Positions 1 through 64,000 of a stretch of 64,000 bases of DNA are shown here, in pieces; position 1 is the stretch's first letter, and the number at the start of each line of letters is the position of its first letter. The DNA comes from Actinocorallia herbida (GTDB taxonomy: Bacteria; Actinomycetota; Actinomycetes; Streptosporangiales; Streptosporangiaceae). The notes under the pieces are model-generated. The model did not search any database. It saw nothing but the letters and a program-made list of their open reading frames with translations, and was not told the DNA's origin. The DNA is taken from the NCBI RefSeq assembly GCF_003751225.1, contig NZ_RJKE01000001.1, forward strand, positions 5,332,001 to 5,396,000, read 5' to 3'. Made by a program: the position numbers and the translations under genes.

Positions 1-170
1 TCGCGGTACCGAGCACCCGCCGCCACGGGAAACGGAATCGCGAGCGGGCCGCCCCGGTACCACGGGGGAGAGTCACTTCCCGAAATGCGTGATCCGGCCG
101 ACCGGTAATGGAAAAATGCGGCCTCCGCAGAACTCGCGGGCGCGCACCGGAACTGAAGTAGTGTTGCCGC

Positions 171-1163
171 ATGGCTTTTCCCCCGCCTGATCCGAGAAGG
201 CCACCGCAGGGTCGGCAACAATGGCACGCCCCGCAGCCGCCCGGCCGTTATCCGGGAAACGGCCATCGCGGGACGGGCGGGCCTCCGCAGCGCCCGGAGC
301 CGCGCTGGCTGCGCTACGTCGGCGCGGTCCTCGTGCCCGTCGTCATCGGTGTGGCGACCATCGCGTGGAACGAGCACCGCGCACCGCAGCTGCAGGTCGA
401 GGGCGAGAAGGCCAAGGAGACGGCGCGGACGCGCGAGCTGGCGGAGGATCCGCCGCTGCGGGTGCGGATCGAGGACTCCTGGGACGACCTGGACAACCAG
501 TGGATCTTCCGGGATCCGCTCGCGGAGCGGGACATCGAGGCCATCGAGACCGCGGGTACCGACAGGACGTCGGGCATGACCCTCTGGGACATGGCCGACG
601 ACCTGGGCGGTCTCCAGTTCAGCCGGCGCATCCAGCCCGACGGGTGCACCGACCGGTGCGGGGCGTCCAGCGCCCGGTTCAAGCTCCGGCTGACGGGGCA
701 CCGCGACGAGCCCGTCCAGATCACCGAGATCAGCGCGCGCATCCTGTCGGAGCGGACCCCGCCGCGGGAGGCGCTGCTCGACCAGGGCACCGCGGGCTCC
801 GGCGAGATCGAGTCGGGCGTCATCCTGCTGGACTCCGACCGGCCCCGGCTCCTCACCTACGCCGAGGACGCCTACGGCACCGGAAAGCCCGGCGGGCCCT
901 ACTTCAACGAGAAGGCCGTCAGCCTGGCCATGGGAGAACTGCTCGTCTTCGACATCTTCGGCACCAGTTCCAGCTGGAACTACGAGTGGGAACTCGTCCT
1001 CTCCCTGATCGTCGACGGCACCGACGAGGAAATGGTCGTCCGCAGCAACGGCACCCCGACCGGCCCACCTTTCCTGACCCCAGGCCGCATAGGCGACCCA
1101 TCCGAATACATGGTCCACGTCTTCTGCGACATCGGCGCCCCCTGCGTCGTCGACCGCAACTGA
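171..1163 (+). CDS. Membrane-anchored hypothetical protein with Pro-rich N-terminus
   Basis: 330 residues, function not recognised. The first ~45 residues are rich in Pro, Gly, Arg and Gln, as in the disordered cytoplasmic tails of actinobacterial membrane proteins. One hydrophobic helix follows at about residues 48-66 (YVGAVLVPVVIGVATIAW). The remaining ~260 residues are polar and would lie outside the membrane, giving a type II topology. Cysteines occur in two spots (GCTDRCGA near residue 160 and FCDIGAPC near the C-terminus), so a disulfide-stabilised extracellular domain is possible. The gene at 1193 starts 29 bases downstream on the same strand and is probably co-transcribed. The ATG at 171 lacks a strong Shine-Dalgarno sequence. 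Confidence 0.75.
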   Translation: MAFPPPDPRRPPQGRQQWHAPQPPGRYPGNGHRGTGGPPQRPEPRWLRYVGAVLVPVVIGVATIAWNEHRAPQLQVEGEKAKETARTRELAEDPPLRVRIEDSWDDLDNQWIFRDPLAERDIEAIETAGTDRTSGMTLWDMADDLGGLQFSRRIQPDGCTDRCGASSARFKLRLTGHRDEPVQITEISARILSERTPPREALLDQGTAGSGEIESGVILLDSDRPRLLTYAEDAYGTGKPGGPYFNEKAVSLAMGELLVFDIFGTSSSWNYEWELVLSLIVDGTDEEMVVRSNGTPTGPPFLTPGRIGDPSEYMVHVFCDIGAPCVVDRN

Positions 1164-1192
1164 CGCCCACCGGACGACCCGAGGGAGGCAAG

Positions 1193-1657
1193 GTGCGGAT
1201 ACCGCCGATCGCGGAGATCACGAACGGGCGACTGACGCTGCGGCTGACCGACCTGACGATCACCCAGACCTACGGAGGTCTCATCGAGGGCGCACCCTGC
1301 CGCTACCTCAACGACCGCAAGCTCCAGAGACTCAAGGAACGCAACCCGCCCCGCGCCGTGCACATCGTGGAGCCGCCGCGCATCACACCTCCGTGGGCCC
1401 GCACTGTCGGAAGCTACGGACCCGACGAGTTCCTCGGCCCCATGGAGGTGCTCCCGCCACTCCAGTGCGAGGGACTCTTCACCGGCCCCGGCACCTCCAA
1501 GCCCAGATCGTCCGACTTCCTCCACCTGACGACCGAGCTCATCATCGTCTGGTTCCAGGACCCGAGCCCGTCCCACATCCACCCCGACCTCGTCCCCCAG
1601 ATCCTCGCCGTCCCCTGGGACGACCTCGCCGAGGACTTCGGCGTCGACGACCTCTGA
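1193..1657 (+). CDS. Hypothetical protein, 154 aa
   Basis: I chose the GTG at 1193 because a good ribosome binding site (GAGGGAGG, 1181-1188) sits just upstream. The open frame extends further 5', but only as an out-of-frame overlap with the preceding membrane-protein gene. The product is soluble, has no signal peptide or membrane helix, and ends in an acidic stretch (WDDLAEDFGVDDL). It contains a mixed beta-rich pattern (ITNGRLTLRLTDLTITQ) that could be a small beta-sandwich. No family was recognised. Its 29-base distance from the membrane-protein gene suggests a two-gene operon. Confidence 0.6.
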   Translation: MRIPPIAEITNGRLTLRLTDLTITQTYGGLIEGAPCRYLNDRKLQRLKERNPPRAVHIVEPPRITPPWARTVGSYGPDEFLGPMEVLPPLQCEGLFTGPGTSKPRSSDFLHLTTELIIVWFQDPSPSHIHPDLVPQILAVPWDDLAEDFGVDDL

Positions 1658-1804
1658 TCCAGGGCTCCGCCCTCTCCGTGCGCGCTCCCCACCGACCCGG
1701 GGACGGAGGCACCCGAGGAGAGGACCGACTCACGGCTGCGGGCTTTCCTCGTCGCCCAGCGGTGCGGTCATCGCCACCGCACCGCAGCTCTTGCTTGGCA
1801 TTTA

Positions 1805-1819
1805 GTTCACTATGTGGAC
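1805..1819. promoter_or_regulatory. AT-rich promoter region with an interrupted dyad
   Basis: The 215-base gap before the SGNH gene turns AT-rich from about 1795. It holds a near-dyad, GTTCAC-TAT-GTGGAC (one mismatch), and a possible -35 box TTGGCA at 1795-1800. This is the likely promoter/operator for the secreted hydrolase. The element is short and the assignment is tentative. Confidence 0.3.
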
Positions 1820-1873
1820 ATTTACCGACTTGATCATCTTTCTGTGGGATCACCGCGAGATTCAGACAGGTAG

Positions 1874-4800
1874 GTGGCTGTGGGAAAGGTATTCGCACTC
1901 CGGCGGCGGTGGCGGTGCGCGGCGGTGGTCGTGGCGCTGGTGGGCGCCGTGATCGCGGGGGAGGCGGTCGTGGTGCCTCGGCCCGCGGTCGCGGCACCGG
2001 CGGGCGACTTCGTCCTCGACGTCCCGATCGCGGACTTCGATCGTCCTGCGGCCGAGGCCGCGTTCGCCCAGGCCTACGATTCGATGGCGCTCGACGCGTT
2101 CCTCGACGACATGCGCGCCGCCCCGGAGCCGCCCTTGGGTGCGGGGGCTCCGGCCGGCGGGCTTCCGCCGCTCGACCTTCCGGACCATGTGCCGGGCACG
2201 ATGGAGATCACCGACACCGGGCTGCGTCTGGTGATCCCCGCCGACGAACTCCAGGCGATGGCGGAGCCGTACGTCAACCAGATGATCACGGCCGCCGCGG
2301 GATTCGCCGCGGGCGGGATCGCGCTGATCGGATGCTTCGCGCTGACCGAGAACGCCTACGTGTGCAAGGGGCTCGCCGGAGCGGCGGCCCTGGGCACCGC
2401 CCGTTTCGTCGCCGCGAAGCTCTCCGGGGAGGACACCACCACCCTCAAGTTCTGGGGGACGATGTTCGCCGCGATCATCGTCGGGACGGCGCTCGGGCTG
2501 GGCACCGAATGGATCACCGTGTTCGCCAAGGCCAACTCCGCGGCGATGTTCACCGCGATCGGTGAGGCGATCTGGTCGTTCGTCGAGTGGCTCGGTTCGT
2601 GGGCGTCGGCCCCGATCCGGACCATCGCCGCCTACCTGCGGGTGGCGTTCCGGACCATCGGCACCGATCTGCCGGAGGCGATCGACATCGAGCTGGGCAG
2701 GATCGGCCACCGGGCGCCGGGCCTGTCGGTGATGCCGCTCGGCGACTCGATCACCGCGGGCTGGGGCAGCTCGTCCGGTGCGGGCTACCGGTCCCGGCTG
2801 TACGCCAAGCTGAACTCGGCCGGCGACCTGGACTTCGTCGGCACCGTCAGGGGGTCGGGCACCGACGCCGACCACCAGGGCCACCCCGGCGCGCGCATCG
2901 ACCAGATCCGCTATGTCGCGGACTGCTCGGTCCCGTCGTACCGGCCCAACGTCATCGCCCTCATGGCGGGCACCAACGACCTGAACCAGAACCACGACGT
3001 CGCGGGCGCGCCCCAGCGCCTGGTGTCGCTCGTGGACCGGCTGCTCGCGCTCCGCCCCGGCACCACGGTGCTGGTCTCAACGCTGCCGCCGTCCACCAAA
3101 ACGGACGTCGGCCCGCGGGTCACCGCCTACAACAACGCGATCCGCCCGCTCATCAGGGCGATGGAGCAGGACGGCAAGCGGGTCCGGCTGGCCGAGCTCC
3201 CCTCGATCACCACGGCCGACCTCGCCGACCAGCTCCACCCCGACAACGACGGCCACGCCAAGATCGCCAACGGTTTCGCCAAGGCGTTCTACCAGGCCCT
3301 CGACGACGGGATCATCACCTCGACGGCCCTGCCCTCGGGCTCCGCCCCGGGAAGCGACTGCGCCGTGCCCGCCGAGGAGGTCCCCGGCGGCTGGACGAAC
3401 CACGGCAAGATCTATGAAATGCCCGCCTCCGCCGCCGCGGAGATCGCCGACGTCCACCTTGCGGACGTGACCGGCGACGGCCGCGCCGACCGGGTGGCCG
3501 TCTCCGGCGGTGCCGTCGCGGTGCGGGCCGGGACCGGGACCGGGTTCTCCGCGAGCGTCCAGGCCATGGCCGGGGCGCCCGCCGGGCGCCTGGTGTTCGC
3601 CAACGTCGTCGGCGACGCCGCGGCGGACCTCGTGCTCGTCGGGGACGACGGGAGGCTCACCGCCTGGCGGAACGCCCGGGACTCCTCCGGGACGCCGCGG
3701 TTCACCTCCGCCGGCGTCATCGCGCCGGGCGTCGGCGACACCGGCGCGCGGCTGCGGCTCGCCGACGTCAACGGCGACGGCCGCGACGACTACGTGGTGG
3801 TCTCCGATGACAGCAAGGCGCGCGCCTGGCTGAACACTCCGGGGGACGACGACGTCCCGTCCTGGTATTCCTGGGGGGAGATCGCCTCCGGCACCGGGGT
3901 GGCCGGATCCACCGTGCGGTTCGCCGACTTCGACGCCGACGGCCGCGACGACTACGTGACCGTCGCCGACGACGGGGCGCTGCGGGTCTGGCGCAACACC
4001 GCCGGTGACGGAGGCAGGCCGTCCTGGTCCTCGCTCGGCGCGATGGCGGTCGGCGCCGCCGGTGCATCTCGCGAGGCCCTGCGCCTGGCGGACCTCGACG
4101 CCGACGGCGACGGCGACTACGCGCTCGCCGGCGCCGACGGCTCACTGCGGGCCTGGCGCTACGACGGCCCGAACCAGTGGGTCAGCCTCGGCACCGCGAT
4201 CCCCGCCGAGCCCGCCGCGGCCGGTTCGTCCACGGCGTTCGCGGACATGAACGGCGACGGCTGGGACGATCCGGTCCGCGTCACCGGCGGCAAGGTCGAG
4301 GGGGCGCTGAGCTCCGCTCCGAACCCGGCGCCCAACCTCCCGGCCCTTCCCGCCAGGGGAACCTTCCAGGTCCTGGCGCCCGGCACCGGGAACCCGGGCC
4401 GGACGGTGCTCGCCGACGTCAACGGCGACGACCGCGACGACTACCTCCTCGTCGGTGCCGCGGGCGAGGTGGACGCGTGGCTGAACACCCCCGGCAACGG
4501 CGGCGTCCCCTCGTGGTCGTCGTGGGGCAGGATCGCCCCCGGCACGGGCGCCTCCGGTACCCGGATCCGGTTCTCCGACATCGACGGCGACGGCCGCGAC
4601 GACTACCTGGTCATGGCCGACAACGGAGCCGTCGAGGCGTGGCGGAACACCCCCGGTAACGGCGGCAAGCCGTCCTGGTCTCACGTGGGCGTCTGGGCGG
4701 TCGGCGTGGGCGGTGCGAGCCCGGCCAATGTGCGGTTCGCCGACGTGGACGGCGACGGGCGCGCCGATTACCTGAAGGTCGCCGACAACGGCGCGGTCGA

Positions 4801-4987
4801 CGTCTGGCTGAACCGAGGGGGCGACACCGGAGGCGGCTGGCAGAACCGCGGCACCTGGGCGGTCGGCGTGAACGGCGCCACCCTCTCCAGCGTCCTGTTC
4901 CCCGACCTCGACGCCGACGGCCTGGCCGACTACGTCCATATGCACGGCGCCGACCTCTACGGCTGGACCAGCAAGGGAGGCAACTGA
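1874..4987 (+). CDS. Secreted SGNH/GDSL hydrolase with C-terminal VCBS/FG-GAP repeats
   Basis: About 1,037 residues. The N-terminus has an RRRW stretch, a hydrophobic core and an AVAAPAG-like cleavage region, so a signal peptide is predicted. Residues ~135-245 contain two or three hydrophobic, Ala/Gly-rich segments with no assigned role. An SGNH esterase domain follows: block I MPLGDSITAG near residue 286 (nucleophile Ser), the GTND block near residue 366, and the catalytic Asp/His block DQLHPDNDGH near residue 452. From ~520 to the end there are repeated DVNGDGRDDY/DFDADGRDDY calcium-binding-like units typical of VCBS/FG-GAP beta-propellers. The likely role is extracellular de-esterification with surface or polymer binding by the propeller; the substrate is unknown. 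GTG 1880 is an alternative start with better spacing to AGG at 1872-1874. A strong terminator follows. Confidence 0.9.
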   Translation: MAVGKVFALRRRWRCAAVVVALVGAVIAGEAVVVPRPAVAAPAGDFVLDVPIADFDRPAAEAAFAQAYDSMALDAFLDDMRAAPEPPLGAGAPAGGLPPLDLPDHVPGTMEITDTGLRLVIPADELQAMAEPYVNQMITAAAGFAAGGIALIGCFALTENAYVCKGLAGAAALGTARFVAAKLSGEDTTTLKFWGTMFAAIIVGTALGLGTEWITVFAKANSAAMFTAIGEAIWSFVEWLGSWASAPIRTIAAYLRVAFRTIGTDLPEAIDIELGRIGHRAPGLSVMPLGDSITAGWGSSSGAGYRSRLYAKLNSAGDLDFVGTVRGSGTDADHQGHPGARIDQIRYVADCSVPSYRPNVIALMAGTNDLNQNHDVAGAPQRLVSLVDRLLALRPGTTVLVSTLPPSTKTDVGPRVTAYNNAIRPLIRAMEQDGKRVRLAELPSITTADLADQLHPDNDGHAKIANGFAKAFYQALDDGIITSTALPSGSAPGSDCAVPAEEVPGGWTNHGKIYEMPASAAAEIADVHLADVTGDGRADRVAVSGGAVAVRAGTGTGFSASVQAMAGAPAGRLVFANVVGDAAADLVLVGDDGRLTAWRNARDSSGTPRFTSAGVIAPGVGDTGARLRLADVNGDGRDDYVVVSDDSKARAWLNTPGDDDVPSWYSWGEIASGTGVAGSTVRFADFDADGRDDYVTVADDGALRVWRNTAGDGGRPSWSSLGAMAVGAAGASREALRLADLDADGDGDYALAGADGSLRAWRYDGPNQWVSLGTAIPAEPAAAGSSTAFADMNGDGWDDPVRVTGGKVEGALSSAPNPAPNLPALPARGTFQVLAPGTGNPGRTVLADVNGDDRDDYLLVGAAGEVDAWLNTPGNGGVPSWSSWGRIAPGTGASGTRIRFSDIDGDGRDDYLVMADNGAVEAWRNTPGNGGKPSWSHVGVWAVGVGGASPANVRFADVDGDGRADYLKVADNGAVDVWLNRGGDTGGGWQNRGTWAVGVNGATLSSVLFPDLDADGLADYVHMHGADLYGWTSKGGN

Positions 4988-4997
4988 AGATCGGCCC

Positions 4998-5025
4998 GGC
5001 CTCCCGCGCGCCCGCGCGGGAGGCC
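4998..5025. terminator. Rho-independent-type hairpin after the SGNH gene
   Basis: A perfect 13-base inverted repeat (4998-5010 and 5013-5025, core GGCCTCCCGCGCG) lies 10 bases after the stop codon. It is enclosed by a second dyad, GATCGG (4989-4994) and CCGATC (5035-5040). There is no U-tract, as is usual in high-GC actinobacteria. Confidence 0.8.
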
Positions 5026-5104
5026 GCCGCTTCACCGATCAGAAATCCGCCGCCGCGTCGTCGGTTCTGGTAGCCCGCCGCCAGCTGCGGAAGGACCGAC
5101 GACC

Positions 5105-5365
5105 ATGACCGACGCCAGGCCGCCGGACGGCGACAAGGCCGCGTTCATCGCGGCGGTGATCGGACGGCCCCCGATCGTCGACGGGACCGTATCCCGCCTT
5201 CGGTCCGTGCTCATCGCCTCCTCTCGTATCGGGTCAGCATCACCCCCCCCGGGAAAGGCCCGCGTCTCGACCAGGCCCTCCGCTCCCGAACGTGACGCCG
5301 GCCGCCATGTAGCCGGCGCAGACGCTCTACTTGGGGCTGGGGACGGCTTTGGGAGAGGGCCGTGA
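5105..5365 (+). other. Possible small ORF or gene remnant
   Basis: An ATG at 5105 is preceded by GGAAGGAC, a plausible ribosome binding site. The first ~38 codons (MTDARPPDGDKAAFIAAVIG onward) look protein-like, but the rest is low-complexity and overlaps the leader of the next gene. It may be a truncated gene or chance. Nothing else was recognised between the terminator and the lipoprotein gene. Confidence 0.2.
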
Positions 5366-5390
5366 TCGGGGATGCGAGAGGATCGGCCGC

Positions 5391-5771
5391 GTGAAACTTT
5401 GGATCCCCCTGTTGATCGCGTCCTCCGCCATGGCCCTGTCCGGGTGCGGCCTTCTCCTGGCCGGTACGGGCGAGGCCACCAGCGCGGGAAGCGTCACCCT
5501 TCTCAAGGGAGAGGTCGACCCGTGGCCTTTCACCGTCGAGGAAGGCGATCTGGCGTGCGAGGACGAGGAGGTCACCTTCACCGTTGACGGCACGACCTAC
5601 GGGCTCAACGACGCGGCCCGGCGCCACCAACCGGACCCCGCGCCCATCCAGGCCGACGACCCCCAGACCCCCGGCACGAAGATCTCCCTGGAGCACGTGA
5701 TCACCGAAGGACTGGCCTTCTGCGGGAACGACGACGCCTCCCCGCAGCCGCCGACCCCGATGCCCGGCTGA
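5391..5771 (+). CDS. Small lipoprotein, 126 aa
   Basis: I chose the GTG at 5391 because translation from it gives a classic lipoprotein signal: K near the N-terminus, hydrophobic core WIPLLIASSAMA, and lipobox LSGC with Cys19. GAGAGG at 5376-5381 serves as ribosome binding site. The mature part is about 107 residues, acidic, with two further Cys (near 'DLACEDEEV' and 'LAFCGND'), and ends in a Pro-rich tail. DUF2511-like small actinobacterial lipoproteins have a similar layout, but I cannot assign a family. The product should be anchored to the outer face of the cytoplasmic membrane. Confidence 0.7.
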   Translation: MKLWIPLLIASSAMALSGCGLLLAGTGEATSAGSVTLLKGEVDPWPFTVEEGDLACEDEEVTFTVDGTTYGLNDAARRHQPDPAPIQADDPQTPGTKISLEHVITEGLAFCGNDDASPQPPTPMPG

Positions 5772-5810
5772 CCCAGCACCACGTTCAGCGGACGGCATGA
5801 CCGGACGGGC

Positions 5811-5833
5811 CCGCCGGTACCCCTCGCCGGCGG
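5811..5833. terminator. Inverted repeat after the lipoprotein gene
   Basis: CCGCCGG (5811-5817) and CCGGCGG (5827-5833) form a 7-base stem with a 9-base loop, 39 bases downstream of the lipoprotein stop. It is a probable terminator without a U-tract. Confidence 0.45.
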
Positions 5834-5958
5834 CTGAGGCCACGTTTGGGAGCAGAACGCCTACATGTCGTGCCCGATCAGCATGGCCGGGGCTTGCTGA
5901 TCGGTGACGGGCCGTTCGGTTGTTGCTCAGCACCCGTGTCCCGGCCTTGTGGGGCTGG

Positions 5959-6663
5959 ATGCCGGTGACGGACGATGCCTCGGTGGAGGGTGAAGAGCGG
6001 GCCGACCGCGAAGAGCTGATGCGGCATGTCTCCGGGATCGGGACGACACGGGGGTGGGGGCTGCGGGAGAACTGGCGGGGGATCTTGGCGGTCCAGCGTT
6101 ACGTCGTCTGGCCGCAGTGGAATCCGCGGTACCTGAAGCTGCTCGCGGGGCTCTGGCCGGGGCTGGGAAAGGCCTTCTTCAGATCTCTGAAGCGGGACGC
6201 GCGGTGGATCTCCGACAGAAGCCTGGATCTGCTGCTGGACAGCGGCTGGCGGCCACGGTTGGTGGCGGCCTACCTGATCGCGATCGACCGCCGGACCGTT
6301 TTCCGGGCACGGCTGGGGGAACTGCTCCTGGCCAGTGAGGGCCCCTACGCGGGGTCCGCGTACTGCGTCGCGCTGGCCAGGTTCGGGGAGGACGCGGACG
6401 CCGAGATCCTCGTCGCCTATCTGGAGCGCTATCTCCCGCGCGCCGATCTGGACTACGACCAAAGCTCCGCAATGGGCACACTCCTGTACCTGGACGACCG
6501 GCTCGGCCGGCGTCGGGCAGAAGCGTTTCTGGGCGAGGACGGCCCATGGCACTCCTTCCAGCAGCAGCGCGAGCAGGAGACCGGCGCCTCAGAACTCGAG
6601 AACCTACGCACCCACTTCGCTACCGAATCCGAGCGAGCCGAGGCCCTCTCCCAGAGACAATGA
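5959..6663 (+). CDS. DUF6000-like hypothetical protein
   Basis: 234 residues from ATG 5959; a TTG at 5920 would add 13 residues. The central part reads like the uncharacterised actinobacterial DUF6000 family: RYLKLLAG near the start, the block SGWRPRLVAAYLIAIDRR, then GELLLASEGPYAGSAYCVAL, and finally YLPRADLDYDQ followed by GTLLYLDDRLG. The pattern is all-helical and HEAT-like. DUF6000 proteins have no known biochemical function and are often found near toxin- or immunity-like genes, though nothing of that kind is adjacent here. There is no signal peptide, so it is probably cytoplasmic. Confidence 0.6.
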   Translation: MPVTDDASVEGEERADREELMRHVSGIGTTRGWGLRENWRGILAVQRYVVWPQWNPRYLKLLAGLWPGLGKAFFRSLKRDARWISDRSLDLLLDSGWRPRLVAAYLIAIDRRTVFRARLGELLLASEGPYAGSAYCVALARFGEDADAEILVAYLERYLPRADLDYDQSSAMGTLLYLDDRLGRRRAEAFLGEDGPWHSFQQQREQETGASELENLRTHFATESERAEALSQRQ

Positions 6664-6756
6664 CCCCGTTGACCCTGCTAATAGAACTCCCCCGAACGCG
6701 GCCCCAGCCCCGAAGTAGCCGTGGGTGACGGTGGTGACTGTGGGCGTCTCGCAGAA

Positions 6757-6914
6757 ATGACCAGTTCTGCGAGGCGGTGGCGCCCTCGCCCGCGCGACAA
6801 AGGCGTCCCTGTCCCCGAGATCGCCACCAAACTCACCATCGGACCGGCAAGAACACCGGCAATCACCCCTCCGTCCACCGCGCCCTCGCCGACGCCGACG
6901 AACAGACCACCTAG
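6757..6914 (+). pseudogene. Remnant of a serine recombinase C-terminus
   Basis: The frame containing DKGVPVPEIATKLTI (to 6840) continues only after a one-base loss. The following frame (from 6843) reads TGKNTGNHPSVHRALADADE and then a TAG at 6912. Joined, these look like the C-terminal helix-turn-helix tail of actinobacterial large/resolvase-type serine recombinases (DKGVPVPEIA..L.IK.GKN.G.HPSV...RAL). The N-terminal catalytic domain is absent. It is a decayed fragment of a former mobile element or integrated plasmid. Confidence 0.45.
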
Positions 6915-6930
6915 GCCCGCACCCCGACCG

Positions 6931-7374
6931 TCACCGACGCCCGCCCGCTACCGCTAATTCCTGTACCGATCCTCCTCGCGGGCCGTTCTGGACGGAGGCG
7001 GGGCCTCCCCGTTGGCAGGAGGTGCCGGTGAGCATGTTGCTGGTGGCGGCGGTGACGACCGAGTCGAGCCGGTCCCGGGCGTGCAGGAGATCGGTGATGC
7101 GCTGGTCGACATGCTCGCGTTCCGTCGCCAGCCGCTCCAGCAGAGCCGGGGTGGCACGGCCGTCGATGACGCACGGCAGCAGTTCGGCGATGGTCTTGCT
7201 GGACAGTCCGGCGGCGTACAACTGCTGGATGAGCCGGACCCGGTCGACCGCGCTCTCAGGGTAGTGGCGCTGGCCGCTGGGGCTGCGCTCGGCGCCGAGC
7301 AGGTTCTGCTCCTCGTAATAGCGCAGCGCCCGGACACTGACGCCGGTCCGGGCGGCGAGTTCTCCGACGCGCAT
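6931..7374 (-). CDS. MerR-family transcriptional regulator
   Basis: 147 residues. The N-terminus is a typical MerR winged helix: MRVGELAARTGVSVRALRYY, then EEQNLLGAERSPSGQRHYPE. This is followed by a dimerisation coiled coil (residues ~80-115). The C-terminal effector region is short, Gly/Ser-rich and lacks the conserved metal-binding cysteine pattern, so it is not an obvious metal sensor. It is transcribed divergently from the alpha/beta hydrolase at 7517 with a 142-base intergenic region that carries dyads. The usual inference is that it autoregulates and controls that hydrolase. The inducer is unknown. Confidence 0.88.
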   Translation of the reverse strand: MRVGELAARTGVSVRALRYYEEQNLLGAERSPSGQRHYPESAVDRVRLIQQLYAAGLSSKTIAELLPCVIDGRATPALLERLATEREHVDQRITDLLHARDRLDSVVTAATSNMLTGTSCQRGGPASVQNGPRGGSVQELAVAGGRR

Positions 7375-7400
7375 CTCGTCTCCTGTGTGGCTTCCGTCAC

Positions 7401-7440
7401 GTTACTTGCCGCTGACGTCAACGTCAGGTTTTAGCGTAAC
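7401..7440. promoter_or_regulatory. Dyads between the divergent MerR and hydrolase genes
   Basis: An outer dyad, GTTAC (7401-7405) and GTAAC (7436-7440), encloses an inner dyad, GACGT (7414-7418) and ACGTC (7421-7425), with almost the same centre. This layout fits a MerR operator sitting in a promoter spacer. It is a candidate only. Confidence 0.4.
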
Positions 7441-7516
7441 CGACGTGCGCCTCACCACGGCCCCACCCGGGTAGCCCTGCCGGCGCACGAAGATCCCGAC
7501 GAAGGAGCACGCGAGA

Positions 7517-8458
7517 ATGACCGCGAACCAGATCACCGGCCTCACCGACCCCCCGTCCAACCCGACCGTGTCGGTCAAACCAGTCGTGCTTCCCGCGCCG
7601 TATCGCGGCGAGGACCTGCCCGTACGTGTTTCCGCGCCGGTCACCGGCACGAATCTGCCGATCGTGCTGTTCGCCCACGGATTCGGTTCGCATCTGGACG
7701 GCTACGCGCCCCTGGTCGATCACTGGGCATCCCACGGTTTCGTGGTGATCCAGGCCACCCACCTCGACTCCCGGCGCTTCGGCATCTCCGCCGACGATCC
7801 CCGCAAGCCCCACCTGTGGCGATACCGCGTGCAGGACATGGGCCAGATCCTCGACGAACTCGATCGTCTGGAGGCCTCGGTGCCCGGCTTGGCCGGCCGG
7901 GTGGACCGCAGTCGCATCGTCGCGGCGGGGCACTCCTTCGGCGGTCAGACCGCGGGCGTCCTCGTGGGCCTGCGCGTCACAGACCCGACCACCGGCACCG
8001 CGCACGACATGTCCGACCGCCGGGTCATGGCCAGCATCCAGCTCGCCACCGCCGGCAAGGGCGGCGACGAACTGACCCCCTTCGCCCTCGAAATGGCCCC
8101 CTGGCTGCACGGCCAGGACTTCTCCCACATCACCGCGCCCGGACTCGTCGTCGCCGGAGACCACGACGAACTCCCCCTCTCCACCCGGGGACCGTCCTGG
8201 ACGACCGACCCGTACACGCTCAGCCCCGGAGGCAAGAGCCTGCTCACCGTCTACGGCGGCCAGCACTCCCTCGGCGGCATCGCGGGCTACGAAGCGGCGG
8301 AAACCACCGACGAACACCCCGGCCGCGTCGCCCTCGTCCGGCAGGTCACCCTCGCCTACCTCCGCCACATCACCGGCATCGACCACACCCACTGGGAGAC
8401 CGCGCAGGCCGCGCTCGCCGGTCACTCCCACACGCTGGGTCGAATGGAGTCCAAGTAA
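7517..8458 (+). CDS. Alpha/beta hydrolase, chlorophyllase/PAF-acetylhydrolase type
   Basis: 313 residues from ATG 7517, with ribosome binding site GAAGGAGC upstream. Oxyanion-hole region: LFAHGFGSHLDGY (residues ~51-63). Nucleophile elbow: AAGHSFGGQ (Ser140). Candidate acid: VVAGDHDELPL. Catalytic His: GGQHSLGG. The GHSFGG elbow and overall plan resemble the chlorophyllase-like and dienelactone-hydrolase-like esterases of actinobacteria. There is no signal peptide, so it is predicted to be cytoplasmic. It is divergent from the MerR regulator, which probably controls it. The substrate is unknown; ester or lactone hydrolysis is inferred. Confidence 0.85.
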   Translation: MTANQITGLTDPPSNPTVSVKPVVLPAPYRGEDLPVRVSAPVTGTNLPIVLFAHGFGSHLDGYAPLVDHWASHGFVVIQATHLDSRRFGISADDPRKPHLWRYRVQDMGQILDELDRLEASVPGLAGRVDRSRIVAAGHSFGGQTAGVLVGLRVTDPTTGTAHDMSDRRVMASIQLATAGKGGDELTPFALEMAPWLHGQDFSHITAPGLVVAGDHDELPLSTRGPSWTTDPYTLSPGGKSLLTVYGGQHSLGGIAGYEAAETTDEHPGRVALVRQVTLAYLRHITGIDHTHWETAQAALAGHSHTLGRMESK

Positions 8459-8476
8459 CCACCCGGATCTGTCCGC

Positions 8477-8836
8477 CCAGCCGCCGAGCGCGGTGAAGAA
8501 CGGCGTGCCGCCGCCCACCAGCACCGGGTGGGTGACGATCGCGTACTCGTCGAGGAGAACACCACCTTCGGCATCTCCCGCCAGAGCCGCGCGTACGCGA
8601 TCTCCGCCGGGGTGGCGCCGGGCCGCCGGTCGCCGGTCGGCCAGTGGGAGCTCATCGCCTCCCACAGCCTGCGCCCGTACAGCGACAGCTCACCCGCCCG
8701 CATCTGCTCGTACCAGGAACAGCTCCTCGCTCGGCGACGAGTCCGGCCCCCCTCCCCCGCTCCACCCGATGTCGTCGCCGGTCGCGGCGATGTAGCCGTC
8801 CACCGTCACGTTCCTGCCGAAGATCAGTTTCCGCAT
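8477..8836 (-). pseudogene. Broken dihydrofolate-reductase-like (RibD C-terminal) gene
   Basis: On the minus strand an ATG at 8836, with GGAGGT just upstream, starts MRKLIFGRNVTVDGYIAA, the standard N-terminus of the DHFR/RibD-C family. That frame is lost around 8690-8703. The frame covering ~8553-8703 carries AGELSLYGRRLWEAMSSHW and MPKVVFSST. The original frame resumes with DEYAIVTHPVLVGGGTPFF (from 8551). Between VVFSS and DEYAIV roughly 50 residues expected in the family are missing, and the C-terminus after ALGGW is gone. Two frame changes, an internal deletion and 3' truncation make it non-functional. Confidence 0.75.
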
Positions 8837-8964
8837 CGTGCCGACCTCCCGTAAGTCGATCCCGCACATACAGACGGCCACGCCCCGAAAACCTCATCGG
8901 TCCCCGCCCCTGGCCTCCTTTCTGCAGAGCCGTCGCGCGCGTCCGCGCCGGTCGCGTCGCGGCC

Positions 8965-10680
8965 TCAGCCGGTGGCGGCCGTGTGGGCGGCGGTGCGCCA
9001 GGCGAGGGCCATGATGGTGAGGACGGGATTGGCGCCTCCATTGGTGACGTGGAGGCTGGCGTCGGCGATGTGGATGCGGTCGGTTCCCCAGAGCCTGCCG
9101 TTCGGGTCGGTGGCCCCGTGCCGGGGCGAGGCCGACATGCGTGCGGTGCCCGCCTGGTGCTGTCCGCCGGACAGCCCCCTGGCCGGCGCTCCCATTCGCC
9201 AGGTACGGGTGGCGCCGGAAGCGCGCAGCCACTCTTCGGCTTTGCCGGACAGGAACTCGCAGGTGCGCAGGTCCTCGGGATGCTGGAGGCCTTCGAGCCG
9301 GGCGACGGGCAGCCCGAGGCGGTCGGTGACGGTGGAGGACAGCCGGACGCGCGCCTCGCGCGTCGGTATCTCGTGGACGGGGCCTTGGATGTTGATGGTG
9401 CGCCGGTAGCCGTGGGCCAGGGCGGCGCGCGCGTCGGGGCCTGACCGGTCGACGCCCGCGGGCAGGCCCAGGGCGTAGTGCATGGTCGGGATCTTGACGA
9501 AGTCGTGGCCGAGCAGGCCACCGCCGACCACGCCTTCGTTGCCGTGGGAGAAGCGCCGGGTCGCGACGGAGGGCCCGGGGCCGAGACCATCGTGGACATC
9601 CGAATCGAACAGGCCGAACACGTTGGCGTACAGGTGGCCTTGAAGGCAGTCGCCGACCCAGTCGTTGCCCAGGCCGCTCATCCGCAGCAGCCGCGGCGTC
9701 TCGACGGCGCCGCCGGCGAGGACGATCCGTCCGGCGTGCAGGGTTCGGGAAGTGCGACCGTCCGCGATCTCGACGGTGCCGTCGTCGGAGATCCGGGTGA
9801 CCTGCGCTTCGGTGATGAGGTCGGCGCCGTGGTCGAAAGCGCGGGGCAGGACGGTGCTGTGGGTACCGTTGCGGGCGTCCACGGGGCAGGTGAAGCCGAC
9901 GCACTGCCCGCAGCGGATGCACGCGTTCCGGCCGCCTCGGGGTTCGGTGTTGAGCAGCAGCGGAACCGCTCCTGCGGTCCACCCGAGGGACTCGGCGCCG
10001 GCCGCGAGCACGGAGGCCTCGGCGGTCGGCGGGAACGGGCCCATGGGGTAGTCGCGGCTGCGGGATCCTTCTTCGGGGTGGGCGCGACCGGCCACCCCGA
10101 GCTCCCATTCGACCTTGTCGTAGAAGGGTTCGAGGTCGTCATAGGTGATCGGCCAGTCCGCCAGCGCCGACCCCTCCGGGACCCCGTACAGGGACGCCAT
10201 CCGGAAGTCGTCGGGCAGGAACCGCCAGGCCTGCGCGCCGAAGAAGCGGGTGCCGCCGCCCACGGTGATCGCGTTGTGGTGGTAGCGCAGGTCGTCGTAG
10301 GTCACGGCGGTCTCGCCGTCGCCGTCGGGCACGGCCCGCGGATGGCCGGGAGGCGTGTCGAGGTCGCCGCCGAAGAAGAACCGGTGGTTGCGCACATGGT
10401 CGGCCGGCAGGTCGCGGGCGCCGAACCAGGAGCCGCGCTCCACCACGAGGACCGATGCGCCGCTCCGGGCCAGGACATACGCGGCGACACCGCCTCCGGC
10501 CCCGCTGCCCACCACGACCGCGTCATAGCGCTCACGCAGGTCGCGCAGGGCCAGGACCGGCGGGCGCCGAACCAGCGGCACGTCGACGGGCGGGCGGCCC
10601 GCCGGGTAGGGGTCGAAGCCGATCTCCTCCCAGGCGCCCGAATCGGGGTCGGCATAGAAGTCCAGGGTGGGGTGCGTCAT
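8965..10680 (-). CDS. GMC-family FAD oxidoreductase
   Basis: 571 residues from ATG 10680, chosen over an upstream TTG because GAAAGG precedes it at good spacing. FAD-binding signature near residue 45: VVVGSGAGGGVAAYVLARSG. A middle block GGGTRFFGAQAWRFLP and a Cys cluster CIRCGQCVGFTCPVD (four Cys) follow. The C-terminal GMC motif reads HIADASLHVTNGGANP, with HQAGTARM ahead of it. The family oxidises alcohols or sugar hydroxyls using FAD. It lies 31 bases downstream of a Gfo/Idh/MocA oxidoreductase gene in a two-gene operon. Bacterial GMC and Gfo/Idh enzymes occur together in 3-keto-sugar (glycoside 3-oxidation) routes, so a sugar or cyclitol substrate is plausible but unproven. Confidence 0.88.
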   Translation of the reverse strand: MTHPTLDFYADPDSGAWEEIGFDPYPAGRPPVDVPLVRRPPVLALRDLRERYDAVVVGSGAGGGVAAYVLARSGASVLVVERGSWFGARDLPADHVRNHRFFFGGDLDTPPGHPRAVPDGDGETAVTYDDLRYHHNAITVGGGTRFFGAQAWRFLPDDFRMASLYGVPEGSALADWPITYDDLEPFYDKVEWELGVAGRAHPEEGSRSRDYPMGPFPPTAEASVLAAGAESLGWTAGAVPLLLNTEPRGGRNACIRCGQCVGFTCPVDARNGTHSTVLPRAFDHGADLITEAQVTRISDDGTVEIADGRTSRTLHAGRIVLAGGAVETPRLLRMSGLGNDWVGDCLQGHLYANVFGLFDSDVHDGLGPGPSVATRRFSHGNEGVVGGGLLGHDFVKIPTMHYALGLPAGVDRSGPDARAALAHGYRRTINIQGPVHEIPTREARVRLSSTVTDRLGLPVARLEGLQHPEDLRTCEFLSGKAEEWLRASGATRTWRMGAPARGLSGGQHQAGTARMSASPRHGATDPNGRLWGTDRIHIADASLHVTNGGANPVLTIMALAWRTAAHTAATG

Positions 10681-10711
10681 CGCGGGGCCTTTCGTCAAGG
10701 GTGGCCGGTCG

Positions 10712-11725
10712 TCAGGGGGTGAGGGTGCGGGTGCCCGATGGCGGGGCGGAGCGCGCGTCGTGGAGGAGGACCTGGGCGCGGATCGCGTCGAGGGCGGCGG
10801 CGATCGCGATGGTCTCGTTGATGGGCATCACGGGGCTCTCGGTCAGGCCCTCGGCGAGGCAGCGGTGCACTTCGGCTATCTCGAACCGGAGCCCGTTGCC
10901 CTCGTAGGAGGCGTCGATCTGTTCGGTCCCACCGGTGCGGGTGGTGACGGTGAGCGCTTCGGGGCAGTGCATGAACGCCGGGAGGTCGATCGAACCGTCG
11001 GTTCCGGCGATGCGGGCCGTGCACGTCATGACGGTGCGGATCGCGGTCTTGACGACGCCGAGCCGGCCGCCGCCGTGCCGGAGCACCGCGGCCACCTGCT
11101 CATCGACGCCGGTCTCGCCGATGAGGCCGTCGGCGACGACGTGCTCGACCGGGCCCAGCACCAGCGAGCAGAGCTGGACGGGGTAGACGCCCAGATCGAG
11201 CAGCGCGCCGCCGCCCCGCCGCGGGTCGAAGAGCCGGTGCTCCGGCTGCACCGGCCACCGCATCCCGAAATCCGCCTCCACCAGGAGCGGCGTGCCGATC
11301 CGGCCGTCTGCGAGCACCTCGGTCAGAGTCCGGTACGCGGGCAGGAAGCGGCTCCACATCGCCTCCATCAGGAACAGCCCGCGCCTCCGCGCCGCTTCGG
11401 CCATCCGCCGGGCCTGCCCGGCGTCCAGCGCGAAGGGCTTCTCGCACAGCACGTGCTTGCCCGCCTCCAGCAGGGCGAGTGTGTCCTGCTCGTGCCGCGA
11501 CGCGGGCGTCGCCACATAGACGACGTCGACTTCGGGGTCGGCGGCCAGCGCGGAGTAGTCGCCATATCTGCGCGCGACGGCGAACCTGTCCCCGAAGGCC
11601 GCGGCCCTCTCGGCCGAGCGCGAGGCCACCGCGACGATCTCCCCGTCGGGAACCCACCGCATCGCCTCGGCGAACCCCGCCGCGATCTCACCGGGCCCCA
11701 CGACTCCCCAGCGAACCATTCCCAT
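10712..11725 (-). CDS. Gfo/Idh/MocA-family NAD(P)-dependent oxidoreductase
   Basis: 337 residues, the normal length for the family. The N-terminal Rossmann fold starts at WGVVGPGEIAAGFAEAM. The diagnostic segment ATPASRHEQDTLALLEAGKH runs into VLCEKPF, containing the EKP catalytic lysine (~residue 95). The C-terminal domain has the usual SVDLPAF-like substrate-binding sheet. Start ATG 11725 has GAGGAGG upstream. Members oxidise or reduce sugars, cyclitols or glycosides. It is the first gene of an operon with the GMC oxidoreductase and is divergent from the MarR regulator at 11875, which likely represses it. Confidence 0.88.
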   Translation of the reverse strand: MGMVRWGVVGPGEIAAGFAEAMRWVPDGEIVAVASRSAERAAAFGDRFAVARRYGDYSALAADPEVDVVYVATPASRHEQDTLALLEAGKHVLCEKPFALDAGQARRMAEAARRRGLFLMEAMWSRFLPAYRTLTEVLADGRIGTPLLVEADFGMRWPVQPEHRLFDPRRGGGALLDLGVYPVQLCSLVLGPVEHVVADGLIGETGVDEQVAAVLRHGGGRLGVVKTAIRTVMTCTARIAGTDGSIDLPAFMHCPEALTVTTRTGGTEQIDASYEGNGLRFEIAEVHRCLAEGLTESPVMPINETIAIAAALDAIRAQVLLHDARSAPPSGTRTLTP

Positions 11726-11830
11726 GGTCGTCCTCCTCAGGTTCGGCGCGGTCCCGCGACGCCGTGTCTCCAGCGGCGTCTCTCCCCGCAGGGGGCGGGC
11801 CGCCGCGACGACGGTAACCGGGCAGCAGAT

Positions 11831-11866
11831 TTATATCAAGAGTAGATGCATCGTTGTTGCTGTAAT
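11831..11866. promoter_or_regulatory. MarR operator/promoter, copy 1
   Basis: TTATATCAAG (11831-11840), the palindrome GATGCATC (11845-11852) and the -10-like TGTAAT (11861-11866) precede the MarR start at 11875. The same arrangement, at almost the same distance from the ATG, occurs at 41354-41390 before the paralogous regulator. The -10 box is 8 bases from the ATG and no Shine-Dalgarno is visible, so a leaderless transcript is likely. The region also faces the divergent Gfo/Idh operon. Confidence 0.6.
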
Positions 11867-11874
11867 CTTGCCGC

Positions 11875-12306
11875 ATGGACGGATTCGAGCTCTTCCAGCT
11901 GGGGCGCACGCTGATGCGGCTCGGCGAGCAGTCGATGCCGGAGACCGGGTTTCGGCAGCTCAGCGGGCCGGCCCGGACCGTTCTGTTCGACATCGCCGAG
12001 AATCCGGACAGCTCCATCTCCGAGATCACCGCCCGCGTCAGGTTCCCGCAGAGCCAGGTGTCGGCATGCGTGACCCGGCTGCGCGACGACGGCGTCGTGG
12101 AGACGGCCGCAGACCCGCTGGACCGCCGCAGGACCCTGGTGCGGCTCACCGCCGCGGCCCTTCGGCGCACCGGTGCGCGGCCGCCCGCGAACATAGACGC
12201 CGCGCTGGCGAACGCCATGCGGGATCTCGACCCGGTGCGGGTCGAGCGCACCAAGGCCGTACTCAACGAACTCGTCGGTCTGCTGCACCCTCCGGACCGA
12301 GAATGA
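11875..12306 (+). CDS. MarR-family transcriptional regulator (twin 1)
   Basis: 143 residues with a winged-helix core: FDIAENPDSSISEITARV, then SQVSACVTRLRDDGVVE, and the wing DPLDRRRTLVRLT. It is closely similar along its whole length to the regulator at 41399 (shared MDGFE.F.LGR.LMRLGEQS start and RTVLFDIAE). It is divergent from the Gfo/Idh-GMC operon with a 149-base gap that holds the conserved operator. Autorepression and control of the divergent operon are inferred from family behaviour and layout. The ligand is unknown. Confidence 0.85.
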   Translation: MDGFELFQLGRTLMRLGEQSMPETGFRQLSGPARTVLFDIAENPDSSISEITARVRFPQSQVSACVTRLRDDGVVETAADPLDRRRTLVRLTAAALRRTGARPPANIDAALANAMRDLDPVRVERTKAVLNELVGLLHPPDRE

Positions 12307-12381
12307 GGCCGCGTTCACCGGACGTCGTGGAGATGCCCGGAGAGCCCCGCGCGTCCCGCGGACCGGTCCGCGGGACGGCGA

Positions 12382-12440
12382 CCGGCGGAAGGCGGGGAAC
12401 GCCCGGCGGAAGGCGGGGAACGCCCGGCGGAAGGCGGGGG
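12382..12440. repeat. 21-bp tandem repeat, about 2.8 copies
   Basis: The unit CCGGCGGAAGGCGGGGAACG (plus one base) begins at 12382, 12403 and 12424, with the last copy incomplete and running into a G-tract. It lies between the MarR gene and a broken esterase gene. No function is apparent; slippage is the simple explanation. Confidence 0.7.
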
Positions 12441-12497
12441 GGGATCCGCTCGGGCCGGGCGACGAGGATGGGCCGCTCACAGGTGTTCGGAGGGATG

Positions 12498-13368
12498 ATG
12501 ACCATGTCGCGTGTGGGGCCTGCGGTGCCGTTCGATCCTGAGCTCGGGGCCGCGCTGGCCGCGCCGCGGGCCAGGCTGGCCGCGGCACCGCTGTCGCCCG
12601 ATCCGATCGTGCGGGCGCGCGAGCTCGACGGGTACATGCGGCTGTCCTCGCGGGATCTGGAGCGCGGCGGCGCCTTCACGGTGGATGAACGTCGGGTGCC
12701 GGGGCCACAAGGGGCTCCGGACGTCCTCCTCGTGCTGTGCCGTCCGGAGACGGCGGACCGTCCGGTGCGGGGCTGTTCTTAGTGCACGGCGGCGGGATGA
12801 TGTCGGGGCACAGCCGGTCGGGGCTGTCCGAGACACTGGAGCTGGCCGCGGGCGCGGGCGCCGCGGTGGTGTCGGTGGAGTACCGGCTGGCTCCCGAGCA
12901 CCCGCATCCGGCCCCGTCGAGGACTGCTACGCGGGCCTGATCTGGGTGGCCGAGCATGCGCCGGAGCTCGGGCTCGACCCCGACCGGCTGGTCGTCGCCG
13001 GATCGAGCGCGGGCGGCGGCACCGCGGCGGCGCTGGCCCTGATGGCGCGCGACCGCGGGGGACCCGCCCTCGCGGGCCAGCTGCTCAACTGCCCGATGCT
13101 CGACGCCCGCAACGACACACCGTCCGCCCACCAGATGGCGGGGGTGGACACCTGGGACCGCGCGGCCAACGAGGTCGGCTGGTCGGCGCTCCTCGACGCC
13201 GACCGCGCGGACGTCAGTCCCTACGCGTCCGCGATCTGGAGGGCGGGAGGCCGTGCCGAACTGCACGCCTGGCCTGGCGGTTTCCATGGCTTCGACACCG
13301 CGGTGCCGCGCTCCCCGCCGGCCCGGGAGGCCCGGCTCCACTGGCTGCGCCGCCTGCTCGGCGCCTGA
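12498..13368 (+). pseudogene. Broken hormone-sensitive-lipase-type alpha/beta hydrolase
   Basis: ATGs at 12498/12504 follow GGAGGG. The first frame encodes an N-terminal cap (SRVGPAVPFDPELGAAL) and ends at a stop near 12780. The next frame carries LFLVHGGGMMSG (the HGGG oxyanion motif) and SVEYRLAPEHPHPAP. A third frame carries VVAGSSAGGGTAAALAL (the GSSAGG nucleophile elbow) and ends HAWPGGFHGFD (catalytic His). Between DVSPYAS and AIWRAGG about 30 residues that normally contain the catalytic Asp segment are missing in frame. Two frameshifts plus loss of the acid residue mean it is dead. Parts are well preserved, so the decay looks recent. Confidence 0.8.
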
Positions 13369-13416
13369 GGTCCCCGAGCCGATCGGTGCACAGGCGGCCC
13401 GGGACACGATGACCCG

Positions 13417-14150
13417 ATGAAGGAGCTGGCGGGAAGGCTGGCGGCGCTCGATCCGGACGCCGGCGCCGCGGTCCAGGTGATCGCCCATTTCGGCGGCGGC
13501 CCGCGGGCTACTCGACCGCACCCGCGGTCGCTCGGCGGCGGACGGCGACGCGGCGCTCACCGAGATCCTGCTCGACCGGGGCGCCCCGGAGCGGACGCGC
13601 AGGCGAGCCGCCGAACGGCTGGGCCTGGGCGCCTTAGGCCGGGTCGTGGTCTTCGCCGACGGCGGGACGCGGGTGAAGCCCGCCGGTGCCCCCGAGCCCG
13701 AAGGCCGGTGCGGGGTCGGCCCCGACGCGGGGGTCCTCGACCTTCCCGACTCCCTGGCCGCGGCACGCACGGCCCTGCGGTTCACCGCGGAGGGCGACGA
13801 TCTCGACCCGGGGCCGCGGATCGTTCACGCCGCCCGCCTGGGCGGCCTCATCGTCTCTCCGACGCGGTCGGCCCGCGCACACCCGTCTGCGCCGATGTGC
13901 GCGCGCTGGAGGCCGCGTCGCGGCGGGCACCGTGGGTCGCCGCGGCCTTGGAGGCCTACACCGTCGCGGTGAGCGTCCGGGCCGCCGCCGCGTCCGTGAA
14001 CCTGCACCATTCCACGCTCCAGGAACGGCTGAACCAGAGTGAGCGGTGGCTCGGCTGGACCGTGCAGGACCCGCCGGGGCGGCTCAGGCTCCAGATCGCA
14101 CTCGCCCTGCGCCGACTGCACCGATCCGCCGCGCCCGATGGTCCGGACGG
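13417..14150 (+). pseudogene. Broken PucR/CdaR-type transcriptional regulator
   Basis: An ATG at 13417 opens MKELAGRLAALDPDAGAAVQ, but this frame is abandoned within ~100 bases. Another frame (about 13515-13860) reads DGDAALTEILLDRGAP through ARTALRFTAEGDDLDPGPR. The original frame returns with PVCADVRALEAASRRAPWVA and the PucR C-terminal helix-turn-helix LHHSTLQERLNQSERWLGW. No stop follows the usual family end (ALALRRLH), and the frame simply runs on antisense to araB. At least two frameshifts and loss of the stop indicate a pseudogene. The end coordinate is approximate. Confidence 0.65.
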
Positions 14151-14256
14151 CGCCTCCGCGACGGACCGACAGGCGCGGCGCTGCGCCTTGTGCGCGGCGG
14201 ACAGGCGGCGAGGGCGGCCCCGCCTCAGCCACGTCGGTGAACGCCGCCCTGTCTCC

Positions 14257-15912
14257 TCAGCCGTTTCCGGCAGGAACCGCGCGGGTTCTGCCGAGGGCGC
14301 GGAGGCGGTGCATGACGGTGCCGTCGGCGAAGGTGTCGTGGAGGGTGAGATAGAGAGCGTAGAGGTCGTCGTAGGCGGTGACGCGAGCTGGGTCGGGGGT
14401 GTAGACGGCGGTTTCGCGGCGGCCCATGGCGGCCGACGCCGTCACGATGTCGCCGTATTCGCCCGCGGCGACGGCGGCGTGGATGGCGGAGCCGAGGGCG
14501 GGGCCTTGGGTGGAGCCGATGACGGACAGGGGGCGGTTGAGGATGTCGGCGTAGGTCTGCATGAGGAAGGTGTTCTTGGTCAGGCCGCCGGCGATGATGA
14601 ACTCTTCGACGGGGACGCCTGATTTTTCGAAGGTCTCGACGATGTTGCGGGCGCCGAAGGCGGTGGCCTCGATGAGGGCGCGGTAGACGTCCTCGGGGCG
14701 GGTGGCCAGCGTCTGGCCGACGATCAGGCCCGAGAGGGTGTGGTCGACCAGGGTCGAGCGGTTGCCGTTGTGCCAGTCCAAAGCGACCAGGCCGTGCTGG
14801 CCGACCTCTTGGGCGGCGGCCAGCCTCGTCAGGTGCTCGTGCAGGCTGATCCCTGCCTCCTCGGCCGCCCGGTGGTAGGAGGCGGGGACCTGGTTGTCGA
14901 GGTACCAGGCGAAGATGTCGCCCACACCGGACTGGCCCGCCTCGTAGCCCCACAGGCCGGGCACGATCCCGTCGGCGACGACGCCGCACATGCCGGGCAC
15001 TTCGGCGAGCCGGTCCGAGGGCATGATGTGGCAGGTCGAGGTGCCCATGATCGCGACCATCTGGCCGGGGCGGACCGCGTCCGCCGCGGCGGCGGTGACG
15101 TGCGCGTCGACGTTCCCGACCGCGACGGCGATGCCCTCGGGCAGGCCCGTCCAGGCCGCGGCCTCGACGCTCAGCCTCCCGGCGAGGCCGCCGAGGGGCG
15201 AGAGCTCGTTGGCGAGCTTGTCGGGGAAGGACGCAAAACCCGGGTTCAGCGCGGACAGGAACTCCGGCGACGGGTAGCCGTCCTGGTAGATGCCCTTGTA
15301 TCCGGCGGTGCAGACATTGCGGGTCTCGACGCCGGTGAGCCGCCAGATGATCCAGTCGGCGGCCTCGATCCACCGGTCGGCGCGCGCGTAAAGGTCGGGG
15401 TCTTCTTCCAGGAGCTGGAGGCCCTTGGCGAACTGCCATTCGGAGGAGATCTTGCCGCCGTAGCGGGGCAGCCAGGATTCGCCGCGTTCGGCCGCGAGCG
15501 AGTTGATCCGGTCGGCGTGCTCCTGGGCGGCGTGGTGCTTCCACAGCTTCGGCCACGCGTGCGGACGACCCGGGAACAGATCGGACAGCGGGGTGCCGTC
15601 CTCGGTCGTCGGCAGCACGGTGCAGGCCGTGAAGTCCGTGCCGATCCCGACGATGTCCGCAGGGTCGACCCCGGAGGCGGCGACGGCCTCGGGCACCGCG
15701 GTGCGCAGCACCTCGAGCCAGTCGGCGGGCGACTGGAGCGCCCAGTCCGGGCCGAGCGCGGTGCCGTCGGGCAGGGCCCGGTCCATGACGGCGTGCGCGT
15801 ACTCGTGCACGGCCGAGGCGATCTCGGCGCCGTCGGCGACGCGGACGACGACGGCCCGGCCGGACAGGGTGCCGTAGTCGACGCCGACGGTGTAACGGGG
15901 CTGGGTGCTCAT
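14257..15912 (-). CDS. araB: L-ribulokinase
   Basis: 551 residues, normal for ribulokinases. FGGY carbohydrate-kinase fold with the N-terminal phosphate-1 motif YTVGVDYGTLSGRAVVV. GIGTDFTACTVLP and the GTSTCHIM segment are typical of AraB rather than xylulokinase or glycerol kinase. The C-terminal adenosine motif is seen as EFIIAGGLTKN. It phosphorylates L-ribulose to L-ribulose 5-phosphate. It is the last gene of the long minus-strand cassette, 78 bases after araA, and that gap contains a stable hairpin. It acts with araA and araD to send L-arabinose to D-xylulose 5-phosphate. Confidence 0.95.
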   Translation of the reverse strand: MSTQPRYTVGVDYGTLSGRAVVVRVADGAEIASAVHEYAHAVMDRALPDGTALGPDWALQSPADWLEVLRTAVPEAVAASGVDPADIVGIGTDFTACTVLPTTEDGTPLSDLFPGRPHAWPKLWKHHAAQEHADRINSLAAERGESWLPRYGGKISSEWQFAKGLQLLEEDPDLYARADRWIEAADWIIWRLTGVETRNVCTAGYKGIYQDGYPSPEFLSALNPGFASFPDKLANELSPLGGLAGRLSVEAAAWTGLPEGIAVAVGNVDAHVTAAAADAVRPGQMVAIMGTSTCHIMPSDRLAEVPGMCGVVADGIVPGLWGYEAGQSGVGDIFAWYLDNQVPASYHRAAEEAGISLHEHLTRLAAAQEVGQHGLVALDWHNGNRSTLVDHTLSGLIVGQTLATRPEDVYRALIEATAFGARNIVETFEKSGVPVEEFIIAGGLTKNTFLMQTYADILNRPLSVIGSTQGPALGSAIHAAVAAGEYGDIVTASAAMGRRETAVYTPDPARVTAYDDLYALYLTLHDTFADGTVMHRLRALGRTRAVPAGNG

Positions 15913-15930
15913 GTGTGTTGTCTCCTGGAA

Positions 15931-15971
15931 CCCCGGGGCGCGCCCTCGGGCACTGAGTGCGCACCCCGGGG
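15931..15971. promoter_or_regulatory. Intercistronic hairpin between araA and araB
   Basis: CCCCGGGG occurs at 15931-15938 and again at 15964-15971. Being self-complementary, the two copies can pair, with a further GCGC/GCGC extension inside. This is the only sizeable gap in the ara part of the cassette. A partial terminator or an RNA-processing/stability element that lowers araB relative to araA is possible. Confidence 0.4.
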
Positions 15972-15990
15972 AGTATCGAGGCCGTTAAGG

Positions 15991-17481
15991 TCAGAAGCCC
16001 TGGGCCAGGCGGTGGTAGGCCTGGTTCCAGCGGATCTCCTGCGCGAAGCGCCGCGGGGTGGTGTCGGCACCGATGGTGAGCAGCTCCACGCCCAACATCT
16101 CCGACATGTCGCACAGAACCTCGGAATCGAGCGCTGCCGTCAGCACCGTGTGGTGCGGGCCGCCGGCGGTCAGCCACGCCTCGGTGGACGTGCGCAGGTT
16201 CGGCAGCGGCTTCCACACCGCGCGCGCCACCGGCAGCGCCGGAAGCGGCTCCGGCGGCGCGACGACCTCGATCTCATTGGCGACGAGCCGGAACCTGTCC
16301 CCCATGTCGGCCATGCCGAGGACGACGGCGGGGCCGGGGTCCGCGTCGAACACCAGCCGGACCGGGTCCTCCCGGCCGCCGATGCCCAGCGGATGGATCT
16401 CCAGCGACGGCCTCGCCGACGCGATGCTCGGGCAGACCTCCAGCATGTGCGCGCCCAGGATCAGCTCCGAGCCCGGCACCAGGTTGTAGGTGTAGTCCTC
16501 CATGAAGGAGGTGCCCCCGGCCAGGCCGGTGGCCGCGGTCTTCAGAGTGCGCAGCAGCGTCGCGGTCTTCCAATCGCCCTCACCGCCGAACCCGTACCCG
16601 TCGGCCATCAAACGCTGCACGGCCAGGCCAGGAAGCTGGCGAAGGCCGCCCAAGTCCTCGAAGTTCGTCGTGAACGCCCCGAAGCCGCCCGCCTGGAGGA
16701 AGCTCCTGAGCCCGAGCTCGATCCGCGCCCCGTAGCGCAGCGACGCGTGCCGCTCACCACCCGCCCGCAGCTCGGGCGCCACGTCGTACAGGTCCTCGTA
16801 CTCGGCGACCAGGGTCGTGATCTCCCCCTCGAGGACCGCGTCGACGACGCCCACGAGGTCGTTGACCCCGTAGGTGTTCACCGAGACCCCCAGCTTGAGC
16901 TGCGCCTCGACCTTGTCGCCCTCGGTCACCGCCACGTCGCGCATGTTGTCACCGAAGCGCGCCAGCCGCAGAGTGCGCAGCTCCGCCACGCCCAGCGCCG
17001 CCCGCGCCCACGCCTCCACCCGCGACGCCACAACGGGGTCGGACACATGCCCCGCCACCGTCTTGCGCGGCACGTTCAACCGCGCCTGCACGAACCCGAA
17101 CTCCCGGTCACCGTGCGCGGCCTGGTTCAGGTTCATGAAGTCCATGTCGATCGTGCCCCACGGCAGCTCGACATTCGCCTGCGTGTGCAGATGCAGGAAC
17201 GGCTTCGCCAAAGCGTCCAGGCCCGAGATCCACATCTTCGCCGGGGAGAACGTGTGCATCCACGCCACCAGACCCACACAGGAGTCGTCGGCGTTCGCCT
17301 CCAGGAACACCCGCCGGATCGCCGCCGCGTCCGTCAGCACCGGCAGCCACCTGAGCCGCGCCGGCAGAGACCCGCCCAGCCGGTCGGCGATCTCCTTGGA
17401 CTGGTCGGCGACCTGCCGGAGCGTGTCCTCCCCGTACAGGCCCTGGCTCCCGGTCAGGAACCAGATCTCGCGCTCAGCCAT
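15991..17481 (-). CDS. araA: L-arabinose isomerase
   Basis: 496 residues from ATG 17481, which follows GGAGGCCG; the open frame extends further 5' but only into araD. The N-terminus [20 protein letters not shown] is diagnostic. Also typical are [36 protein letters not shown] and the metal-site glutamates in [11 protein letters not shown] and SFMEDYTY. It converts L-arabinose to L-ribulose in the cytoplasm with Mn2+. It lies between araD (26 bases upstream) and araB, in the order araD-araA-araB. Confidence 0.96.
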
Positions 17482-17507
17482 CACGGCCTCCTTCTCTTTC
17501 GGGGCCG

Positions 17508-18155
17508 TCACTGGCCGTAGACGTTCTGGTAGCGGTCGTACAGCGAGTCCACGTCGGGCTGCGGGATCGCCAGCGGCTCCCCCAGCTGGCGGGACAAGTG
17601 CACCGTCCGGGCCACGTCCTCGCACATCACCGCCGCCTTCACCGCCTCCCGCGCCGACCCGCCGATCGTGAAGACCCCGTGGTTGCGCAGCAGCACCGCC
17701 GGGCTGCGATGCCCCTCCAGGGTCTGCACGATCGCCCTGCCGATGTCCTCACCACCGATCAGCGCGAACGGGCCCACCGGGATCTCCCCGCCGAACTCGT
17801 CCGCCATCGCCGTCAGCACACACGGGATCGCCTCATCCCGCGCCGCCCACGCCGTCGCATACGTCGAATGCGTGTGCACCACACCGCCCACATCCGCACG
17901 ATGCCGGTACACGTAGGCATGCGCGAACACGTCCGACGACGGCTTCAGGCCCGCGGCGACCGGATGCCCGTCCAGGTCGCACAGCACCATCGACTCCGGC
18001 GTGAGCCGCTCGTACGGCACGCCGCTCGGTTTGATCAGGAAGCGGTCGTCGCCGACCCGGGCCGAGACGTTGCCCGCGGTCCACGCGACCAGCGCGGACT
18101 CGACGAGGACCTGGTGCAGCGCCGCGAGTTCCGTGCGCGATGCCGAGTCGTTCAT
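17508..18155 (-). CDS. araD: L-ribulose-5-phosphate 4-epimerase
   Basis: 215 residues, of class II aldolase fold. Substrate-phosphate and zinc-site motifs are present: [12 protein letters not shown] (~residues 24-35), [17 protein letters not shown], and the metal-binding [19 protein letters not shown] with three histidines. The acidic catalytic region [11 protein letters not shown] follows. It epimerises L-ribulose 5-phosphate to D-xylulose 5-phosphate. The gene is 23 bases downstream of the GH1-like gene and 26 bases upstream of araA, so it is clearly part of the same polycistron. Confidence 0.94.
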
Positions 18156-18178
18156 GGGGGTTCCTTGGGTAGAGAGGA

Positions 18179-19162
18179 TCAGGGATGGCCGCGGCGGGCG
18201 ACGTCGCCGAGCCAGTAGAGGCTCGGCCTGGGCCTGGGTGCGCCGGTCCTGCGGTCGAAGGCGATCAGCCCGCAGTCGCCGGGGTGGCCTTCGCCGTGTT
18301 CGGGCGCCGTCCGGTGCAGATATCCGCGGACGTCGGCGCCGTCCGCGACGGCGCCGAGCAGCCCGCGCAAGGCCCGGGAGGTCACGGTGACCCGCAGGGC
18401 GTCATCGGCCGTGGGGACACCGTCGTCGGTGATGAGGATCGGCCGGCCGGTCACCTCGGCCGTGTGCCGCACGACGGCGTCGAGCGTCTCGGACCGCCCG
18501 GGGCCGTCCGCCCCGCCGGACCGAGGACGCGAGACCGGCCTGCCGTGGGCCGGTCCGGAGGCGTAGGCGACCCCCACGAAGTCGTCGCCGCGCGCGTGTT
18601 CGAGCCACCGGTCCGCGAGGCCGTCCGGCTCCGCGGGAACACCGCGCGGTCCGCCGGGCCGCCGGACGGCCACGGTCCAGCCGACGGCGGCGCGCGTGCG
18701 CTCCCGCAGGCTCACCGCGGCCGCATGGTGGGCCTCGGCGATCCTCTCGGGGAGGTCGCCATGCCGTCTTGCGTTCGCCGGCGCCCGCATGGTGCAGATC
18801 CAGCGGACGCCGTCGAGGATCCCGGCGGCCTCGCGGGCGTAGCGCGCGAAGCGACCGGCCGCCGACGGCGCCGACCAGCCGCCCAGGTCGGTGAACCATC
18901 GCGGTGCGGCCCGGTCGTGCAGGGTGACGACGGGTGCGAGCCCGTACTCCAGCGCCTTGCCGATCGCCGTGCGGTACCGGGCGAGCGCGTCCGCGCGGAA
19001 GCGGCCCGGTTCGGGTTCGACGCGGTCCCAGGACAGGACGAGCCCGCAGGCGTTCAGTCCCGCTCCGGCGAGGAGCCAGAGGTCCTCGGGGTCGCCGGAC
19101 GCCGGATCCGAGACGGTGGCCGCGCCCCACAGGAATCCCGGCGGCGCCTGGGTCAGGACCAT
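18179..19162 (-). CDS. GH1-like protein lacking both catalytic glutamates
   Basis: 327 residues, clearly shorter than active GH1 enzymes (~450). GH1 landmarks are recognisable in order: PPGFLWGAATVSD (usual FLWGAATAS), GLVLSWDRVEPEPGRF (W-R--P), APVVTLHDRAAPRWF (usual TLHHFTNP), VRWICTMRAPANA where TFNEPN is expected, and PILITDDGVPTAD where ITENG is expected. Both the acid/base Glu (NEP) and the nucleophile Glu (TENG) are therefore replaced. The ending CGLIAFDRRTGAPRPRPS is typical. It may be a non-catalytic sugar-binding protein or an enzyme with a changed mechanism. Its position inside the operon and the intact frame argue that it is maintained. Confidence 0.75.
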   Translation of the reverse strand: MVLTQAPPGFLWGAATVSDPASGDPEDLWLLAGAGLNACGLVLSWDRVEPEPGRFRADALARYRTAIGKALEYGLAPVVTLHDRAAPRWFTDLGGWSAPSAAGRFARYAREAAGILDGVRWICTMRAPANARRHGDLPERIAEAHHAAAVSLRERTRAAVGWTVAVRRPGGPRGVPAEPDGLADRWLEHARGDDFVGVAYASGPAHGRPVSRPRSGGADGPGRSETLDAVVRHTAEVTGRPILITDDGVPTADDALRVTVTSRALRGLLGAVADGADVRGYLHRTAPEHGEGHPGDCGLIAFDRRTGAPRPRPSLYWLGDVARRGHP

Positions 19163-19192
19163 GCGCCGGCCCCTTCGCGGGAGGATCCGTTC

Positions 19193-21958
19193 TCATCCAC
19201 GGCCGCTCCCGAGGTCCGCGAAGGCGGCCTCCACGTCGTGGAGGATCGGCTCGGCTCCGGGGAGCCTCTGCAGCGCGTCCCTGAGCCTCGCGTTCTGCGG
19301 CGCGGAGCCGAAGCCGATGCCGACGGCTTCGGCGATCTCCGGCATCCTGGCCACGATCGCGTCGGTGACCAGCTTCATCGCGCCGGGCCGGTCCGCCACC
19401 TCCCCGAGGGTGCTGTCCAGGGTGAGCGGCGACCGCTCGGCGGCCTGGTCGGCGAACGGGACGGTCCAGCGGTGGACGCCCGAGCCGACCGTGTGCTCGG
19501 TGCCGTCGGGCAGGCCCACCTCGGCCGAGGTGTTGGGCGAGACCGTCACCTCGACGGAGAGCCACTCGCCGCTGATCGCCCAGCGGCAGGCGGCGGGACC
19601 GTAGGGGGTGTGCAGGCGCGCGGAGGCGTGGGTGAGGCCGCCGCCCGGCCGGGGGGCCACGCGCAGTCGGCGGTATCCGGGCTCGGCGGGGGCCAGGCCG
19701 GCGACGGTCCTGTGCAGCCAGTCGGCGACCGCGCCGAACGCGTAGTGGTTGAAGGACGTCATGCCGCTTGCGTTGACGGTCCCGTCGGGCAGGAGGCTGT
19801 CCCAGCGCTCCCAGATCGTCGTCGCGCCCTGGGTGACCGGGTACAGCCACGACGGGCGCTCCTGCTGCAGGAGCAGCCGGTAGGCGGAGTCGAGGAAGCC
19901 GGTCTCGGCGAGGGCGTCGCAGATCAGCGGGGTTCCGACGAAGCCCGTCGCGATCCGGTGGCCGCCGCCCCGCACCAGGTCGGCAAGGCGCCGGCCCGCG
20001 TGCCTCCGCTGCTCCTCCCCCGACAGCAGCCCGAACCGCAGCGCCAGCGCGTAGGCGGTCTGGGAGTCCGACAGCAGGCGGCCGGAAGCGGTGGTGTACT
20101 CGTCCTGGAACGCCCGGCGGATCCGCGCGGCCAGCGTCCCGTAGTGCGCGGCCTCCTCGGTCCGGCCGAGCAGTCGCGCGGTACCGGCCACCAGGTCCGC
20201 CGAGTGCGCGAAGTAGGCGGTCGCGACGATCTCGGGGTAGGTCCTGGCCGCGTCGGCACGCCCGGGTGGCGCCGCCGGGTCCAGCCAGTCGCCGAACTGG
20301 AATCCCGAATCCCACAGCAGGCCTTCGCCCGCCAGGCCCGCCACATGGTCCACCCAGGCGCGCATGCCGGGGTACTGCGCCTCCAGGACGCCGAGGTCGC
20401 CGTACCGCTGGTAGAGCGTCCAGGGAACGATCACCGCCGCGTCCCCCCAGGCCGCCGCGGCGGTCGGCACGTTCACGACGAAGGGGACGACGGACGGCAC
20501 CGCGCCGTCCGGGGCCTGCTCGGCCGCCAGGTCGGCGAGCCAGGAGCGCAGGAATCCCGCGCTGTCGTACAGGAAGGACGCGGTCGGCGCGAAGACCTGG
20601 ATGTCGCCGGTCCAGCCCAGGCGCTCGTCACGCTGAGGGCAGTCGGTGGGCACGTCGAGGAAGTTGCCGCGCATCCCCCAGACCGTGTTCTCGTGCAGCC
20701 GCTCGACGAGCGGGTCGGAGCAGCCGAACCAGCCGGTGCGCTCCAGGTCGGAGTGGCACACCAGGGCGACGGCTCCGGTCACCGGACCGGTGACCTCGGC
20801 GTACCTGAAGCCGTGGAAGGTGAAGCGCGGCTCCCATTCCTCGATCCCGCCGCCGCGCAGGACATAGGTGTCGGTCGCCTCCGCCGTGCGCAGCGGCTCC
20901 ACGCACAGTTCGCCGCCTTGGAGGATCTCGGCGTGGCGGAGCACCGCCTTGTCCCCCGACGCACCGGAGGCGGTGATCCGGAGCCTGCCGACGAGGTTCT
21001 GCCCGAAGTCCAGGATCGTCCTCCCGGAAGGGGAGGTGAGCGTGGCCACGGGCGCGAGGGTCTCGGTGACGCGCACCGGTGGTCCGGTCGGGGCGACCAG
21101 GGTGGCGAGGTCGTGGTCGACGGTCTCGGCGGGCCACCAGGCCGCGTCGTCGAACCCGGGCTCGGACCAGCCTGCGTGCTCCCGCCTCGCGTCGTAGGCC
21201 TCGCCGTCGTACAGGTCGGTGGACAGCAGCGGGCCCGAGGAGGCCCGCCACCGGCCCGCGCCGGTCGTGATCCGGCGGACCGTGCCGTCCCCGTAGGCAA
21301 GTTCGAGCTGTGCCAGCAGCGCGAGCCGGTCGCCGTACAGGGCCCGCTTCCCCTCGTATCCGAGCCGGCCGCGGTACCAACCGTCGCCGAGCACCGCTCC
21401 CAGGCAGTTGGCGCCGTCGCGGACGAGCCCGGTGACGTCGTAGGTCTGGTAGCGCAACCGGTGGTGGTAGCTGGTCCAGCCGGGGGCCAGCACGTGGTCG
21501 CCGACCCGTTCGCCGTTCAGTTCGGCCTCGTAGACCCCCAGGGCCGTCGCGTACAGGCGGGCCGACACCAGGCCGGGGCCGGACGCGAACTCCGTCCGCA
21601 GCAGCGACCCCTCGCCGGGACCGACGAACCGCGCCTCCCAGTCGTCCGCGCCCAGCAGGCCCGCCTCGACCTCCGCGCGCGTCCAGGGCGAGAGATCTCC
21701 GGACGGCCCGGCCACCCGGACCGCGACCTCGACGCGCTCGCGGGAGGCCAGCGGCGCGAACGGCCAGGGCACCAGGACCGAGTCCGACGCCTCCACCCGC
21801 ACCCTCTCGCCGCGCGCCTCCACCTCGTAGGCGGTCTGCATCCAGTCCGGGATGGCGGTCTCGGTGCGCCAGGACAGCCGGGGGCGCGCGGTGCCGATCC
21901 CCAGCGGCTCCCGGACCTGCTCGAACCTCGGCCCGGTCACCTTCGTGGTCACGGCCAT
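19193..21958 (-). CDS. Alpha-L-rhamnosidase (GH78)
   Basis: 921 residues from ATG 21958; the first ~10 bases overlap the 3' end of the preceding gene. Typical GH78 plan: an N-terminal Ig-like domain (PRLSWRT...AYEVEARG), beta-jelly-roll domains with ARLYATALGVYEAELNGERV and LAPGWTSYHHRLRYQTYDVT, and an (alpha/alpha)6 barrel carrying DCPQRDERLGWTGDIQVF, whose Asp/Glu residues form the catalytic pocket. It hydrolyses terminal alpha-L-rhamnosides. No signal peptide is visible, so it would act in the cytoplasm on imported glycosides. Its neighbours on both sides are other glycosidases of the cassette. Confidence 0.92.
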   Translation of the reverse strand: MAVTTKVTGPRFEQVREPLGIGTARPRLSWRTETAIPDWMQTAYEVEARGERVRVEASDSVLVPWPFAPLASRERVEVAVRVAGPSGDLSPWTRAEVEAGLLGADDWEARFVGPGEGSLLRTEFASGPGLVSARLYATALGVYEAELNGERVGDHVLAPGWTSYHHRLRYQTYDVTGLVRDGANCLGAVLGDGWYRGRLGYEGKRALYGDRLALLAQLELAYGDGTVRRITTGAGRWRASSGPLLSTDLYDGEAYDARREHAGWSEPGFDDAAWWPAETVDHDLATLVAPTGPPVRVTETLAPVATLTSPSGRTILDFGQNLVGRLRITASGASGDKAVLRHAEILQGGELCVEPLRTAEATDTYVLRGGGIEEWEPRFTFHGFRYAEVTGPVTGAVALVCHSDLERTGWFGCSDPLVERLHENTVWGMRGNFLDVPTDCPQRDERLGWTGDIQVFAPTASFLYDSAGFLRSWLADLAAEQAPDGAVPSVVPFVVNVPTAAAAWGDAAVIVPWTLYQRYGDLGVLEAQYPGMRAWVDHVAGLAGEGLLWDSGFQFGDWLDPAAPPGRADAARTYPEIVATAYFAHSADLVAGTARLLGRTEEAAHYGTLAARIRRAFQDEYTTASGRLLSDSQTAYALALRFGLLSGEEQRRHAGRRLADLVRGGGHRIATGFVGTPLICDALAETGFLDSAYRLLLQQERPSWLYPVTQGATTIWERWDSLLPDGTVNASGMTSFNHYAFGAVADWLHRTVAGLAPAEPGYRRLRVAPRPGGGLTHASARLHTPYGPAACRWAISGEWLSVEVTVSPNTSAEVGLPDGTEHTVGSGVHRWTVPFADQAAERSPLTLDSTLGEVADRPGAMKLVTDAIVARMPEIAEAVGIGFGSAPQNARLRDALQRLPGAEPILHDVEAAFADLGSGRG

Positions 21959-24057
21959 GGCGTGAACCCTTCGTGGCGGACGGTCCAGGTGCCGTCCTTG
22001 GGGAAGCCGGGGCTCGGGGTCTCCGTGCCGTCCCAGCCCGCGGCCATGAGGGAGACGGCGGACAGGAGGGCTCCGTTGGAGGGGAGGTAGACGGGCAGGA
22101 GGCTGCCTATCTGGGGGGTGTGGCCGGTGGGCAGGTACCGGTTCTTGGCGCGGTCGGCAAGGAGCGCGTCGACGGCCAGGTCCGGGCGGCCGACGCGGGC
22201 GGCGGTCATGGCCATGACGGGGAAGTCCCAGCCCCAGGCGGTGTCCCACAGCCAGTCGTCGCGGACGTCGAGCAGGGTCGCCTCCATGACGGCCGGGTCG
22301 ACCAGGGGCGTGGCGGGCACGACGCCGAGCGCGCACAGCAGCGACGGGTGGTCGTCGCGCTTCAGGTAGGGCTCGGTCGCGATCGCCGTGTAGACGCCTT
22401 CTCGCTGGTGGGGCTTCACCAAGCCGTCCTGGACGCGCCGCCAGTGGTCGTCGCGGTCCTTGCCGAGGCGTTCGCGCCAGAGCTGGGCGATCTCCAGGCC
22501 CCACCACCAGTAGGCGAGTTCGAAGGCGGGGTCCTCGGTCGTCTTGGCGTCGTAGAACTCCTGGGCGGGCAGCAGCGGCGCGGGCAGGTGCCAGACTCCG
22601 TCGCGCTCCTCTGCGAAGGAGGCCATGAACAGCGCGGTCTCCTCGACCAGTTCGGCGAAGCGGACGACCAGCCGTTCCCGCTCCGTCCCGCCGGAGGCTC
22701 GGTGGAGCAGCTCCAGGAGGTAGAGGGGGTGGGGCTGCTGCCAGATGAGCAGCGCCCCGATGTCGCTCGGGCTCTCCCTGCCGTCCGGGCCGACGTGCTT
22801 GGGCCAGCGGGCGCCGGCGTAGTGCTGCCTGCGGGCGGTGGCGCGGGCTGAGTCCAGGATGGACAGGTACCAGTCCATGCTGCGTTCGAGGAGTTCCGGG
22901 CGGCCCCAGACGGCGAAATGCGCGGCGTGCCACCAGTGCATCTCCAGGTGGAACTTGCCCTGCCAGGAGTTGGTGATCAGCCCGGTCTCCTGCGGCGGGT
23001 TCGTGCCGGCGCAGTTCACCTTGGTGAGGTACTGCGACAGCACCACCCGGCGCTCCAGCTCGCCGGCCCGCGGGTCGGTGCTGCCCGCGAAGTCGATCGC
23101 CGCGCCCGAGGTCCAGAAGCCGCGCCAGGACGCCTCCGCTGCCGCCCTGATCCCGGCGAAGCCCGCACGGCCGAGGTCGGCGCCATCACCCGGCCCGAAC
23201 GACGCGACGAGCTCGAGCACGGAAGCGGAGGCGGTCACCGCGAACTCGTGCGGCATGCCGGAAGGCTCGACGGTCCCCGACGACCGGTCCAGGCGCACCG
23301 TGTACTCGGTGTCGTCCAGGACGCGGCCGAACCGGCAGGCGGCCTCGCCGAGAGGCTCCAGCGTGGTGCGGTGCGTGTCCGGCGAGGACCAGTCCGAGGT
23401 CTGGAAGAAGCCGTCGCTGGCGTAGGGGAACCGGACGGCGACGGCGGCCCTGCCGTCGGCGAGCAGGTCGGACTCCACCCGGAAGGCGACCCTGGCTCGG
23501 TCGGGGTCGGCGACCGTGGTGACGCGCACCTCGCGGCCCGCGTACGTGAAGACGCTCTCCAGGACGCCCGTCCACAGGTCGAGGCGCTGGCGCGGGTTCA
23601 CGAGCGCCGCCGGGTCCTCCTCCGGCGCCGCGCCCGCCTCCGGCCGCAGCACCAGCCCGATCCGGCCCAGGTCCAGCCGCTGGGGATTCAGGTGGAGCCA
23701 CGTCCCGGCGCGGTACTCCGGCGCGACCTCGCCCCCGAACGCCGCGGCCATGTCGAACCTGTCCGGGTACCGCACAGGCCCCCGCGCGGACTCGTAGGTC
23801 GACATCGCGTCGTCGAGCACGAACCCTTCGGGATTGGGCATGGCGTGCCAGCCCCACGTCGCCATCGTCGCGGTGTTCACCGCCAGGCGCCGCTCCGCCT
23901 GCGCGGCGGCCTGGTCGTGGAAGGCGAGGAAGGTCTGCATCCCGGTGATATCGGCGGTATAGGCGAAGTCGCCGTTGCCGACCGTCAGGACGTGCGCGGG
24001 ATCGGGCGCGGTCAGCTCGACGGTGTGGCGGCGGACCACGGCCTCTCGGTCGATCAT
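21949..24057 (-). CDS. Six-hairpin (alpha/alpha)6 glycosidase-like protein
   Basis: 702 residues from ATG 24057, which has GGAGAG at good spacing. An ATG at 24108 overlaps the upstream stop (ATGA) and would add 17 residues. The N-terminal beta-sandwich carries HVLTVGNGDFAYTADITGMQ, a signature of a glycosidase-like family near GH65/GH95. The barrel has KFHLEMHWWHAAHFAVWGR and LAYWWWGLEIAQLWRERLG. There is no signal peptide. I recognise the fold type but not the substrate; hydrolysis of an alpha-linked deoxysugar or hexose is possible. The start of the GH78 gene overlaps its 3' end, so translation of the two is coupled. Confidence 0.7.
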   Translation of the reverse strand: MIDREAVVRRHTVELTAPDPAHVLTVGNGDFAYTADITGMQTFLAFHDQAAAQAERRLAVNTATMATWGWHAMPNPEGFVLDDAMSTYESARGPVRYPDRFDMAAAFGGEVAPEYRAGTWLHLNPQRLDLGRIGLVLRPEAGAAPEEDPAALVNPRQRLDLWTGVLESVFTYAGREVRVTTVADPDRARVAFRVESDLLADGRAAVAVRFPYASDGFFQTSDWSSPDTHRTTLEPLGEAACRFGRVLDDTEYTVRLDRSSGTVEPSGMPHEFAVTASASVLELVASFGPGDGADLGRAGFAGIRAAAEASWRGFWTSGAAIDFAGSTDPRAGELERRVVLSQYLTKVNCAGTNPPQETGLITNSWQGKFHLEMHWWHAAHFAVWGRPELLERSMDWYLSILDSARATARRQHYAGARWPKHVGPDGRESPSDIGALLIWQQPHPLYLLELLHRASGGTERERLVVRFAELVEETALFMASFAEERDGVWHLPAPLLPAQEFYDAKTTEDPAFELAYWWWGLEIAQLWRERLGKDRDDHWRRVQDGLVKPHQREGVYTAIATEPYLKRDDHPSLLCALGVVPATPLVDPAVMEATLLDVRDDWLWDTAWGWDFPVMAMTAARVGRPDLAVDALLADRAKNRYLPTGHTPQIGSLLPVYLPSNGALLSAVSLMAAGWDGTETPSPGFPKDGTWTVRHEGFTPWP

Positions 24058-24104
24058 GGTCGTCTCTCCGGTCAGGTGCTGGTCGGGGTTCTCTGCCGCG
24101 CCGG

Positions 24105-26555
24105 TCATTCGACGGCCACGAGCAGTTCGACCGGTTCGCACCCCGGCGCCGCCGCGCGCAGGCGGATCTTCCCGGTGCCGGTCGGGCGCAGAACGGCGAG
24201 GGCGCGCCCTTCGTAGGTGGTGCGCTCGGTCGCGTCGAAGCGCTCCTCGGTCGCCGGGACGGCGGTGCCGAAGCCGGCCAGGACCCCTGCCCCGGAGACC
24301 TCCACGCGCACCGGGCGGTCGGCCGCGGTGTGGACCGTTCCGTGCTCGTCGGTCAGGGTGAAGGCGACGTAGGCGAGGTCGCCGCCCTCGCTCGCCAGAA
24401 CGGGCCTGTCGGCTTCGGCGCGCAGGCGCAGCCCGTCCTGCGCGGACCGCACGACGTGGCGTCCCGACTCGGCGCCGTCCCGGTAGGCGATGGCCACCAG
24501 TTCCCCGGGCGCGTAGGCGGTCTCGAACTCCGTCCGGAAGCGCTGCTCGGCCCCCACGGGCCTCCGGCCGAGCGAGGCGCCGTTGACGAGGAGTTCCACC
24601 TCGTCGGCGCCGCCGTAGACCTCGACGGTGATGGGCTCGCCCTCGAAGCCGGGCCAGGTCCAGCTGGAGACGGCGTCGCTCCACGCCCACGGGCTCCCGC
24701 CCCAGGTCTTGCCGTGGTGCTGCGGCCGCCGCACCGCGATGTAGGGCGCGGACCGCAGGCCGAAGACGATCTCCCGATAGAAGGAGACGGGCCTCCGGTG
24801 ACCGGTGATGTCCAGGTCCCCGCAGTCGGCGAGCAGCGCGGGATAGGGGGCCACGTGGACCGGGCGCGGGGATTCGGGCGAGAGGTACTGCGGCCTGCCG
24901 ATGCCGACCTCGCCCAGGTAGTCCCAGCCGGTCCAGGTGAAGTCCCCGATGACGTGGCCGTACCGCTCGACCAGCTTCCAGTTGCCGTCGATGTGGGTGG
25001 AGAAGGTCTCGGCCCCCACGATGATCCGGTTCGGGAAGAGTTCCTCGTCGAGGGCGTAGCGGCTCTCGGAGTAGTTCATCCCGGCGACGTCCAGCACCGC
25101 GTAGGACTCGGCGGTGCGCTCCGACACCAGCCCGGAGGCGCCGACCATGTTCATCATGTCGCCGGCGTCGGCCATGACGGTGTTGATGCCCTCCGCCGCG
25201 GGTTCCGCGGCCTGCCTCTGCCGCCTCGACTTCAGCACCTCCGGCAGTACGGCGAGCATGTTGTTGACGCCGTTCGTGACGAACCGGGTGCCGTCCAGGG
25301 AGCGGACCTTCTCCGCGAGCCTGCGCCCCCACGCGGCCCCGGCGGCCGAGCCCGCCTCCGGGATCTCATTGCCGATCGAGTACATGATGACGCTGGGGTG
25401 GTTGACGTCCTTGGCGACCATCGCCTCGATGTCGCGCTCCCACCATTCGGGGAAGTTCAGGCTGTAGTCGAACTCGTTCTTGGCCGAGGTCCACATGTCG
25501 AACGCCTCGTCCATCACCAGCACGCCGAGGCGGTCGCAGGCGTCCAGCATCGCCGTGCTCATCGGGTGGTGGGACATGCGGATGGCGTTGAACCCGGCGT
25601 CCTTCAGCAGCTCGACCCTGCGCTCCTCGGCGCGGGCGAAGGTGGCCGCGCCCAGGACGCCGTTGTCGTGGTGCACGCACGCGCCCCGCAGCTTGACCGG
25701 CCTGCCGTTGATCCGCAGCCCGAAGCGGGGATCGAGCTGCAACGTGCGGATGCCGAACGCGACGGTCTCGGTGTCCACTTCCGCTCCCTCCTCACGCAGG
25801 CTCAGGGCGCAGGTGTAGAGGGACGGGGACCCGGTGCCCCACAGGGCGGGATCGAAGACGTAGAGGCGCGGCCGGGCGATCGCCGGTTCGCCGGGCAGCA
25901 CCGTGACCTTCGCGACGTCGGCGGCGACGACGGCTCCCGCGGCGTCGCGGATCTCGACGGCCAGGTCCAGGGTCCGGATGGCGAGGGAGTCGTTCTCGAT
26001 CCTCGCCTCGACCTCCACCACCGCCCGGTCGCGGTCGATGTCCGGCGTCGTGACGCGGACGCCGTCCTGGGCGATGCGGGCGGTCTCGCCGATGAGCATC
26101 CAGGTGTCGCGGTAGATCCCGGCACCGGTGTACCAGCGCGAGTCCCGGTGGGCGCGGGCCTCGACGCGGATCTCGTTGTCCTGGCCGAACCGCAGGTAGC
26201 GGTCGGCGTCGATGTGGAAGTGCGAGTATCCGTATGGGCGCTGCCCGGCGTAGTCGCCGTTGATGTGGACCGTCGCGTCGCGGTAGACGCCCTCGAACTC
26301 GAGGAAGATCCGCTTGCCGCGGTGCTCCTCGGGCACGGAGAAGGTCTTGCGGTACTCGAAGGTCCCGCCGGGGAAATAGGCTCCCGCCCCGTTCTCCATC
26401 GTGGCGGCGCCCTGCGGGTCCACCCGGTCCTGCCCGATCATCGCGTCGTGCGGCAGCGTCACGGGGCGGAACTCCACTGACGTGCCTGACAGCTCGGCGA
26501 ACGGGTTGACCTTCGGCCGGGTCTCCCAGCCGTCGTTGAACGAAATACGGATCAT
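24105..26555 (-). CDS. GH2 beta-galactosidase-type glycosidase
   Basis: 816 residues. N-terminal sugar-binding domain: SFNDGW, then LPHDAMI and FEYRKTFSVPEE. The Ig-like domain is followed by the TIM barrel with GACVHHDNGVLG, NAIRMSHHP and MDEAFDMW. The acid/base is in MYSIGNEIPE (Glu397) and the nucleophile in IIVGAETFST (Glu516). C-terminal Ig-like domains follow (GDLAYVAFTLTDEHGT). It cleaves terminal beta-galactosides or related beta-glycosides such as beta-L-arabinopyranosides. No secretion signal is present. It is 34 bases after the GH3 gene, and its stop overlaps the upstream possible ATG of the six-hairpin gene. Confidence 0.92.
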   Translation of the reverse strand: MIRISFNDGWETRPKVNPFAELSGTSVEFRPVTLPHDAMIGQDRVDPQGAATMENGAGAYFPGGTFEYRKTFSVPEEHRGKRIFLEFEGVYRDATVHINGDYAGQRPYGYSHFHIDADRYLRFGQDNEIRVEARAHRDSRWYTGAGIYRDTWMLIGETARIAQDGVRVTTPDIDRDRAVVEVEARIENDSLAIRTLDLAVEIRDAAGAVVAADVAKVTVLPGEPAIARPRLYVFDPALWGTGSPSLYTCALSLREEGAEVDTETVAFGIRTLQLDPRFGLRINGRPVKLRGACVHHDNGVLGAATFARAEERRVELLKDAGFNAIRMSHHPMSTAMLDACDRLGVLVMDEAFDMWTSAKNEFDYSLNFPEWWERDIEAMVAKDVNHPSVIMYSIGNEIPEAGSAAGAAWGRRLAEKVRSLDGTRFVTNGVNNMLAVLPEVLKSRRQRQAAEPAAEGINTVMADAGDMMNMVGASGLVSERTAESYAVLDVAGMNYSESRYALDEELFPNRIIVGAETFSTHIDGNWKLVERYGHVIGDFTWTGWDYLGEVGIGRPQYLSPESPRPVHVAPYPALLADCGDLDITGHRRPVSFYREIVFGLRSAPYIAVRRPQHHGKTWGGSPWAWSDAVSSWTWPGFEGEPITVEVYGGADEVELLVNGASLGRRPVGAEQRFRTEFETAYAPGELVAIAYRDGAESGRHVVRSAQDGLRLRAEADRPVLASEGGDLAYVAFTLTDEHGTVHTAADRPVRVEVSGAGVLAGFGTAVPATEERFDATERTTYEGRALAVLRPTGTGKIRLRAAAPGCEPVELLVAVE

Positions 26556-26589
26556 GAAAGCGTGACTTCCTTAGATTCTGCGCGCTGCA

Positions 26590-28833
26590 TCAGGCCGACT
26601 GGCCCGTGAGGAAACTGTCGATCCGCGTGGTGTCCAGCCGGCCGCCGCCCATGGCGACCAGCCTGCTCAACGGCAGCGCCTCGACCATGCGGAGGATGTC
26701 GGGATCGTGTGCGATGCCCGACCCCTCCATCGTCTGGACCGCCTCGCGGAGCAGGGGGCCGCCCTCCGGGTGGCCGAGCCATTGCCCGACCGGGTCCTCC
26801 AGCGTGAGGGGGGCCGCGTACGCCGGGGCCTCGACCGCCACGGAGGCGGTCAGCCGGAGGTCGCGGGAGGAGGCTCCGACGGCGATCTCGAAGTCACCGG
26901 ACTCCAGCGTCCAGCGGCCTCGGGCGGGATGGAAGAACGACAGGTCGCGGGCGCGGAGCTCGAACTCGACCGGCGCGGACTCCCCGGGCACGAGCCCGAC
27001 CTTCGCGAAAGCCCTGAGCTCCCGGACCGGCCGGTCGACCGAGCAGACCGGATCGCCGACGTAGACCTGCACCACTTCCCTGCCTCTGACGGGACCGGTG
27101 TTGGTGAGCGTCAGCCGCACGCGGACGACGACGTCGTCGCCCTGGCCCTCGACCGCGGTGTCCAGATCGGAGTAGGCGAAGGTGGTGTAGGACAGGCCAT
27201 GCCCGAAGGGGTAGGCGACTTCCAGGCCCTTGGCGTCGTAGTAGCGGTATCCGACGTACAGCCGCTCCCCGTAGGACACGATGCCCTCGCTCCCGGGGAA
27301 GTCCAGGTAGCTGGGGTTGTCCTGGAGCCGGACCGGGATCGTCTCGGCGAGCCGGCCCGAGGGATTGACCCGCCCGAACAGCAGGTCGGCGACCGCTCCA
27401 CCGCCGGCCTGCCCGCCGAGCCAGGCCTCCAGGACGGCGCGGGCCCGGTGGTCCCAGCTCGCGGTCTCCACGACGCCGCCGTTCGCCAGGACGACGACCA
27501 CGGACCGGTTGGCCCGCGCCACGGCCTCCAGCAGCCGGAGCTGAGTGCCCGGCAGGCCGAGGTGCTCGCGGTCGGTCCCCTCGGTCTCCTCGCCCTCGGG
27601 CAGCCCGAGGAACACCACGACGACATCGGCCGCCGTCGCGGCGGCGACCGCCTCGGCCCGCAGCGCCCCGTCCTCCGCGCCCGAGAGGGCGAATCCGGGT
27701 GAGTAGGTGACCTTGAGGTGCGGCCCGGCCGCCTCGATGAGGGCGTCCAGGGCGTTGTCGACCCGCGTCGGGGTGACCAGGGAACTGCCCGCCCCCTGGA
27801 ACCTCGGCGTCCTGGCGAACTCGCCGATCACCGCGACGGTCATGTCCGCCCCGGGGTCCAGCGGCAGGATCCCGCGCTCGTTCTTCAGCAGGACCGCGGA
27901 CTCGGCCGCCGCCCGCCGGGCCAGGGCGTGGTGCCGCTCGAAGTCGACGACGGCGCCCGTGCGGGCCCGCGCGGCGCGGTCCACGAGCTCCAGCACCCGT
28001 CGCACCGCCCGGTCCAGGACCGCCTCGTCCAGCCGGCCGGTCTCGACGGCTTCGACGAGCCGCGCCGCGCTGGTGCCGTTCGTCGTCGGCATCTCCAGGT
28101 CCAGCCCCGCCGCGACCGCGGCCACGGGATCGGAGACCGCGCCCCAGTCCGAGACCACCAGGCCGTCGAAGCCCCACTCCTCGCGCAGGACCTCGGTGAG
28201 CAGCCACGGGTGCTGGGCGGCGTGCACACCGTTGACCTTGTTGTAGGCCGCCATCACCGTCCACGGCTGCGCGACGGTGACGATGTGTTCGAAGGCGGCC
28301 AGGTAGATCTCCCGCAGGGTGCGCTCGTCGACCTGGGCGCTGACGCGCATCCGGTCGGTCTCCTGGTTGTTGGCGGCGAAGTGCTTCACCGAGGCTCCCA
28401 CGCCCCGGCTCTGCACCCCCCGCACCAGCGCCGCACCGAGATGGCCGCTGACGACGGGGTCCTCCGACAGGTACTCGAAGTTCCGCCCGCACAGCGGCGA
28501 CCGCTTGATGTTGACGCCCGGCCCCAGCAGAACGGCCACGCCCTCGGCCAGACTCTCGTCGCCGAGCGCCTGACCGACCCGGAGGAGCAGGTCGGGGTCC
28601 CAGGAGGAGCCCAGCGCAGCGGCGGTCGGGAAGCAGGTGGCGGGCACGCTCGCGTGGAGGCTGAACCGCTCGGCGGCGGGGTCCTGCTTGCGCAGGCCGT
28701 GCGGGCCGTCCGTCAGCATGACCGACGGGATGCCGAGCCGTTCGACCGGTGCCGTGTCCCAGGCGCGCGAGCCCGAGAGCAGCGCCGCCTTCTCGGCGAG
28801 GGTGAGGTCGGTGAGGATCTTGGAGATGTCCAT
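26590..28833 (-). CDS. GH3 beta-glycosidase
   Basis: 747 residues from ATG 28833, whose A is also the last base of the upstream TGA (TGATG overlap). GH3 landmarks: VMLTDGPHGLRKQ, SVKHFAANNQETDR (KH substrate motif), and the nucleophile in GFDGLVVSDWGAV (Asp229). The alpha/beta sandwich domain has VAVIGEFARTPRFQGAGSS, and a C-terminal fibronectin-III domain starts around GREVVQVYVGDP. It removes terminal beta-glucose, beta-xylose or alpha-L-arabinose depending on the subfamily; the sequence alone does not decide. No signal peptide is present, so it is cytoplasmic. It is tightly coupled to the GH43 gene. Confidence 0.92.
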   Translation of the reverse strand: MDISKILTDLTLAEKAALLSGSRAWDTAPVERLGIPSVMLTDGPHGLRKQDPAAERFSLHASVPATCFPTAAALGSSWDPDLLLRVGQALGDESLAEGVAVLLGPGVNIKRSPLCGRNFEYLSEDPVVSGHLGAALVRGVQSRGVGASVKHFAANNQETDRMRVSAQVDERTLREIYLAAFEHIVTVAQPWTVMAAYNKVNGVHAAQHPWLLTEVLREEWGFDGLVVSDWGAVSDPVAAVAAGLDLEMPTTNGTSAARLVEAVETGRLDEAVLDRAVRRVLELVDRAARARTGAVVDFERHHALARRAAAESAVLLKNERGILPLDPGADMTVAVIGEFARTPRFQGAGSSLVTPTRVDNALDALIEAAGPHLKVTYSPGFALSGAEDGALRAEAVAAATAADVVVVFLGLPEGEETEGTDREHLGLPGTQLRLLEAVARANRSVVVVLANGGVVETASWDHRARAVLEAWLGGQAGGGAVADLLFGRVNPSGRLAETIPVRLQDNPSYLDFPGSEGIVSYGERLYVGYRYYDAKGLEVAYPFGHGLSYTTFAYSDLDTAVEGQGDDVVVRVRLTLTNTGPVRGREVVQVYVGDPVCSVDRPVRELRAFAKVGLVPGESAPVEFELRARDLSFFHPARGRWTLESGDFEIAVGASSRDLRLTASVAVEAPAYAAPLTLEDPVGQWLGHPEGGPLLREAVQTMEGSGIAHDPDILRMVEALPLSRLVAMGGGRLDTTRIDSFLTGQSA

Positions 28834-29936
28834 CAGTCGTGGTCCTCGATGCGCCATTCGTCGTGCCAGTCGATGCGGGGTGTGTCGCCGTCGAAGCGGA
28901 CGGGGAGCCAGACGTAGTCCGCGATCGAGGTGTCGGGATCCATGAAGGCGGCTCGCGCCTTGGCCTGCTCCTCGCTCACGCCGGGGCCGGGATCCGCCGG
29001 GGCCTGGGCCGGGGCTTCGGCGGGTCCGTCGATCGGAGCCGGCGCCGCCGACAGGCTCTCCAGGACGCGGGCGCAGATCTCGACCGGGACCTCGGGCAGC
29101 CACCGGTCGGCCAGCGCTATGTAGAGGTCCTTCTTGTGGGGGTGCTTGAAGACCGAGGAGATCTGGGACCGGTAGGAGGTGCCGGTCCCGTCACCCGGGT
29201 GCGGGTCGCCCAGCACGGTCCAGGGGCCGTGGTAGGTGTCGGCGACCGCGACCTCGCTCGGGTTGGGGAAGTACCCCGAGGTGCCCGAGGTGAACAGATA
29301 GTGCTTGGCGCCGCGGCGGAAGTAGGCGGGGGCCTCGCGGACGAACGGCGGGCGGGACCGCGGGAGGTGGGTGGAGTAGTAGCCGGTCACGTCGGTGTGG
29401 TCCTCGGTGAGGTCGGCGCAGATGAGCTCGCTGTGGACGCGCTCGAAGTAGTAGTAGCCCTTGCCGTCGGTCGGATCGACGACGAGGTCGAAGTCGCCGG
29501 CGCTCATCCCGAGCGGGCGCAGGCCCGTGCGGACGATCTTGTACGGCCCCTCGATCGCGTCGGCGACCAGCACGGTGGATTCCTGGATCTCGCCCATGAT
29601 CTTGATCCAGCACACGAACCTCCCGGTGCGCCGGTCCTGGACGATGTGCGGCCGGTCGACCATCCGGGCCGGGTGCAGGGGGCTCGCGGGGTCGTCCGGC
29701 TCCGGCGGGATGATCAGCCCGCGGTCCTCCCAGTTGTACAGGTCCCGGGACGCGTACAGGCGGATGCCCCAGTGCCAGATGCCGCTGCCGGGAAGGGTCT
29801 TCTCCTTGTTCTCCCCGTACCAGTAGAAGGTGCCGTCGAGATACAGGATCGACCCGCCGTGGGCCTGGATCCGCTCTCCTTTGGTGTCCAGCCAGACCTG
29901 GCCGGGGGTGATGCTCGTGCGGAGCGTCTCGCTCAC
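28833..29936 (-). CDS. GH43-family glycosidase (arabinosidase/xylosidase/galactosidase type)
   Basis: 367 residues, a five-bladed beta-propeller pattern. The first blade reads PGQVWLDTKGERIQAHGGSI, then LYLDGTFYWYGENKE. The expected acidic residues appear as Asp in DTKGERIQAHGG, Asp in MSAGDFDLVVDPTDG, and Glu in PFVREAPAYFRRG. A Pro/Ala-rich linker (residues ~300-325) separates the last portion. Such GH43 proteins act on arabinan, arabinogalactan or xylan side chains; subfamily and linkage are not resolved. No signal peptide. Its start overlaps the end of the ABC ATPase gene by four bases (ATGA). Confidence 0.82.
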   Translation of the reverse strand: MSETLRTSITPGQVWLDTKGERIQAHGGSILYLDGTFYWYGENKEKTLPGSGIWHWGIRLYASRDLYNWEDRGLIIPPEPDDPASPLHPARMVDRPHIVQDRRTGRFVCWIKIMGEIQESTVLVADAIEGPYKIVRTGLRPLGMSAGDFDLVVDPTDGKGYYYFERVHSELICADLTEDHTDVTGYYSTHLPRSRPPFVREAPAYFRRGAKHYLFTSGTSGYFPNPSEVAVADTYHGPWTVLGDPHPGDGTGTSYRSQISSVFKHPHKKDLYIALADRWLPEVPVEICARVLESLSAAPAPIDGPAEAPAQAPADPGPGVSEEQAKARAAFMDPDTSIADYVWLPVRFDGDTPRIDWHDEWRIEDHD

Positions 29937-30790
29937 GTGCTGCTTCCTTCGTTCGCTGGTGAACCGGCCTCGGCCAGGCGGCGCCGCTCGGCGCGGCGCT
30001 TGCCCTGCTCCACCGGGTCGGCGACCGGCGAGGCCAGGACGAGGCGGCGGGTGTAGGGGTGCTCCGGCGCTGAGGTGACCTGCGGGGCGGGCCCGGTCTC
30101 CACCAGGTCACCGCGGTACAGGACGGCCACGCGGTGGCTGATGTGGCGGACCACGGCCAGGTCGTGCGAGATGAACAGGTAGGCCACCCCCGTACGGCGC
30201 TGGATGTCGATGAGGAGGTCCAGCACGCGGGCCTGGGTCGACAGGTCGAGCGCGGAGACGGGCTCGTCGCAGACGATCAGCCGGGGCTCGGGGGCCAGCG
30301 CCCGCGCGATGGCCACGCGCTGGCGCTGGCCGCCGCTGAACTCCCGGGGCAGCCGCTCGGCGGCGTCGGCGGGCAGCCCGACCTGGTCGAGCAGGTCGCC
30401 GACCCTCCTGCGGGCGTCGCTCGGGCGCGTCCCCTGGACGACGAGCGGCTCGCTCAGGATGTCGCCGACCGTCAGCGAGGGATTCAGCGAGGTGTAGGGA
30501 TCCTGGAAGACGACCTGAAGGTCGCGGGCCAGGGAGCGCCGTTCCTTGGCGGGGAGCCGGGTGATGTCCCGGCCGCCGAAGACGATGCGGCCGCCGCTGG
30601 GCCTGGCCAGCCCGAGCAGGGCCCGGCCGATCGTCGTCTTTCCCGAGCCGGACTCGCCGACGAGACCGAGCGTCTCGCCCTGCGCCACGGTCAGGGAGAC
30701 CCCGTGCAGGATCTCCACCGGACGGGCCCGGAAGCCCTGGCCGGGATAGGCGAGCCGCAGGTCCTGCACTTCGAGCAGAGGCGTGGTCAT
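29933..30790 (-). CDS. Oligopeptide/oligosaccharide-type ABC importer, ATP-binding subunit (DppF/OppF class)
   Basis: 285 residues from ATG 30790 (ATGA overlap with the previous gene). Walker A: GLVGESGSGKTTIGRALLG. The Q-loop region is VVFQDPYTSLNPSLTVGD. ABC signature: FSGGQRQRVAIARAL. Walker B: RLIVCDEPVSALDLS. H-loop: LFISHDLAVVRH. The C-terminal oligopeptide-transporter extension HPYTRRLVLASPV is present. It pairs with the ATPase half of the fused protein encoded just upstream to power uptake by the SBP_bac_5 system. Confidence 0.93.
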   Translation of the reverse strand: MTTPLLEVQDLRLAYPGQGFRARPVEILHGVSLTVAQGETLGLVGESGSGKTTIGRALLGLARPSGGRIVFGGRDITRLPAKERRSLARDLQVVFQDPYTSLNPSLTVGDILSEPLVVQGTRPSDARRRVGDLLDQVGLPADAAERLPREFSGGQRQRVAIARALAPEPRLIVCDEPVSALDLSTQARVLDLLIDIQRRTGVAYLFISHDLAVVRHISHRVAVLYRGDLVETGPAPQVTSAPEHPYTRRLVLASPVADPVEQGKRRAERRRLAEAGSPANEGSST

Positions 30791-32616
30791 CGGGTCTCCT
30801 TCCCCGTGCCGCCGGCCACCGGGGCGGCCGGGACCGCCGCGGGGGGCGGGTCGGTCCGCACGGTCTCCTCGTCCAGGACCGAGTCCAGGAGCAGCTTCGT
30901 GTAGGGGTGCCGGGCCCGGTGGAAGATCTCCATGGCCGTCCCCGTCTCGACGACCTGTCCTTCGCGCATGACGGCGATGCGGTCGCACAGGTCGGCGACC
31001 ACGCCGAAGTTGTGGGTGACCATCAGCACCGCCATGCCCATCTCCTCCTGCAGGTCCCGCAGCAGGTCGAGGATCTCGGCCTGCACGGTGACGTCGAGCG
31101 CCGTCGTCGGCTCGTCGGCGACCAGCAGGACGGGGCGGCAGGCCACGGCACCCGCGATGAGCACCCGCTGCGCCATGCCGCCGGAGATCTCGTGCGGGTG
31201 GCTGCGGAACGTGCGCTCCGGGTCGGGGATGCCGACCCGCGCGAGAAGCGCCAGAACCCGCTCGCGGGCCTCCTGCCGCGAGATCCCGCTCGCCGCGCGC
31301 AGCCCTTCGACGAGCTGTGACCCGACCGTGGCGGAGGGGTCGAGGTTGGACATGGGTTCCTGCGGGACGTAGGCGATGGTCTTGCCGCGCAACCCGCGCA
31401 GCTCCCGTTCGCCCAGCCCGACCAGCTCGCGCCCGTTCAGGCGGATCGAGCCCCGGGTGACGACCGCCTCCGGAGGCAGCACGCCCAGGACCGCGAACGC
31501 CGTCTGGGTCTTGCCCGAGCCCGACTCTCCGACCAGCCCGAGCGTCTCCCCGGTCTCCAGCCGCAGGTCCACCCCGCTGACCACTTCCTTGAGCTCCCCC
31601 GACGGCGTCGGGTAAGCGATCGCCAGGTCCCGCACGGTGAGCAGCGCAGCCGGCGCGTCCTCTCCCGCCGCATCGTCTCCCGCCTGCGCGGGGGCCGCCT
31701 TGGGCAGCGCGTTCTTCGCGGGCTTGGGGGTGGCGCCTTCGAGGGTGTCGCGCAGCGCGTTGCCGAACAGGACGAGCGAGGCGGTCATGGTGCCGAGCAC
31801 CAGGCTGGGCCAGAGGATCTGCAAGGGGGCGATGTACAGGTTCTGGAAGCCTTCGGCGGCCATGGACCCGAAGCTGGGGGTACTGGCCGGTCCGACGCCC
31901 AGGAAGGCCAGGCCCGCCTGGACGCCGATGGACGAACCGCACAGGAACGCCGCCGCGACGATCACGGGGCCGCGCACCGCGGACAGCACGTGGCGGGCCA
32001 GGATGCGCAGGTCGGTCAGCCCGGACACCCGGGCCGCGTCGACGAACAGCTCGTTCTTCACCCCGACGACCTGGTTGCGCACGATCCGGTAGATGCCGGG
32101 CGACAGCAGCACACCGAAGATGGCCATGGTGACGCGGAAGTCGCCGCCCGTCAGCGGCATGAGGACGATGAGCAGCAGCAGCCCGGGGAACGTCATGATG
32201 AGGCTGAACGTCCACTCGGTCGCCGAGCGCGCCCGGTCGTAGTAGCCGCCGACCAGCCCGGCGGTCACGCCGACGGCCAGGGCGATGCCGGCGCCGATGA
32301 GCGCGGAGACCACGCTGGTGTTGATGGAGTGCAGCAGCCGCGCCCAGATGTCGCGGCCGCTGTGGTCGCCGCCCAGCGGGTAATCCGGTGTGCCGAATCC
32401 GGCGTCGATGTGGTCGAGGGAGGAGGCGTTCGGACCGTGCGAGGCGAGCACCGGCGCGAGCAGTCCCAGGGCGACGATCAGGAGCACCAGGGTCGCGGTG
32501 GCGACCGCCTGCGGGTCGCGGAGGAGCCTGCGCGCGGCCGAGGCCCGGCGCGCCGGCGGCTGCGCGGCGGAGCCGGCCGCGGCCGCGGATTCCACGCGGG
32601 AGGTGTCGGCGGTCAA
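30787..32616 (-). CDS. Fused ABC importer permease (DppC-like) and ATPase (DppD-like)
   Basis: 609 residues. Residues ~1-295 form a DppC-type permease: a helix near TATLVLLIVALGLLAPVLAS, an EAA-type loop around VDAARVSGLTDLRILARH, and the segment GLAFLGVGPASTPSFG. A charged linker follows (~300-325). Residues ~330-590 form an ATPase: GLVGESGSGKTQTAFAVLG, YVPQEPMSNLDPS, the signature ISGGMAQRVLIAGAV, VLLVADEPTTALDVT, and MVTHNFGVVAD. Fusing inner-membrane and motor domains is seen in some actinobacterial members of this family. It overlaps both neighbouring genes by ATGA, giving strong translational coupling. Confidence 0.92.
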   Translation of the reverse strand: MTADTSRVESAAAAGSAAQPPARRASAARRLLRDPQAVATATLVLLIVALGLLAPVLASHGPNASSLDHIDAGFGTPDYPLGGDHSGRDIWARLLHSINTSVVSALIGAGIALAVGVTAGLVGGYYDRARSATEWTFSLIMTFPGLLLLIVLMPLTGGDFRVTMAIFGVLLSPGIYRIVRNQVVGVKNELFVDAARVSGLTDLRILARHVLSAVRGPVIVAAAFLCGSSIGVQAGLAFLGVGPASTPSFGSMAAEGFQNLYIAPLQILWPSLVLGTMTASLVLFGNALRDTLEGATPKPAKNALPKAAPAQAGDDAAGEDAPAALLTVRDLAIAYPTPSGELKEVVSGVDLRLETGETLGLVGESGSGKTQTAFAVLGVLPPEAVVTRGSIRLNGRELVGLGERELRGLRGKTIAYVPQEPMSNLDPSATVGSQLVEGLRAASGISRQEARERVLALLARVGIPDPERTFRSHPHEISGGMAQRVLIAGAVACRPVLLVADEPTTALDVTVQAEILDLLRDLQEEMGMAVLMVTHNFGVVADLCDRIAVMREGQVVETGTAMEIFHRARHPYTKLLLDSVLDEETVRTDPPPAAVPAAPVAGGTGKETR

Positions 32617-33554
32617 AAGATCCTCGCCTTCGGGTTGAGCCAGCCGTTCGCGAGGTCGACGGCGAGGTTGACGGTGACGACGAGGAGCACGGCGAACAGC
32701 GTGATGCCCATGATCACGGGCACGTCCCCCTGGAGGGAGGCGTCGAAGGCGAAGCTGCCGAAGCCCGGGATCGCGAACACCTTCTCGATGATGAGCGCGC
32801 CGCCCAGCAGCGCGATGAACTCGAACGACAGGACCGTCAGCGCGGGTCCCGCCGCGTTGCGCAGCGCGTGCCTGAGCACCACCGACCGGTGGGAGATCCC
32901 GCGGGTGCGCAGCGTGCGGACGTAGTCCTTGCGCAACTCGCCGATCATGGTCCCGCGCACCTGCGCGGTGAGGCCCGCGACGCTCCCGACCAGCAGCGCG
33001 ACTACCGGGATGGTGATGGTCCGCGCCCAGGCCACCGGGTCCTCGCTCATCGGGGTGAAGCCGGTGGCGGGCAGCAGCTTCGCCTTGATCGCCAGCAGGT
33101 AGACCAGGCCGATCGCGATGAGCAGGTTGGGCACCAGGTGGCCGGTCAGGGAGGCCGCCTGGGTGATCTTGTCGACCGCGCCGCCGCGCGAGGCGGCCAG
33201 GACGCCGAGCGTGATGCTGACGGCGACCGTGAGCAGCAGCGTGACGACGACGATCGACAGGGTCACGCCGAGGTGCTGCCCGACGGTACGGCTGACCGGC
33301 TCTCCCGAGAAGAAGGAGGCGCCCAGGTCGCCGCGGACGGCACCGGACAGCCAGTCGAGGTACTGGACCATCACCGGCCGGTCCAGACCCATGTCGGCTT
33401 TCAGCGCCGCGATCGCCTCCGGCGTCGCGCTGAGACCGATCCGGCTGCCCACGACGTCGTCGAAGGACGGGACCAGCAGAAGGAACGTGATGAGGGTGAC
33501 GAGGACCGCGAGCACCAGTCCGGAGAACAGGCGGCGCAGCACGTAGCGGAGCAT
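32613..33554 (-). CDS. ABC importer permease (DppB-like)
   Basis: 313 residues with six predicted helices. The N-terminus MLRYVLRRLFSGLVLAVLVT and the periplasmic TPEAIAALKADMGLDRPVMV block are typical of DppB/OppB. The EAA loop is DYVRTLRTRGISHRSVVLRH. It forms the heteromeric channel with the permease half of the fused protein. Its stop overlaps the start of the fused gene (ATGA), and it is 61 bases after the solute-binding protein gene. Confidence 0.93.
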   Translation of the reverse strand: MLRYVLRRLFSGLVLAVLVTLITFLLLVPSFDDVVGSRIGLSATPEAIAALKADMGLDRPVMVQYLDWLSGAVRGDLGASFFSGEPVSRTVGQHLGVTLSIVVVTLLLTVAVSITLGVLAASRGGAVDKITQAASLTGHLVPNLLIAIGLVYLLAIKAKLLPATGFTPMSEDPVAWARTITIPVVALLVGSVAGLTAQVRGTMIGELRKDYVRTLRTRGISHRSVVLRHALRNAAGPALTVLSFEFIALLGGALIIEKVFAIPGFGSFAFDASLQGDVPVIMGITLFAVLLVVTVNLAVDLANGWLNPKARIF

Positions 33555-33615
33555 GTGGCTTCCTTCGGGTCTTGCGTGGTCCGGGCGGCCCCGGCCGGGG
33601 CCGCCCGGATCGTGT

Positions 33616-35160
33616 TCAGTCGGAGGTGCCGAAGGACCGGACGGTGATGGCGGCCGAGGAACCGTCGCCGAGGTACTCGACCCCCTTGGCGGTCACCCAG
33701 TTGGTGCCGATGTCCATGACGGGGGCGAACCAGGCCTCCTCCACGAAGAACCGGGTGATCTTCTTGTAGGTCCCGGCGGGGTCCGCCACGGTGTCCGCCT
33801 CGCCGAGCAGCTCGGTGAGCTCGGGGTCGGCGGACTTGAACGGGTTGGTGGGCGTGCCGGGCGTGGTGTAGGTGTCCACCAGCAGCGGGTCGTGGTCGAG
33901 CCCGTAGATGCCGAAGTACATCGGGTACTTCGCCGAGCCCAGCGCGGTGAACTGCTGCTGGATCGGCACCGACTCCCACGTCACCTTGACGCCGATGTCG
34001 GCCAGGCTCTGGGCGATCAAGGGCTCGAGCGGCTTGGTGGTGACGAAGCTCGGCATCGTGACGGCGAAGCCGTCCGCGTACCCGGCCTCGGCCAGCAGCT
34101 TCTTGGCGCCCGCGACGTCGTAGGGGTAGCGCTCGTCCAGCGCGGCGTCGTAGGCGGTGCCCTTCGGGTTGAAGAGCTGGGCGGTGGGCAGCCCGGAGCC
34201 GCGCAGGACGGTCTGGACCAGCTTGGCGCGGTCGAACGCCATGTTGATCGCCTGGCGCACCTTCAGGTCGCCGAGCGGCTTGAGCTTGCTGCCCGCGCGG
34301 TCGGCGAGGAACAGCGTCGCCACCGTGCTCGCCTTGATCTGCTTGAGCCCGAGGCCGGCCGACTTCAGGGCCTCGACCTGGGAGGAGTCGACGGTGCCGG
34401 CGTTGAGCTCGCCGGCGCGCAGCGCGTTGACCACCGCCGCCCGGTCGGGCATGACCCGGACCTGGATCGTGTCGAACGGGTAGAGGTCGGGGTTCCAGTA
34501 GTCCTTGCGCTTCTTCAGCGTGTAGGTCGAGCCGCTGACCGTCGCGGCCTTGTCCAGGATGTAGGGGCCGGAGCTGACGGGGTCCGTCGCGGCGTTCGGC
34601 TGCTTCATCGCCGCCGGGTCGGCGATCACGCTGCTGCTTCCGGCCAGGTACGTGATCAGGGAGTCGTCGGCGGCCTTCAGCTTGAGGACCAGCGTCAGGT
34701 CGTCGGGCGCTTCGACCGCCTTGACCGACGCGAGGTAGGACTGGCTCGGGCCGGGGGTCTCGCGGATCGCGTCCAGGCTCGCCTTGGCGGCCACGGCGTT
34801 CACCGGGGCGCCCGAACTGAACTTCATACCCGAGCGGATCTTGAACGTCAGGGTCTCGCGGTCTTCGGAGTAGGTGTAGGACTCGGCCGCGTTCGGCTGG
34901 ATCCGCCCCTGCTCGTCGGTGTAGAGGAGCGTGTCGTAGAGCGAGGCCCAGACATAGGCGGCCTGCCCTCCGTCGAGCCGCGTCACCTCGAAGGAGCTCG
35001 GGGCGGACTGGATGGCGAGAGCGAGCTTCGTGCTCGCCGATGTGTCCGAAGAATCGGACTCTGCTCCGCCGCACGCCGCCGTGGTGAGCAGCGCCGCCGC
35101 CGCGACGGTGGCGGTGAGGATCCGGGACCGCTGGAAGAGCGGTCTGGCCGAGATGGACAT
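33616..35160 (-). CDS. ABC solute-binding lipoprotein, SBP_bac_5 family
   Basis: 514 residues. The signal peptide has RSR then ILTATVAAAALLTTAAC, giving a lipobox with Cys30. The mature protein has the family-5 pattern: YDTLLYTDEQGRIQPNAAES, LTFKIRSGMKFSSGAPVNA, VRQAINMAFDRAKLVQ, and LLAEAGYADGFAV near the C-terminus. The family includes peptide binders and also experimentally shown oligosaccharide binders (Thermotoga). Here, at the head of a glycosidase-ara operon, a glycoside ligand is the better inference. It is the first gene of the cassette, with the 27-bp operator 55 bases upstream of its start. Confidence 0.92.
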   Translation of the reverse strand: MSISARPLFQRSRILTATVAAAALLTTAACGGAESDSSDTSASTKLALAIQSAPSSFEVTRLDGGQAAYVWASLYDTLLYTDEQGRIQPNAAESYTYSEDRETLTFKIRSGMKFSSGAPVNAVAAKASLDAIRETPGPSQSYLASVKAVEAPDDLTLVLKLKAADDSLITYLAGSSSVIADPAAMKQPNAATDPVSSGPYILDKAATVSGSTYTLKKRKDYWNPDLYPFDTIQVRVMPDRAAVVNALRAGELNAGTVDSSQVEALKSAGLGLKQIKASTVATLFLADRAGSKLKPLGDLKVRQAINMAFDRAKLVQTVLRGSGLPTAQLFNPKGTAYDAALDERYPYDVAGAKKLLAEAGYADGFAVTMPSFVTTKPLEPLIAQSLADIGVKVTWESVPIQQQFTALGSAKYPMYFGIYGLDHDPLLVDTYTTPGTPTNPFKSADPELTELLGEADTVADPAGTYKKITRFFVEEAWFAPVMDIGTNWVTAKGVEYLGDGSSAAITVRSFGTSD

Positions 35161-35214
35161 GGAACTCCCTGTGGGGGCGGGCCCTGGGTCGGGGATGGGG
35201 CCTTCGGGACGGAA

Positions 35215-35241
35215 CTAATTCGCATTAGTAATGCGGATTAG
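35215..35241. promoter_or_regulatory. 27-bp palindromic operator, copy 1 (LacI site)
   Basis: The inverted repeat has inner arms CGCATTA (35221-35227) and TAATGCG (35229-35235) around a central G. It extends outward as CTAAT on the left and ATTAG on the right, with one mismatched pair. It lies between the solute-binding protein gene and the divergent LacI gene. A 22-of-27 match occurs at 37787-37813 before the MFS gene. It is therefore the likely binding site of the LacI regulator encoded at 35407. Confidence 0.75.
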
Positions 35242-35406
35242 CATGGTAGACCGGGCTCGTGGGAGAGGCAAGACACGGGTTCGCAACAGCGCCGTCACCT
35301 GCCGTGCACGGGGTGCTCGACCGGCCTGGGAGTGCGGGCGAGCGCGCACCGGCAGGTCCTACGATGGGGCGACGCCGAAGATCGGCGCCCCTGCGATGAG
35401 AAGGCC

Positions 35407-36387
35407 ATGACGCGACCCGCCAAACGCCCCACCAGCTCCGACGTCGCCCGCGCCGCCGGCGTCTCCCAGACGACGGTCAGCTTCGTGCTGAACAACCGGC
35501 CGGGCCAGACGATCCCGGAGGAGACCAGGCGGCGCGTGCTGGAAGCGGCCCGGCAGCTCGACTACCGCCCGCACGCCTCCGCCCGGGCGCTGGCCGCCGG
35601 ACGCAGCGACATCGTCCTGCTCGCCGTGCCCGACCTGCCCATCGGCCAGGGCATCAGCAGTTTCATCGAAGGCTTGGCCTCGGCTCTCGCCGAGCACAAC
35701 CTGAACCTGGTCACCCACCTCGCCGGGGCGCACGGCCGGTCTCTGCCCGACGTGTGCGCGGCGGTCAGCGCCTCGGCCGTCGTCGGATTCGGCGCCTTCG
35801 ACGCCGACACCGTGCAGGCGCTGCACCGCGCGGGCGCCGACGTCGTCCTGCCGACCCTGCCCGACAGGGACGCGCCCATGATGGAGCCGGTCGGCCGGCT
35901 CCAGGCCGAGCACCTCATCGCGCACGGGCACCGGAGACTGGGCTACGCCCTGCCCGCGCACCCCGGACTGTTCCCCATGGCGGAGGAACGCCTGCAAGGG
36001 GCCGTCGCGGCCTGCGCCGACGCGGGCGCCGAACCGCCCCTGGCCCTGACGGTGAGCCTGGACCTCGACAGCGGAGCGCAAGCCGTCGGGCGGTGGCGCG
36101 AGAACGGGGTGACCGCGGTGTGCGCCTTCAACGACGAGACGGCGATGGCCGTGCTCGCGGGCATGCGCGCGCACGGCCTGGCCGCGCCCGGCGACATGGC
36201 GGTCATCGGCGCCGACGACATCGCCGCCGCGCGCCTCACCGCTCCCCCGCTCACCTCCGTGAGCTTCGACCTGCGCCAAGTGGTCGAGCGCCGGGCCGCC
36301 GCCGTCGTGGCGGCCCTGGCGGGCGAGCGGCGCGCGGACCCGGGCAGCGACATCGACCCCCGGATCGTGCTGCGCGAGTCCACCTGA
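35407..36387 (+). CDS. LacI-family transcriptional regulator of the glycoside cassette
   Basis: 326 residues from ATG 35407; a frame upstream exists but the LacI domain starts here. The DNA-binding headpiece is TSSDVARAAGVSQTTVSFVL, and the hinge helix region is RPHASARALAAGRS. The periplasmic-binding-protein-like effector domain has DIVLLAVPDLPIG, HRRLGYALPAH, AVCAFNDETAMAVLAGM and GDMAVIGADDIAAARLTAPP. It is divergent from the 13-gene importer-glycosidase-ara operon and convergent with the MFS gene. It likely represses both through the shared 27-bp palindrome. The inducer would be a sugar released by the pathway. Confidence 0.93.
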   Translation: MTRPAKRPTSSDVARAAGVSQTTVSFVLNNRPGQTIPEETRRRVLEAARQLDYRPHASARALAAGRSDIVLLAVPDLPIGQGISSFIEGLASALAEHNLNLVTHLAGAHGRSLPDVCAAVSASAVVGFGAFDADTVQALHRAGADVVLPTLPDRDAPMMEPVGRLQAEHLIAHGHRRLGYALPAHPGLFPMAEERLQGAVAACADAGAEPPLALTVSLDLDSGAQAVGRWRENGVTAVCAFNDETAMAVLAGMRAHGLAAPGDMAVIGADDIAAARLTAPPLTSVSFDLRQVVERRAAAVVAALAGERRADPGSDIDPRIVLREST

Positions 36388-36413
36388 CGCGCCCTGACGG
36401 CGGCGGGAGCCGG

Positions 36414-37724
36414 TCACCTCACGGACGTGATCCTCGTGGCGACGACGAGCCCGCCGAGCAGGGTGAAGGCCGCGGCTACGAGGTAGAGCAGCGTGTAGTT
36501 CCGCTCGCCGTCGGCCGCGCCGACGGCGAGGAGGGCCGGGGCGATGAGCGGGGCGAGGCCCTGGGCGATCGTGGTGGAGAAGTTGTAGATGCCGGCGAAA
36601 CGGCCCGCGTCGGTCTCCCGGTCCGGCAGCACGTCGAGCATGAGCGCCTGGTCCACGGCCGCGAACACGCCGAGCCCGAAGTTGCCCAGGATCGCTCCGG
36701 CGATGATCAGCGGCATGCCCGGCGCCAGCGCCATGACGGTGACGCCCAGTGCGAAGACGCCGCCGCCGGCCAGCACGAAGATCCGGCGGCGCCGGAGCCG
36801 GTCGGACAGCAGGCCGCCGCCCAGCGCGCCCAGCATCGTGGCGAAGATGCCGCCGCCCGCGAGCACCGCGATGGTGCCGGACACCTCCTCGACGCGCACG
36901 CCCATGCGGTCGGCGAGGAAGAACGCGGTGAACGTCGTGTTGAAGGTGAGCCCGACCATGAACAGGAACTTGCCGAGCCAGTTCCACGCGAAGTCCGGGT
37001 TCTGCCGCGGGTCGAACACGTAGGTTCGCGCCAAGGAGGCGGCGGTGATCGGCGGAAGGTCATCGCCCCGTCCGCGGGAGTCCGGCTCGCGCACGAGAGC
37101 GACGAACAGGACCATCGACACCGCGCCGATCGTGCCGGGCACGAGGAACAGCAGCAGGTTGCTCCCCGCGAACGCCCCGCCCATCAGGGCGCCCGCCACC
37201 GGCGCGAGCTGCTGCACGACCCCGGCCAGCCCGGAGACCTTGCCCCGCTGCGCCTCGGGCAGCCGGTCGGCCTGCGAGGCCAGGAGGAGCGGCAGCACGG
37301 TCCCCCAGCCCAGCTGGGCCAGGACCCAACCGAGACCGAGCACGGGGACGCTCGGCGCCAGGGCCAGGACCGGAAGCGCGGCGACGCCGACGGCCGTCGC
37401 GGCGATCAGGTACGGGCTCCGGCGGCCGAGCCGGCTGCGGGTGCGGTCGCTGAGCATGCCGACCAGCGGGGCGGCCACCACCGTGGTCAGCCCGCCCGTG
37501 CCGATGATGTAGCCGAGGTACTCCTCGTGGTCGGGCGCGAGCTGCTCGACCCGGATCGCCAGGGAGATGGCGATCGGCGTCACCAGGGCCATGAACACGC
37601 CGAACTGGGCGAGGATCAGCAGGCGGACGTAAGCGGGACCGGCGTCCTCGGGACCCGCCTTGCCCGGGGGCCCTTCGGCGGGCGGTACGGCCGGCGACGG
37701 CCGGTCGGCTGGGGTGAGCGTCAT
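36414..37724 (-). CDS. MFS transporter, sugar-type
   Basis: 436 residues with ~12 predicted helices. A cytoplasmic signature between helices 2 and 3 is seen as GMLSDRTRSRLGRRSPYL, the GPH/sugar-type variant of the MFS motif. A second half-motif reads GGGLLSDRLRRRRIFVLAG. The N-terminus is a Pro-rich cytoplasmic tail. Its promoter region carries the second copy of the LacI operator, so it belongs to the same regulon. It may import a monosaccharide or small glycoside, or export excess sugar. It is convergent with the LacI gene (26-base gap). Confidence 0.88.
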   Translation of the reverse strand: MTLTPADRPSPAVPPAEGPPGKAGPEDAGPAYVRLLILAQFGVFMALVTPIAISLAIRVEQLAPDHEEYLGYIIGTGGLTTVVAAPLVGMLSDRTRSRLGRRSPYLIAATAVGVAALPVLALAPSVPVLGLGWVLAQLGWGTVLPLLLASQADRLPEAQRGKVSGLAGVVQQLAPVAGALMGGAFAGSNLLLFLVPGTIGAVSMVLFVALVREPDSRGRGDDLPPITAASLARTYVFDPRQNPDFAWNWLGKFLFMVGLTFNTTFTAFFLADRMGVRVEEVSGTIAVLAGGGIFATMLGALGGGLLSDRLRRRRIFVLAGGGVFALGVTVMALAPGMPLIIAGAILGNFGLGVFAAVDQALMLDVLPDRETDAGRFAGIYNFSTTIAQGLAPLIAPALLAVGAADGERNYTLLYLVAAAFTLLGGLVVATRITSVR

Positions 37725-37786
37725 GGGGACCTTCAGGTACTCGAAAGGGGCGGGCCGCCCCGCACCCTAGGGGCGCCGGGCGATAA

Positions 37787-37813
37787 CTAATGCGCATTAC
37801 CAATGCGGTTGAG
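37787..37813. promoter_or_regulatory. 27-bp palindromic operator, copy 2
   Basis: CTAAT, then CGCATTA (37793-37799), then AATGCGG (37802-37808), then the half-site end AG align without gaps to the site at 35215-35241, with 22 of 27 bases identical. It lies 63 bases upstream of the MFS start on the minus strand. The left half includes a perfect TAATGCGCATTA palindrome (37788-37799). Confidence 0.7.
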
Positions 37814-37855
37814 TACCGTAACAGCACCTGCCTCCCCGCAACAGGGGGCGGCGGG

Positions 37856-39595
37856 TCAAGGAGCCGCGAACTGGGCGGCGTAGAGGCTTGCGTAGAGGCC
37901 CCCTGCGGCCAGGAGCTCGTCGTGCCCGCCCTGTTCGGCCACGGCGCCGTCGCGCAGCACCACGATGGTGTCGGCGTCGCGGATCGTGGACAGCCGGTGG
38001 GCGATCACGAAGGCGGTCCGGCCCGCGCGCAGCCGGGCCATCGCCTCCTGGACCAGGCTCTCGGTGCGGGTGTCGACCGAGCTGGTGGCCTCGTCGAGCA
38101 CGAGGATGGCCGGATCGGCGAGGAACGCCCGGGCGATCGCGAGGAGCTGCATCTCCCCCGCGCTGAGGGAGGAGCCTTCGTCGTCGAGGCGGGTGTCGTA
38201 GCCGTCCGGCAGCGTGCGGACGAACCGGTCCGCGTGGGCGGCCCGCGCGGCGGCGACGACCTGATCCCGGGTGGCGCCGTGCGCGCCGTAGGCGATGTTC
38301 TCGGCGATGGTGCCGCCGAACAGCCACGTGTCCTGGAGGACCATGCCGATCCGAGAGCGCAGGTCGGCGCGGGTCATCCGGGCGATGTCGGCGCCGTCGA
38401 GCGTGATGCGCCCTCCGTCGAGCTCGTGGAAGCGCAGAAGGAGGTTGACGAGCGTCGTCTTGCCCGCCCCCGTCGGTCCGACGATCGCGACGGTCCGGCC
38501 GGCCTCGGCGACCAGGTCCAGGCCCCGCAGGAGCGGGCGGTCCGGCGAGTAGCCGAAGGAGACGCGCTCGAACACCACGCGCCCCGGCCCGTCGGGCCGC
38601 ACCGGGCGCGCCGGATCCGGGTCCTGCTCGGGGACGTCGAGCAGGGCGAGGACCCGCTCGGCGGAGGCGAGGCCGGACTGGACCATGCCGATCATCCCGG
38701 CGAGCTGAGAGAACGGCTGGCTGTACTGGCGCGAGTACTGGAAGAACGCCTGCACGCCCCCCACGGTCAGGCCGCCCGACAGGACCAGGAGACCGCCGGC
38801 GACCGCGATCACGAGGTAGTTGAGGTTGCTCGCGAACATCATGACGGGCTGGATCACGGTCGAGAGCGCCTGCGCCGTCCTGGTGCTGCGGACGAGTTCG
38901 GCATTCCCATCCTCGAACCGCGCGCGGATCTGCTCCTGCCGGCCGTAGGCCCGGATCAGCGCGTGCCCGTTCAAGGCCTCCTCGACGCGGGAGGTGAGCT
39001 CTCCGGTGTGCCGCCACAGGCCGGCGTAGGCCGGGCGCGCCCGCCCGGCCAGCTTCGCGGCGATGAGAACGGACAGCGGCGCGGTCACCAGGGAGAACAG
39101 CGCGAGAGGCCAGGACAGCCAGAACATCACCCCGAGCATCGCGAAGACGCTGAACAGCGGAACGACGAGCTGGCCGAGCGCCTGCTGCAGGGCGGTGCCC
39201 AGGTTGTCGACGTCGTTGGTGGCCCGGCTCAGCACCTCGCCACGCGGCTGTGCGTCGAAGTGGCGGAGCGGCACCCGGGCGGTCTTCGCCTGGACGGCCT
39301 CGCGCAGCCGGCGCAGGACGCGCTGCACCGCACGGTTGGCGGCCCTCGCCTGCACGACCGCGCAGAGGCCCGCCGCGGCGTAGACCGCGCAGGCGGCGAG
39401 CAGGACCCCGGCGAGGGCGCCGCGGTCGAGTCCCCCCGCGAGGGCGCCTTCGACGACCAGGTCCGTCGCCCGGCCGAGCAGCAGCGGCCCGGCCGCGGTG
39501 AGCGCGACGCTCGCCGCGCCCGCCGCGATGATCCCCGCGATCAGCGGGCGCTCGGCGGCCAGCAACCCGCTGACCCGGCGCAGGGTGCCGCTCAT
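37856..39595 (-). CDS. ABC exporter half-transporter, second subunit
   Basis: 579 residues, TMD-NBD layout. The membrane domain has six helices and the coupling segments SRATNDVDNLGTALQQALGQ and EALNGHALIRAYGRQE. NBD: Walker A AIVGPTGAGKTTLVNLLLRF, Q-loop VLQDTWLFGGTI, signature LSAGEMQLLAIARAFL (LSAGE in place of LSGGQ), Walker B ILVLDEATSSVDT, H-loop IAHRLSTIRDAD. It starts inside the stop of the previous gene (ATGA), so the two half-transporters are made together and probably heterodimerise. It is a multidrug or lipid exporter by family. Confidence 0.93.
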   Translation of the reverse strand: MSGTLRRVSGLLAAERPLIAGIIAAGAASVALTAAGPLLLGRATDLVVEGALAGGLDRGALAGVLLAACAVYAAAGLCAVVQARAANRAVQRVLRRLREAVQAKTARVPLRHFDAQPRGEVLSRATNDVDNLGTALQQALGQLVVPLFSVFAMLGVMFWLSWPLALFSLVTAPLSVLIAAKLAGRARPAYAGLWRHTGELTSRVEEALNGHALIRAYGRQEQIRARFEDGNAELVRSTRTAQALSTVIQPVMMFASNLNYLVIAVAGGLLVLSGGLTVGGVQAFFQYSRQYSQPFSQLAGMIGMVQSGLASAERVLALLDVPEQDPDPARPVRPDGPGRVVFERVSFGYSPDRPLLRGLDLVAEAGRTVAIVGPTGAGKTTLVNLLLRFHELDGGRITLDGADIARMTRADLRSRIGMVLQDTWLFGGTIAENIAYGAHGATRDQVVAAARAAHADRFVRTLPDGYDTRLDDEGSSLSAGEMQLLAIARAFLADPAILVLDEATSSVDTRTESLVQEAMARLRAGRTAFVIAHRLSTIRDADTIVVLRDGAVAEQGGHDELLAAGGLYASLYAAQFAAP

Positions 39596-41325
39596 GCCGC
39601 CTCCGCCTCGGTGCGCTGGGACAGGACGATCTCCCGGTAGACCGGGTTCGCCGCCAGGAGCTCGGCGTGGGTCCCCGTGCCGGCGACCCGCCCGGCGTCG
39701 AGCACGACGATCCGGTCGGCGTCGCGGATCGAGCCCACCCGCTGGGCGACGACGATCACCGTGGTGCCCGCGGTCTCCCGCGCCAGCGCCGCCCGCAGCC
39801 GGGCCTCGGTGGCGGAGTCGAGCGCGGAGAAGGAATCGTCGAAGAGGAGCACCGCGGGCTTGGCGGCGATCGCGCGGGCGATCGTCAGGCGCTGGCGCTG
39901 CCCCCCGGAGAAGTTGGTCCCGCCCGCGGCGACCGCCGAGTCCAGGCCGCCGGGCAGGGCCGCGACGAAGTCGCGCGCCTGCGCCACCTCCAGCGCGCGC
40001 CACAGGTCGGCGTCCGAGGCGTCGGGCGCGCCGAAGCGGAGATTGGAGGCGACGGTCCCGGCGAACAGGAAGGCGCGCTGGGGCACGTGGCCGACCGCCC
40101 GGCTGAGCGTTGCGCGATCGAGGTCGCGCACGTCGGCGCCGCCGATGAGCGCCGCCCCCTCGGTGACGTCGGCGAGCCGGACGAGCAGGCTCAGCAGGGT
40201 GCTCTTGCCGCTGCCCGTCCCGCCGATGACCGCGACCGTCCGTCCGGGCTCGGCGACCAGGTCGATGTCCCGCAGCACCGGCTCCTGCGCGCCCAGGTAC
40301 CCGAACCCCGCGCCGCGCAGCTCGACCCGGCCCGGCGCGGCGAACTCCCGCACCGGATGCGCGGGCTCGGGCACGCTCGTCGGGGTGTCGAGCACCTCGC
40401 GGAGGCGCGCGGCGCAGACCTGCGCGCGCGGCCACTGCTGGAGCAGATAGGTCGACATGATCGCGGCGCCGAGGATCTGCAGGACGTAGCCGAGGAAGGC
40501 CGACAGGGCGCCGGGGCCGATGGCGCCCGCCTCGACCCGGCCCGCGCCGAACCACACCACCGCCGCGCCGGTGACGCCGGCGACCGCCGTCACCACCGGG
40601 TGGAGCAGCGCCATGAGGCGGCCGAGCCGCAGGGACTCCGTCGTATAGGAGGCGTTCGCCGCCGCGAACCGGTCGCGCTCGTGCTCCTCCCGGACGAAGG
40701 CCCGGATCACCCGCTGCCCGGCGATCTGCTCGCGCAGGATGCGGTTGACGCCGTCGAGCGCCCGCTGGAGCCGTACCGCCACCGGCGTCATCGCGCGCAG
40801 GACGCCGAGGACGGATCCGCCCAGCACGGGGGTGAGCACGAGGATCAGCAGCGAGAGCGGCAGGTCCTGCGCCAGTGCGAAGACGACGCCGCCGGCGCAC
40901 ATCAGCGGCGCGGTCACCATGAACGACAGGGTGAGCTGGACGAGGGTCTGGACCTGCTGGACGTCGTTCGTGGTCCGGGTGAGCAGCGAGGCGGCGCCGA
41001 AGCGGGCCGTCTCCCGCGCCGACCAGCCCTGGACGTGCGCGAAGAGGTCGGTCCGGAGCCGTCCGGCGAGTTCGGCCGCCACCCGGGCCGCGAGAACCAC
41101 GGCGCCGGCCGCGCAGGCCAGCTGGACGAGCGCGGCAGCCGCCATCCAGCCTGCCGTACGCCAGATGAACCCCTGGTCGTCCTGGAGGACGCCATCGTCG
41201 ATGAGGGCCGCGCCCAGGTCGGGCAGGGCGAGCGCCGCGACGGACTGGGCGAGCTGGAGCAGCGTGATCGCGGCCAGCGCCCGCCGGTGCGGGCGCAGGA
41301 GCGGGGGGAGAAGTCGAAGCAGCAC
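39592..41325 (-). CDS. ABC exporter half-transporter, first subunit
   Basis: 577 residues, TMD-NBD. Coupling segment: LTRTTNDVQQVQTLVQLTLS. NBD: Walker A AVIGGTGSGKSTLLSLLVRL, VPQRAFLFAGTVASN, signature FSGGQRQRLTIARAI, FDDSFSALDSATEARLR (Asp-Ser where the catalytic DE is expected), H-loop replaced by VVAQRVGSIRDAD. One degenerate and one consensus ATP site is the known pattern for heterodimeric exporters (TM287/288, BmrCD type). It is divergent from the MarR regulator at 41399, which probably represses this pair. Confidence 0.93.
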   Translation of the reverse strand: MLLRLLPPLLRPHRRALAAITLLQLAQSVAALALPDLGAALIDDGVLQDDQGFIWRTAGWMAAAALVQLACAAGAVVLAARVAAELAGRLRTDLFAHVQGWSARETARFGAASLLTRTTNDVQQVQTLVQLTLSFMVTAPLMCAGGVVFALAQDLPLSLLILVLTPVLGGSVLGVLRAMTPVAVRLQRALDGVNRILREQIAGQRVIRAFVREEHERDRFAAANASYTTESLRLGRLMALLHPVVTAVAGVTGAAVVWFGAGRVEAGAIGPGALSAFLGYVLQILGAAIMSTYLLQQWPRAQVCAARLREVLDTPTSVPEPAHPVREFAAPGRVELRGAGFGYLGAQEPVLRDIDLVAEPGRTVAVIGGTGSGKSTLLSLLVRLADVTEGAALIGGADVRDLDRATLSRAVGHVPQRAFLFAGTVASNLRFGAPDASDADLWRALEVAQARDFVAALPGGLDSAVAAGGTNFSGGQRQRLTIARAIAAKPAVLLFDDSFSALDSATEARLRAALARETAGTTVIVVAQRVGSIRDADRIVVLDAGRVAGTGTHAELLAANPVYREIVLSQRTEAEAA

Positions 41326-41353
41326 GGCGAGGAGGCTAACCCGCCACGGCGAG

Positions 41354-41390
41354 TTATATCAAGTCTTGATGCATCTACTTCTGCTGTAAT
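41354..41390. promoter_or_regulatory. MarR operator/promoter, copy 2
   Basis: TTATATCAAG (41354-41363), GATGCATC (41368-41375) and TGTAAT (41385-41390) repeat the layout found before the twin regulator at 11875. Around the central palindrome the arms extend to AAGT (41361-41364) and ACTT (41377-41380). The -10-like box ends 8 bases before the ATG, so leaderless translation is likely here too. Confidence 0.65.
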
Positions 41391-41398
41391 CTTCGGGC

Positions 41399-41824
41399 AT
41401 GGACGGGTTCGAGGTCTTCCATCTGGGCCGCAAGCTGATGCGGCTGGGCGAGCAGTCGATGCCGGATCCGGAGTTCCACCGGCTCGGCATGCTGGCCCGC
41501 ACCGTCCTGTTCGACATCGCCGAGCACCCCGGCAGCTCGATCACCGACGTCACCGCCCGCGTCCAGCTGCCGCAGAGCCAGGTCTCGGCTTACGTCTCCC
41601 GGCTGCGCGAGGTCGGCGCCGTCGAGATCGTCACCGACCCCGGCGACCGCCGCCGCACCCTCGTGCGCCTCACCGCCGAGGCCCTGGCCCGCGCCGAGGC
41701 GCGCCCGCCCGCCGAGATCGACACGGCCCTGACCGCCCTGATCGGCACCGCCGACCCGGCGGAGATCCAGCAGGCCAAGGACGCCCTGAAAACACTCGCC
41801 GCGCTCCTGCGCCCGCGCGAGTAG
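41399..41824 (+). CDS. MarR-family transcriptional regulator (twin 2)
   Basis: 141 residues. Winged helix: FDIAEHPGSSITDVTARVQ, SQVSAYVSRLREVGAVE, wing DPGDRRRTLVRLT. It is highly similar to the regulator at 11875, including the N-terminal MDGFE and LMRLGEQSMP. It is divergent from a two-gene ABC exporter. Local repression of the exporter with relief by a drug-like ligand is the usual MarR scheme. Because the operators match, cross-regulation between the two loci is likely. Confidence 0.88.
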   Translation: MDGFEVFHLGRKLMRLGEQSMPDPEFHRLGMLARTVLFDIAEHPGSSITDVTARVQLPQSQVSAYVSRLREVGAVEIVTDPGDRRRTLVRLTAEALARAEARPPAEIDTALTALIGTADPAEIQQAKDALKTLAALLRPRE

Positions 41825-41855
41825 ACCCACGCGGCGGCGACGGGGAGGTGGTTCG

Positions 41856-42117
41856 ATGGATGGGGGCGGGGAGCCGCGGACGGCGGCGTCCCGGCTGCTC
41901 GACGTGCTCGGCGCGTTCGGGGTCGAGCACGCGGAGCTGTCGCTGACGGAGATCGCGCGGCGGGCCCGGCTGCCGCTGCCGACGGCGCACCGGCTGGCGG
42001 CGGCCCTGGTGGCGTGGGGCGCGCTGGAACGCGGCGCGGACGGGCGGTACCGGGTCGGGCTGCGCTTGTGGAGGTCGCCGCCGCGTTCCCGACGGGATGA
42101 CGCTGCGGTCGGCGGCG
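41856..42117 (+). pseudogene. N-terminal fragment of an IclR-family regulator
   Basis: ATG 41856 follows GGGGAGG. The winged helix is intact: RLLDVLGAFGVEHAELSLTE, PLPTAHRLAAALVAWGALER and GRYRVGLRLW. A frame change occurs near 42075. The frame continuing with MTLRSAA (from 42097) is the expected IclR continuation after 'RG'. Then IclR similarity stops abruptly and a different protein's sequence begins. The whole effector domain (~170 residues) is absent. Confidence 0.75.
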
Positions 42118-42198
42118 ACCGTCGTGTGCGGCTACCACGGCTTCACCTATGACGCGCAGGGAACGTGCGTCGCGGTCCCGGGCCAGTCCCGCATCCCC
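42118..42198 (+). pseudogene. Rieske oxygenase fragment
   Basis: About 27 codons reading VVCGYHGFTYDAQGTCVAVP. The C-x2-H half of a Rieske [2Fe-2S] site (CGYH) and the following G-F-x-Y/F pattern match ring-hydroxylating or O-demethylating oxygenases (VanA type). Nothing upstream or downstream of it belongs to that family. It is joined without a gap to the IclR fragment on one side and to an antiporter-like fragment on the other. Confidence 0.65.
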
Positions 42199-42199
42199 C

Positions 42200-42499
42200 T
42201 TCATCACCGTCGCCACCCTCACCCTCACCCCCGCCGTCCTCGGCCCCACCCTCCCCCTCATCACCCGCGCCGCACGCCTGCCCGCCGCCCGCATCGCCGA
42301 GGACTCCGCCGACCACCTGACGCAGGTCACGGGCGCCGACGATCCCGACACGGCCCTGGCCTTGCGCACCGCGGTCCTCGACATCAAACGCGACGAGCTG
42401 ACCCGCCTCCGCGCCCGCTCCGCCATCGACGACGACATCCTCCGCGACGCCGAGACCCTCCTGGACGCCGAAGCCCTCTTCCTGTCCCCAGGGGACTGA
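42200..42499 (+). pseudogene. C-terminal fragment of a CPA1-type Na+/H+ antiporter
   Basis: The frame reads FITVATLTLTPAVLGPTLPL (last membrane helix plus the LPxLIRxxxLP-like turn), then a soluble tail with IKRDELTRLRARSAIDDDIL and AETLLDAEALF. That tail resembles the cytoplasmic C-termini of bacterial Na+/H+ antiporters, which end in this charged helical hairpin. The ~400 N-terminal residues are missing. The stop at 42497-42499 is probably the original one. Confidence 0.55.
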
Positions 42500-42775
42500 C
42501 CCCGCACCATGGCCTGCGCGGAGAATCGGAGCCGTGATCTTCGAGGTGGCCGCCCGGCCGGGGCGGCGGCCCGGTTTGCGCAGACCGGGCCGGTCGCCTC
42601 GGACGATGACATCGGACGGCCCCGATGTGAGGGCTTCGAGGAACTCCCCACCTCGACCGGGGCGCCCGGCACCGTCGCCACCGGAGCGCGGGCCGGCCGG
42701 TGGCCGCCGTTCCGGCCCCCGACTCCTCGGATCGTCCTGGCCGAGGAGCCGGAGACGCGCTGCCGGTCGGCAAGG

Positions 42776-43567
42776 TCAGGAGTCGTCCGGGAGCGGCTCG
42801 CCGGTCTCCAGCAGTGTCTTGAGGCTCGCCAGCACGCCCGGCCAGCCGTGGGCGACTATCTCGGCCATGCGCGAGCCGGCCTCGAAGCCGTCGTGCACGA
42901 CGGTGAGTTTCACGACCTGGCCCGTCTCCTCGATCGTGAAGGTGACCTTCGAGCGGGCCTCGGCGGACAGCCGGGCGAGCAGCTCGTCGTCCCAGCCGAA
43001 GCGCTGGGCGAGTTCGGGGGTGATGGTGTGCCAGGTGTAAGAGAGGCGGCTGTAGGGCTCGGCCTCCAGCACGACCTGCTCCGGGTCGCTGATCGGCACG
43101 CCGTGGTTGTCCCAGGCCATCGGCGAGCCGACGGACCAGTCCGTGGTGAACTCCGTGGCCCAGTAGCGGCGGGTGAAGGCGGGCTCGGTCAGCGCCTGCC
43201 AGAGCTTCTGCGGGGTGGTGCGGATGTAGGTGGTGTAGACGAAGGTCGGCGCGTCCATCGTGGTCTCCTCCAGCGCAAGTTTCAGGTCCGCCAGGGCGTC
43301 GGCCCTGGCGCGGTCGTAGCGGCTGATCCACCGGTGGGCGATCTCGTGCACGGGCGCGGCGTTGAGGTAGTGCAGCTTCTCCCGCCCCCGCCGCACGGTC
43401 GCGACGAGCCCGGCCTCCTCCAGCACGGCGAGGTGCTTGCTCACGGACTGCCTGGCCATGTCGAGCCCGGCGCACAGCTCGCGCAGCGTCTGCCCGTTGC
43501 GGACGTTGAGCGCGTCGAGCAGCGCACGCCTGCTCGGATCGGCCAGCGCCTTGAACACCTCGTCCAT
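42776..43567 (-). CDS. ArsR-type winged helix fused to an AHSA1/SRPBCC domain
   Basis: 263 residues from ATG 43567; a GTG at 43579 would add four. Residues ~1-95 are an ArsR winged helix: MDEVFKALADPSRRALLDAL, ARQSVSKHLAVLEEAGLV, wing RRGREKLHYLN. Residues ~110-260 are an AHSA1/START-like SRPBCC domain: YIRTTPQKLWQALTEP, RYWATEFTTDW, and LETGEPLPDD at the end. The two domains are usually encoded by adjacent genes in actinobacteria; here they form one chain. No metal-binding Cys pattern is seen, so the hydrophobic SRPBCC pocket may be the sensor. A nested dyad lies immediately upstream. Confidence 0.9.
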   Translation of the reverse strand: MDEVFKALADPSRRALLDALNVRNGQTLRELCAGLDMARQSVSKHLAVLEEAGLVATVRRGREKLHYLNAAPVHEIAHRWISRYDRARADALADLKLALEETTMDAPTFVYTTYIRTTPQKLWQALTEPAFTRRYWATEFTTDWSVGSPMAWDNHGVPISDPEQVVLEAEPYSRLSYTWHTITPELAQRFGWDDELLARLSAEARSKVTFTIEETGQVVKLTVVHDGFEAGSRMAEIVAHGWPGVLASLKTLLETGEPLPDDS

Positions 43568-43602
43568 TCCGGCTCTCACACCCCCGGGTCTCCACCACCG
43601 AT

Positions 43603-43649
43603 ATGCAGCCTCTCGGCTGCCTTTAATTTAGGCAGCCAAATGGCTGCAT
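43603..43649. promoter_or_regulatory. Nested inverted repeats upstream of the ArsR-AHSA1 gene
   Basis: An outer pair, ATGCAGCC (43603-43610) and GGCTGCAT (43642-43649), encloses an inner pair, GGCTGCC (43615-43621) and GGCAGCC (43631-43637). The inner spacer is the AT-rich TTTAATTTA. Four GGCTGC-type half-sites in 47 bases suggest two dimers of the regulator binding its own promoter. The TAATTT/TTTAAT stretch could be the -10. Confidence 0.65.
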
Positions 43650-43652
43650 GTC

Positions 43653-43811
43653 AAGTTCGCCCACATCGTCGGGCCGGCCCCGGCGCGCGAGGACGGGCCG
43701 CCGGTCTTCCATGTGCAGTCCGAGACCGACGTGCGCACGCCCGCCCTCCGCCCCGACGACCCCGTCTACCGCCGCTGGGAGGTCGTCGGCGCCGCCCACT
43801 CGGGATGGCAC
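43653..43811 (+). pseudogene. Remnant of an alpha/beta-hydrolase-domain (Abhydrolase_10-like) gene
   Basis: The plus frame reads VKFAHIVGPAPAREDGPPVF, HVQSETDVRT, then DPVYRRWEVVGAAHSGWH. The QSETD and RRWEV.GAAH blocks match the C-terminal half of the actinobacterial 'alpha/beta hydrolase domain' proteins, including the catalytic His. There is no upstream part and the frame falls into low-complexity sequence after 43811. It is a small decayed fragment. Confidence 0.5.
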
Positions 43812-43858
43812 CGGCCACCTTCTGCCCGCCGACGCCCGGGTGCGGGTCCGGGGCCGGG

Positions 43859-46800
43859 TCAGCGGGCCGGAGTCCCGGGTGGGGGTTCCTGGTCGGTGAA
43901 GCGGGGCCGGTCGCCTTCGGCGATCCGGCGCCAGGCGCGGCGGTACACGTCGGCGACGGGTTCGGTGGGGACGACGGCGGTCAGCGGGGCGGTGCCGCGG
44001 GCGGAGAAGGGGTAGAGGGCCTGCTTCCACTCCTCCATCGGCACCCGGGGGCCGTCGGCCTCGGCCCACGGGCAGGGCAGGAACAGGCCGCGGCCCGCCT
44101 TCGGGCGGCGGACCATCGCGACGAGGTCGGTGGCGGCGAGCTCCTTGCGGGCCGCGGCCAGGCGGGCGGGCCGCCACCCGGTCCAGCGGGCGGTGTGGCG
44201 GTCGGTCGGGTCGGGCATCGCCAGCAGCATGAGGTACACCGCCGCGGCGTCCCGGGAGACGCCGTACCGCTCGGCGGCCTCGGCCACGACCTCGGGCACG
44301 GACCTCGACGGGTCCTGGGGCCACCAGATGCCGTCCTTGAGCCGGTCGCCTTCGGCGGGGTCGCCCGGGTCGGCGAGCAGCGCCGCGAAACGCTCGTCGA
44401 GCGCCGTCCGGAAGGCGATCTCGACGGCATGCGGCTCGCCGCGCAGCAGGGGCAACCGCGGCTCGTCCGCCAGCCGCGCGACGAGGAGGCCGGGCCGGTA
44501 CCGGGAGACGCCGGTTTTGAGGAGGATCGCGCCGTACCGCTCCCATCCGTCGCCCTCCTCCTCGGGGGCCTCTCCCACCGCCTTCTTGAAGTCCGCGATG
44601 TCGATCTGGTCCGGCAGCCCGAGGACGAGCCCGGGGTGGGCGAGGCGCTCGCGCACAGCGGCGAGCCCCGCCGGGAGCAGCGTCCGCAGCCGGTCGCCCG
44701 CGGGCAGCCGGTGCGCCAGCCAGGCCAGCGTCCGCACCGAGGACTCCAGCACGGCCGCGGTGAACCCCTCCCGGACAACGGGCTCGAAACCGTAGCCGCG
44801 CGGCAGGAACTCCACGTCCAGCGAAAGGCTCGGGGCGTTCGCCGGGTCGAGCACCGCGCGCAGGTGGCGCTGCGCCCCCGTCCCGGTTCCGAACACCTGC
44901 TCCGCGGTGGTGAGGAGGTCCTCGGGCACCATCGTGCGCCAGGGGACGCTCCCGTTCCACACCTCGGCGGCGGCGGCCACGTCCGGGCCCCGGCTCCACA
45001 GCAGCGCGGGTTCGGCGGGCAGCAGCGCGCCGACGAGCGCGCGGCGCACCTTCCCCGGCAGGGTCCGCAGGGACGACTGGGCGGCCGCGATCTCGGCGGC
45101 ATTGGGGCCGAGCACCTTGCGCACCCCGTCGAGCTGGGAGGAGTTTGTGCGTCCGGAGAGGCCGATGAGGCCGGACACCACGAGCCCGGCGATCGTCGGC
45201 GTCGCCCCGGTCAGCCTCGCGAACTCCTTGGCCGAAGCGGCGTGCCACGGGGCGGGCCCCTGCGCGTCGAGCAGCGCCAGCGTCTCCGCGATGGGGACGC
45301 CCGTCGTGCACTCGGCATAAGGGAGCACCTTCAGGACCTCGTACTCCCCCGGCGCCTCGAACCCACCCGACGGATCATGGCAGACCGCCCAGTACTCCGT
45401 CGGCGCGTCGATCGCCCCTTTCTCCTCTCCCACGACGGCGAAGAACGCCCCTCCCTCGCGCTGGTACCCGCGGCGGGGCGCGCGCTCGGCCTCCGCCGTC
45501 CCCGGCCGGACCCTGAACAGCCGCCAGGCCGCCGGATCGGCGTCGACGAGACCCGCGGCGTCGAGCAGGGCGAGCAGCTCCCGCAGGGCGGCCCGGTTGG
45601 GCTCCGGCACGATCCCGGACGCGGCCAGCAGCGTGAAGGCCGCGAGGGCGTCGGGCGCCCAGGTCAGGTCGAGGTCCTGGACGGGCAGCTCGATCCACGC
45701 GCCGACCGGGCCGTACCTGCCCTCCCGAAACCCGGCGAGCCTCCACAGCAGGTGCGCGGTCTCGGCCGGCCGACCCCCGAAAGAGCGGCCGCTCTGGTCC
45801 TCGCGCAGACCGTCGACGGCACGGAACACCGCTTGGTCTTCGGGCGATGCCGGACGCTCGGCGGGAACGCCGGGGACCGGCTCGAGCAGCCCGTCGACGT
45901 GCTCCTTCACCTCCGTCAGCCGGGCGGCCATCCGCATCGCGTCCGCGACGGCGTTCGCGATGCCCTCGATGAGCACCGCGTCGCCCACCCCGGGCAGTTC
46001 GGCGCGCACGCGCTCCTCGACGGCCTCCTCCGGCCCCGCCATGAGACGTGCGGCGAGGTCCCGGTCGACCCGGCGCAGCGCCCTCGATCCGCTCTCGTCA
46101 CGGGGCCGGAGCCGGACCCAGTAGTGCGCCGGCGGAATGCGGAACCGCTCCTTGAGCCTGCCGGACAGCAGGGTGTCGGCGAGGACGAGGCCGTCCGGGC
46201 CGATCAGGCGGCAGCGGCCGTATTCACCCTCTCCGTCGCGGGCGAGCGCACGCGGCGCGTCGTCGCCCGGCAGGGTCAGCGGCCACAGCGTGCCGTATCC
46301 GGCCAGCGCCGGGGTGGTGCGGCCGGCGAGGTCCTCGCCGCGCGCGGTGCCGTCGGGCAGCCGGACGGTGCGCTGCCCGAACAGCCCGCCGACGACCGCG
46401 CCGACCGGGGTCGGGCCCAGCTCGGGGAAGGGCGCGAGGAAGCCGTCCAGGAAGGCTTCGCCGGGCGCGGCGAAGAAGTCCGGCATGCCGGGCTCGGCGG
46501 GCCGCCCGGTGCCCGGGTCGAGCCTGTGCCAGGCGGGTCCTTCCGGCTGCGGGACGCGCGCCCAGAACGCCTCGCCGTCCGAGACGAGCTCGGCCGAGCC
46601 GGGCGCGGCCGCCTTTCCCGGCCGGATCACCGACGTGCCGGTCAGCCGGCCTCCGTCCGGCGCGTCCAGGCTGATCTGCGGGGACCTCCAGGGGCCGTTC
46701 AGGATCTGGCCGTTGAGGTGGTCGCCCGCCAGGCGCAGCACCCGGTGGGGCTCCGTGTGCCAGTACCCGGAGATCTCGCCGTCCACGGCCCGCCACTGGA

Positions 46801-48661
46801 CGAGCAGCCGACCGTCCACGAAGCGGAAGCCGAGCGGGCGGCGGGCGGGCGCCCGCAGCTCGTGGTCGAGGACGACCCCGGAGCCGTCCAGGACCATGGC
46901 GCGTCTGTCTCCGGCCAGGACCAGGTAGGGCCACTCCTCGGCGATCAGCGGATCGCCCGCGCCGCGCGGCGGGAAGAGCTCGGCCATGGCCTCCTCCAGG
47001 GCGGGCCAGACGAGTTCGGCGAACAGGCCGCCGCGCAGGGTCCTGGCCAGCAGGCCGGCGGGGTCCACCGACAGCAGCGCGGTGCGCGCCTCCGCACCGG
47101 CGGTGCGCAGGATCTCGGGGCGGAGCTCCTGGACTCTCGTGAGCGCGCCCCACGTGGGGAGCGCGGGTTCGGCGGCGTGCCGCGCCCGCTCCAGGGCGAG
47201 GCCCCGCAGGTGCGGGCGCAGCGCGGCCGACGCGTAGAGGATCCTCTCGTGCTCGCTGCCGTGGTGGTGCGCCCTGCTGACCGCGTAACGAAGGCTCTCG
47301 GCGAAGCGCTCGTCGGCGCACAGCGCGGCGAGATCACGGCGGTTCTCGTCCCGGGTCCATGCGGTGAGGTCCACCCCGCGCCAGGTGGGAACGGCGACGG
47401 GCAGGCCGAGCCCGAGCAGCAGGTCGAGCAGGTCGACGTTCCCGGGGCACGCCAAGGGAGCGCCCCGCTCGGCGATCTCGGTCCGCAACCGGCCCGCCAT
47501 CGGCGTGATCAGGGCCTCCAGGAGGATCGACCTCCTGGAGAAGTCCTCACCGAGCGCCTCCAGCACGCCTTCGAGGAAGCCCAGCGCGCCGCCCTCGACG
47601 TCCTCGCCCGCCGCCCCGTCCGCGAGCAGCGAGGTGGCGCCGCTCTCCTCCAGGACGCCGATCCAGGATTCGACGAGCCCGGTCCTGGTGCGCCAGGTGG
47701 CGCGGAAGGTGAGATGCCGCAGGACGGCCGGGGTGAGGTCGAGCAGGACGCGGCGGACCTCGGGGCGTTCCCTGGCCAGCGCCTTCAGCGTCGTCCGCTG
47801 CTTCGTCCACCAGTTCTGCGGTGCGAGCGCGGTGGCCGGGAACGTCAGCAGTTCGGCGAGGTGGTCGCACTCGATCCGGCCGGTGTCCGCGGACGCGGCC
47901 TTCGCGAGCCGCCGGAGGTCGGTGACCATCGACACCGCCGGGGGCACGCCGCCCGACGTCCGCCGCACGGCGAGGCGCAGGTACCGCGCCAAGGCCTCGT
48001 CCGCGGGAAGGCGCAAGGCGAGTGCCCGGGAGTGGTCCGAGAGCGACACCGAAGGAAGCACCCCTGTCAGGGAGAACTCCGTGAAGACCTCGTCGAGCCT
48101 GTCCCAGTCGATCGGCAGGCCGTGGACGTCCTCGGCTTTGCGGGCCGCGGTGAACATGCGGACCGCGCAGGCGGGCTGCCCGGCGGCCACGAACTCCCTG
48201 GCCGCGCGCTCGAAGTACGTCGGCAGGAGGTGCGGCAGCGACTCGGCGATCCGCTCGCCGAGCGCGAGGAACCCGTCGAGGGCGGCCCGCGGGCGGGCCG
48301 CCGCCAGGCCGGACAACCGGTCGATCTCCGGGAGCAGCGCGAGCGCGCGGGACGCGTCCTGCGGATGATGCACCAGCGCCCACCCGGGGAACGCCAGGCT
48401 CCGGCTCGCCCCGAACCCGACGACCTCGGCGGGCCCGAATCGCTCCAGTCCGTGGAAGGCGGCCGCGGCGTCCTCGGCCGCGCCGATCCGCTCCGGAACC
48501 AGCCGGACGACCGTGCGCCCGGGAAGACCGGGCCGCCGGTAGGCACGGGCGGTGATGGGAACGCCCGCACCCGGGTCGGCGGTGTCCGGGTGCAGGTAGG
48601 CGCCCGCCTTCAGCTCCTGGGCGGTTCCGCCTTCGGACGGGTCGTCGATGGTCTCGTTCAC
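43859..48661 (-). CDS. Giant 1,600-residue protein of unknown function
   Basis: I chose GTG 48661 because GAGGGGAG lies 6 bases upstream. The 1,600 residues show no signal peptide or convincing membrane helix. Residues ~1-560 are helical and Leu/Ala/Arg-rich, solenoid-like (SLPHLLPTYFERAAREFVAA). Residues ~570-760 are beta-rich with propeller-like phrases: WPYLVLAGDRRAMVLDGSG, GFRFVDGRLLVQW, ISGYWHTEPHRVLRL. Residues ~800-1600 are mixed and end with DGIWWPQDPSRSVPEVVAEA and GLFLPCPWAEADGPRVP. No Walker, nuclease or protease motif was found. Similar very large proteins sit beside MoxR ATPase and VWA genes in some actinobacteria, but no such partner is here. The function cannot be given. Confidence 0.85.
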   Translation of the reverse strand: MNETIDDPSEGGTAQELKAGAYLHPDTADPGAGVPITARAYRRPGLPGRTVVRLVPERIGAAEDAAAAFHGLERFGPAEVVGFGASRSLAFPGWALVHHPQDASRALALLPEIDRLSGLAAARPRAALDGFLALGERIAESLPHLLPTYFERAAREFVAAGQPACAVRMFTAARKAEDVHGLPIDWDRLDEVFTEFSLTGVLPSVSLSDHSRALALRLPADEALARYLRLAVRRTSGGVPPAVSMVTDLRRLAKAASADTGRIECDHLAELLTFPATALAPQNWWTKQRTTLKALARERPEVRRVLLDLTPAVLRHLTFRATWRTRTGLVESWIGVLEESGATSLLADGAAGEDVEGGALGFLEGVLEALGEDFSRRSILLEALITPMAGRLRTEIAERGAPLACPGNVDLLDLLLGLGLPVAVPTWRGVDLTAWTRDENRRDLAALCADERFAESLRYAVSRAHHHGSEHERILYASAALRPHLRGLALERARHAAEPALPTWGALTRVQELRPEILRTAGAEARTALLSVDPAGLLARTLRGGLFAELVWPALEEAMAELFPPRGAGDPLIAEEWPYLVLAGDRRAMVLDGSGVVLDHELRAPARRPLGFRFVDGRLLVQWRAVDGEISGYWHTEPHRVLRLAGDHLNGQILNGPWRSPQISLDAPDGGRLTGTSVIRPGKAAAPGSAELVSDGEAFWARVPQPEGPAWHRLDPGTGRPAEPGMPDFFAAPGEAFLDGFLAPFPELGPTPVGAVVGGLFGQRTVRLPDGTARGEDLAGRTTPALAGYGTLWPLTLPGDDAPRALARDGEGEYGRCRLIGPDGLVLADTLLSGRLKERFRIPPAHYWVRLRPRDESGSRALRRVDRDLAARLMAGPEEAVEERVRAELPGVGDAVLIEGIANAVADAMRMAARLTEVKEHVDGLLEPVPGVPAERPASPEDQAVFRAVDGLREDQSGRSFGGRPAETAHLLWRLAGFREGRYGPVGAWIELPVQDLDLTWAPDALAAFTLLAASGIVPEPNRAALRELLALLDAAGLVDADPAAWRLFRVRPGTAEAERAPRRGYQREGGAFFAVVGEEKGAIDAPTEYWAVCHDPSGGFEAPGEYEVLKVLPYAECTTGVPIAETLALLDAQGPAPWHAASAKEFARLTGATPTIAGLVVSGLIGLSGRTNSSQLDGVRKVLGPNAAEIAAAQSSLRTLPGKVRRALVGALLPAEPALLWSRGPDVAAAAEVWNGSVPWRTMVPEDLLTTAEQVFGTGTGAQRHLRAVLDPANAPSLSLDVEFLPRGYGFEPVVREGFTAAVLESSVRTLAWLAHRLPAGDRLRTLLPAGLAAVRERLAHPGLVLGLPDQIDIADFKKAVGEAPEEEGDGWERYGAILLKTGVSRYRPGLLVARLADEPRLPLLRGEPHAVEIAFRTALDERFAALLADPGDPAEGDRLKDGIWWPQDPSRSVPEVVAEAAERYGVSRDAAAVYLMLLAMPDPTDRHTARWTGWRPARLAAARKELAATDLVAMVRRPKAGRGLFLPCPWAEADGPRVPMEEWKQALYPFSARGTAPLTAVVPTEPVADVYRRAWRRIAEGDRPRFTDQEPPPGTPAR

Positions 48662-49061
48662 TGGTTCTCCCCTCGCACGACGGCCCGCTGCCGCGGCGCC
48701 TGCGCACTGCCCATGACTCGGCGCCCCGGAGCTCTCTCCGGGGTCAGGCCCGGCGGCCGCAGGGCGGGGGATCCGCGGCACGCCGCACCGCGGCATCTCC
48801 TGCCGCGGCGCTCCGCCGACCGTTCCCCCCGCAAGGAGGCGGATCCGGCCGACACGATCTTCACCAGAGAACCTAGCGACCGGCACCGACAGTCCGCAGG
48901 CACGATCCGCCGGACTCGACCGCCCAGATCGGATCGGTTCCGCCCAGGGGCATGATCCGCGACGGGCGGTGACTCTTCGTGAGGTTCACCCATGCCTGGC
49001 AGGCCGGGCGCCGCACCCGCACCCGCACCCACGCCACCACGCGACGACCATTCGCCGGGGT
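48662..49061. other. 400-base gap without a recognised gene
   Basis: The gap lies between the start of the giant gene and the end of the TetR gene and should hold the promoter of the former (a TAGGTT-like box reads on the minus strand near 48870). It contains a short CCGCACCC-type repeat around 49010-49030. No RNA gene, coding remnant or clear terminator was seen. Confidence 0.5.
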
Positions 49062-49724
49062 CTACTCGGCGAGGGTGCGCGGGGTGGTGCCGGGGAGGCC
49101 CAGGGCGCGGATCCAGATCTTGTTGATGGTGGCGATCAGGGTCTGGGCGTCGTATTCGACGCCCTCGTAGGACCAGGCCATGACGACGCGCTCGACCATC
49201 AGGGTCAGGGCGTGGGCGGTGTGGCGCGGGTCCAGATCGGGGTAGGCCACGCCGGCCTTCTGCCACTCGGCGATCGCGCGGGTGACCCTGCTCTGGAAGT
49301 GGTCGGCGACCTCGCCCCACTGGGCCTGGAGCCGCTCGTCCTCGTCGCGCGCCTGGTAGACGGCCTGCAGCACGTGGGCGTTGCGCCGGAACGCCTCGAT
49401 GTAGACCCGGTTGACCTCTTCGATGCGGCGGACGGGGTCCTGCTGGGAGCTGACATGGTCCGGAGCAATTCCGGTCAGATCTGCCGAAACTTCCTTCATC
49501 AGCTCGAACAGCAGATCGTGCTTGGACCGGTAGTAGTTGTAGAGCGTCCCCGCTCCCACCTTCGCCTCTGCGCTGATGTCGGCGAGCCGGGCGTTGTGGA
49601 AGCCGTCCCGCTCGAAGACGACCCGCGCCGCGTCGCGCAGACGCTGCGGCGTGGTCTCGCGGCGCCGGTCGACACGGGTGCGCGCCCGGCGCGCGCCGTC
49701 GGTCTCGGCGGCGGGTTCGGGCAT
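49062..49724 (-). CDS. TetR-family transcriptional regulator
   Basis: 220 residues from ATG 49724 (AGGT upstream); GTG 49733 is a poorer alternative. The N-terminal TetR helix-turn-helix reads RLRDAARVVFERDGFHNARL, ADISAEAKVGAGTLYNYYRS and KHDLLFELM. The C-terminal ligand domain includes QAVYQARDEDERLQAQWGEV. It is divergent from the branched-chain-type ABC importer operon, separated by ~200 bases containing a TTGACGTCAA palindrome. Repression of the importer and GMC oxidoreductase genes is inferred. The ligand may be the imported compound or an acyl-CoA-like derivative. Confidence 0.92.
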   Translation of the reverse strand: MPEPAAETDGARRARTRVDRRRETTPQRLRDAARVVFERDGFHNARLADISAEAKVGAGTLYNYYRSKHDLLFELMKEVSADLTGIAPDHVSSQQDPVRRIEEVNRVYIEAFRRNAHVLQAVYQARDEDERLQAQWGEVADHFQSRVTRAIAEWQKAGVAYPDLDPRHTAHALTLMVERVVMAWSYEGVEYDAQTLIATINKIWIRALGLPGTTPRTLAE

Positions 49725-49806
49725 GGCCGACACCTCGTCTCGATGATCACGGGAAACGCCGACCCTACCAGCCGCTTCGGAGAGGCAGAATTCCCCAAGG
49801 TAGAGG

Positions 49807-49836
49807 TTGACGTCAATCTCACTCTTAAATTAGGTT
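49807..49836 (+). promoter_or_regulatory. Promoter/operator of the LivK-GMC operon
   Basis: The 10-base palindrome TTGACGTCAA (49807-49816) includes a -35-like TTGACG. TAGGTT (49831-49836) sits 18 bases further on as a possible -10. A repressor binding the palindrome would block the -35. The site is in the TetR/ABC divergent region and is proposed as the TetR operator. Confidence 0.45.
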
Positions 49837-49930
49837 CGGCCCCGCGTGACACGGCTCACACCCCCCTGAGCCGCGGGCCTGCCAGGTCTCCCTGGCAGGC
49901 GCACGCGAACCAGAGATGCGAGGGCATTCG

Positions 49931-51184
49931 ATGAAACCGACCACGCACAAGGGCTCGGCCCTGTCGCGAGTTCTGCTGAGCGCCGGGATGGGCCTCCTGC
50001 TCACGGCCGCCGCCGCCTGCGGCGGCGCCGACCAGCCCTCCGACGAGCCGACCCTGACGGGCGAGCCGATCAAGGTCGGCCTGTTCAACCCGGACAAGGG
50101 CGCGGTGGCGGTCCCCGCGGTGAAGTCCGGCATGGACGCGGCCGTGAGCTACATCGCCAAGGAGCTGAAGGGCGTCAAGGGGCGTCCGATCGTGGTCGAG
50201 TCCTGCTCGGTCGACGGCACTCCTGAGTCCACCATCGGCTGCGCCAACAAGTTCGTCCAGGAAGGCGTCGTCGCGGCCTTCGACGGCTTCAACCTCAGCT
50301 CCAGCGCCGGCATCGGCATCCTCGAAGCGGCCAAGATCCCGCTGGTCGGCCAGATCCCGTTCGACCAGACCACCGGGAGCACCGCGTCCGGACGCGTCTT
50401 CCTCGGCTCGCCGCAGGCGTCGTTCCTCGTCGGCGCCCTGCAGGGGTTCAAGGCCGAGGGCAAGACGTCGGCGACGCTGACGCTGGTGGACACCCCCTCG
50501 TCCCACAAGACCGTCGAGACCCAGCTGATCCCGCTGGCCAAGGCCATCGGGATCAAGGCGACCGGCCTGTACTTCTCGCCCACGAACCCGAACTTCAGCG
50601 CCCTGGCGGCCACCATCGCCTCCACCAAGCCCGACGTCGCGGGCCTGATCGCCTCGCCGAACGCCTCGATCTGCACCCAGCTGATCAAGAACCTGCGGTC
50701 GGTCGGCTACTCGGGCTCCGTCTTCGTCGCCGCGTGCACGGCCTTCATCAAGTCGGACCCGGCGGACGCGCCCGGAGCGACCCTGTACTCGTCCGTGTGG
50801 CTGCCCGGTACGGAGAAGTACGCGCCCAAGGCGGCGGTCGACAACCTCAAGGTCGCGACCGAGTACGTGTCGAAGACCAGCGGTCCGCCGGACTTCTACG
50901 CCTACGCCCAGTTCGCCACCGTCGTGGACTTCGCCCGCGCCCTGGCCGCCGCGCCCTCGCTCGACAACCTGACGGGCGCGACCGTGCTGTCCACGCTCCA
51001 GGGCCTGAAGGACTTCGACACCTTCCTCGGACCCAAGATCACCTGCGGCAAGGCCACCACGCCGAACTGCACCACGCAGATGCTCCTGTTCACCGTGCAG
51101 GACGACCTGACGCTCAAGCCCGTCACCGGCGACTGGATCACCCCGCTCCCGGCGATCATGGCGAACATCCCCGGCGCAAGCTGA
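49931..51184 (+). CDS. ABC solute-binding lipoprotein, branched-chain amino-acid/amide type
   Basis: 417 residues from ATG 49931. The signal peptide ends in LLTAAAAC (Cys30) followed by GG. The mature domain is a type I periplasmic-binding fold (Peripla_BP_6): PIKVGLFNPDKGAVAVPAVK, GMDAAVSYIAKELKGVKGRP, VESCSVDGTPESTIGCANKF and an ADVAGLIASP-like middle. Family members bind branched-chain amino acids, amides, urea, short-chain acids or aromatic acids. It is followed 14 bases later by the fused permease gene. The neighbouring GMC oxidoreductase suggests a non-amino-acid ligand such as an alcohol-bearing or terpenoid-like compound (inference). Confidence 0.92.
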   Translation: MKPTTHKGSALSRVLLSAGMGLLLTAAAACGGADQPSDEPTLTGEPIKVGLFNPDKGAVAVPAVKSGMDAAVSYIAKELKGVKGRPIVVESCSVDGTPESTIGCANKFVQEGVVAAFDGFNLSSSAGIGILEAAKIPLVGQIPFDQTTGSTASGRVFLGSPQASFLVGALQGFKAEGKTSATLTLVDTPSSHKTVETQLIPLAKAIGIKATGLYFSPTNPNFSALAATIASTKPDVAGLIASPNASICTQLIKNLRSVGYSGSVFVAACTAFIKSDPADAPGATLYSSVWLPGTEKYAPKAAVDNLKVATEYVSKTSGPPDFYAYAQFATVVDFARALAAAPSLDNLTGATVLSTLQGLKDFDTFLGPKITCGKATTPNCTTQMLLFTVQDDLTLKPVTGDWITPLPAIMANIPGAS

Positions 51185-51198
51185 GCGACTGAACCCCC

Positions 51199-53205
51199 AT
51201 GAACGATCTTCTGCAATTCGCCGTCATCGGCTTCTCCACCGGAGCCGTCTACGCGGTGCTCGGCGTGTCCCTCGTCAGCCTCTACGTCGCCACCGGCGTC
51301 ATCAACTTCGCCCAGGGGTCGGTGGCGCTGTGGGCGGTGTGGCAGGTCGCCGGGCTGCGCACGAACGGCGTGCTCGTCCTGCCGGTCGGCAGCGTCCAGC
51401 TGGGCTCAGGCCCGATGGACGTGTGGCCGGCGGTGCTCATCGGCGCGGCCGGCGGGCTCCTGTGGAGCCTGCTGGCCCACCTCCTGGTGTTCCGTCCGCT
51501 GCGCCGGGCCCCCGAGCTCGGCCAGGTCGTCGCGTCGGTCGGCGTGATGCTGTTCATCCAGGCCCTGGTCCCGCTGCGGTTCGACACCGAGACCCTCGGC
51601 GCGGATCCGAGCAGCCTCATCCCGCTCCCGGCGCTCACGTCGGAGGTCGTCACCTTCGGCGGGACCACGATCGCGGTGAGCAACCTGATCCTCGCCGCGG
51701 CCGCGATCGCGGTGGCGCTCGCCCTGGCCGGCTACTTCCGGTTCACCAGGATGGGCATCGCCACCAGGGCGGGCGCCGAGGACGAGCAGGCGCTGCGCCT
51801 GATGGGCTACTCGCCCGACAGGCTCGCCGCGTTCATGTGGGGGGCGACGGGCTTCGCGTCCGGGCTGATCGTGATCCTGGCGGCGCCGGCCATCGGCGGC
51901 CTGGACCCGACCAGCTACATGCTCTACGTCGTCCCGGCCCTCGCCGTCGCGCTCGTGGGCCGGCTGACGTCGATCGGCGTCGCCTGCGGCGCCGGTCTGG
52001 CCCTCGGCTCGGTCCAGCAGATCCTGCTGTTCCTGACGGCCAAGAGCTGGTGGCCGTCGTGGGCGCAGGCCGGCATCGGTGACGCGATCCCGTTCGTCAT
52101 CGTCGTGGTGGCGCTGTTCCTGCTCGGCCGCGGCATTCCCGAACGGGGCGCCCGCGACACCGGGGCGCAGCAGCCGGTGCGGGTGCCGCGGTTCAAGCCG
52201 CTCGGGATCGCGGCGCTCATCGCCGCGACGGCGCTCGCCATCGTGCTCACCACCGGCCAGTGGCGCTTCAGCCTGGTGATGTCGATCATCCTGACGCTGA
52301 TCGCGGCGTCGGTGGTGCTGCTGACCGGCTATCTGGGCCAGATCTCGCTGACCACGATGGCCTTCGCCGGCGCGGCCGGGTTCGCGCTCTCGAAGCTGAC
52401 GACGAACCTGCACCTGCCCTTCCCGTTGGCGATGCCGCTGGCGGCGCTGACCGCGACGGCCCTCGGGATCGTGGTCGGCGTGCCGGCGCTGCGCATCAGA
52501 GGCGCGCAGCTCGCGGTCGCGACCATCGCGGCGGCGCTCGCGATCCAGAGCTTCGTCTTCAACAATCCGGCCCTGACGCCCTACACGGGCAACCTGATCG
52601 CCGAACCGTCCCTGTTCGGGTTCTCGCTGGCCGTGCGGCAGGGCACCGACCTCATCACGCTGCAGTTCTCCTTCATGGTCCTCGTGGTCGTGGCGGCGCT
52701 GCTGATCGCCGTGGCGCGGCTGCTGTCCGGGGCCACCGGGCGGGCGTTCCTGGCCGTGCGGTCCAACGAGCGGGCCGCGGCGGCGGCGGGCGTGAACGTC
52801 CCGGCGGTCAAACTGCTCGGCTTCGCGCTGGCGTCGTTCCTGGCGGGGATCGGCGGCTGCCTGATCGGCTACAGCCACGGCCAGCTCTCGTCCGCCTCGT
52901 TCACCGTCCTCGTCGGCCTGGCCGTCCTGGCGACCACCTACGTCGGCGACATCACCCGCCTGTCCGGCGCGGTCCTCGCGGGCGTCGCCGGACCGCTGGG
53001 GCTGCTGTACCTGGTGTTCACCCAGACGATCGACCTGGGCCACTACTACACGCTCGTCGTGGCGGCCGCGATGCTGCTGCGCGTGGTCGTCTTCGCGCCC
53101 CACCGCAGCGCCGTCCCCGAATGGCTGCTCATCCGCCGTGCCCGGCGGTCCCCCGCGCAGCCGCCGGCCGCCGCCCACGCAACGGAGTCCGCCGATGCCC
53201 GATGA
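51199..53205 (+). CDS. Fused LivH-LivM permease of a branched-chain-type ABC importer
   Basis: 668 residues, about twice one permease. Residues ~1-310 match LivH: FSTGAVYAVLGVSLVSLYVA, GVINFAQGSVALWAVW, and the coupling region RAGAEDEQALRLMGYSPDRL. A polar linker (~312-335) follows. Residues ~335-645 match LivM: TGYLGQISLTTMAFAGAAGF, GIVVGVPALRIRGAQLAVAT, and the coupling loop RAFLAVRSNERAAAAAGVNV. The C-terminal tail is Pro/Ala-rich and cytoplasmic. A single chain therefore forms the whole membrane channel. Its 3' end overlaps the LivG start by 11 bases. Confidence 0.94.
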   Translation: MNDLLQFAVIGFSTGAVYAVLGVSLVSLYVATGVINFAQGSVALWAVWQVAGLRTNGVLVLPVGSVQLGSGPMDVWPAVLIGAAGGLLWSLLAHLLVFRPLRRAPELGQVVASVGVMLFIQALVPLRFDTETLGADPSSLIPLPALTSEVVTFGGTTIAVSNLILAAAAIAVALALAGYFRFTRMGIATRAGAEDEQALRLMGYSPDRLAAFMWGATGFASGLIVILAAPAIGGLDPTSYMLYVVPALAVALVGRLTSIGVACGAGLALGSVQQILLFLTAKSWWPSWAQAGIGDAIPFVIVVVALFLLGRGIPERGARDTGAQQPVRVPRFKPLGIAALIAATALAIVLTTGQWRFSLVMSIILTLIAASVVLLTGYLGQISLTTMAFAGAAGFALSKLTTNLHLPFPLAMPLAALTATALGIVVGVPALRIRGAQLAVATIAAALAIQSFVFNNPALTPYTGNLIAEPSLFGFSLAVRQGTDLITLQFSFMVLVVVAALLIAVARLLSGATGRAFLAVRSNERAAAAAGVNVPAVKLLGFALASFLAGIGGCLIGYSHGQLSSASFTVLVGLAVLATTYVGDITRLSGAVLAGVAGPLGLLYLVFTQTIDLGHYYTLVVAAAMLLRVVVFAPHRSAVPEWLLIRRARRSPAQPPAAAHATESADAR

Positions 53206-53956
53206 CCTGAGCCCGCTGTTCCGCACCAGGGACATCTCCGTGCGGTACGGAGGCGTCCGGGCCAACGACCAGGTGCACATCGAGGTCCGCCCCGCCGAGA
53301 TCGTCGGCCTGATCGGGCCCAACGGCGCGGGGAAGACCACCTTCGTCGACGCCGTCACCGGCTTCGCGCCCTGCACCGGCACGATCGAGCTCGACGGCGT
53401 CCGGCTCGACTCGGCGCCCGCGCATCGGCGCCGCCGCCTCGGACTCGCCCGGACCTGGCAGTCCGGGGAGCTGTTCACCGACCTGACCTTGGCGGAGAAC
53501 CTCGCCGTCTCGGTCGACCCGACCGGCCTGCGCGGCGTGCTCGCCGACCTCGGACGGCGCCGGCACCGGGCCGACGCGGAGATCCGGCAGGCCCTGAGCC
53601 TGGTGGGCCTGGCGGCGATGGCCGACCGCAGGCCCGACGAGCTGTCCCTGGGGCAGCAGAAGCTCGCCGGCGTGGCACGGGCCCTGGTCGGCGCCACCCG
53701 CGTGCTGCTGCTGGACGAGCCCGCCGCGGGTCTGGACACCGAGGAGAGCGCCGAGTTCGGGCGCGAACTGCGCCGGATCGCCGACTCCGGCCCGGGAGTG
53801 CTCCTGATCGACCACGACATGACGCTGGTCATGGAGGTCTGCGACCGGGTCTACGTCATGGACTTCGGAAAGATCATCGCCTCCGGCACACCGAACGACG
53901 TCAGCGGCGACGACCAGGTGATCGCCGCCTACCTGGGAAGCCCGGTGACCCCGTGA
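53195..53956 (+). CDS. LivG-type ABC ATPase
   Basis: 253 residues from ATG 53195, inside the end of the permease gene. Walker A: GLIGPNGAGKTTFVDAVTGF. The region before the signature reads ARTWQSGELFTDLTLAENL. Signature: LSLGQQKLAGVARAL. Walker B: VLLLDEPAAGLDTEE. H-loop: LLIDHDMTLVMEV. It energises uptake through the fused permease together with the LivF-type subunit. Its stop overlaps the next start by four bases. Confidence 0.93.
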   Translation: MPDDLSPLFRTRDISVRYGGVRANDQVHIEVRPAEIVGLIGPNGAGKTTFVDAVTGFAPCTGTIELDGVRLDSAPAHRRRRLGLARTWQSGELFTDLTLAENLAVSVDPTGLRGVLADLGRRRHRADAEIRQALSLVGLAAMADRRPDELSLGQQKLAGVARALVGATRVLLLDEPAAGLDTEESAEFGRELRRIADSGPGVLLIDHDMTLVMEVCDRVYVMDFGKIIASGTPNDVSGDDQVIAAYLGSPVTP

Positions 53957-54657
53957 CGACCGACGCACTGGACATCCGCGGCCTCAGCGCCGGCTACCGC
54001 GGGATGCCCGCCATCCGCGACATCGACCTGCGGGTCGCGGCCGGCTCGATCCTGGCGCTGCTCGGCCCCAACGGCGCGGGCAAGAGCACCACGCTGCGCG
54101 CGGCCACCGGCCTGCTCCCGGCGCTCGCCGGGACGGTGACCGCCGTCGGCACCCCCATCACCGGGAGCGTCGAGCGCGCCACCCGGGCGGGGCTCTGCCT
54201 GATCCCGGACAACCGGGGCGTCTTCCACCGCCTCACCGTCGCCGAGAACCTCCGGCTGGCCAAGGCCAAGGGCGGATACGGCCCGGCGCTCGACCGGTTC
54301 CCGCGCCTGCGGCCGCTGCTGAACCGGCGCTGCGGCCTGCTGTCGGGAGGCGAGCAACAGCTCCTCGCGATCGCCAAGACCCTGCTGCTGCGGCCGAAGG
54401 TCCTGCTCATCGACGAGCTGAGCATGGGCCTGTCCCCGGTCGCGGTGCAGCAGATCCTGCCCGAGCTGCGGCGGCTCGCCGACGAGGACGGCACGGCGAT
54501 CGTGCTCGTGGAGCAGCACATCGACCAGGCGCTCAGCGTGGCGGACGAGGCCGTCGTGCTCCATCACGGCCGGGTGGCGCTCACCGGCGCCGCGGCCGAT
54601 CTCCGGGAGGACCGGGATCAGATCCAGCGGGCTTACTTCGGCGACAAGGAACGTTAG
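53953..54657 (+). CDS. LivF-type ABC ATPase
   Basis: 234 residues from GTG 53953 (overlap with LivG). Walker A: ALLGPNGAGKSTTLRAATG. LIPDNRGVFHRLTVAENLRL is a typical LivF segment. Signature: LSGGEQQLLAIAKTLL. Walker B: VLLIDELSMGLSPVA. H-loop: VLVEQHIDQALSVAD. It completes the importer. The GMC oxidoreductase starts three bases after its stop. Confidence 0.94.
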   Translation: MTTDALDIRGLSAGYRGMPAIRDIDLRVAAGSILALLGPNGAGKSTTLRAATGLLPALAGTVTAVGTPITGSVERATRAGLCLIPDNRGVFHRLTVAENLRLAKAKGGYGPALDRFPRLRPLLNRRCGLLSGGEQQLLAIAKTLLLRPKVLLIDELSMGLSPVAVQQILPELRRLADEDGTAIVLVEQHIDQALSVADEAVVLHHGRVALTGAAADLREDRDQIQRAYFGDKER

Positions 54658-54660
54658 ACC

Positions 54661-56622
54661 ATGACACTCGACACCCGTCAGCGGGCCGCGCTCACCGCGA
54701 TCTGCGACACCTTCGCCCCCGGCGACGGCGCGGCGATCCCGTCCGCCAGCGCGCTGGGCGCCGTGGACATCGCCGAGGCGCTGGCCGGCGGCCAGCCCCG
54801 CGCCAAGGACCGCAAGCAGCTCGGAACGCTGCTGTCCCTGTGGGACACGCGGGCGATGGGACTGGTCCTCGGCACGGGCGGACGCCGGTTCTCGCGGCTG
54901 CCGGCCGCCGACCGCGAACGCGTCCTGCTGGGGCTGGGCGACTCGCCCTCGGAGTTCAAGCGGGTGCTGTTCCAGTCCCTGCGCGGCCTGGCCGCCTCCT
55001 CCTACCTGCTCGCCCCGGGCCCGACCGGGACCTCGCCGGTCTGGGACGCCATCGGGTACCCCGGCCCGCTGGGGACGCTGGAGTCCGCCCCGCGCCCGAA
55101 GCTCTCCCCCGTGTCGCCGTCCGCCGACACCACGTACGACTGCGACGTCGTCATCGTCGGATCCGGCGCGGGCGGCGGCACCGCGGCCGGGGTCCTGGCC
55201 GCCGCGGGCCTCGACGTGGTCGTCCTGGAGCGCGGCGGCTACTACGACGACGCCGACTTCGACGGGCAGGAGCTCGGCGGGCTCAGCCGTCTCTACGCGG
55301 CGGGCCCGGCCTCCACCGCCGAGGGCCAGGTCGCGCTCGTCGCGGGCTCGTGCCTGGGCGGCGGCACCGTCGTCAACTGGACGACCTCCTTCCCCACCCC
55401 CGACGGCGTCCGCGCCGAGTGGGCCGCGCTGGGCGCCGAGCAGTTCGCGCAGGAGGAGTTCACCCGATCCACCGACGCGGTGCTGACGCGGCTCTCGGTG
55501 AACACCGACCACAGCGATCCCTCGGCCCGTGACCAGGTCCTGGAGCGCGGCCTGCGCGCCCTCGGCTGGCACGTCGACGCGATGCCCCGCAACGTGGTGG
55601 GCTGCGACATGGGCACCGACTGCGGGCGGTGCGGCTACGGCTGCCGGCTCGGGGCCAAGCAGTCGGTCGCCAAGACATGGCTCGCCGACGCCGAGGCCGC
55701 CGGGGCCCGGCTCGTCATCGACACCGACGTCCGGGCCATCGAGGTGAAGCAGGGCCGTGCCGTCGGCGTGCGCGGCGTCACCACCGCGGGCCACACGGTG
55801 ACCGTGCGGGCCCGTGCCGTCGTCGTGGCCGCGGGCGCCATCCAGACCCCGGCGCTGCTGCGCCGCTCCGGGCTCACCGATCCCGCCATCGGCCGCTACC
55901 TGCGGCTGCACCCCGCCACCGCCGTGTGGGGCCTGTTCGACGAGAAGATCAGCCCGTGGGAGGGCGGGATGCAGACCCGGTACTCCAAGCAGGACAGCGA
56001 CCTCGACGGCAACGGGTACGGCGTCATCTACGAGACCGGGCCGGGCAACCCCGGCTCGCTCCAGGGCTTCATGAACTGGCGCGGCGGCGCCGCCCACCTC
56101 GCCGCGATGAAGGACCTCGCCCACACGGGCGGCATCGGCGTCATCACCCGCGACCGCGACCACGGCGAGGTCAAGGTGGCCCGCGACGGCGAGCCCGTCC
56201 CGCACTACCGGCTGTCGGACTACGACGCCGCCCACCTGCGCAAGGGCATCGAGGGCGCCACCCGCATCCTGGAGGCCGCCGGAGCCCGCCGGATCTCCTC
56301 CGCCCACCAGGCGGGCCCGTCCTACGAGCCGGGACGACGAAGCACCTACGACGAGTTCATCGCCTCCTGCGACGCCGCCGGCCTGGAACCCGGCCGCTGC
56401 GCGATCGCCGCGCTGCACATCATGGGCACCGCCCGCATGGGCGGCGACCGCGCGACCAGCGCCACCGACCCCGACGGAGCCACCTGGGAGGTCCCCAACA
56501 TCGTCGTCGCCGACGCCTCCTGCTTCCCGACCTCCTCCGGCGTGAACCCCATGATCTCCATCGAGGCCATCGCCCACATGAACGCCACCCGCCTGGCGAA
56601 CCGCCTCAACGCGGGGGGCTGA
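54661..56622 (+). CDS. GMC oxidoreductase with N-terminal gluconate-2-dehydrogenase-subunit-3-like region
   Basis: 653 residues. Residues ~1-140 are helical and resemble the small-subunit domain found ahead of some GMC dehydrogenases (TRQRAALTAICDTFAPGDGA). FAD motif near residue 161: VVIVGSGAGGGTAAGVLAAA. Cys-rich motif TDCGRCGYGCRLGAKQS, as in long-chain alcohol oxidases. C-terminal GMC motifs are HIMGTARMGG and VADASCFPTSSGVNPM. FAD-dependent oxidation of an alcohol is predicted, on a lipid, terpenoid or sterol-like substrate. It is three bases after LivF and so part of the importer operon, which suggests it acts on the imported compound. Confidence 0.92.
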   Translation: MTLDTRQRAALTAICDTFAPGDGAAIPSASALGAVDIAEALAGGQPRAKDRKQLGTLLSLWDTRAMGLVLGTGGRRFSRLPAADRERVLLGLGDSPSEFKRVLFQSLRGLAASSYLLAPGPTGTSPVWDAIGYPGPLGTLESAPRPKLSPVSPSADTTYDCDVVIVGSGAGGGTAAGVLAAAGLDVVVLERGGYYDDADFDGQELGGLSRLYAAGPASTAEGQVALVAGSCLGGGTVVNWTTSFPTPDGVRAEWAALGAEQFAQEEFTRSTDAVLTRLSVNTDHSDPSARDQVLERGLRALGWHVDAMPRNVVGCDMGTDCGRCGYGCRLGAKQSVAKTWLADAEAAGARLVIDTDVRAIEVKQGRAVGVRGVTTAGHTVTVRARAVVVAAGAIQTPALLRRSGLTDPAIGRYLRLHPATAVWGLFDEKISPWEGGMQTRYSKQDSDLDGNGYGVIYETGPGNPGSLQGFMNWRGGAAHLAAMKDLAHTGGIGVITRDRDHGEVKVARDGEPVPHYRLSDYDAAHLRKGIEGATRILEAAGARRISSAHQAGPSYEPGRRSTYDEFIASCDAAGLEPGRCAIAALHIMGTARMGGDRATSATDPDGATWEVPNIVVADASCFPTSSGVNPMISIEAIAHMNATRLANRLNAGG

Positions 56623-56653
56623 TCCACCCCCTCGCGACCGGCGCCACGCATGT

Positions 56654-56681
56654 GGCCGTCACCGTGCCCGCGGTGACGGCC
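56654..56681. terminator. Terminator after the GMC gene
   Basis: A perfect 11-base inverted repeat, GGCCGTCACCG (56654-56664) and CGGTGACGGCC (56671-56681), has a 6-base loop and begins 32 bases after the stop. It closes the LivK-to-GMC operon. Confidence 0.8.
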
Positions 56682-56867
56682 GTACGCGTCGGCGGGCCCC
56701 GCGGGGGTCGCGCCCGCGAGCCGAACGTTCCCGAGGGGCTGAGGGCCGCTGTCCGGGTCTTTGTCCTGCGGGCATGCGGGACGTCCACGGGACTCGGCGC
56801 CCTTACGCGGCGGCGGAGCGGCCCCTAGCGTTCTCCGGACACGGAACACGGAGATAGAGGGGGCTTC

Positions 56868-57410
56868 ATGGGTGCTGTGGGGCTGTCGGTGCGGCTGTCC
56901 GGGGACGGGGACCGGGAGGGGTGGGCCGCGTCGGTCTGGGACAAGGCGCTGGACGAGATCTGGGTCGAGGCCTCCCTCAACGCCAAGAGTCCCGTGTACC
57001 GGTATCTGGAGGGCGAGCCGAAGGACGACCCGCTCTACGACGTGGACGGCGACGAAGTGAGCTGGATGTTCAGCAACCCCGCGGGATGCTGCTCCCGCTC
57101 GGCCCACCTCTGGTCGCACTGGCTCGGGCACGCGCTCCACGCGTACTGGGAACTCTTCGGCAGGATGGCCGAGGAGCGCGGGCTCGTCCTCGAAGCGGGG
57201 AGACCGGTCCGCGCCGACCTCGTCGCGAAGTCGTCCTACGTGACCCTGCGCGGGAACGTCTTCCGCGCCGAAGAGGACGGCCTGCACGACGACCGGGACC
57301 ACATCCCGTTGTCCGACCTCACCCCGGACGAAGTCGAGGAGGTCCACCTCGCGCAGCGCGGCTGCCGCTGCGCCCTCTGCCTGTACATGCCTCACCCGGC
57401 GGCGCGCTGA
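56868..57410 (+). CDS. Hypothetical protein, 180 aa, with paired cysteines
   Basis: ATG 56868 follows GGAGATAGAGG. The product is acidic and soluble with no signal peptide. It has Trp-rich segments (EGWAASVWDKALDEIW; SAHLWSHWLGHALHAYWELF). Cysteines sit in two pairs, NPAGCCSRS and the C-terminal RGCRCALCLY, which could hold a metal ion. I do not recognise the family. It stands alone between two terminators. Confidence 0.65.
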   Translation: MGAVGLSVRLSGDGDREGWAASVWDKALDEIWVEASLNAKSPVYRYLEGEPKDDPLYDVDGDEVSWMFSNPAGCCSRSAHLWSHWLGHALHAYWELFGRMAEERGLVLEAGRPVRADLVAKSSYVTLRGNVFRAEEDGLHDDRDHIPLSDLTPDEVEEVHLAQRGCRCALCLYMPHPAAR

Positions 57411-57486
57411 CCCCGGAGCACGGAGGAGCGCTCCAACGCCCCCGCCCGCGGGCGGCGAGGTGAGGACCATCGGGCCCGACCCGCGG

Positions 57487-57522
57487 CCTTTACGCAGTAA
57501 GGTCTGCGCTCGCCGGAGAGGA
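57487..57522. repeat. 36-bp repeat, copy A
   Basis: It begins CCTTTACGCAGTAAGGTC and ends CGGAGAGGA. It matches 59547-59582 at 33 of 36 positions, with some similarity continuing into the left flank (CCGACCC). It contains the small dyad TTAC-GCA-GTAA. Both copies lie just downstream of minus-strand genes (DUF397 here, the ATPase-nuclease gene at copy B). Confidence 0.75.
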
Positions 57523-57523
57523 G

Positions 57524-57551
57524 GAGCCGGGAGGGCGGGGCCTCCCGGCTC
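57524..57551. terminator. Terminator of the DUF397 operon
   Basis: A perfect 11-base inverted repeat, GAGCCGGGAGG (57524-57534) and CCTCCCGGCTC (57541-57551), has a 6-base loop. On the minus strand it begins 5 bases after the DUF397 stop. It may also stop plus-strand transcription from 56868. Confidence 0.8.
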
Positions 57552-57556
57552 AGGGG

Positions 57557-57748
57557 TCAGGAGAGGCGGGTGGACCTGACGCGGGCGGTCAGGGATGCGA
57601 ATTGGCGGGCGGTGAGGGTAAGGGGGCCGGCCTCGGGGTTCTTGGAGTCGCGGACGCCGATTCCGGACGAAACGCGGGCGAGCTCTACACAGATCTCGTC
57701 GTTTCCGGTGGTGCTGTACGAGCTCTTGCGCCAGATGGGCTGTGTCAT
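57557..57748 (-). CDS. DUF397-domain small protein
   Basis: 63 residues; the whole chain is one DUF397 domain. It opens with IWRKSSYSTTGNDEICVELA and contains VRDSKNPEAGPLTLTARQF. DUF397 proteins are the small partners of Scr1/WhiJ-like XRE regulators in streptomycetes and relatives, with roles in development and toxin-antitoxin-like control. The start overlaps the stop of the XRE gene (ATGA), as usual for this pair. Confidence 0.93.
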   Translation of the reverse strand: MTQPIWRKSSYSTTGNDEICVELARVSSGIGVRDSKNPEAGPLTLTARQFASLTARVRSTRLS

Positions 57749-58557
57749 AGCTCCTTCAGTCTCTTCTCGATCAGAGCCTGGGACATGACCTGGTTGAGAG
57801 CCACTCCGCCGATCCGGTCGAAGGCCAGCTCGAACTCGCGCACTTCAAGCGGTTCCTCGATGAGTCGGCCTCCCTTCTGGGCACCGGCGTAGGCGACCTC
57901 GCGCGTCTCCAGGCTGATGATGCGGAAGATACCGGAGACCCCCGGATGGCCGCCGCACTCCTCCGACAGGATTCTCACCGAAATGCGGGGGCCCTCCGTC
58001 AAATCGAGCAGATGCTTCAGCTGGTCACGGAGCGCCTGCCTGCCCCCGATCGGGTTCTTGATGGCGGCCTCGTCCATCAGGACCCAGATCCAGGGCGGGT
58101 CCTCCCGGCAGAGGAGGGCTTCCTGGCGGGCGATGCGCGCCGCCACCTTCTCCGCGTCGTCGGCGGCCACGCCGGTGGCGAGCAGTCCCCGCATGTAGCC
58201 CTCGGTCTGGAGCGGGCCCGGGATCGTGGAGCCGCTGTAGACCTTGAGGACGCGGGCCTCCGCCTCGTACTTCGTGTACTGCTCGATCCAGGCCGGCGTG
58301 TGGTTCATGCGGGCGTAGTAGAGCAGCAGCTGGAGCAGGAAACCCGTGCCGTAGCGCTGGTCGAGCCTGAAGGCCTGGCGCTCGTCGATGCGCAGGCGGC
58401 CCGCCTCGATGTTGGAGACCGTCGACTTGGCGGCGGCGATCAGCGCCCCGACCTGGTCGAGGGTCAGCTCGTTGGACTCGCGCAGATAGCGCAGCTGGAA
58501 CGCGAGCCAGTGCCACATCGACTCGCGCGGGTCGAGCGGTTCCCGGTTGCCGGCCAT
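57745..58557 (-). CDS. XRE/Scr1-family regulator with DUF5753 domain
   Basis: 270 residues from ATG 58557. The N-terminal XRE helix-turn-helix reads QLRYLRESNELTLDQVGALI and AAAKSTVSNIEAGRLRI (~residues 20-60). The DUF5753 domain fills ~95-265: YTKYEAEARVLKVYSGSTIP, GLLATG, EALLCREDPPWIWVLMDEAA and ISVRILSEECGGHPG. Such regulators act with DUF397 partners and small ATP-binding proteins (WhiJ/AbaA-type loci). The divergent ATP-binding gene starts 111 bases away, completing the module. Confidence 0.93.
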   Translation of the reverse strand: MAGNREPLDPRESMWHWLAFQLRYLRESNELTLDQVGALIAAAKSTVSNIEAGRLRIDERQAFRLDQRYGTGFLLQLLLYYARMNHTPAWIEQYTKYEAEARVLKVYSGSTIPGPLQTEGYMRGLLATGVAADDAEKVAARIARQEALLCREDPPWIWVLMDEAAIKNPIGGRQALRDQLKHLLDLTEGPRISVRILSEECGGHPGVSGIFRIISLETREVAYAGAQKGGRLIEEPLEVREFELAFDRIGGVALNQVMSQALIEKRLKEL

Positions 58558-58668
58558 TCTTCCTCCGCGGTTTCCCTTTGGCGCGGAAATCGCAGTCGGG
58601 AAGTCACCCGCTGCGACGATCAGCCCAGTTCTACACCCATCTGACCTGGGATAACAAAGGCACAGCTC

Positions 58669-59097
58669 ATGACCCAAGACGATCTCTTCCTGACGCTTCT
58701 GGCATCTCCCGCGACGCCCGGACTCGCCCGCACGCTCATTTCCCAACGCCTTACAAAATGGAATATGACCGACATTCTAGACAATGCACTCATCGTCGCC
58801 TCGGAACTGCTCGCCAACGCCGTCGAAGCGGCCCCCGGCGCGGAGCTCCGCCTCCACCTCCGCCACGTCCAGAACCCGCGCGGCATCCTCTTCCGCGTCT
58901 GGGACCCGAGCCCCCGCGCCCCGCTCCCCCGCGCCACCGCGGCCCTCACCCTCACCTCCATCGACGCGGCCCCCGAAGACGCCTGGGACCACGGCGGCGG
59001 CTGGGGCCTCCCGATCGTCCAGTCCCTCAGCACCGCCTGCGGCCACACCCCCACACCCCCAAAAGGCAAATGGGTCTGGTCCCACCTCACCTCCTGA
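58669..59097 (+). CDS. Small HATPase-fold ATP-binding protein (RsbW-like)
   Basis: 142 residues from ATG 58669. N-box: NALIVASELLANAVEAAPG. G-box: WGLPIVQSLSTACG near residue 115. This is a stand-alone GHKL ATPase domain without a phospho-acceptor His, as in anti-sigma/anti-anti-sigma kinases and in the abaA-like/Scr1 clusters. It is divergent from the Scr1-DUF397 pair. The likely partner is unknown; a link to developmental control is inferred from family context. Confidence 0.88.
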   Translation: MTQDDLFLTLLASPATPGLARTLISQRLTKWNMTDILDNALIVASELLANAVEAAPGAELRLHLRHVQNPRGILFRVWDPSPRAPLPRATAALTLTSIDAAPEDAWDHGGGWGLPIVQSLSTACGHTPTPPKGKWVWSHLTS

Positions 59098-59352
59098 ACC
59101 GCTCCGGGCGGCCCCGCGATCCTGGGCACCGACGACCCGGGCCCACGCCCAAGGCACGTCCCCAAGGTGCGGGCAGCGGCCTCCGCCGAACACGAGCAAC
59201 CCCCGGTTGCGCGGCCCTTGCCCCGTACCGATCGCGCCGAGCAGGCAGCTCCGCCGCCCTGAACAGCGGATCCAGCACCCGCCTGCTCGACCACACGACA
59301 CGCGGCACACAGCTCAGCGAGGCGGGCGAGCCTTCCTCCCCCCAGGCCAGGG

Positions 59353-59450
59353 CGCCGCCGCGCACCTGCGCAAGGGCATCAGGGGCACCACCCGTACGCC
59401 CGCCGCATCTCCTCGACCCACCAAGCAGGCCCGCCTTACGGGCGTCGGCC
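59353..59450 (+). pseudogene. Decayed copy of a GMC-oxidoreductase segment
   Basis: This stretch aligns with 56225-56335 inside the GMC gene. The segment CACCTGCGCAAGGGCATC is identical, followed by AGGGGCACCACCCG versus AGGGCGCCACCCG. After an ~18-base deletion come CCCGCCG.ATCTCCTC and CCACCA.GC.GGCCCG in register. The frame is broken and neither end of the gene is present. It is a partial, diverged duplicate of this gene or of a close paralogue. Confidence 0.6.
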
Positions 59451-59546
59451 ATGCTCCGGTCGAGGGTGGCGCCGTCGAGGAGAGCCCGTTCATGCCGGCG
59501 CCCGAGCAGGCAGCCGCCCCACTACTTCCAGCCGAACCGACCCCGC

Positions 59547-59582
59547 CCTTTACGCAGTAAGGTCGCCGCTCGTCGGAGAGGA
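59547..59582. repeat. 36-bp repeat, copy B
   Basis: It differs from copy A (57487-57522) at three positions and carries the same TTAC-GCA-GTAA dyad. It lies 18 bases beyond the 3' end of the minus-strand ATPase-nuclease gene. Confidence 0.75.
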
Positions 59583-59599
59583 CTTCACCGGCCGGCGAA

Positions 59600-63683
<4,084 letters not shown>

Positions 63684-63690
63684 GCCCGAC

Positions 63691-63720
63691 GCCCGGTCCT
63701 CCCTCACCGGCGGACCGGGC
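63691..63720. terminator. Terminator after katG
   Basis: A perfect 9-base inverted repeat, GCCCGGTCC (63691-63699) and GGACCGGGC (63712-63720), with a 12-base loop, starts 8 bases after the katG stop. Confidence 0.8.
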
Positions 63721-63787
63721 ATCCCTTCGACCATCGCCCTCGGCGCGGCCGGCCTCGCCTTCGAAGAGACGGACAAGGTCCGCGGGG

Positions 63788-64000
63788 TCAGTTCGTGTCG
63801 GAGGCGGCGATGATGTCGCCGTTGTCGTCGAGCGTGCGGGTGTCCCAGTAGACGTCCCACTCGTCGCCGACCTCCTGCGGCACCTTGCCGTCGGGGTAAC
63901 GCGCGAACCCGGCCTCGGGCTCCGCCCCGTCCGGGAAGCAGGCGGAACCGGTGCCTCCCACGGACAGAGCGGGATATTCGCCGGCGCTGCAGATGCCCTC
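63788..64000 (-). CDS. 3' end of a probable lipoprotein gene (partial)
   Basis: The minus-strand frame is open from the window edge to a TGA at 63788-63790. It encodes the last ~70 residues: ICSAGEYPALSVGGTGSACF, PDGAEPEAGFARYPDGKVP, then DEWDVYWDTRTLDDNGDI. This C-terminus resembles a small-lipoprotein family of streptomycetes and relatives (SCO0607-like), but the signal peptide lies outside the window. Two Cys in the visible part probably pair. The 5' end is missing. Confidence 0.6.
   Translation of the reverse strand, partial: EGICSAGEYPALSVGGTGSACFPDGAEPEAGFARYPDGKVPQEVGDEWDVYWDTRTLDDNGDIIAASDTN

Follow-up and report, generated by a model that had tools for sequence, protein, structure and literature searches.

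LacI-controlled import of arabino-oligosaccharides, together with arabinosidases, is described in bifidobacteria (PMC5928203). The AauR, AbfR and BauR regulons of that account share with the locus presented here a local LacI repressor, a predicted importer and arabinosidases, followed by AraA, AraB and AraD; they differ from it in their transporters, in encoding arabinofuranosidases and in placing araBDA under a separate regulator, AraQ (PMC5928203). The RhaR regulons (rhiLFG) reported for Actinomycetales also combine LacI-type control with an ABC transporter and alpha-L-rhamnosidases for rhamnose-containing oligosaccharides, with rhamnose genes instead of araDAB (PMC3870299). The characterized alpha-L-arabinopyranosidase AbpBs cleaves pNP-alpha-L-arabinopyranoside and the ginsenoside Rb2 and, in the assays cited, not oNP-beta-galactoside (PMC9728169).

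Here, we describe a locus of the soil actinobacterium Actinocorallia herbida contained in a stretch of 64 000 nucleotides (the window). On balance, its sequence suggests that it imports, under LacI control, a small plant glycoside with terminal alpha-L-arabinopyranose and alpha-L-rhamnose, and that the sugars are stripped inside the cell. The layout is known from other bacteria, and the particular set of parts is a variant. The preliminary description of this DNA had opposed the locus to the usual layout, which was overstated, the bifidobacterial LacI regulons being a precedent (PMC5928203). None of the titles listed in the literature searches names this locus.

Organization of the locus

The features of the locus are listed in table 1. 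Gene calling confirms the 13 consecutive minus-strand genes described previously, from 35160 down to 14257, with spacings of at most 78 bases. The spacings (negative values are overlaps) are 61 bases for SBP/permease, -4 for each of permease/fusion, fusion/ATPase and ATPase/GH43, -1 for GH43/GH3, 34 for GH3/GH2, -4 for GH2/six-hairpin, -10 for six-hairpin/GH78, 30 for GH78/GH1-like, 23 for GH1-like/araD, 26 for araD/araA and 78 for araA/araB. The six-hairpin gene probably starts at 24057, like many relatives, rather than at 24108; its distance from the GH2 gene is then 47 bases. All gene names are backed by Pfam or NCBIfam, except that of the six-hairpin protein.

Table 1. Features of the locus, with positions in the window.
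Feature	Position	Strand	Basis
GMC-type FAD oxidoreductase, related to FAD glucose/fructose dehydrogenases	8965-10680	-	synteny link
Gfo/Idh/MocA oxidoreductase	10712-11725	-	linked through synteny in relatives
araB, L-ribulokinase	14257-15912	-	TIGR01234, 757 bits (cut-off 583)
araA, L-arabinose isomerase	15991-17481	-	PF02610, PF24856, PF11762
araD, L-ribulose-5-phosphate 4-epimerase	17508-18155	-	NF005123, 346 bits (cut-off 251)
Degenerate GH1-like protein, 327 aa	18179-19162	-	53 bits to GH1
GH78 alpha-L-rhamnosidase	19193-21958	-	PF17389, PF08531, PF05592, PF17390
(alpha/alpha)6 glycosidase-like (six-hairpin) protein	21949-24108	-	AF2 model, Foldseek
GH2, AbpBs-like, probable alpha-L-arabinopyranosidase	24105-26555	-	59% identity to AbpBs
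GH3 with extra C-terminal domain of ~65 aa	26590-28833	-	VSDWG and EGTDRE present
GH43 near subfamily 24	28833-29936	-	PDB matches 6eug, 6euf, 7bys, 3vsf
OppF-type ATPase, 285 aa	29933-30790	-	ABC_tran; oligo_HPY below cut-off
OppC permease fused to OppD ATPase, 609 aa	30787-32616	-	OppC_N, BPD_transp_1, ABC_tran and oligo_HPY in one ORF
OppB/DppB-type permease	32613-33554	-	PF00528, PF19300
Substrate-binding lipoprotein (SBP), SBP_bac_5, lipobox-like TAAC	33616-35160	-	PF00496, 225 bits; N-terminus
Operator-like palindrome 1	35214-35229		before gene run
Operator-like palindrome 2	35227-35242		overlaps palindrome 1
Divergent LacI-family regulator	35407-36387	+	PF00356, PF13377
MFS transporter	36414-37724	-	PF07690, PF13347
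Operator-like palindrome 3	37786-37801		61 bases upstream of MFS gene

Scans for promoters and terminators were uninformative: no sigma-70-like site was found in 18000-37900 or in 8500-18000, and the terminator-like sites numbered 5 in the first interval, where 3.2 were expected, and 0 in the second, where 1.6 were expected.

The synteny comparison proposed earlier as a check shows that parts of the gene set recur together in relatives, so the clustering is more than chance. Among 19 close six-hairpin loci, a GH78 match of at least 60% occurs in the sister species A. populi alone, and araA with araD in two; the full set is thus seen only in Actinocorallia. The third Actinocorallia genome searched has no six-hairpin match. 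A Catenulispora locus carries araB-araD-araA near GH2, GH3 and six-hairpin genes, and a Blastococcus locus has araD and araA near an AbpBs-like GH2. A second LacI gene precedes araDAB in A. populi.

Regulator and operator-like sites

The LacI-type palindrome has exactly three exact sites in the 9.8-Mb genome, all at the locus, and the reversed-pattern control has none. The motif was taken from the gap between the LacI and SBP genes, and therefore only the site before the MFS gene and those in the sister genome are independent. There are two exact sites in A. populi (control 0), both inside the equivalent cluster. In that species an operator-like site lies within the gene run, between the transporter and hydrolase genes. 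These counts use exact sites only; when one mismatch is allowed, 12 places are found in the A. herbida genome (the three exact ones included) versus 7 in the reversed control. The operators of orthologous regulators at three related loci, which have no exact match to the window pattern, were left out.

The gene run is marked by a candidate LacI-type operator, and the local regulator has a predicted operator confined to the locus. The co-regulated unit appears to be larger than previously stated, since it includes the MFS gene (36414-37724). An MFS homologue accompanies the gene set at 11 of the 19 close loci, and the MFS protein probably serves the regulon as an additional importer. By synteny, 8965-11725 probably also belongs to the unit.

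The importer

Glycosidase homologues lie near relatives of the fused permease-ATPase at 31 of 40 loci, versus none of 22 control loci, all with other SBP_bac_5 genes of the one A. herbida genome. Among the 40 are loci of related genomes, two regions that adjoin each other and a paralogue from A. herbida itself. At an E-value of 1e-20, the numbers are 28 of 40 and 0 of 22. The test did not select on glycosidases; the 40 loci are those fetched, with 12 weaker matches left out. At nine of them, none of the six glycosidase queries matched. The commonest neighbours at 1e-20 are GH78 (14 loci), GH1 (12) and GH3 (10); GH2 (5) and GH43 (1) are rarer, and a six-hairpin homologue is found at none of the 40. 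According to a length-and-motif test, two control loci also carry a fused permease-ATPase, without glycosidases.

The SBP has 54 PDB matches, of which the nearest (at most 119 bits) are chains named peptide/nickel, AgaA and YliB, and a chitin-oligosaccharide binder is matched at 51 bits. The nearest chains are too distant to separate peptide from sugar, and ligand assignment from sequence was rejected as evidence. Thermotoga tmCBP is a precedent for sugars carried on the oligopeptide-binding fold (PMC3850815), although no chain of that name is among the 54 matches.

Glycosidase-family proteins

The GH2 protein is 59% identical to AbpBs over 813 columns, full length, and is a probable alpha-L-arabinopyranosidase of this type. 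It has the motifs GNEIPE (at 395) and GAETF (at 514), which we take to carry the acid/base and nucleophile glutamates of GH2. The labels of GH2 relatives are misleading here: the nearest NCBIfam models, both below cut-off, are the beta-galactosidases GalB and GalA, and among solved chains annotated with a function the closest are beta-galactosidases as well. Subfamily GH2_1, as listed in PMC12243196, has two alpha-L-arabinopyranosidases versus 23 beta-galactosidases.

The AbpBs gene (2406 nt, as published) was located by the exact match of both published primers, from which the genome was assigned to Blastococcus saxobsidens. Relatives of GH78 (58%), GH43 (71%), GH2 (59%) and GH3 (55%) are found there within 15 kb. 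The differences from the locus of the window are an extra GH78, a further GH43-like gene, a Gfo gene and an additional GH2 of 592 aa (27% identity with that of the window); neither an ABC importer nor a six-hairpin gene nor araDAB was seen in the 17.5 kb examined. Another genome of the same family as the AbpBs host has, on one strand, the order SBP-permease-fusion-ATPase-GH3-(gene)-GH2-GH3-GH78.

The solved structures nearest to the GH43 protein (table 1) are exo-beta-1,3-galactanases, and arabinogalactan is therefore favoured by this protein. For galactanases of subfamily GH43_24, eight residues of the minus-1 subsite are named in PMC7939473, with Glu208 as the acid and Gln263 as the base. 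The window GH43 shares with them the equivalents of Glu208, Gln263, Glu57, Arg103 and Asp158, and the acid and base motifs, REAPA and SQ[IV][ST], are retained in 11 of 11 sequences. It differs in that Glu102 is changed to Asp, Tyr126 is replaced and Trp229 is changed to Tyr. Three of the eight residues are thus altered; the Asp and the Tyr occur in all 11 sequences, and no equivalent of Tyr126 is seen in the 10 sequences displaying that gapped stretch. Judged by all eight residues in the alignment, the window GH43 is not a plain galactanase.

The NCBIfam model nearest to the GH3 protein is exo-alpha-1,6-L-arabinopyranosidase NF041610 (916 bits, below the cut-off of 1300). An apparent second copy of its C-terminal domain in the GH78 tail was dropped (BLAST E 0.016 only, and not recovered by a profile). 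GH78 has the complete domain set of an alpha-L-rhamnosidase, with the motifs CPQRDERLGWTGD and TIWERWD, presumably catalytic. Both catalytic glutamates are missing from the GH1-like protein: the acid/base motif NEP has become RAP, and TENG, the nucleophile motif, has become TDDG. All 10 relatives compared (386-425 aa) keep NEP and TEN. There are therefore five glycosidases at the locus, and not the six counted in the preliminary description.

No Pfam family is hit by the six-hairpin sequence at E 0.001 (GH65m comes closest, at 0.23), nor is any NCBIfam model at 0.01 or any PDB sequence at E 1. Its AF2 model (pLDDT 95.4) retrieves GH65, GH95 and GH139 with Foldseek, the top matches being 7fe3 (GH65) and 4ufc (GH95), with a best E-value of 1.2e-22 and 12-15% identity to the GH65/GH95 structures. 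The modelled fold confirms the six-hairpin identity as GH65/GH95-like, in none of the named sequence families searched. To go by the motifs of GH65 and GH95, Glu499 is a very tentative candidate for a catalytic residue. This is a widespread family, the scan having yielded at least 578 relatives, and a small substrate panel could reveal its activity.

In the first 45 residues, with starts as called, the 12-residue hydropathy maximum of the six glycosidase-family proteins is at most 1.57, whereas the lipoprotein SBP reaches 2.31 and the permease 3.12. By this simple hydropathy test alone, the five glycosidases and the GH1-like protein look unsecreted.

Proposed pathway and alternatives

The interpretation put forward earlier stands in part. 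Its succession of import, intracellular trimming and arabinose catabolism is supported by the importer loci (31 of 40 versus 0 of 22), the hydropathy scan, the 59% identity of GH2 to AbpBs, the synteny of araDAB and the candidate operator. What changes is the reading of the GH1-like protein, which lacks its catalytic glutamates, and of the GH43, which is not a plain galactanase. From the substrates listed earlier, a small glycoside is kept, and arabinogalactan is less likely because the genome has no endo-galactanase in a PF14587 search and no second GH43 of the same kind.

We consider it rather unlikely that the locus handles type II arabinogalactan side-chain oligosaccharides, from arabinogalactan proteins or gum, with GH43 trimming beta-1,3-galactose, GH2 and GH3 galactose or arabinose, and GH78 terminal rhamnose. 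Rhamnose and arabinose are both found on these glycans, the GH43 is closest to exo-beta-1,3-galactanases and keeps their acid Glu and base Gln, and the 592-aa GH2 adjoins AbpBs. However, in addition to the two negative searches of the genome, the GH43 departs from the named minus-1 subsite at three of eight positions, and AbpBs, the characterized GH2 relative, was inactive on oNP-beta-galactoside in the reported assays (PMC9728169).

Two neighbouring functions would be another explanation: an Opp-type transporter for something else, beside hydrolases and araDAB fed by the MFS protein. The last transporter gene and GH43 overlap by 4 bases, and glycosidases mark the importer loci (31 of 40 versus 0 of 22) in a test without glycosidase selection, which makes this improbable. 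Of the 11 close loci where an MFS homologue reaches at least 45%, 8 lack the ABC set, the A. populi operator-like site parts transporter from hydrolase genes and none of the 40 importer loci has a six-hairpin homologue, but all four loci with the ABC set (two in Arthrobacter, one each in Blastococcus and Actinocorallia), among loci all fetched by the six-hairpin gene, hold GH2 and six-hairpin genes. The SBP and permeases are of the oligopeptide/dipeptide/nickel family and plant wall glycoproteins bear arabinose and galactose, so that the importer might carry glycopeptides derived from plant wall proteins, their sugars attached to hydroxyproline, with the SBP still recognizing the peptide part. 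This is highly improbable, as the gene run has no peptidase and the importer relatives mostly lie beside GH78, GH1 and GH3 homologues (14, 12 and 10 of 40 at 1e-20).

A wider reading can be offered tentatively. The fused OppC-OppD importers may form an actinobacterial clade for plant-glycoside uptake, and the locus may be a complete pathway that takes in a whole plant glycoside bearing arabinose and rhamnose, for example a saponin, and dismantles it inside the cell, with a six-hairpin glycosidase outside the searched families and a GH43 whose specificity has shifted from galactose to a different residue, for instance arabinopyranose. An importer subfamily easily annotated as peptide transporters would then be tied to glycosides. 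AbpBs-type enzymes, so far described for ginsenoside conversion, would gain a physiological home.

For the small plant glycoside that we favour, the substrate could be a saponin, a vicianoside- or rutinoside-like glycoside, or a short oligosaccharide. Genomic association suggests that the SBP_bac_5 importer would admit it without prior extracellular cleavage, the MFS protein under the same candidate operator being a probable additional entry route, and repression would be lifted when the LacI protein binds a ligand. In the cytosol, to judge from their families, GH78 would take off rhamnose and the AbpBs-like GH2 alpha-L-arabinopyranose; further residues would fall to GH3, GH43 and the six-hairpin enzyme. 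Arabinose would be converted to xylulose-5-phosphate by AraA, AraB and AraD, an established pathway. Rhamnose would pass to a RhaEW-type enzyme encoded elsewhere in the genome, where such a protein is found at 1057 bits, above cut-off.

Organization and regulation of the cassette

The A. herbida genome is a single contig of 9.8 Mb. Gene calling and family scans bore out the 13 consecutive minus-strand genes of the preliminary description, with a largest gap of 78 bases and several 4-base overlaps, and the gene order and names given there stand. With OppC and OppD joined in one 609-aa protein, the importer takes up four genes.

The gap between the LacI-family gene and the binding-protein gene carries a palindrome twice, the copies overlapping. 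The pattern STAAYNCGNRTTAS has exactly three sites genome-wide, the two in this gap and a third that precedes an MFS transporter gene by 61 bases; its reversed control has none in the whole genome. With one mismatch allowed, the pattern occurs at 12 places in the genome versus seven for the reversed control. Because the motif was derived from the first site, the independent support comes from the MFS site and from the sister species A. populi, where STAAYNCGNRTTAS has two sites. Both lie in the same cluster, one between LacI and SBP and the other between the last transporter gene and GH43. Given the site upstream of it, the MFS gene probably belongs to the co-regulated set. The A. populi run is interrupted by the internal site and by a second LacI gene before araDAB. 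A locus of Streptomyces lomondensis (L031) has an operator match upstream of an MFS gene, and a tandem near-match pair, with the 13-base offset seen in the window, upstream of a gene judged SDR-like by eye.

Genes for GMC and Gfo/Idh/MocA proteins lie 2.5 kb past araB. Both are within the same-strand run in A. populi (90% and 79% identity, respectively), and both come after the six-hairpin gene in Streptosporangium locus L033 (87% and 81%). The pair could plausibly carry out a redox step on a released sugar. Two genes alike in sequence, with an MDGFEx start, flank the cassette region on both sides.

Coordinates of the features discussed (window positions unless a locus is named; L numbers denote fetched loci)
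Feature	Position	Strand	Remark
13-gene run	35160-14257	-	SBP_bac_5 importer to araB
LacI-family gene	35407-36387		divergent from binding-protein gene
Operator-like pair	35214-35229, 35227-35242		LacI–SBP gap
Third operator-like site	37786-37801		
MFS transporter gene	36414-37724		
GH3 gene	28833-26590	-	C-terminal domain at residues 674-742
Six-hairpin gene	21949-24108	-	
GMC and Gfo/Idh/MocA genes	8965-11725	-	
Flanking gene	11875-12306		matches MarR-type Pfam models
Flanking gene	41399-41824		likened to 11875-12306 by eye only
S. lomondensis operator match	L031:3907		upstream of MFS gene
S. lomondensis near-match pair	L031:16760-16788		upstream of SDR-like gene
Loci sharing the GH3-tail domain	L036:8883-10001; L044:13174-14184; L045:13809-14822		
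A. populi GH78 frame change	L020:15098-15110		
Second fused-permease importer (L224)	own genome 5695000-5714500		

Conservation in related genomes

Named genomes were searched with the six-hairpin gene as bait. At least 578 of at least 589 pattern matches encode a relative of its protein; the best 80 were analysed, gene presence being scored with fixed identity thresholds, and comprise 19 close loci (six-hairpin at least 57% identical) and 61 more distant ones. Of the 19 close loci among these best 80 (of at least 578), 15 have GH2, 11 the MFS gene, 8 GH43, 6 GH3, 4 the four ABC genes and 3 the LacI gene; araA with araD, and GMC with Gfo, each occur in 2, and araB and GH78 each in 1. All are minimum counts, since no flank extends beyond 10 kb and some of the contigs are short. 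None of these genes was found at any of the 61 more distant loci. The A. populi araB lies beyond its 10-kb flank and is seen in another fetched locus, L021. GH2 and the six-hairpin gene form the core, joined by GH43, GH3 and a transporter; among the best 80 of at least 578 loci, only the two Actinocorallia have the full 13-gene form. A search of 100 genomes, our own included, gave any six-hairpin match in eight, and none in a third Actinocorallia genome.

The glycosidase-family proteins

GH2 is the best-anchored enzyme of the cassette. The characterised 801-aa GH2 AbpBs of Blastococcus saxobsidens strips alpha-L-arabinopyranose from ginsenoside Rb2 and leaves oNP-beta-galactoside uncleaved (PMC9728169). 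The AbpBs gene was sought in the family of a Blastococcus genome, with a match in 36 of 112 genomes, and was found (2,406 nt) in one of them, G113, via exact match of both published primers. The window GH2 is 59% identical to AbpBs over 813 columns, and the surroundings of AbpBs hold relatives of the cassette GH78 (58%), GH43 (71%) and GH3 (55%). In a genome of the same family (L151), one run comprises a binding protein, permease, fusion, ATPase, GH3, an unnamed gene, GH2, GH3 and GH78; in Blastococcus sp. URHD0036 (L115), araD and araA are followed, after one intervening gene, by a second AbpBs-like GH2. As a caution, the nearest NCBIfam models, below cut-off, are beta-galactosidases; two alpha-L-arabinopyranosidases versus 23 beta-galactosidases are reported for subfamily GH2_1 (PMC12243196).

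The closest solved relatives of GH43 are exo-beta-1,3-galactanases, in which Glu208 is the acid, Gln263 the base, Glu102 a C3/C4 contact and Tyr126 a C4/C6 contact (PMC7939473). Equivalents of Glu208, Gln263, Glu57, Arg103 and Asp158 are retained in all 11 sequences compared. Glu102 is replaced by Asp and Trp229 by Tyr in the same 11, the AbpBs locus L150 and another locus, L152, carrying Trp one place earlier; no Tyr equivalent to Tyr126 was seen in the 10 sequences with this stretch displayed, where the alignment is gapped. With catalytic residues kept and these three positions differing, the window GH43 keeps the GH43_24 machinery with a changed sugar pocket. Losing C6 contacts would fit arabinopyranose.

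The best NCBIfam match of GH3 is exo-alpha-1,6-L-arabinopyranosidase, an activity that we do not assign because the score of 916 bits is below the 1300 cut-off; the nearest chains in the PDB carry the name beta-glucosidase. The protein ends in a domain of about 65 aa, read as helical and covered by no Pfam model in the scans run. The same domain stands at the N-terminus of an SDR protein at two loci and of a GH43 protein at one, and looks like a small shuffling domain.

GH78 has its full domain set (Pfam). The record of the A. populi GH78 gene shows a frame change near residue 235, so that either the gene is broken or the sequence contains an error. The six-hairpin protein matches no Pfam family at 0.001, and a sequence search of the PDB gave nothing at E 1. 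Its name is upheld by a confident predicted structure (pLDDT 95.4), which most resembles structures of GH65 and GH95 (12–15% identity), with GH139 lower down. The GH1-like protein (327 aa) has RAP for NEP and TDDG for TENG. Both NEP and TEN are kept in all 10 relatives of 386–425 aa, one having Ser for Gly, and the A. populi copy is without the NEP stretch. To judge from these motifs, the protein is probably not a working glycosidase.

Importer and predicted substrate

The possibility that the SBP_bac_5 protein binds only peptides was examined by genomic context. The fused permease–ATPase was sought across 296 genomes of the class, that of A. herbida among them, with up to four candidates scored per genome; 37 genomes, from 17 of 115 genera, gave a match at 1e-100. 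Around the best 40 of 52 non-window matches, regions of 13 to 19.5 kb contain homologues of the six cassette glycosidases at 31 loci at E 1e-8 and at 28 at 1e-20; at 1e-20 these are GH78 (14), GH1 (12), GH3 (10), GH2 (5) and GH43 (1), with six-hairpin at none of the 40. The controls were the 24 other SBP_bac_5 genes of the A. herbida genome, in 22 loci, leaving out the window's gene and one beside a second fusion transporter; no control locus has a cassette glycosidase homologue at either threshold. The Fisher p values, 6e-10 (1e-8) and 2e-8 (1e-20), overstate the certainty, as the loci are related and the controls come from one genome. The OppC–OppD fusion alone is not the mark of glycosidase-linked importers, since two of the 22 control loci have it (length-and-motif test) without glycosidases. 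The oligopeptide-binding fold carries sugars in Thermotoga (PMC3850815). The second fused-permease importer of the same kind (L224) adjoins a GH78 homologue 57% identical to that of the window.

The cassette encodes the catabolism of one product, arabinose. Rhamnose could be handled elsewhere in the genome, where a RhaEW-type protein scores over cut-off. Arabinogalactan is a less likely substrate, because the genome has neither a PF14587 endo-galactanase nor a second GH43 of the cassette kind; a small glycoside bearing alpha-L-arabinopyranose and rhamnose fits best as the predicted substrate. The cassette is a variant of the LacI-controlled oligosaccharide loci already described: in bifidobacteria, arabino-oligosaccharide loci with transporters and arabinosidases (PMC5928203), and in Actinomycetales, rhamno-oligosaccharide uptake (PMC3870299). 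In Sphingobium RC1, the six saponin glycosidase candidates carry predicted signal peptides (PMC10653915), so that importing saponin-like compounds would be a different strategy.
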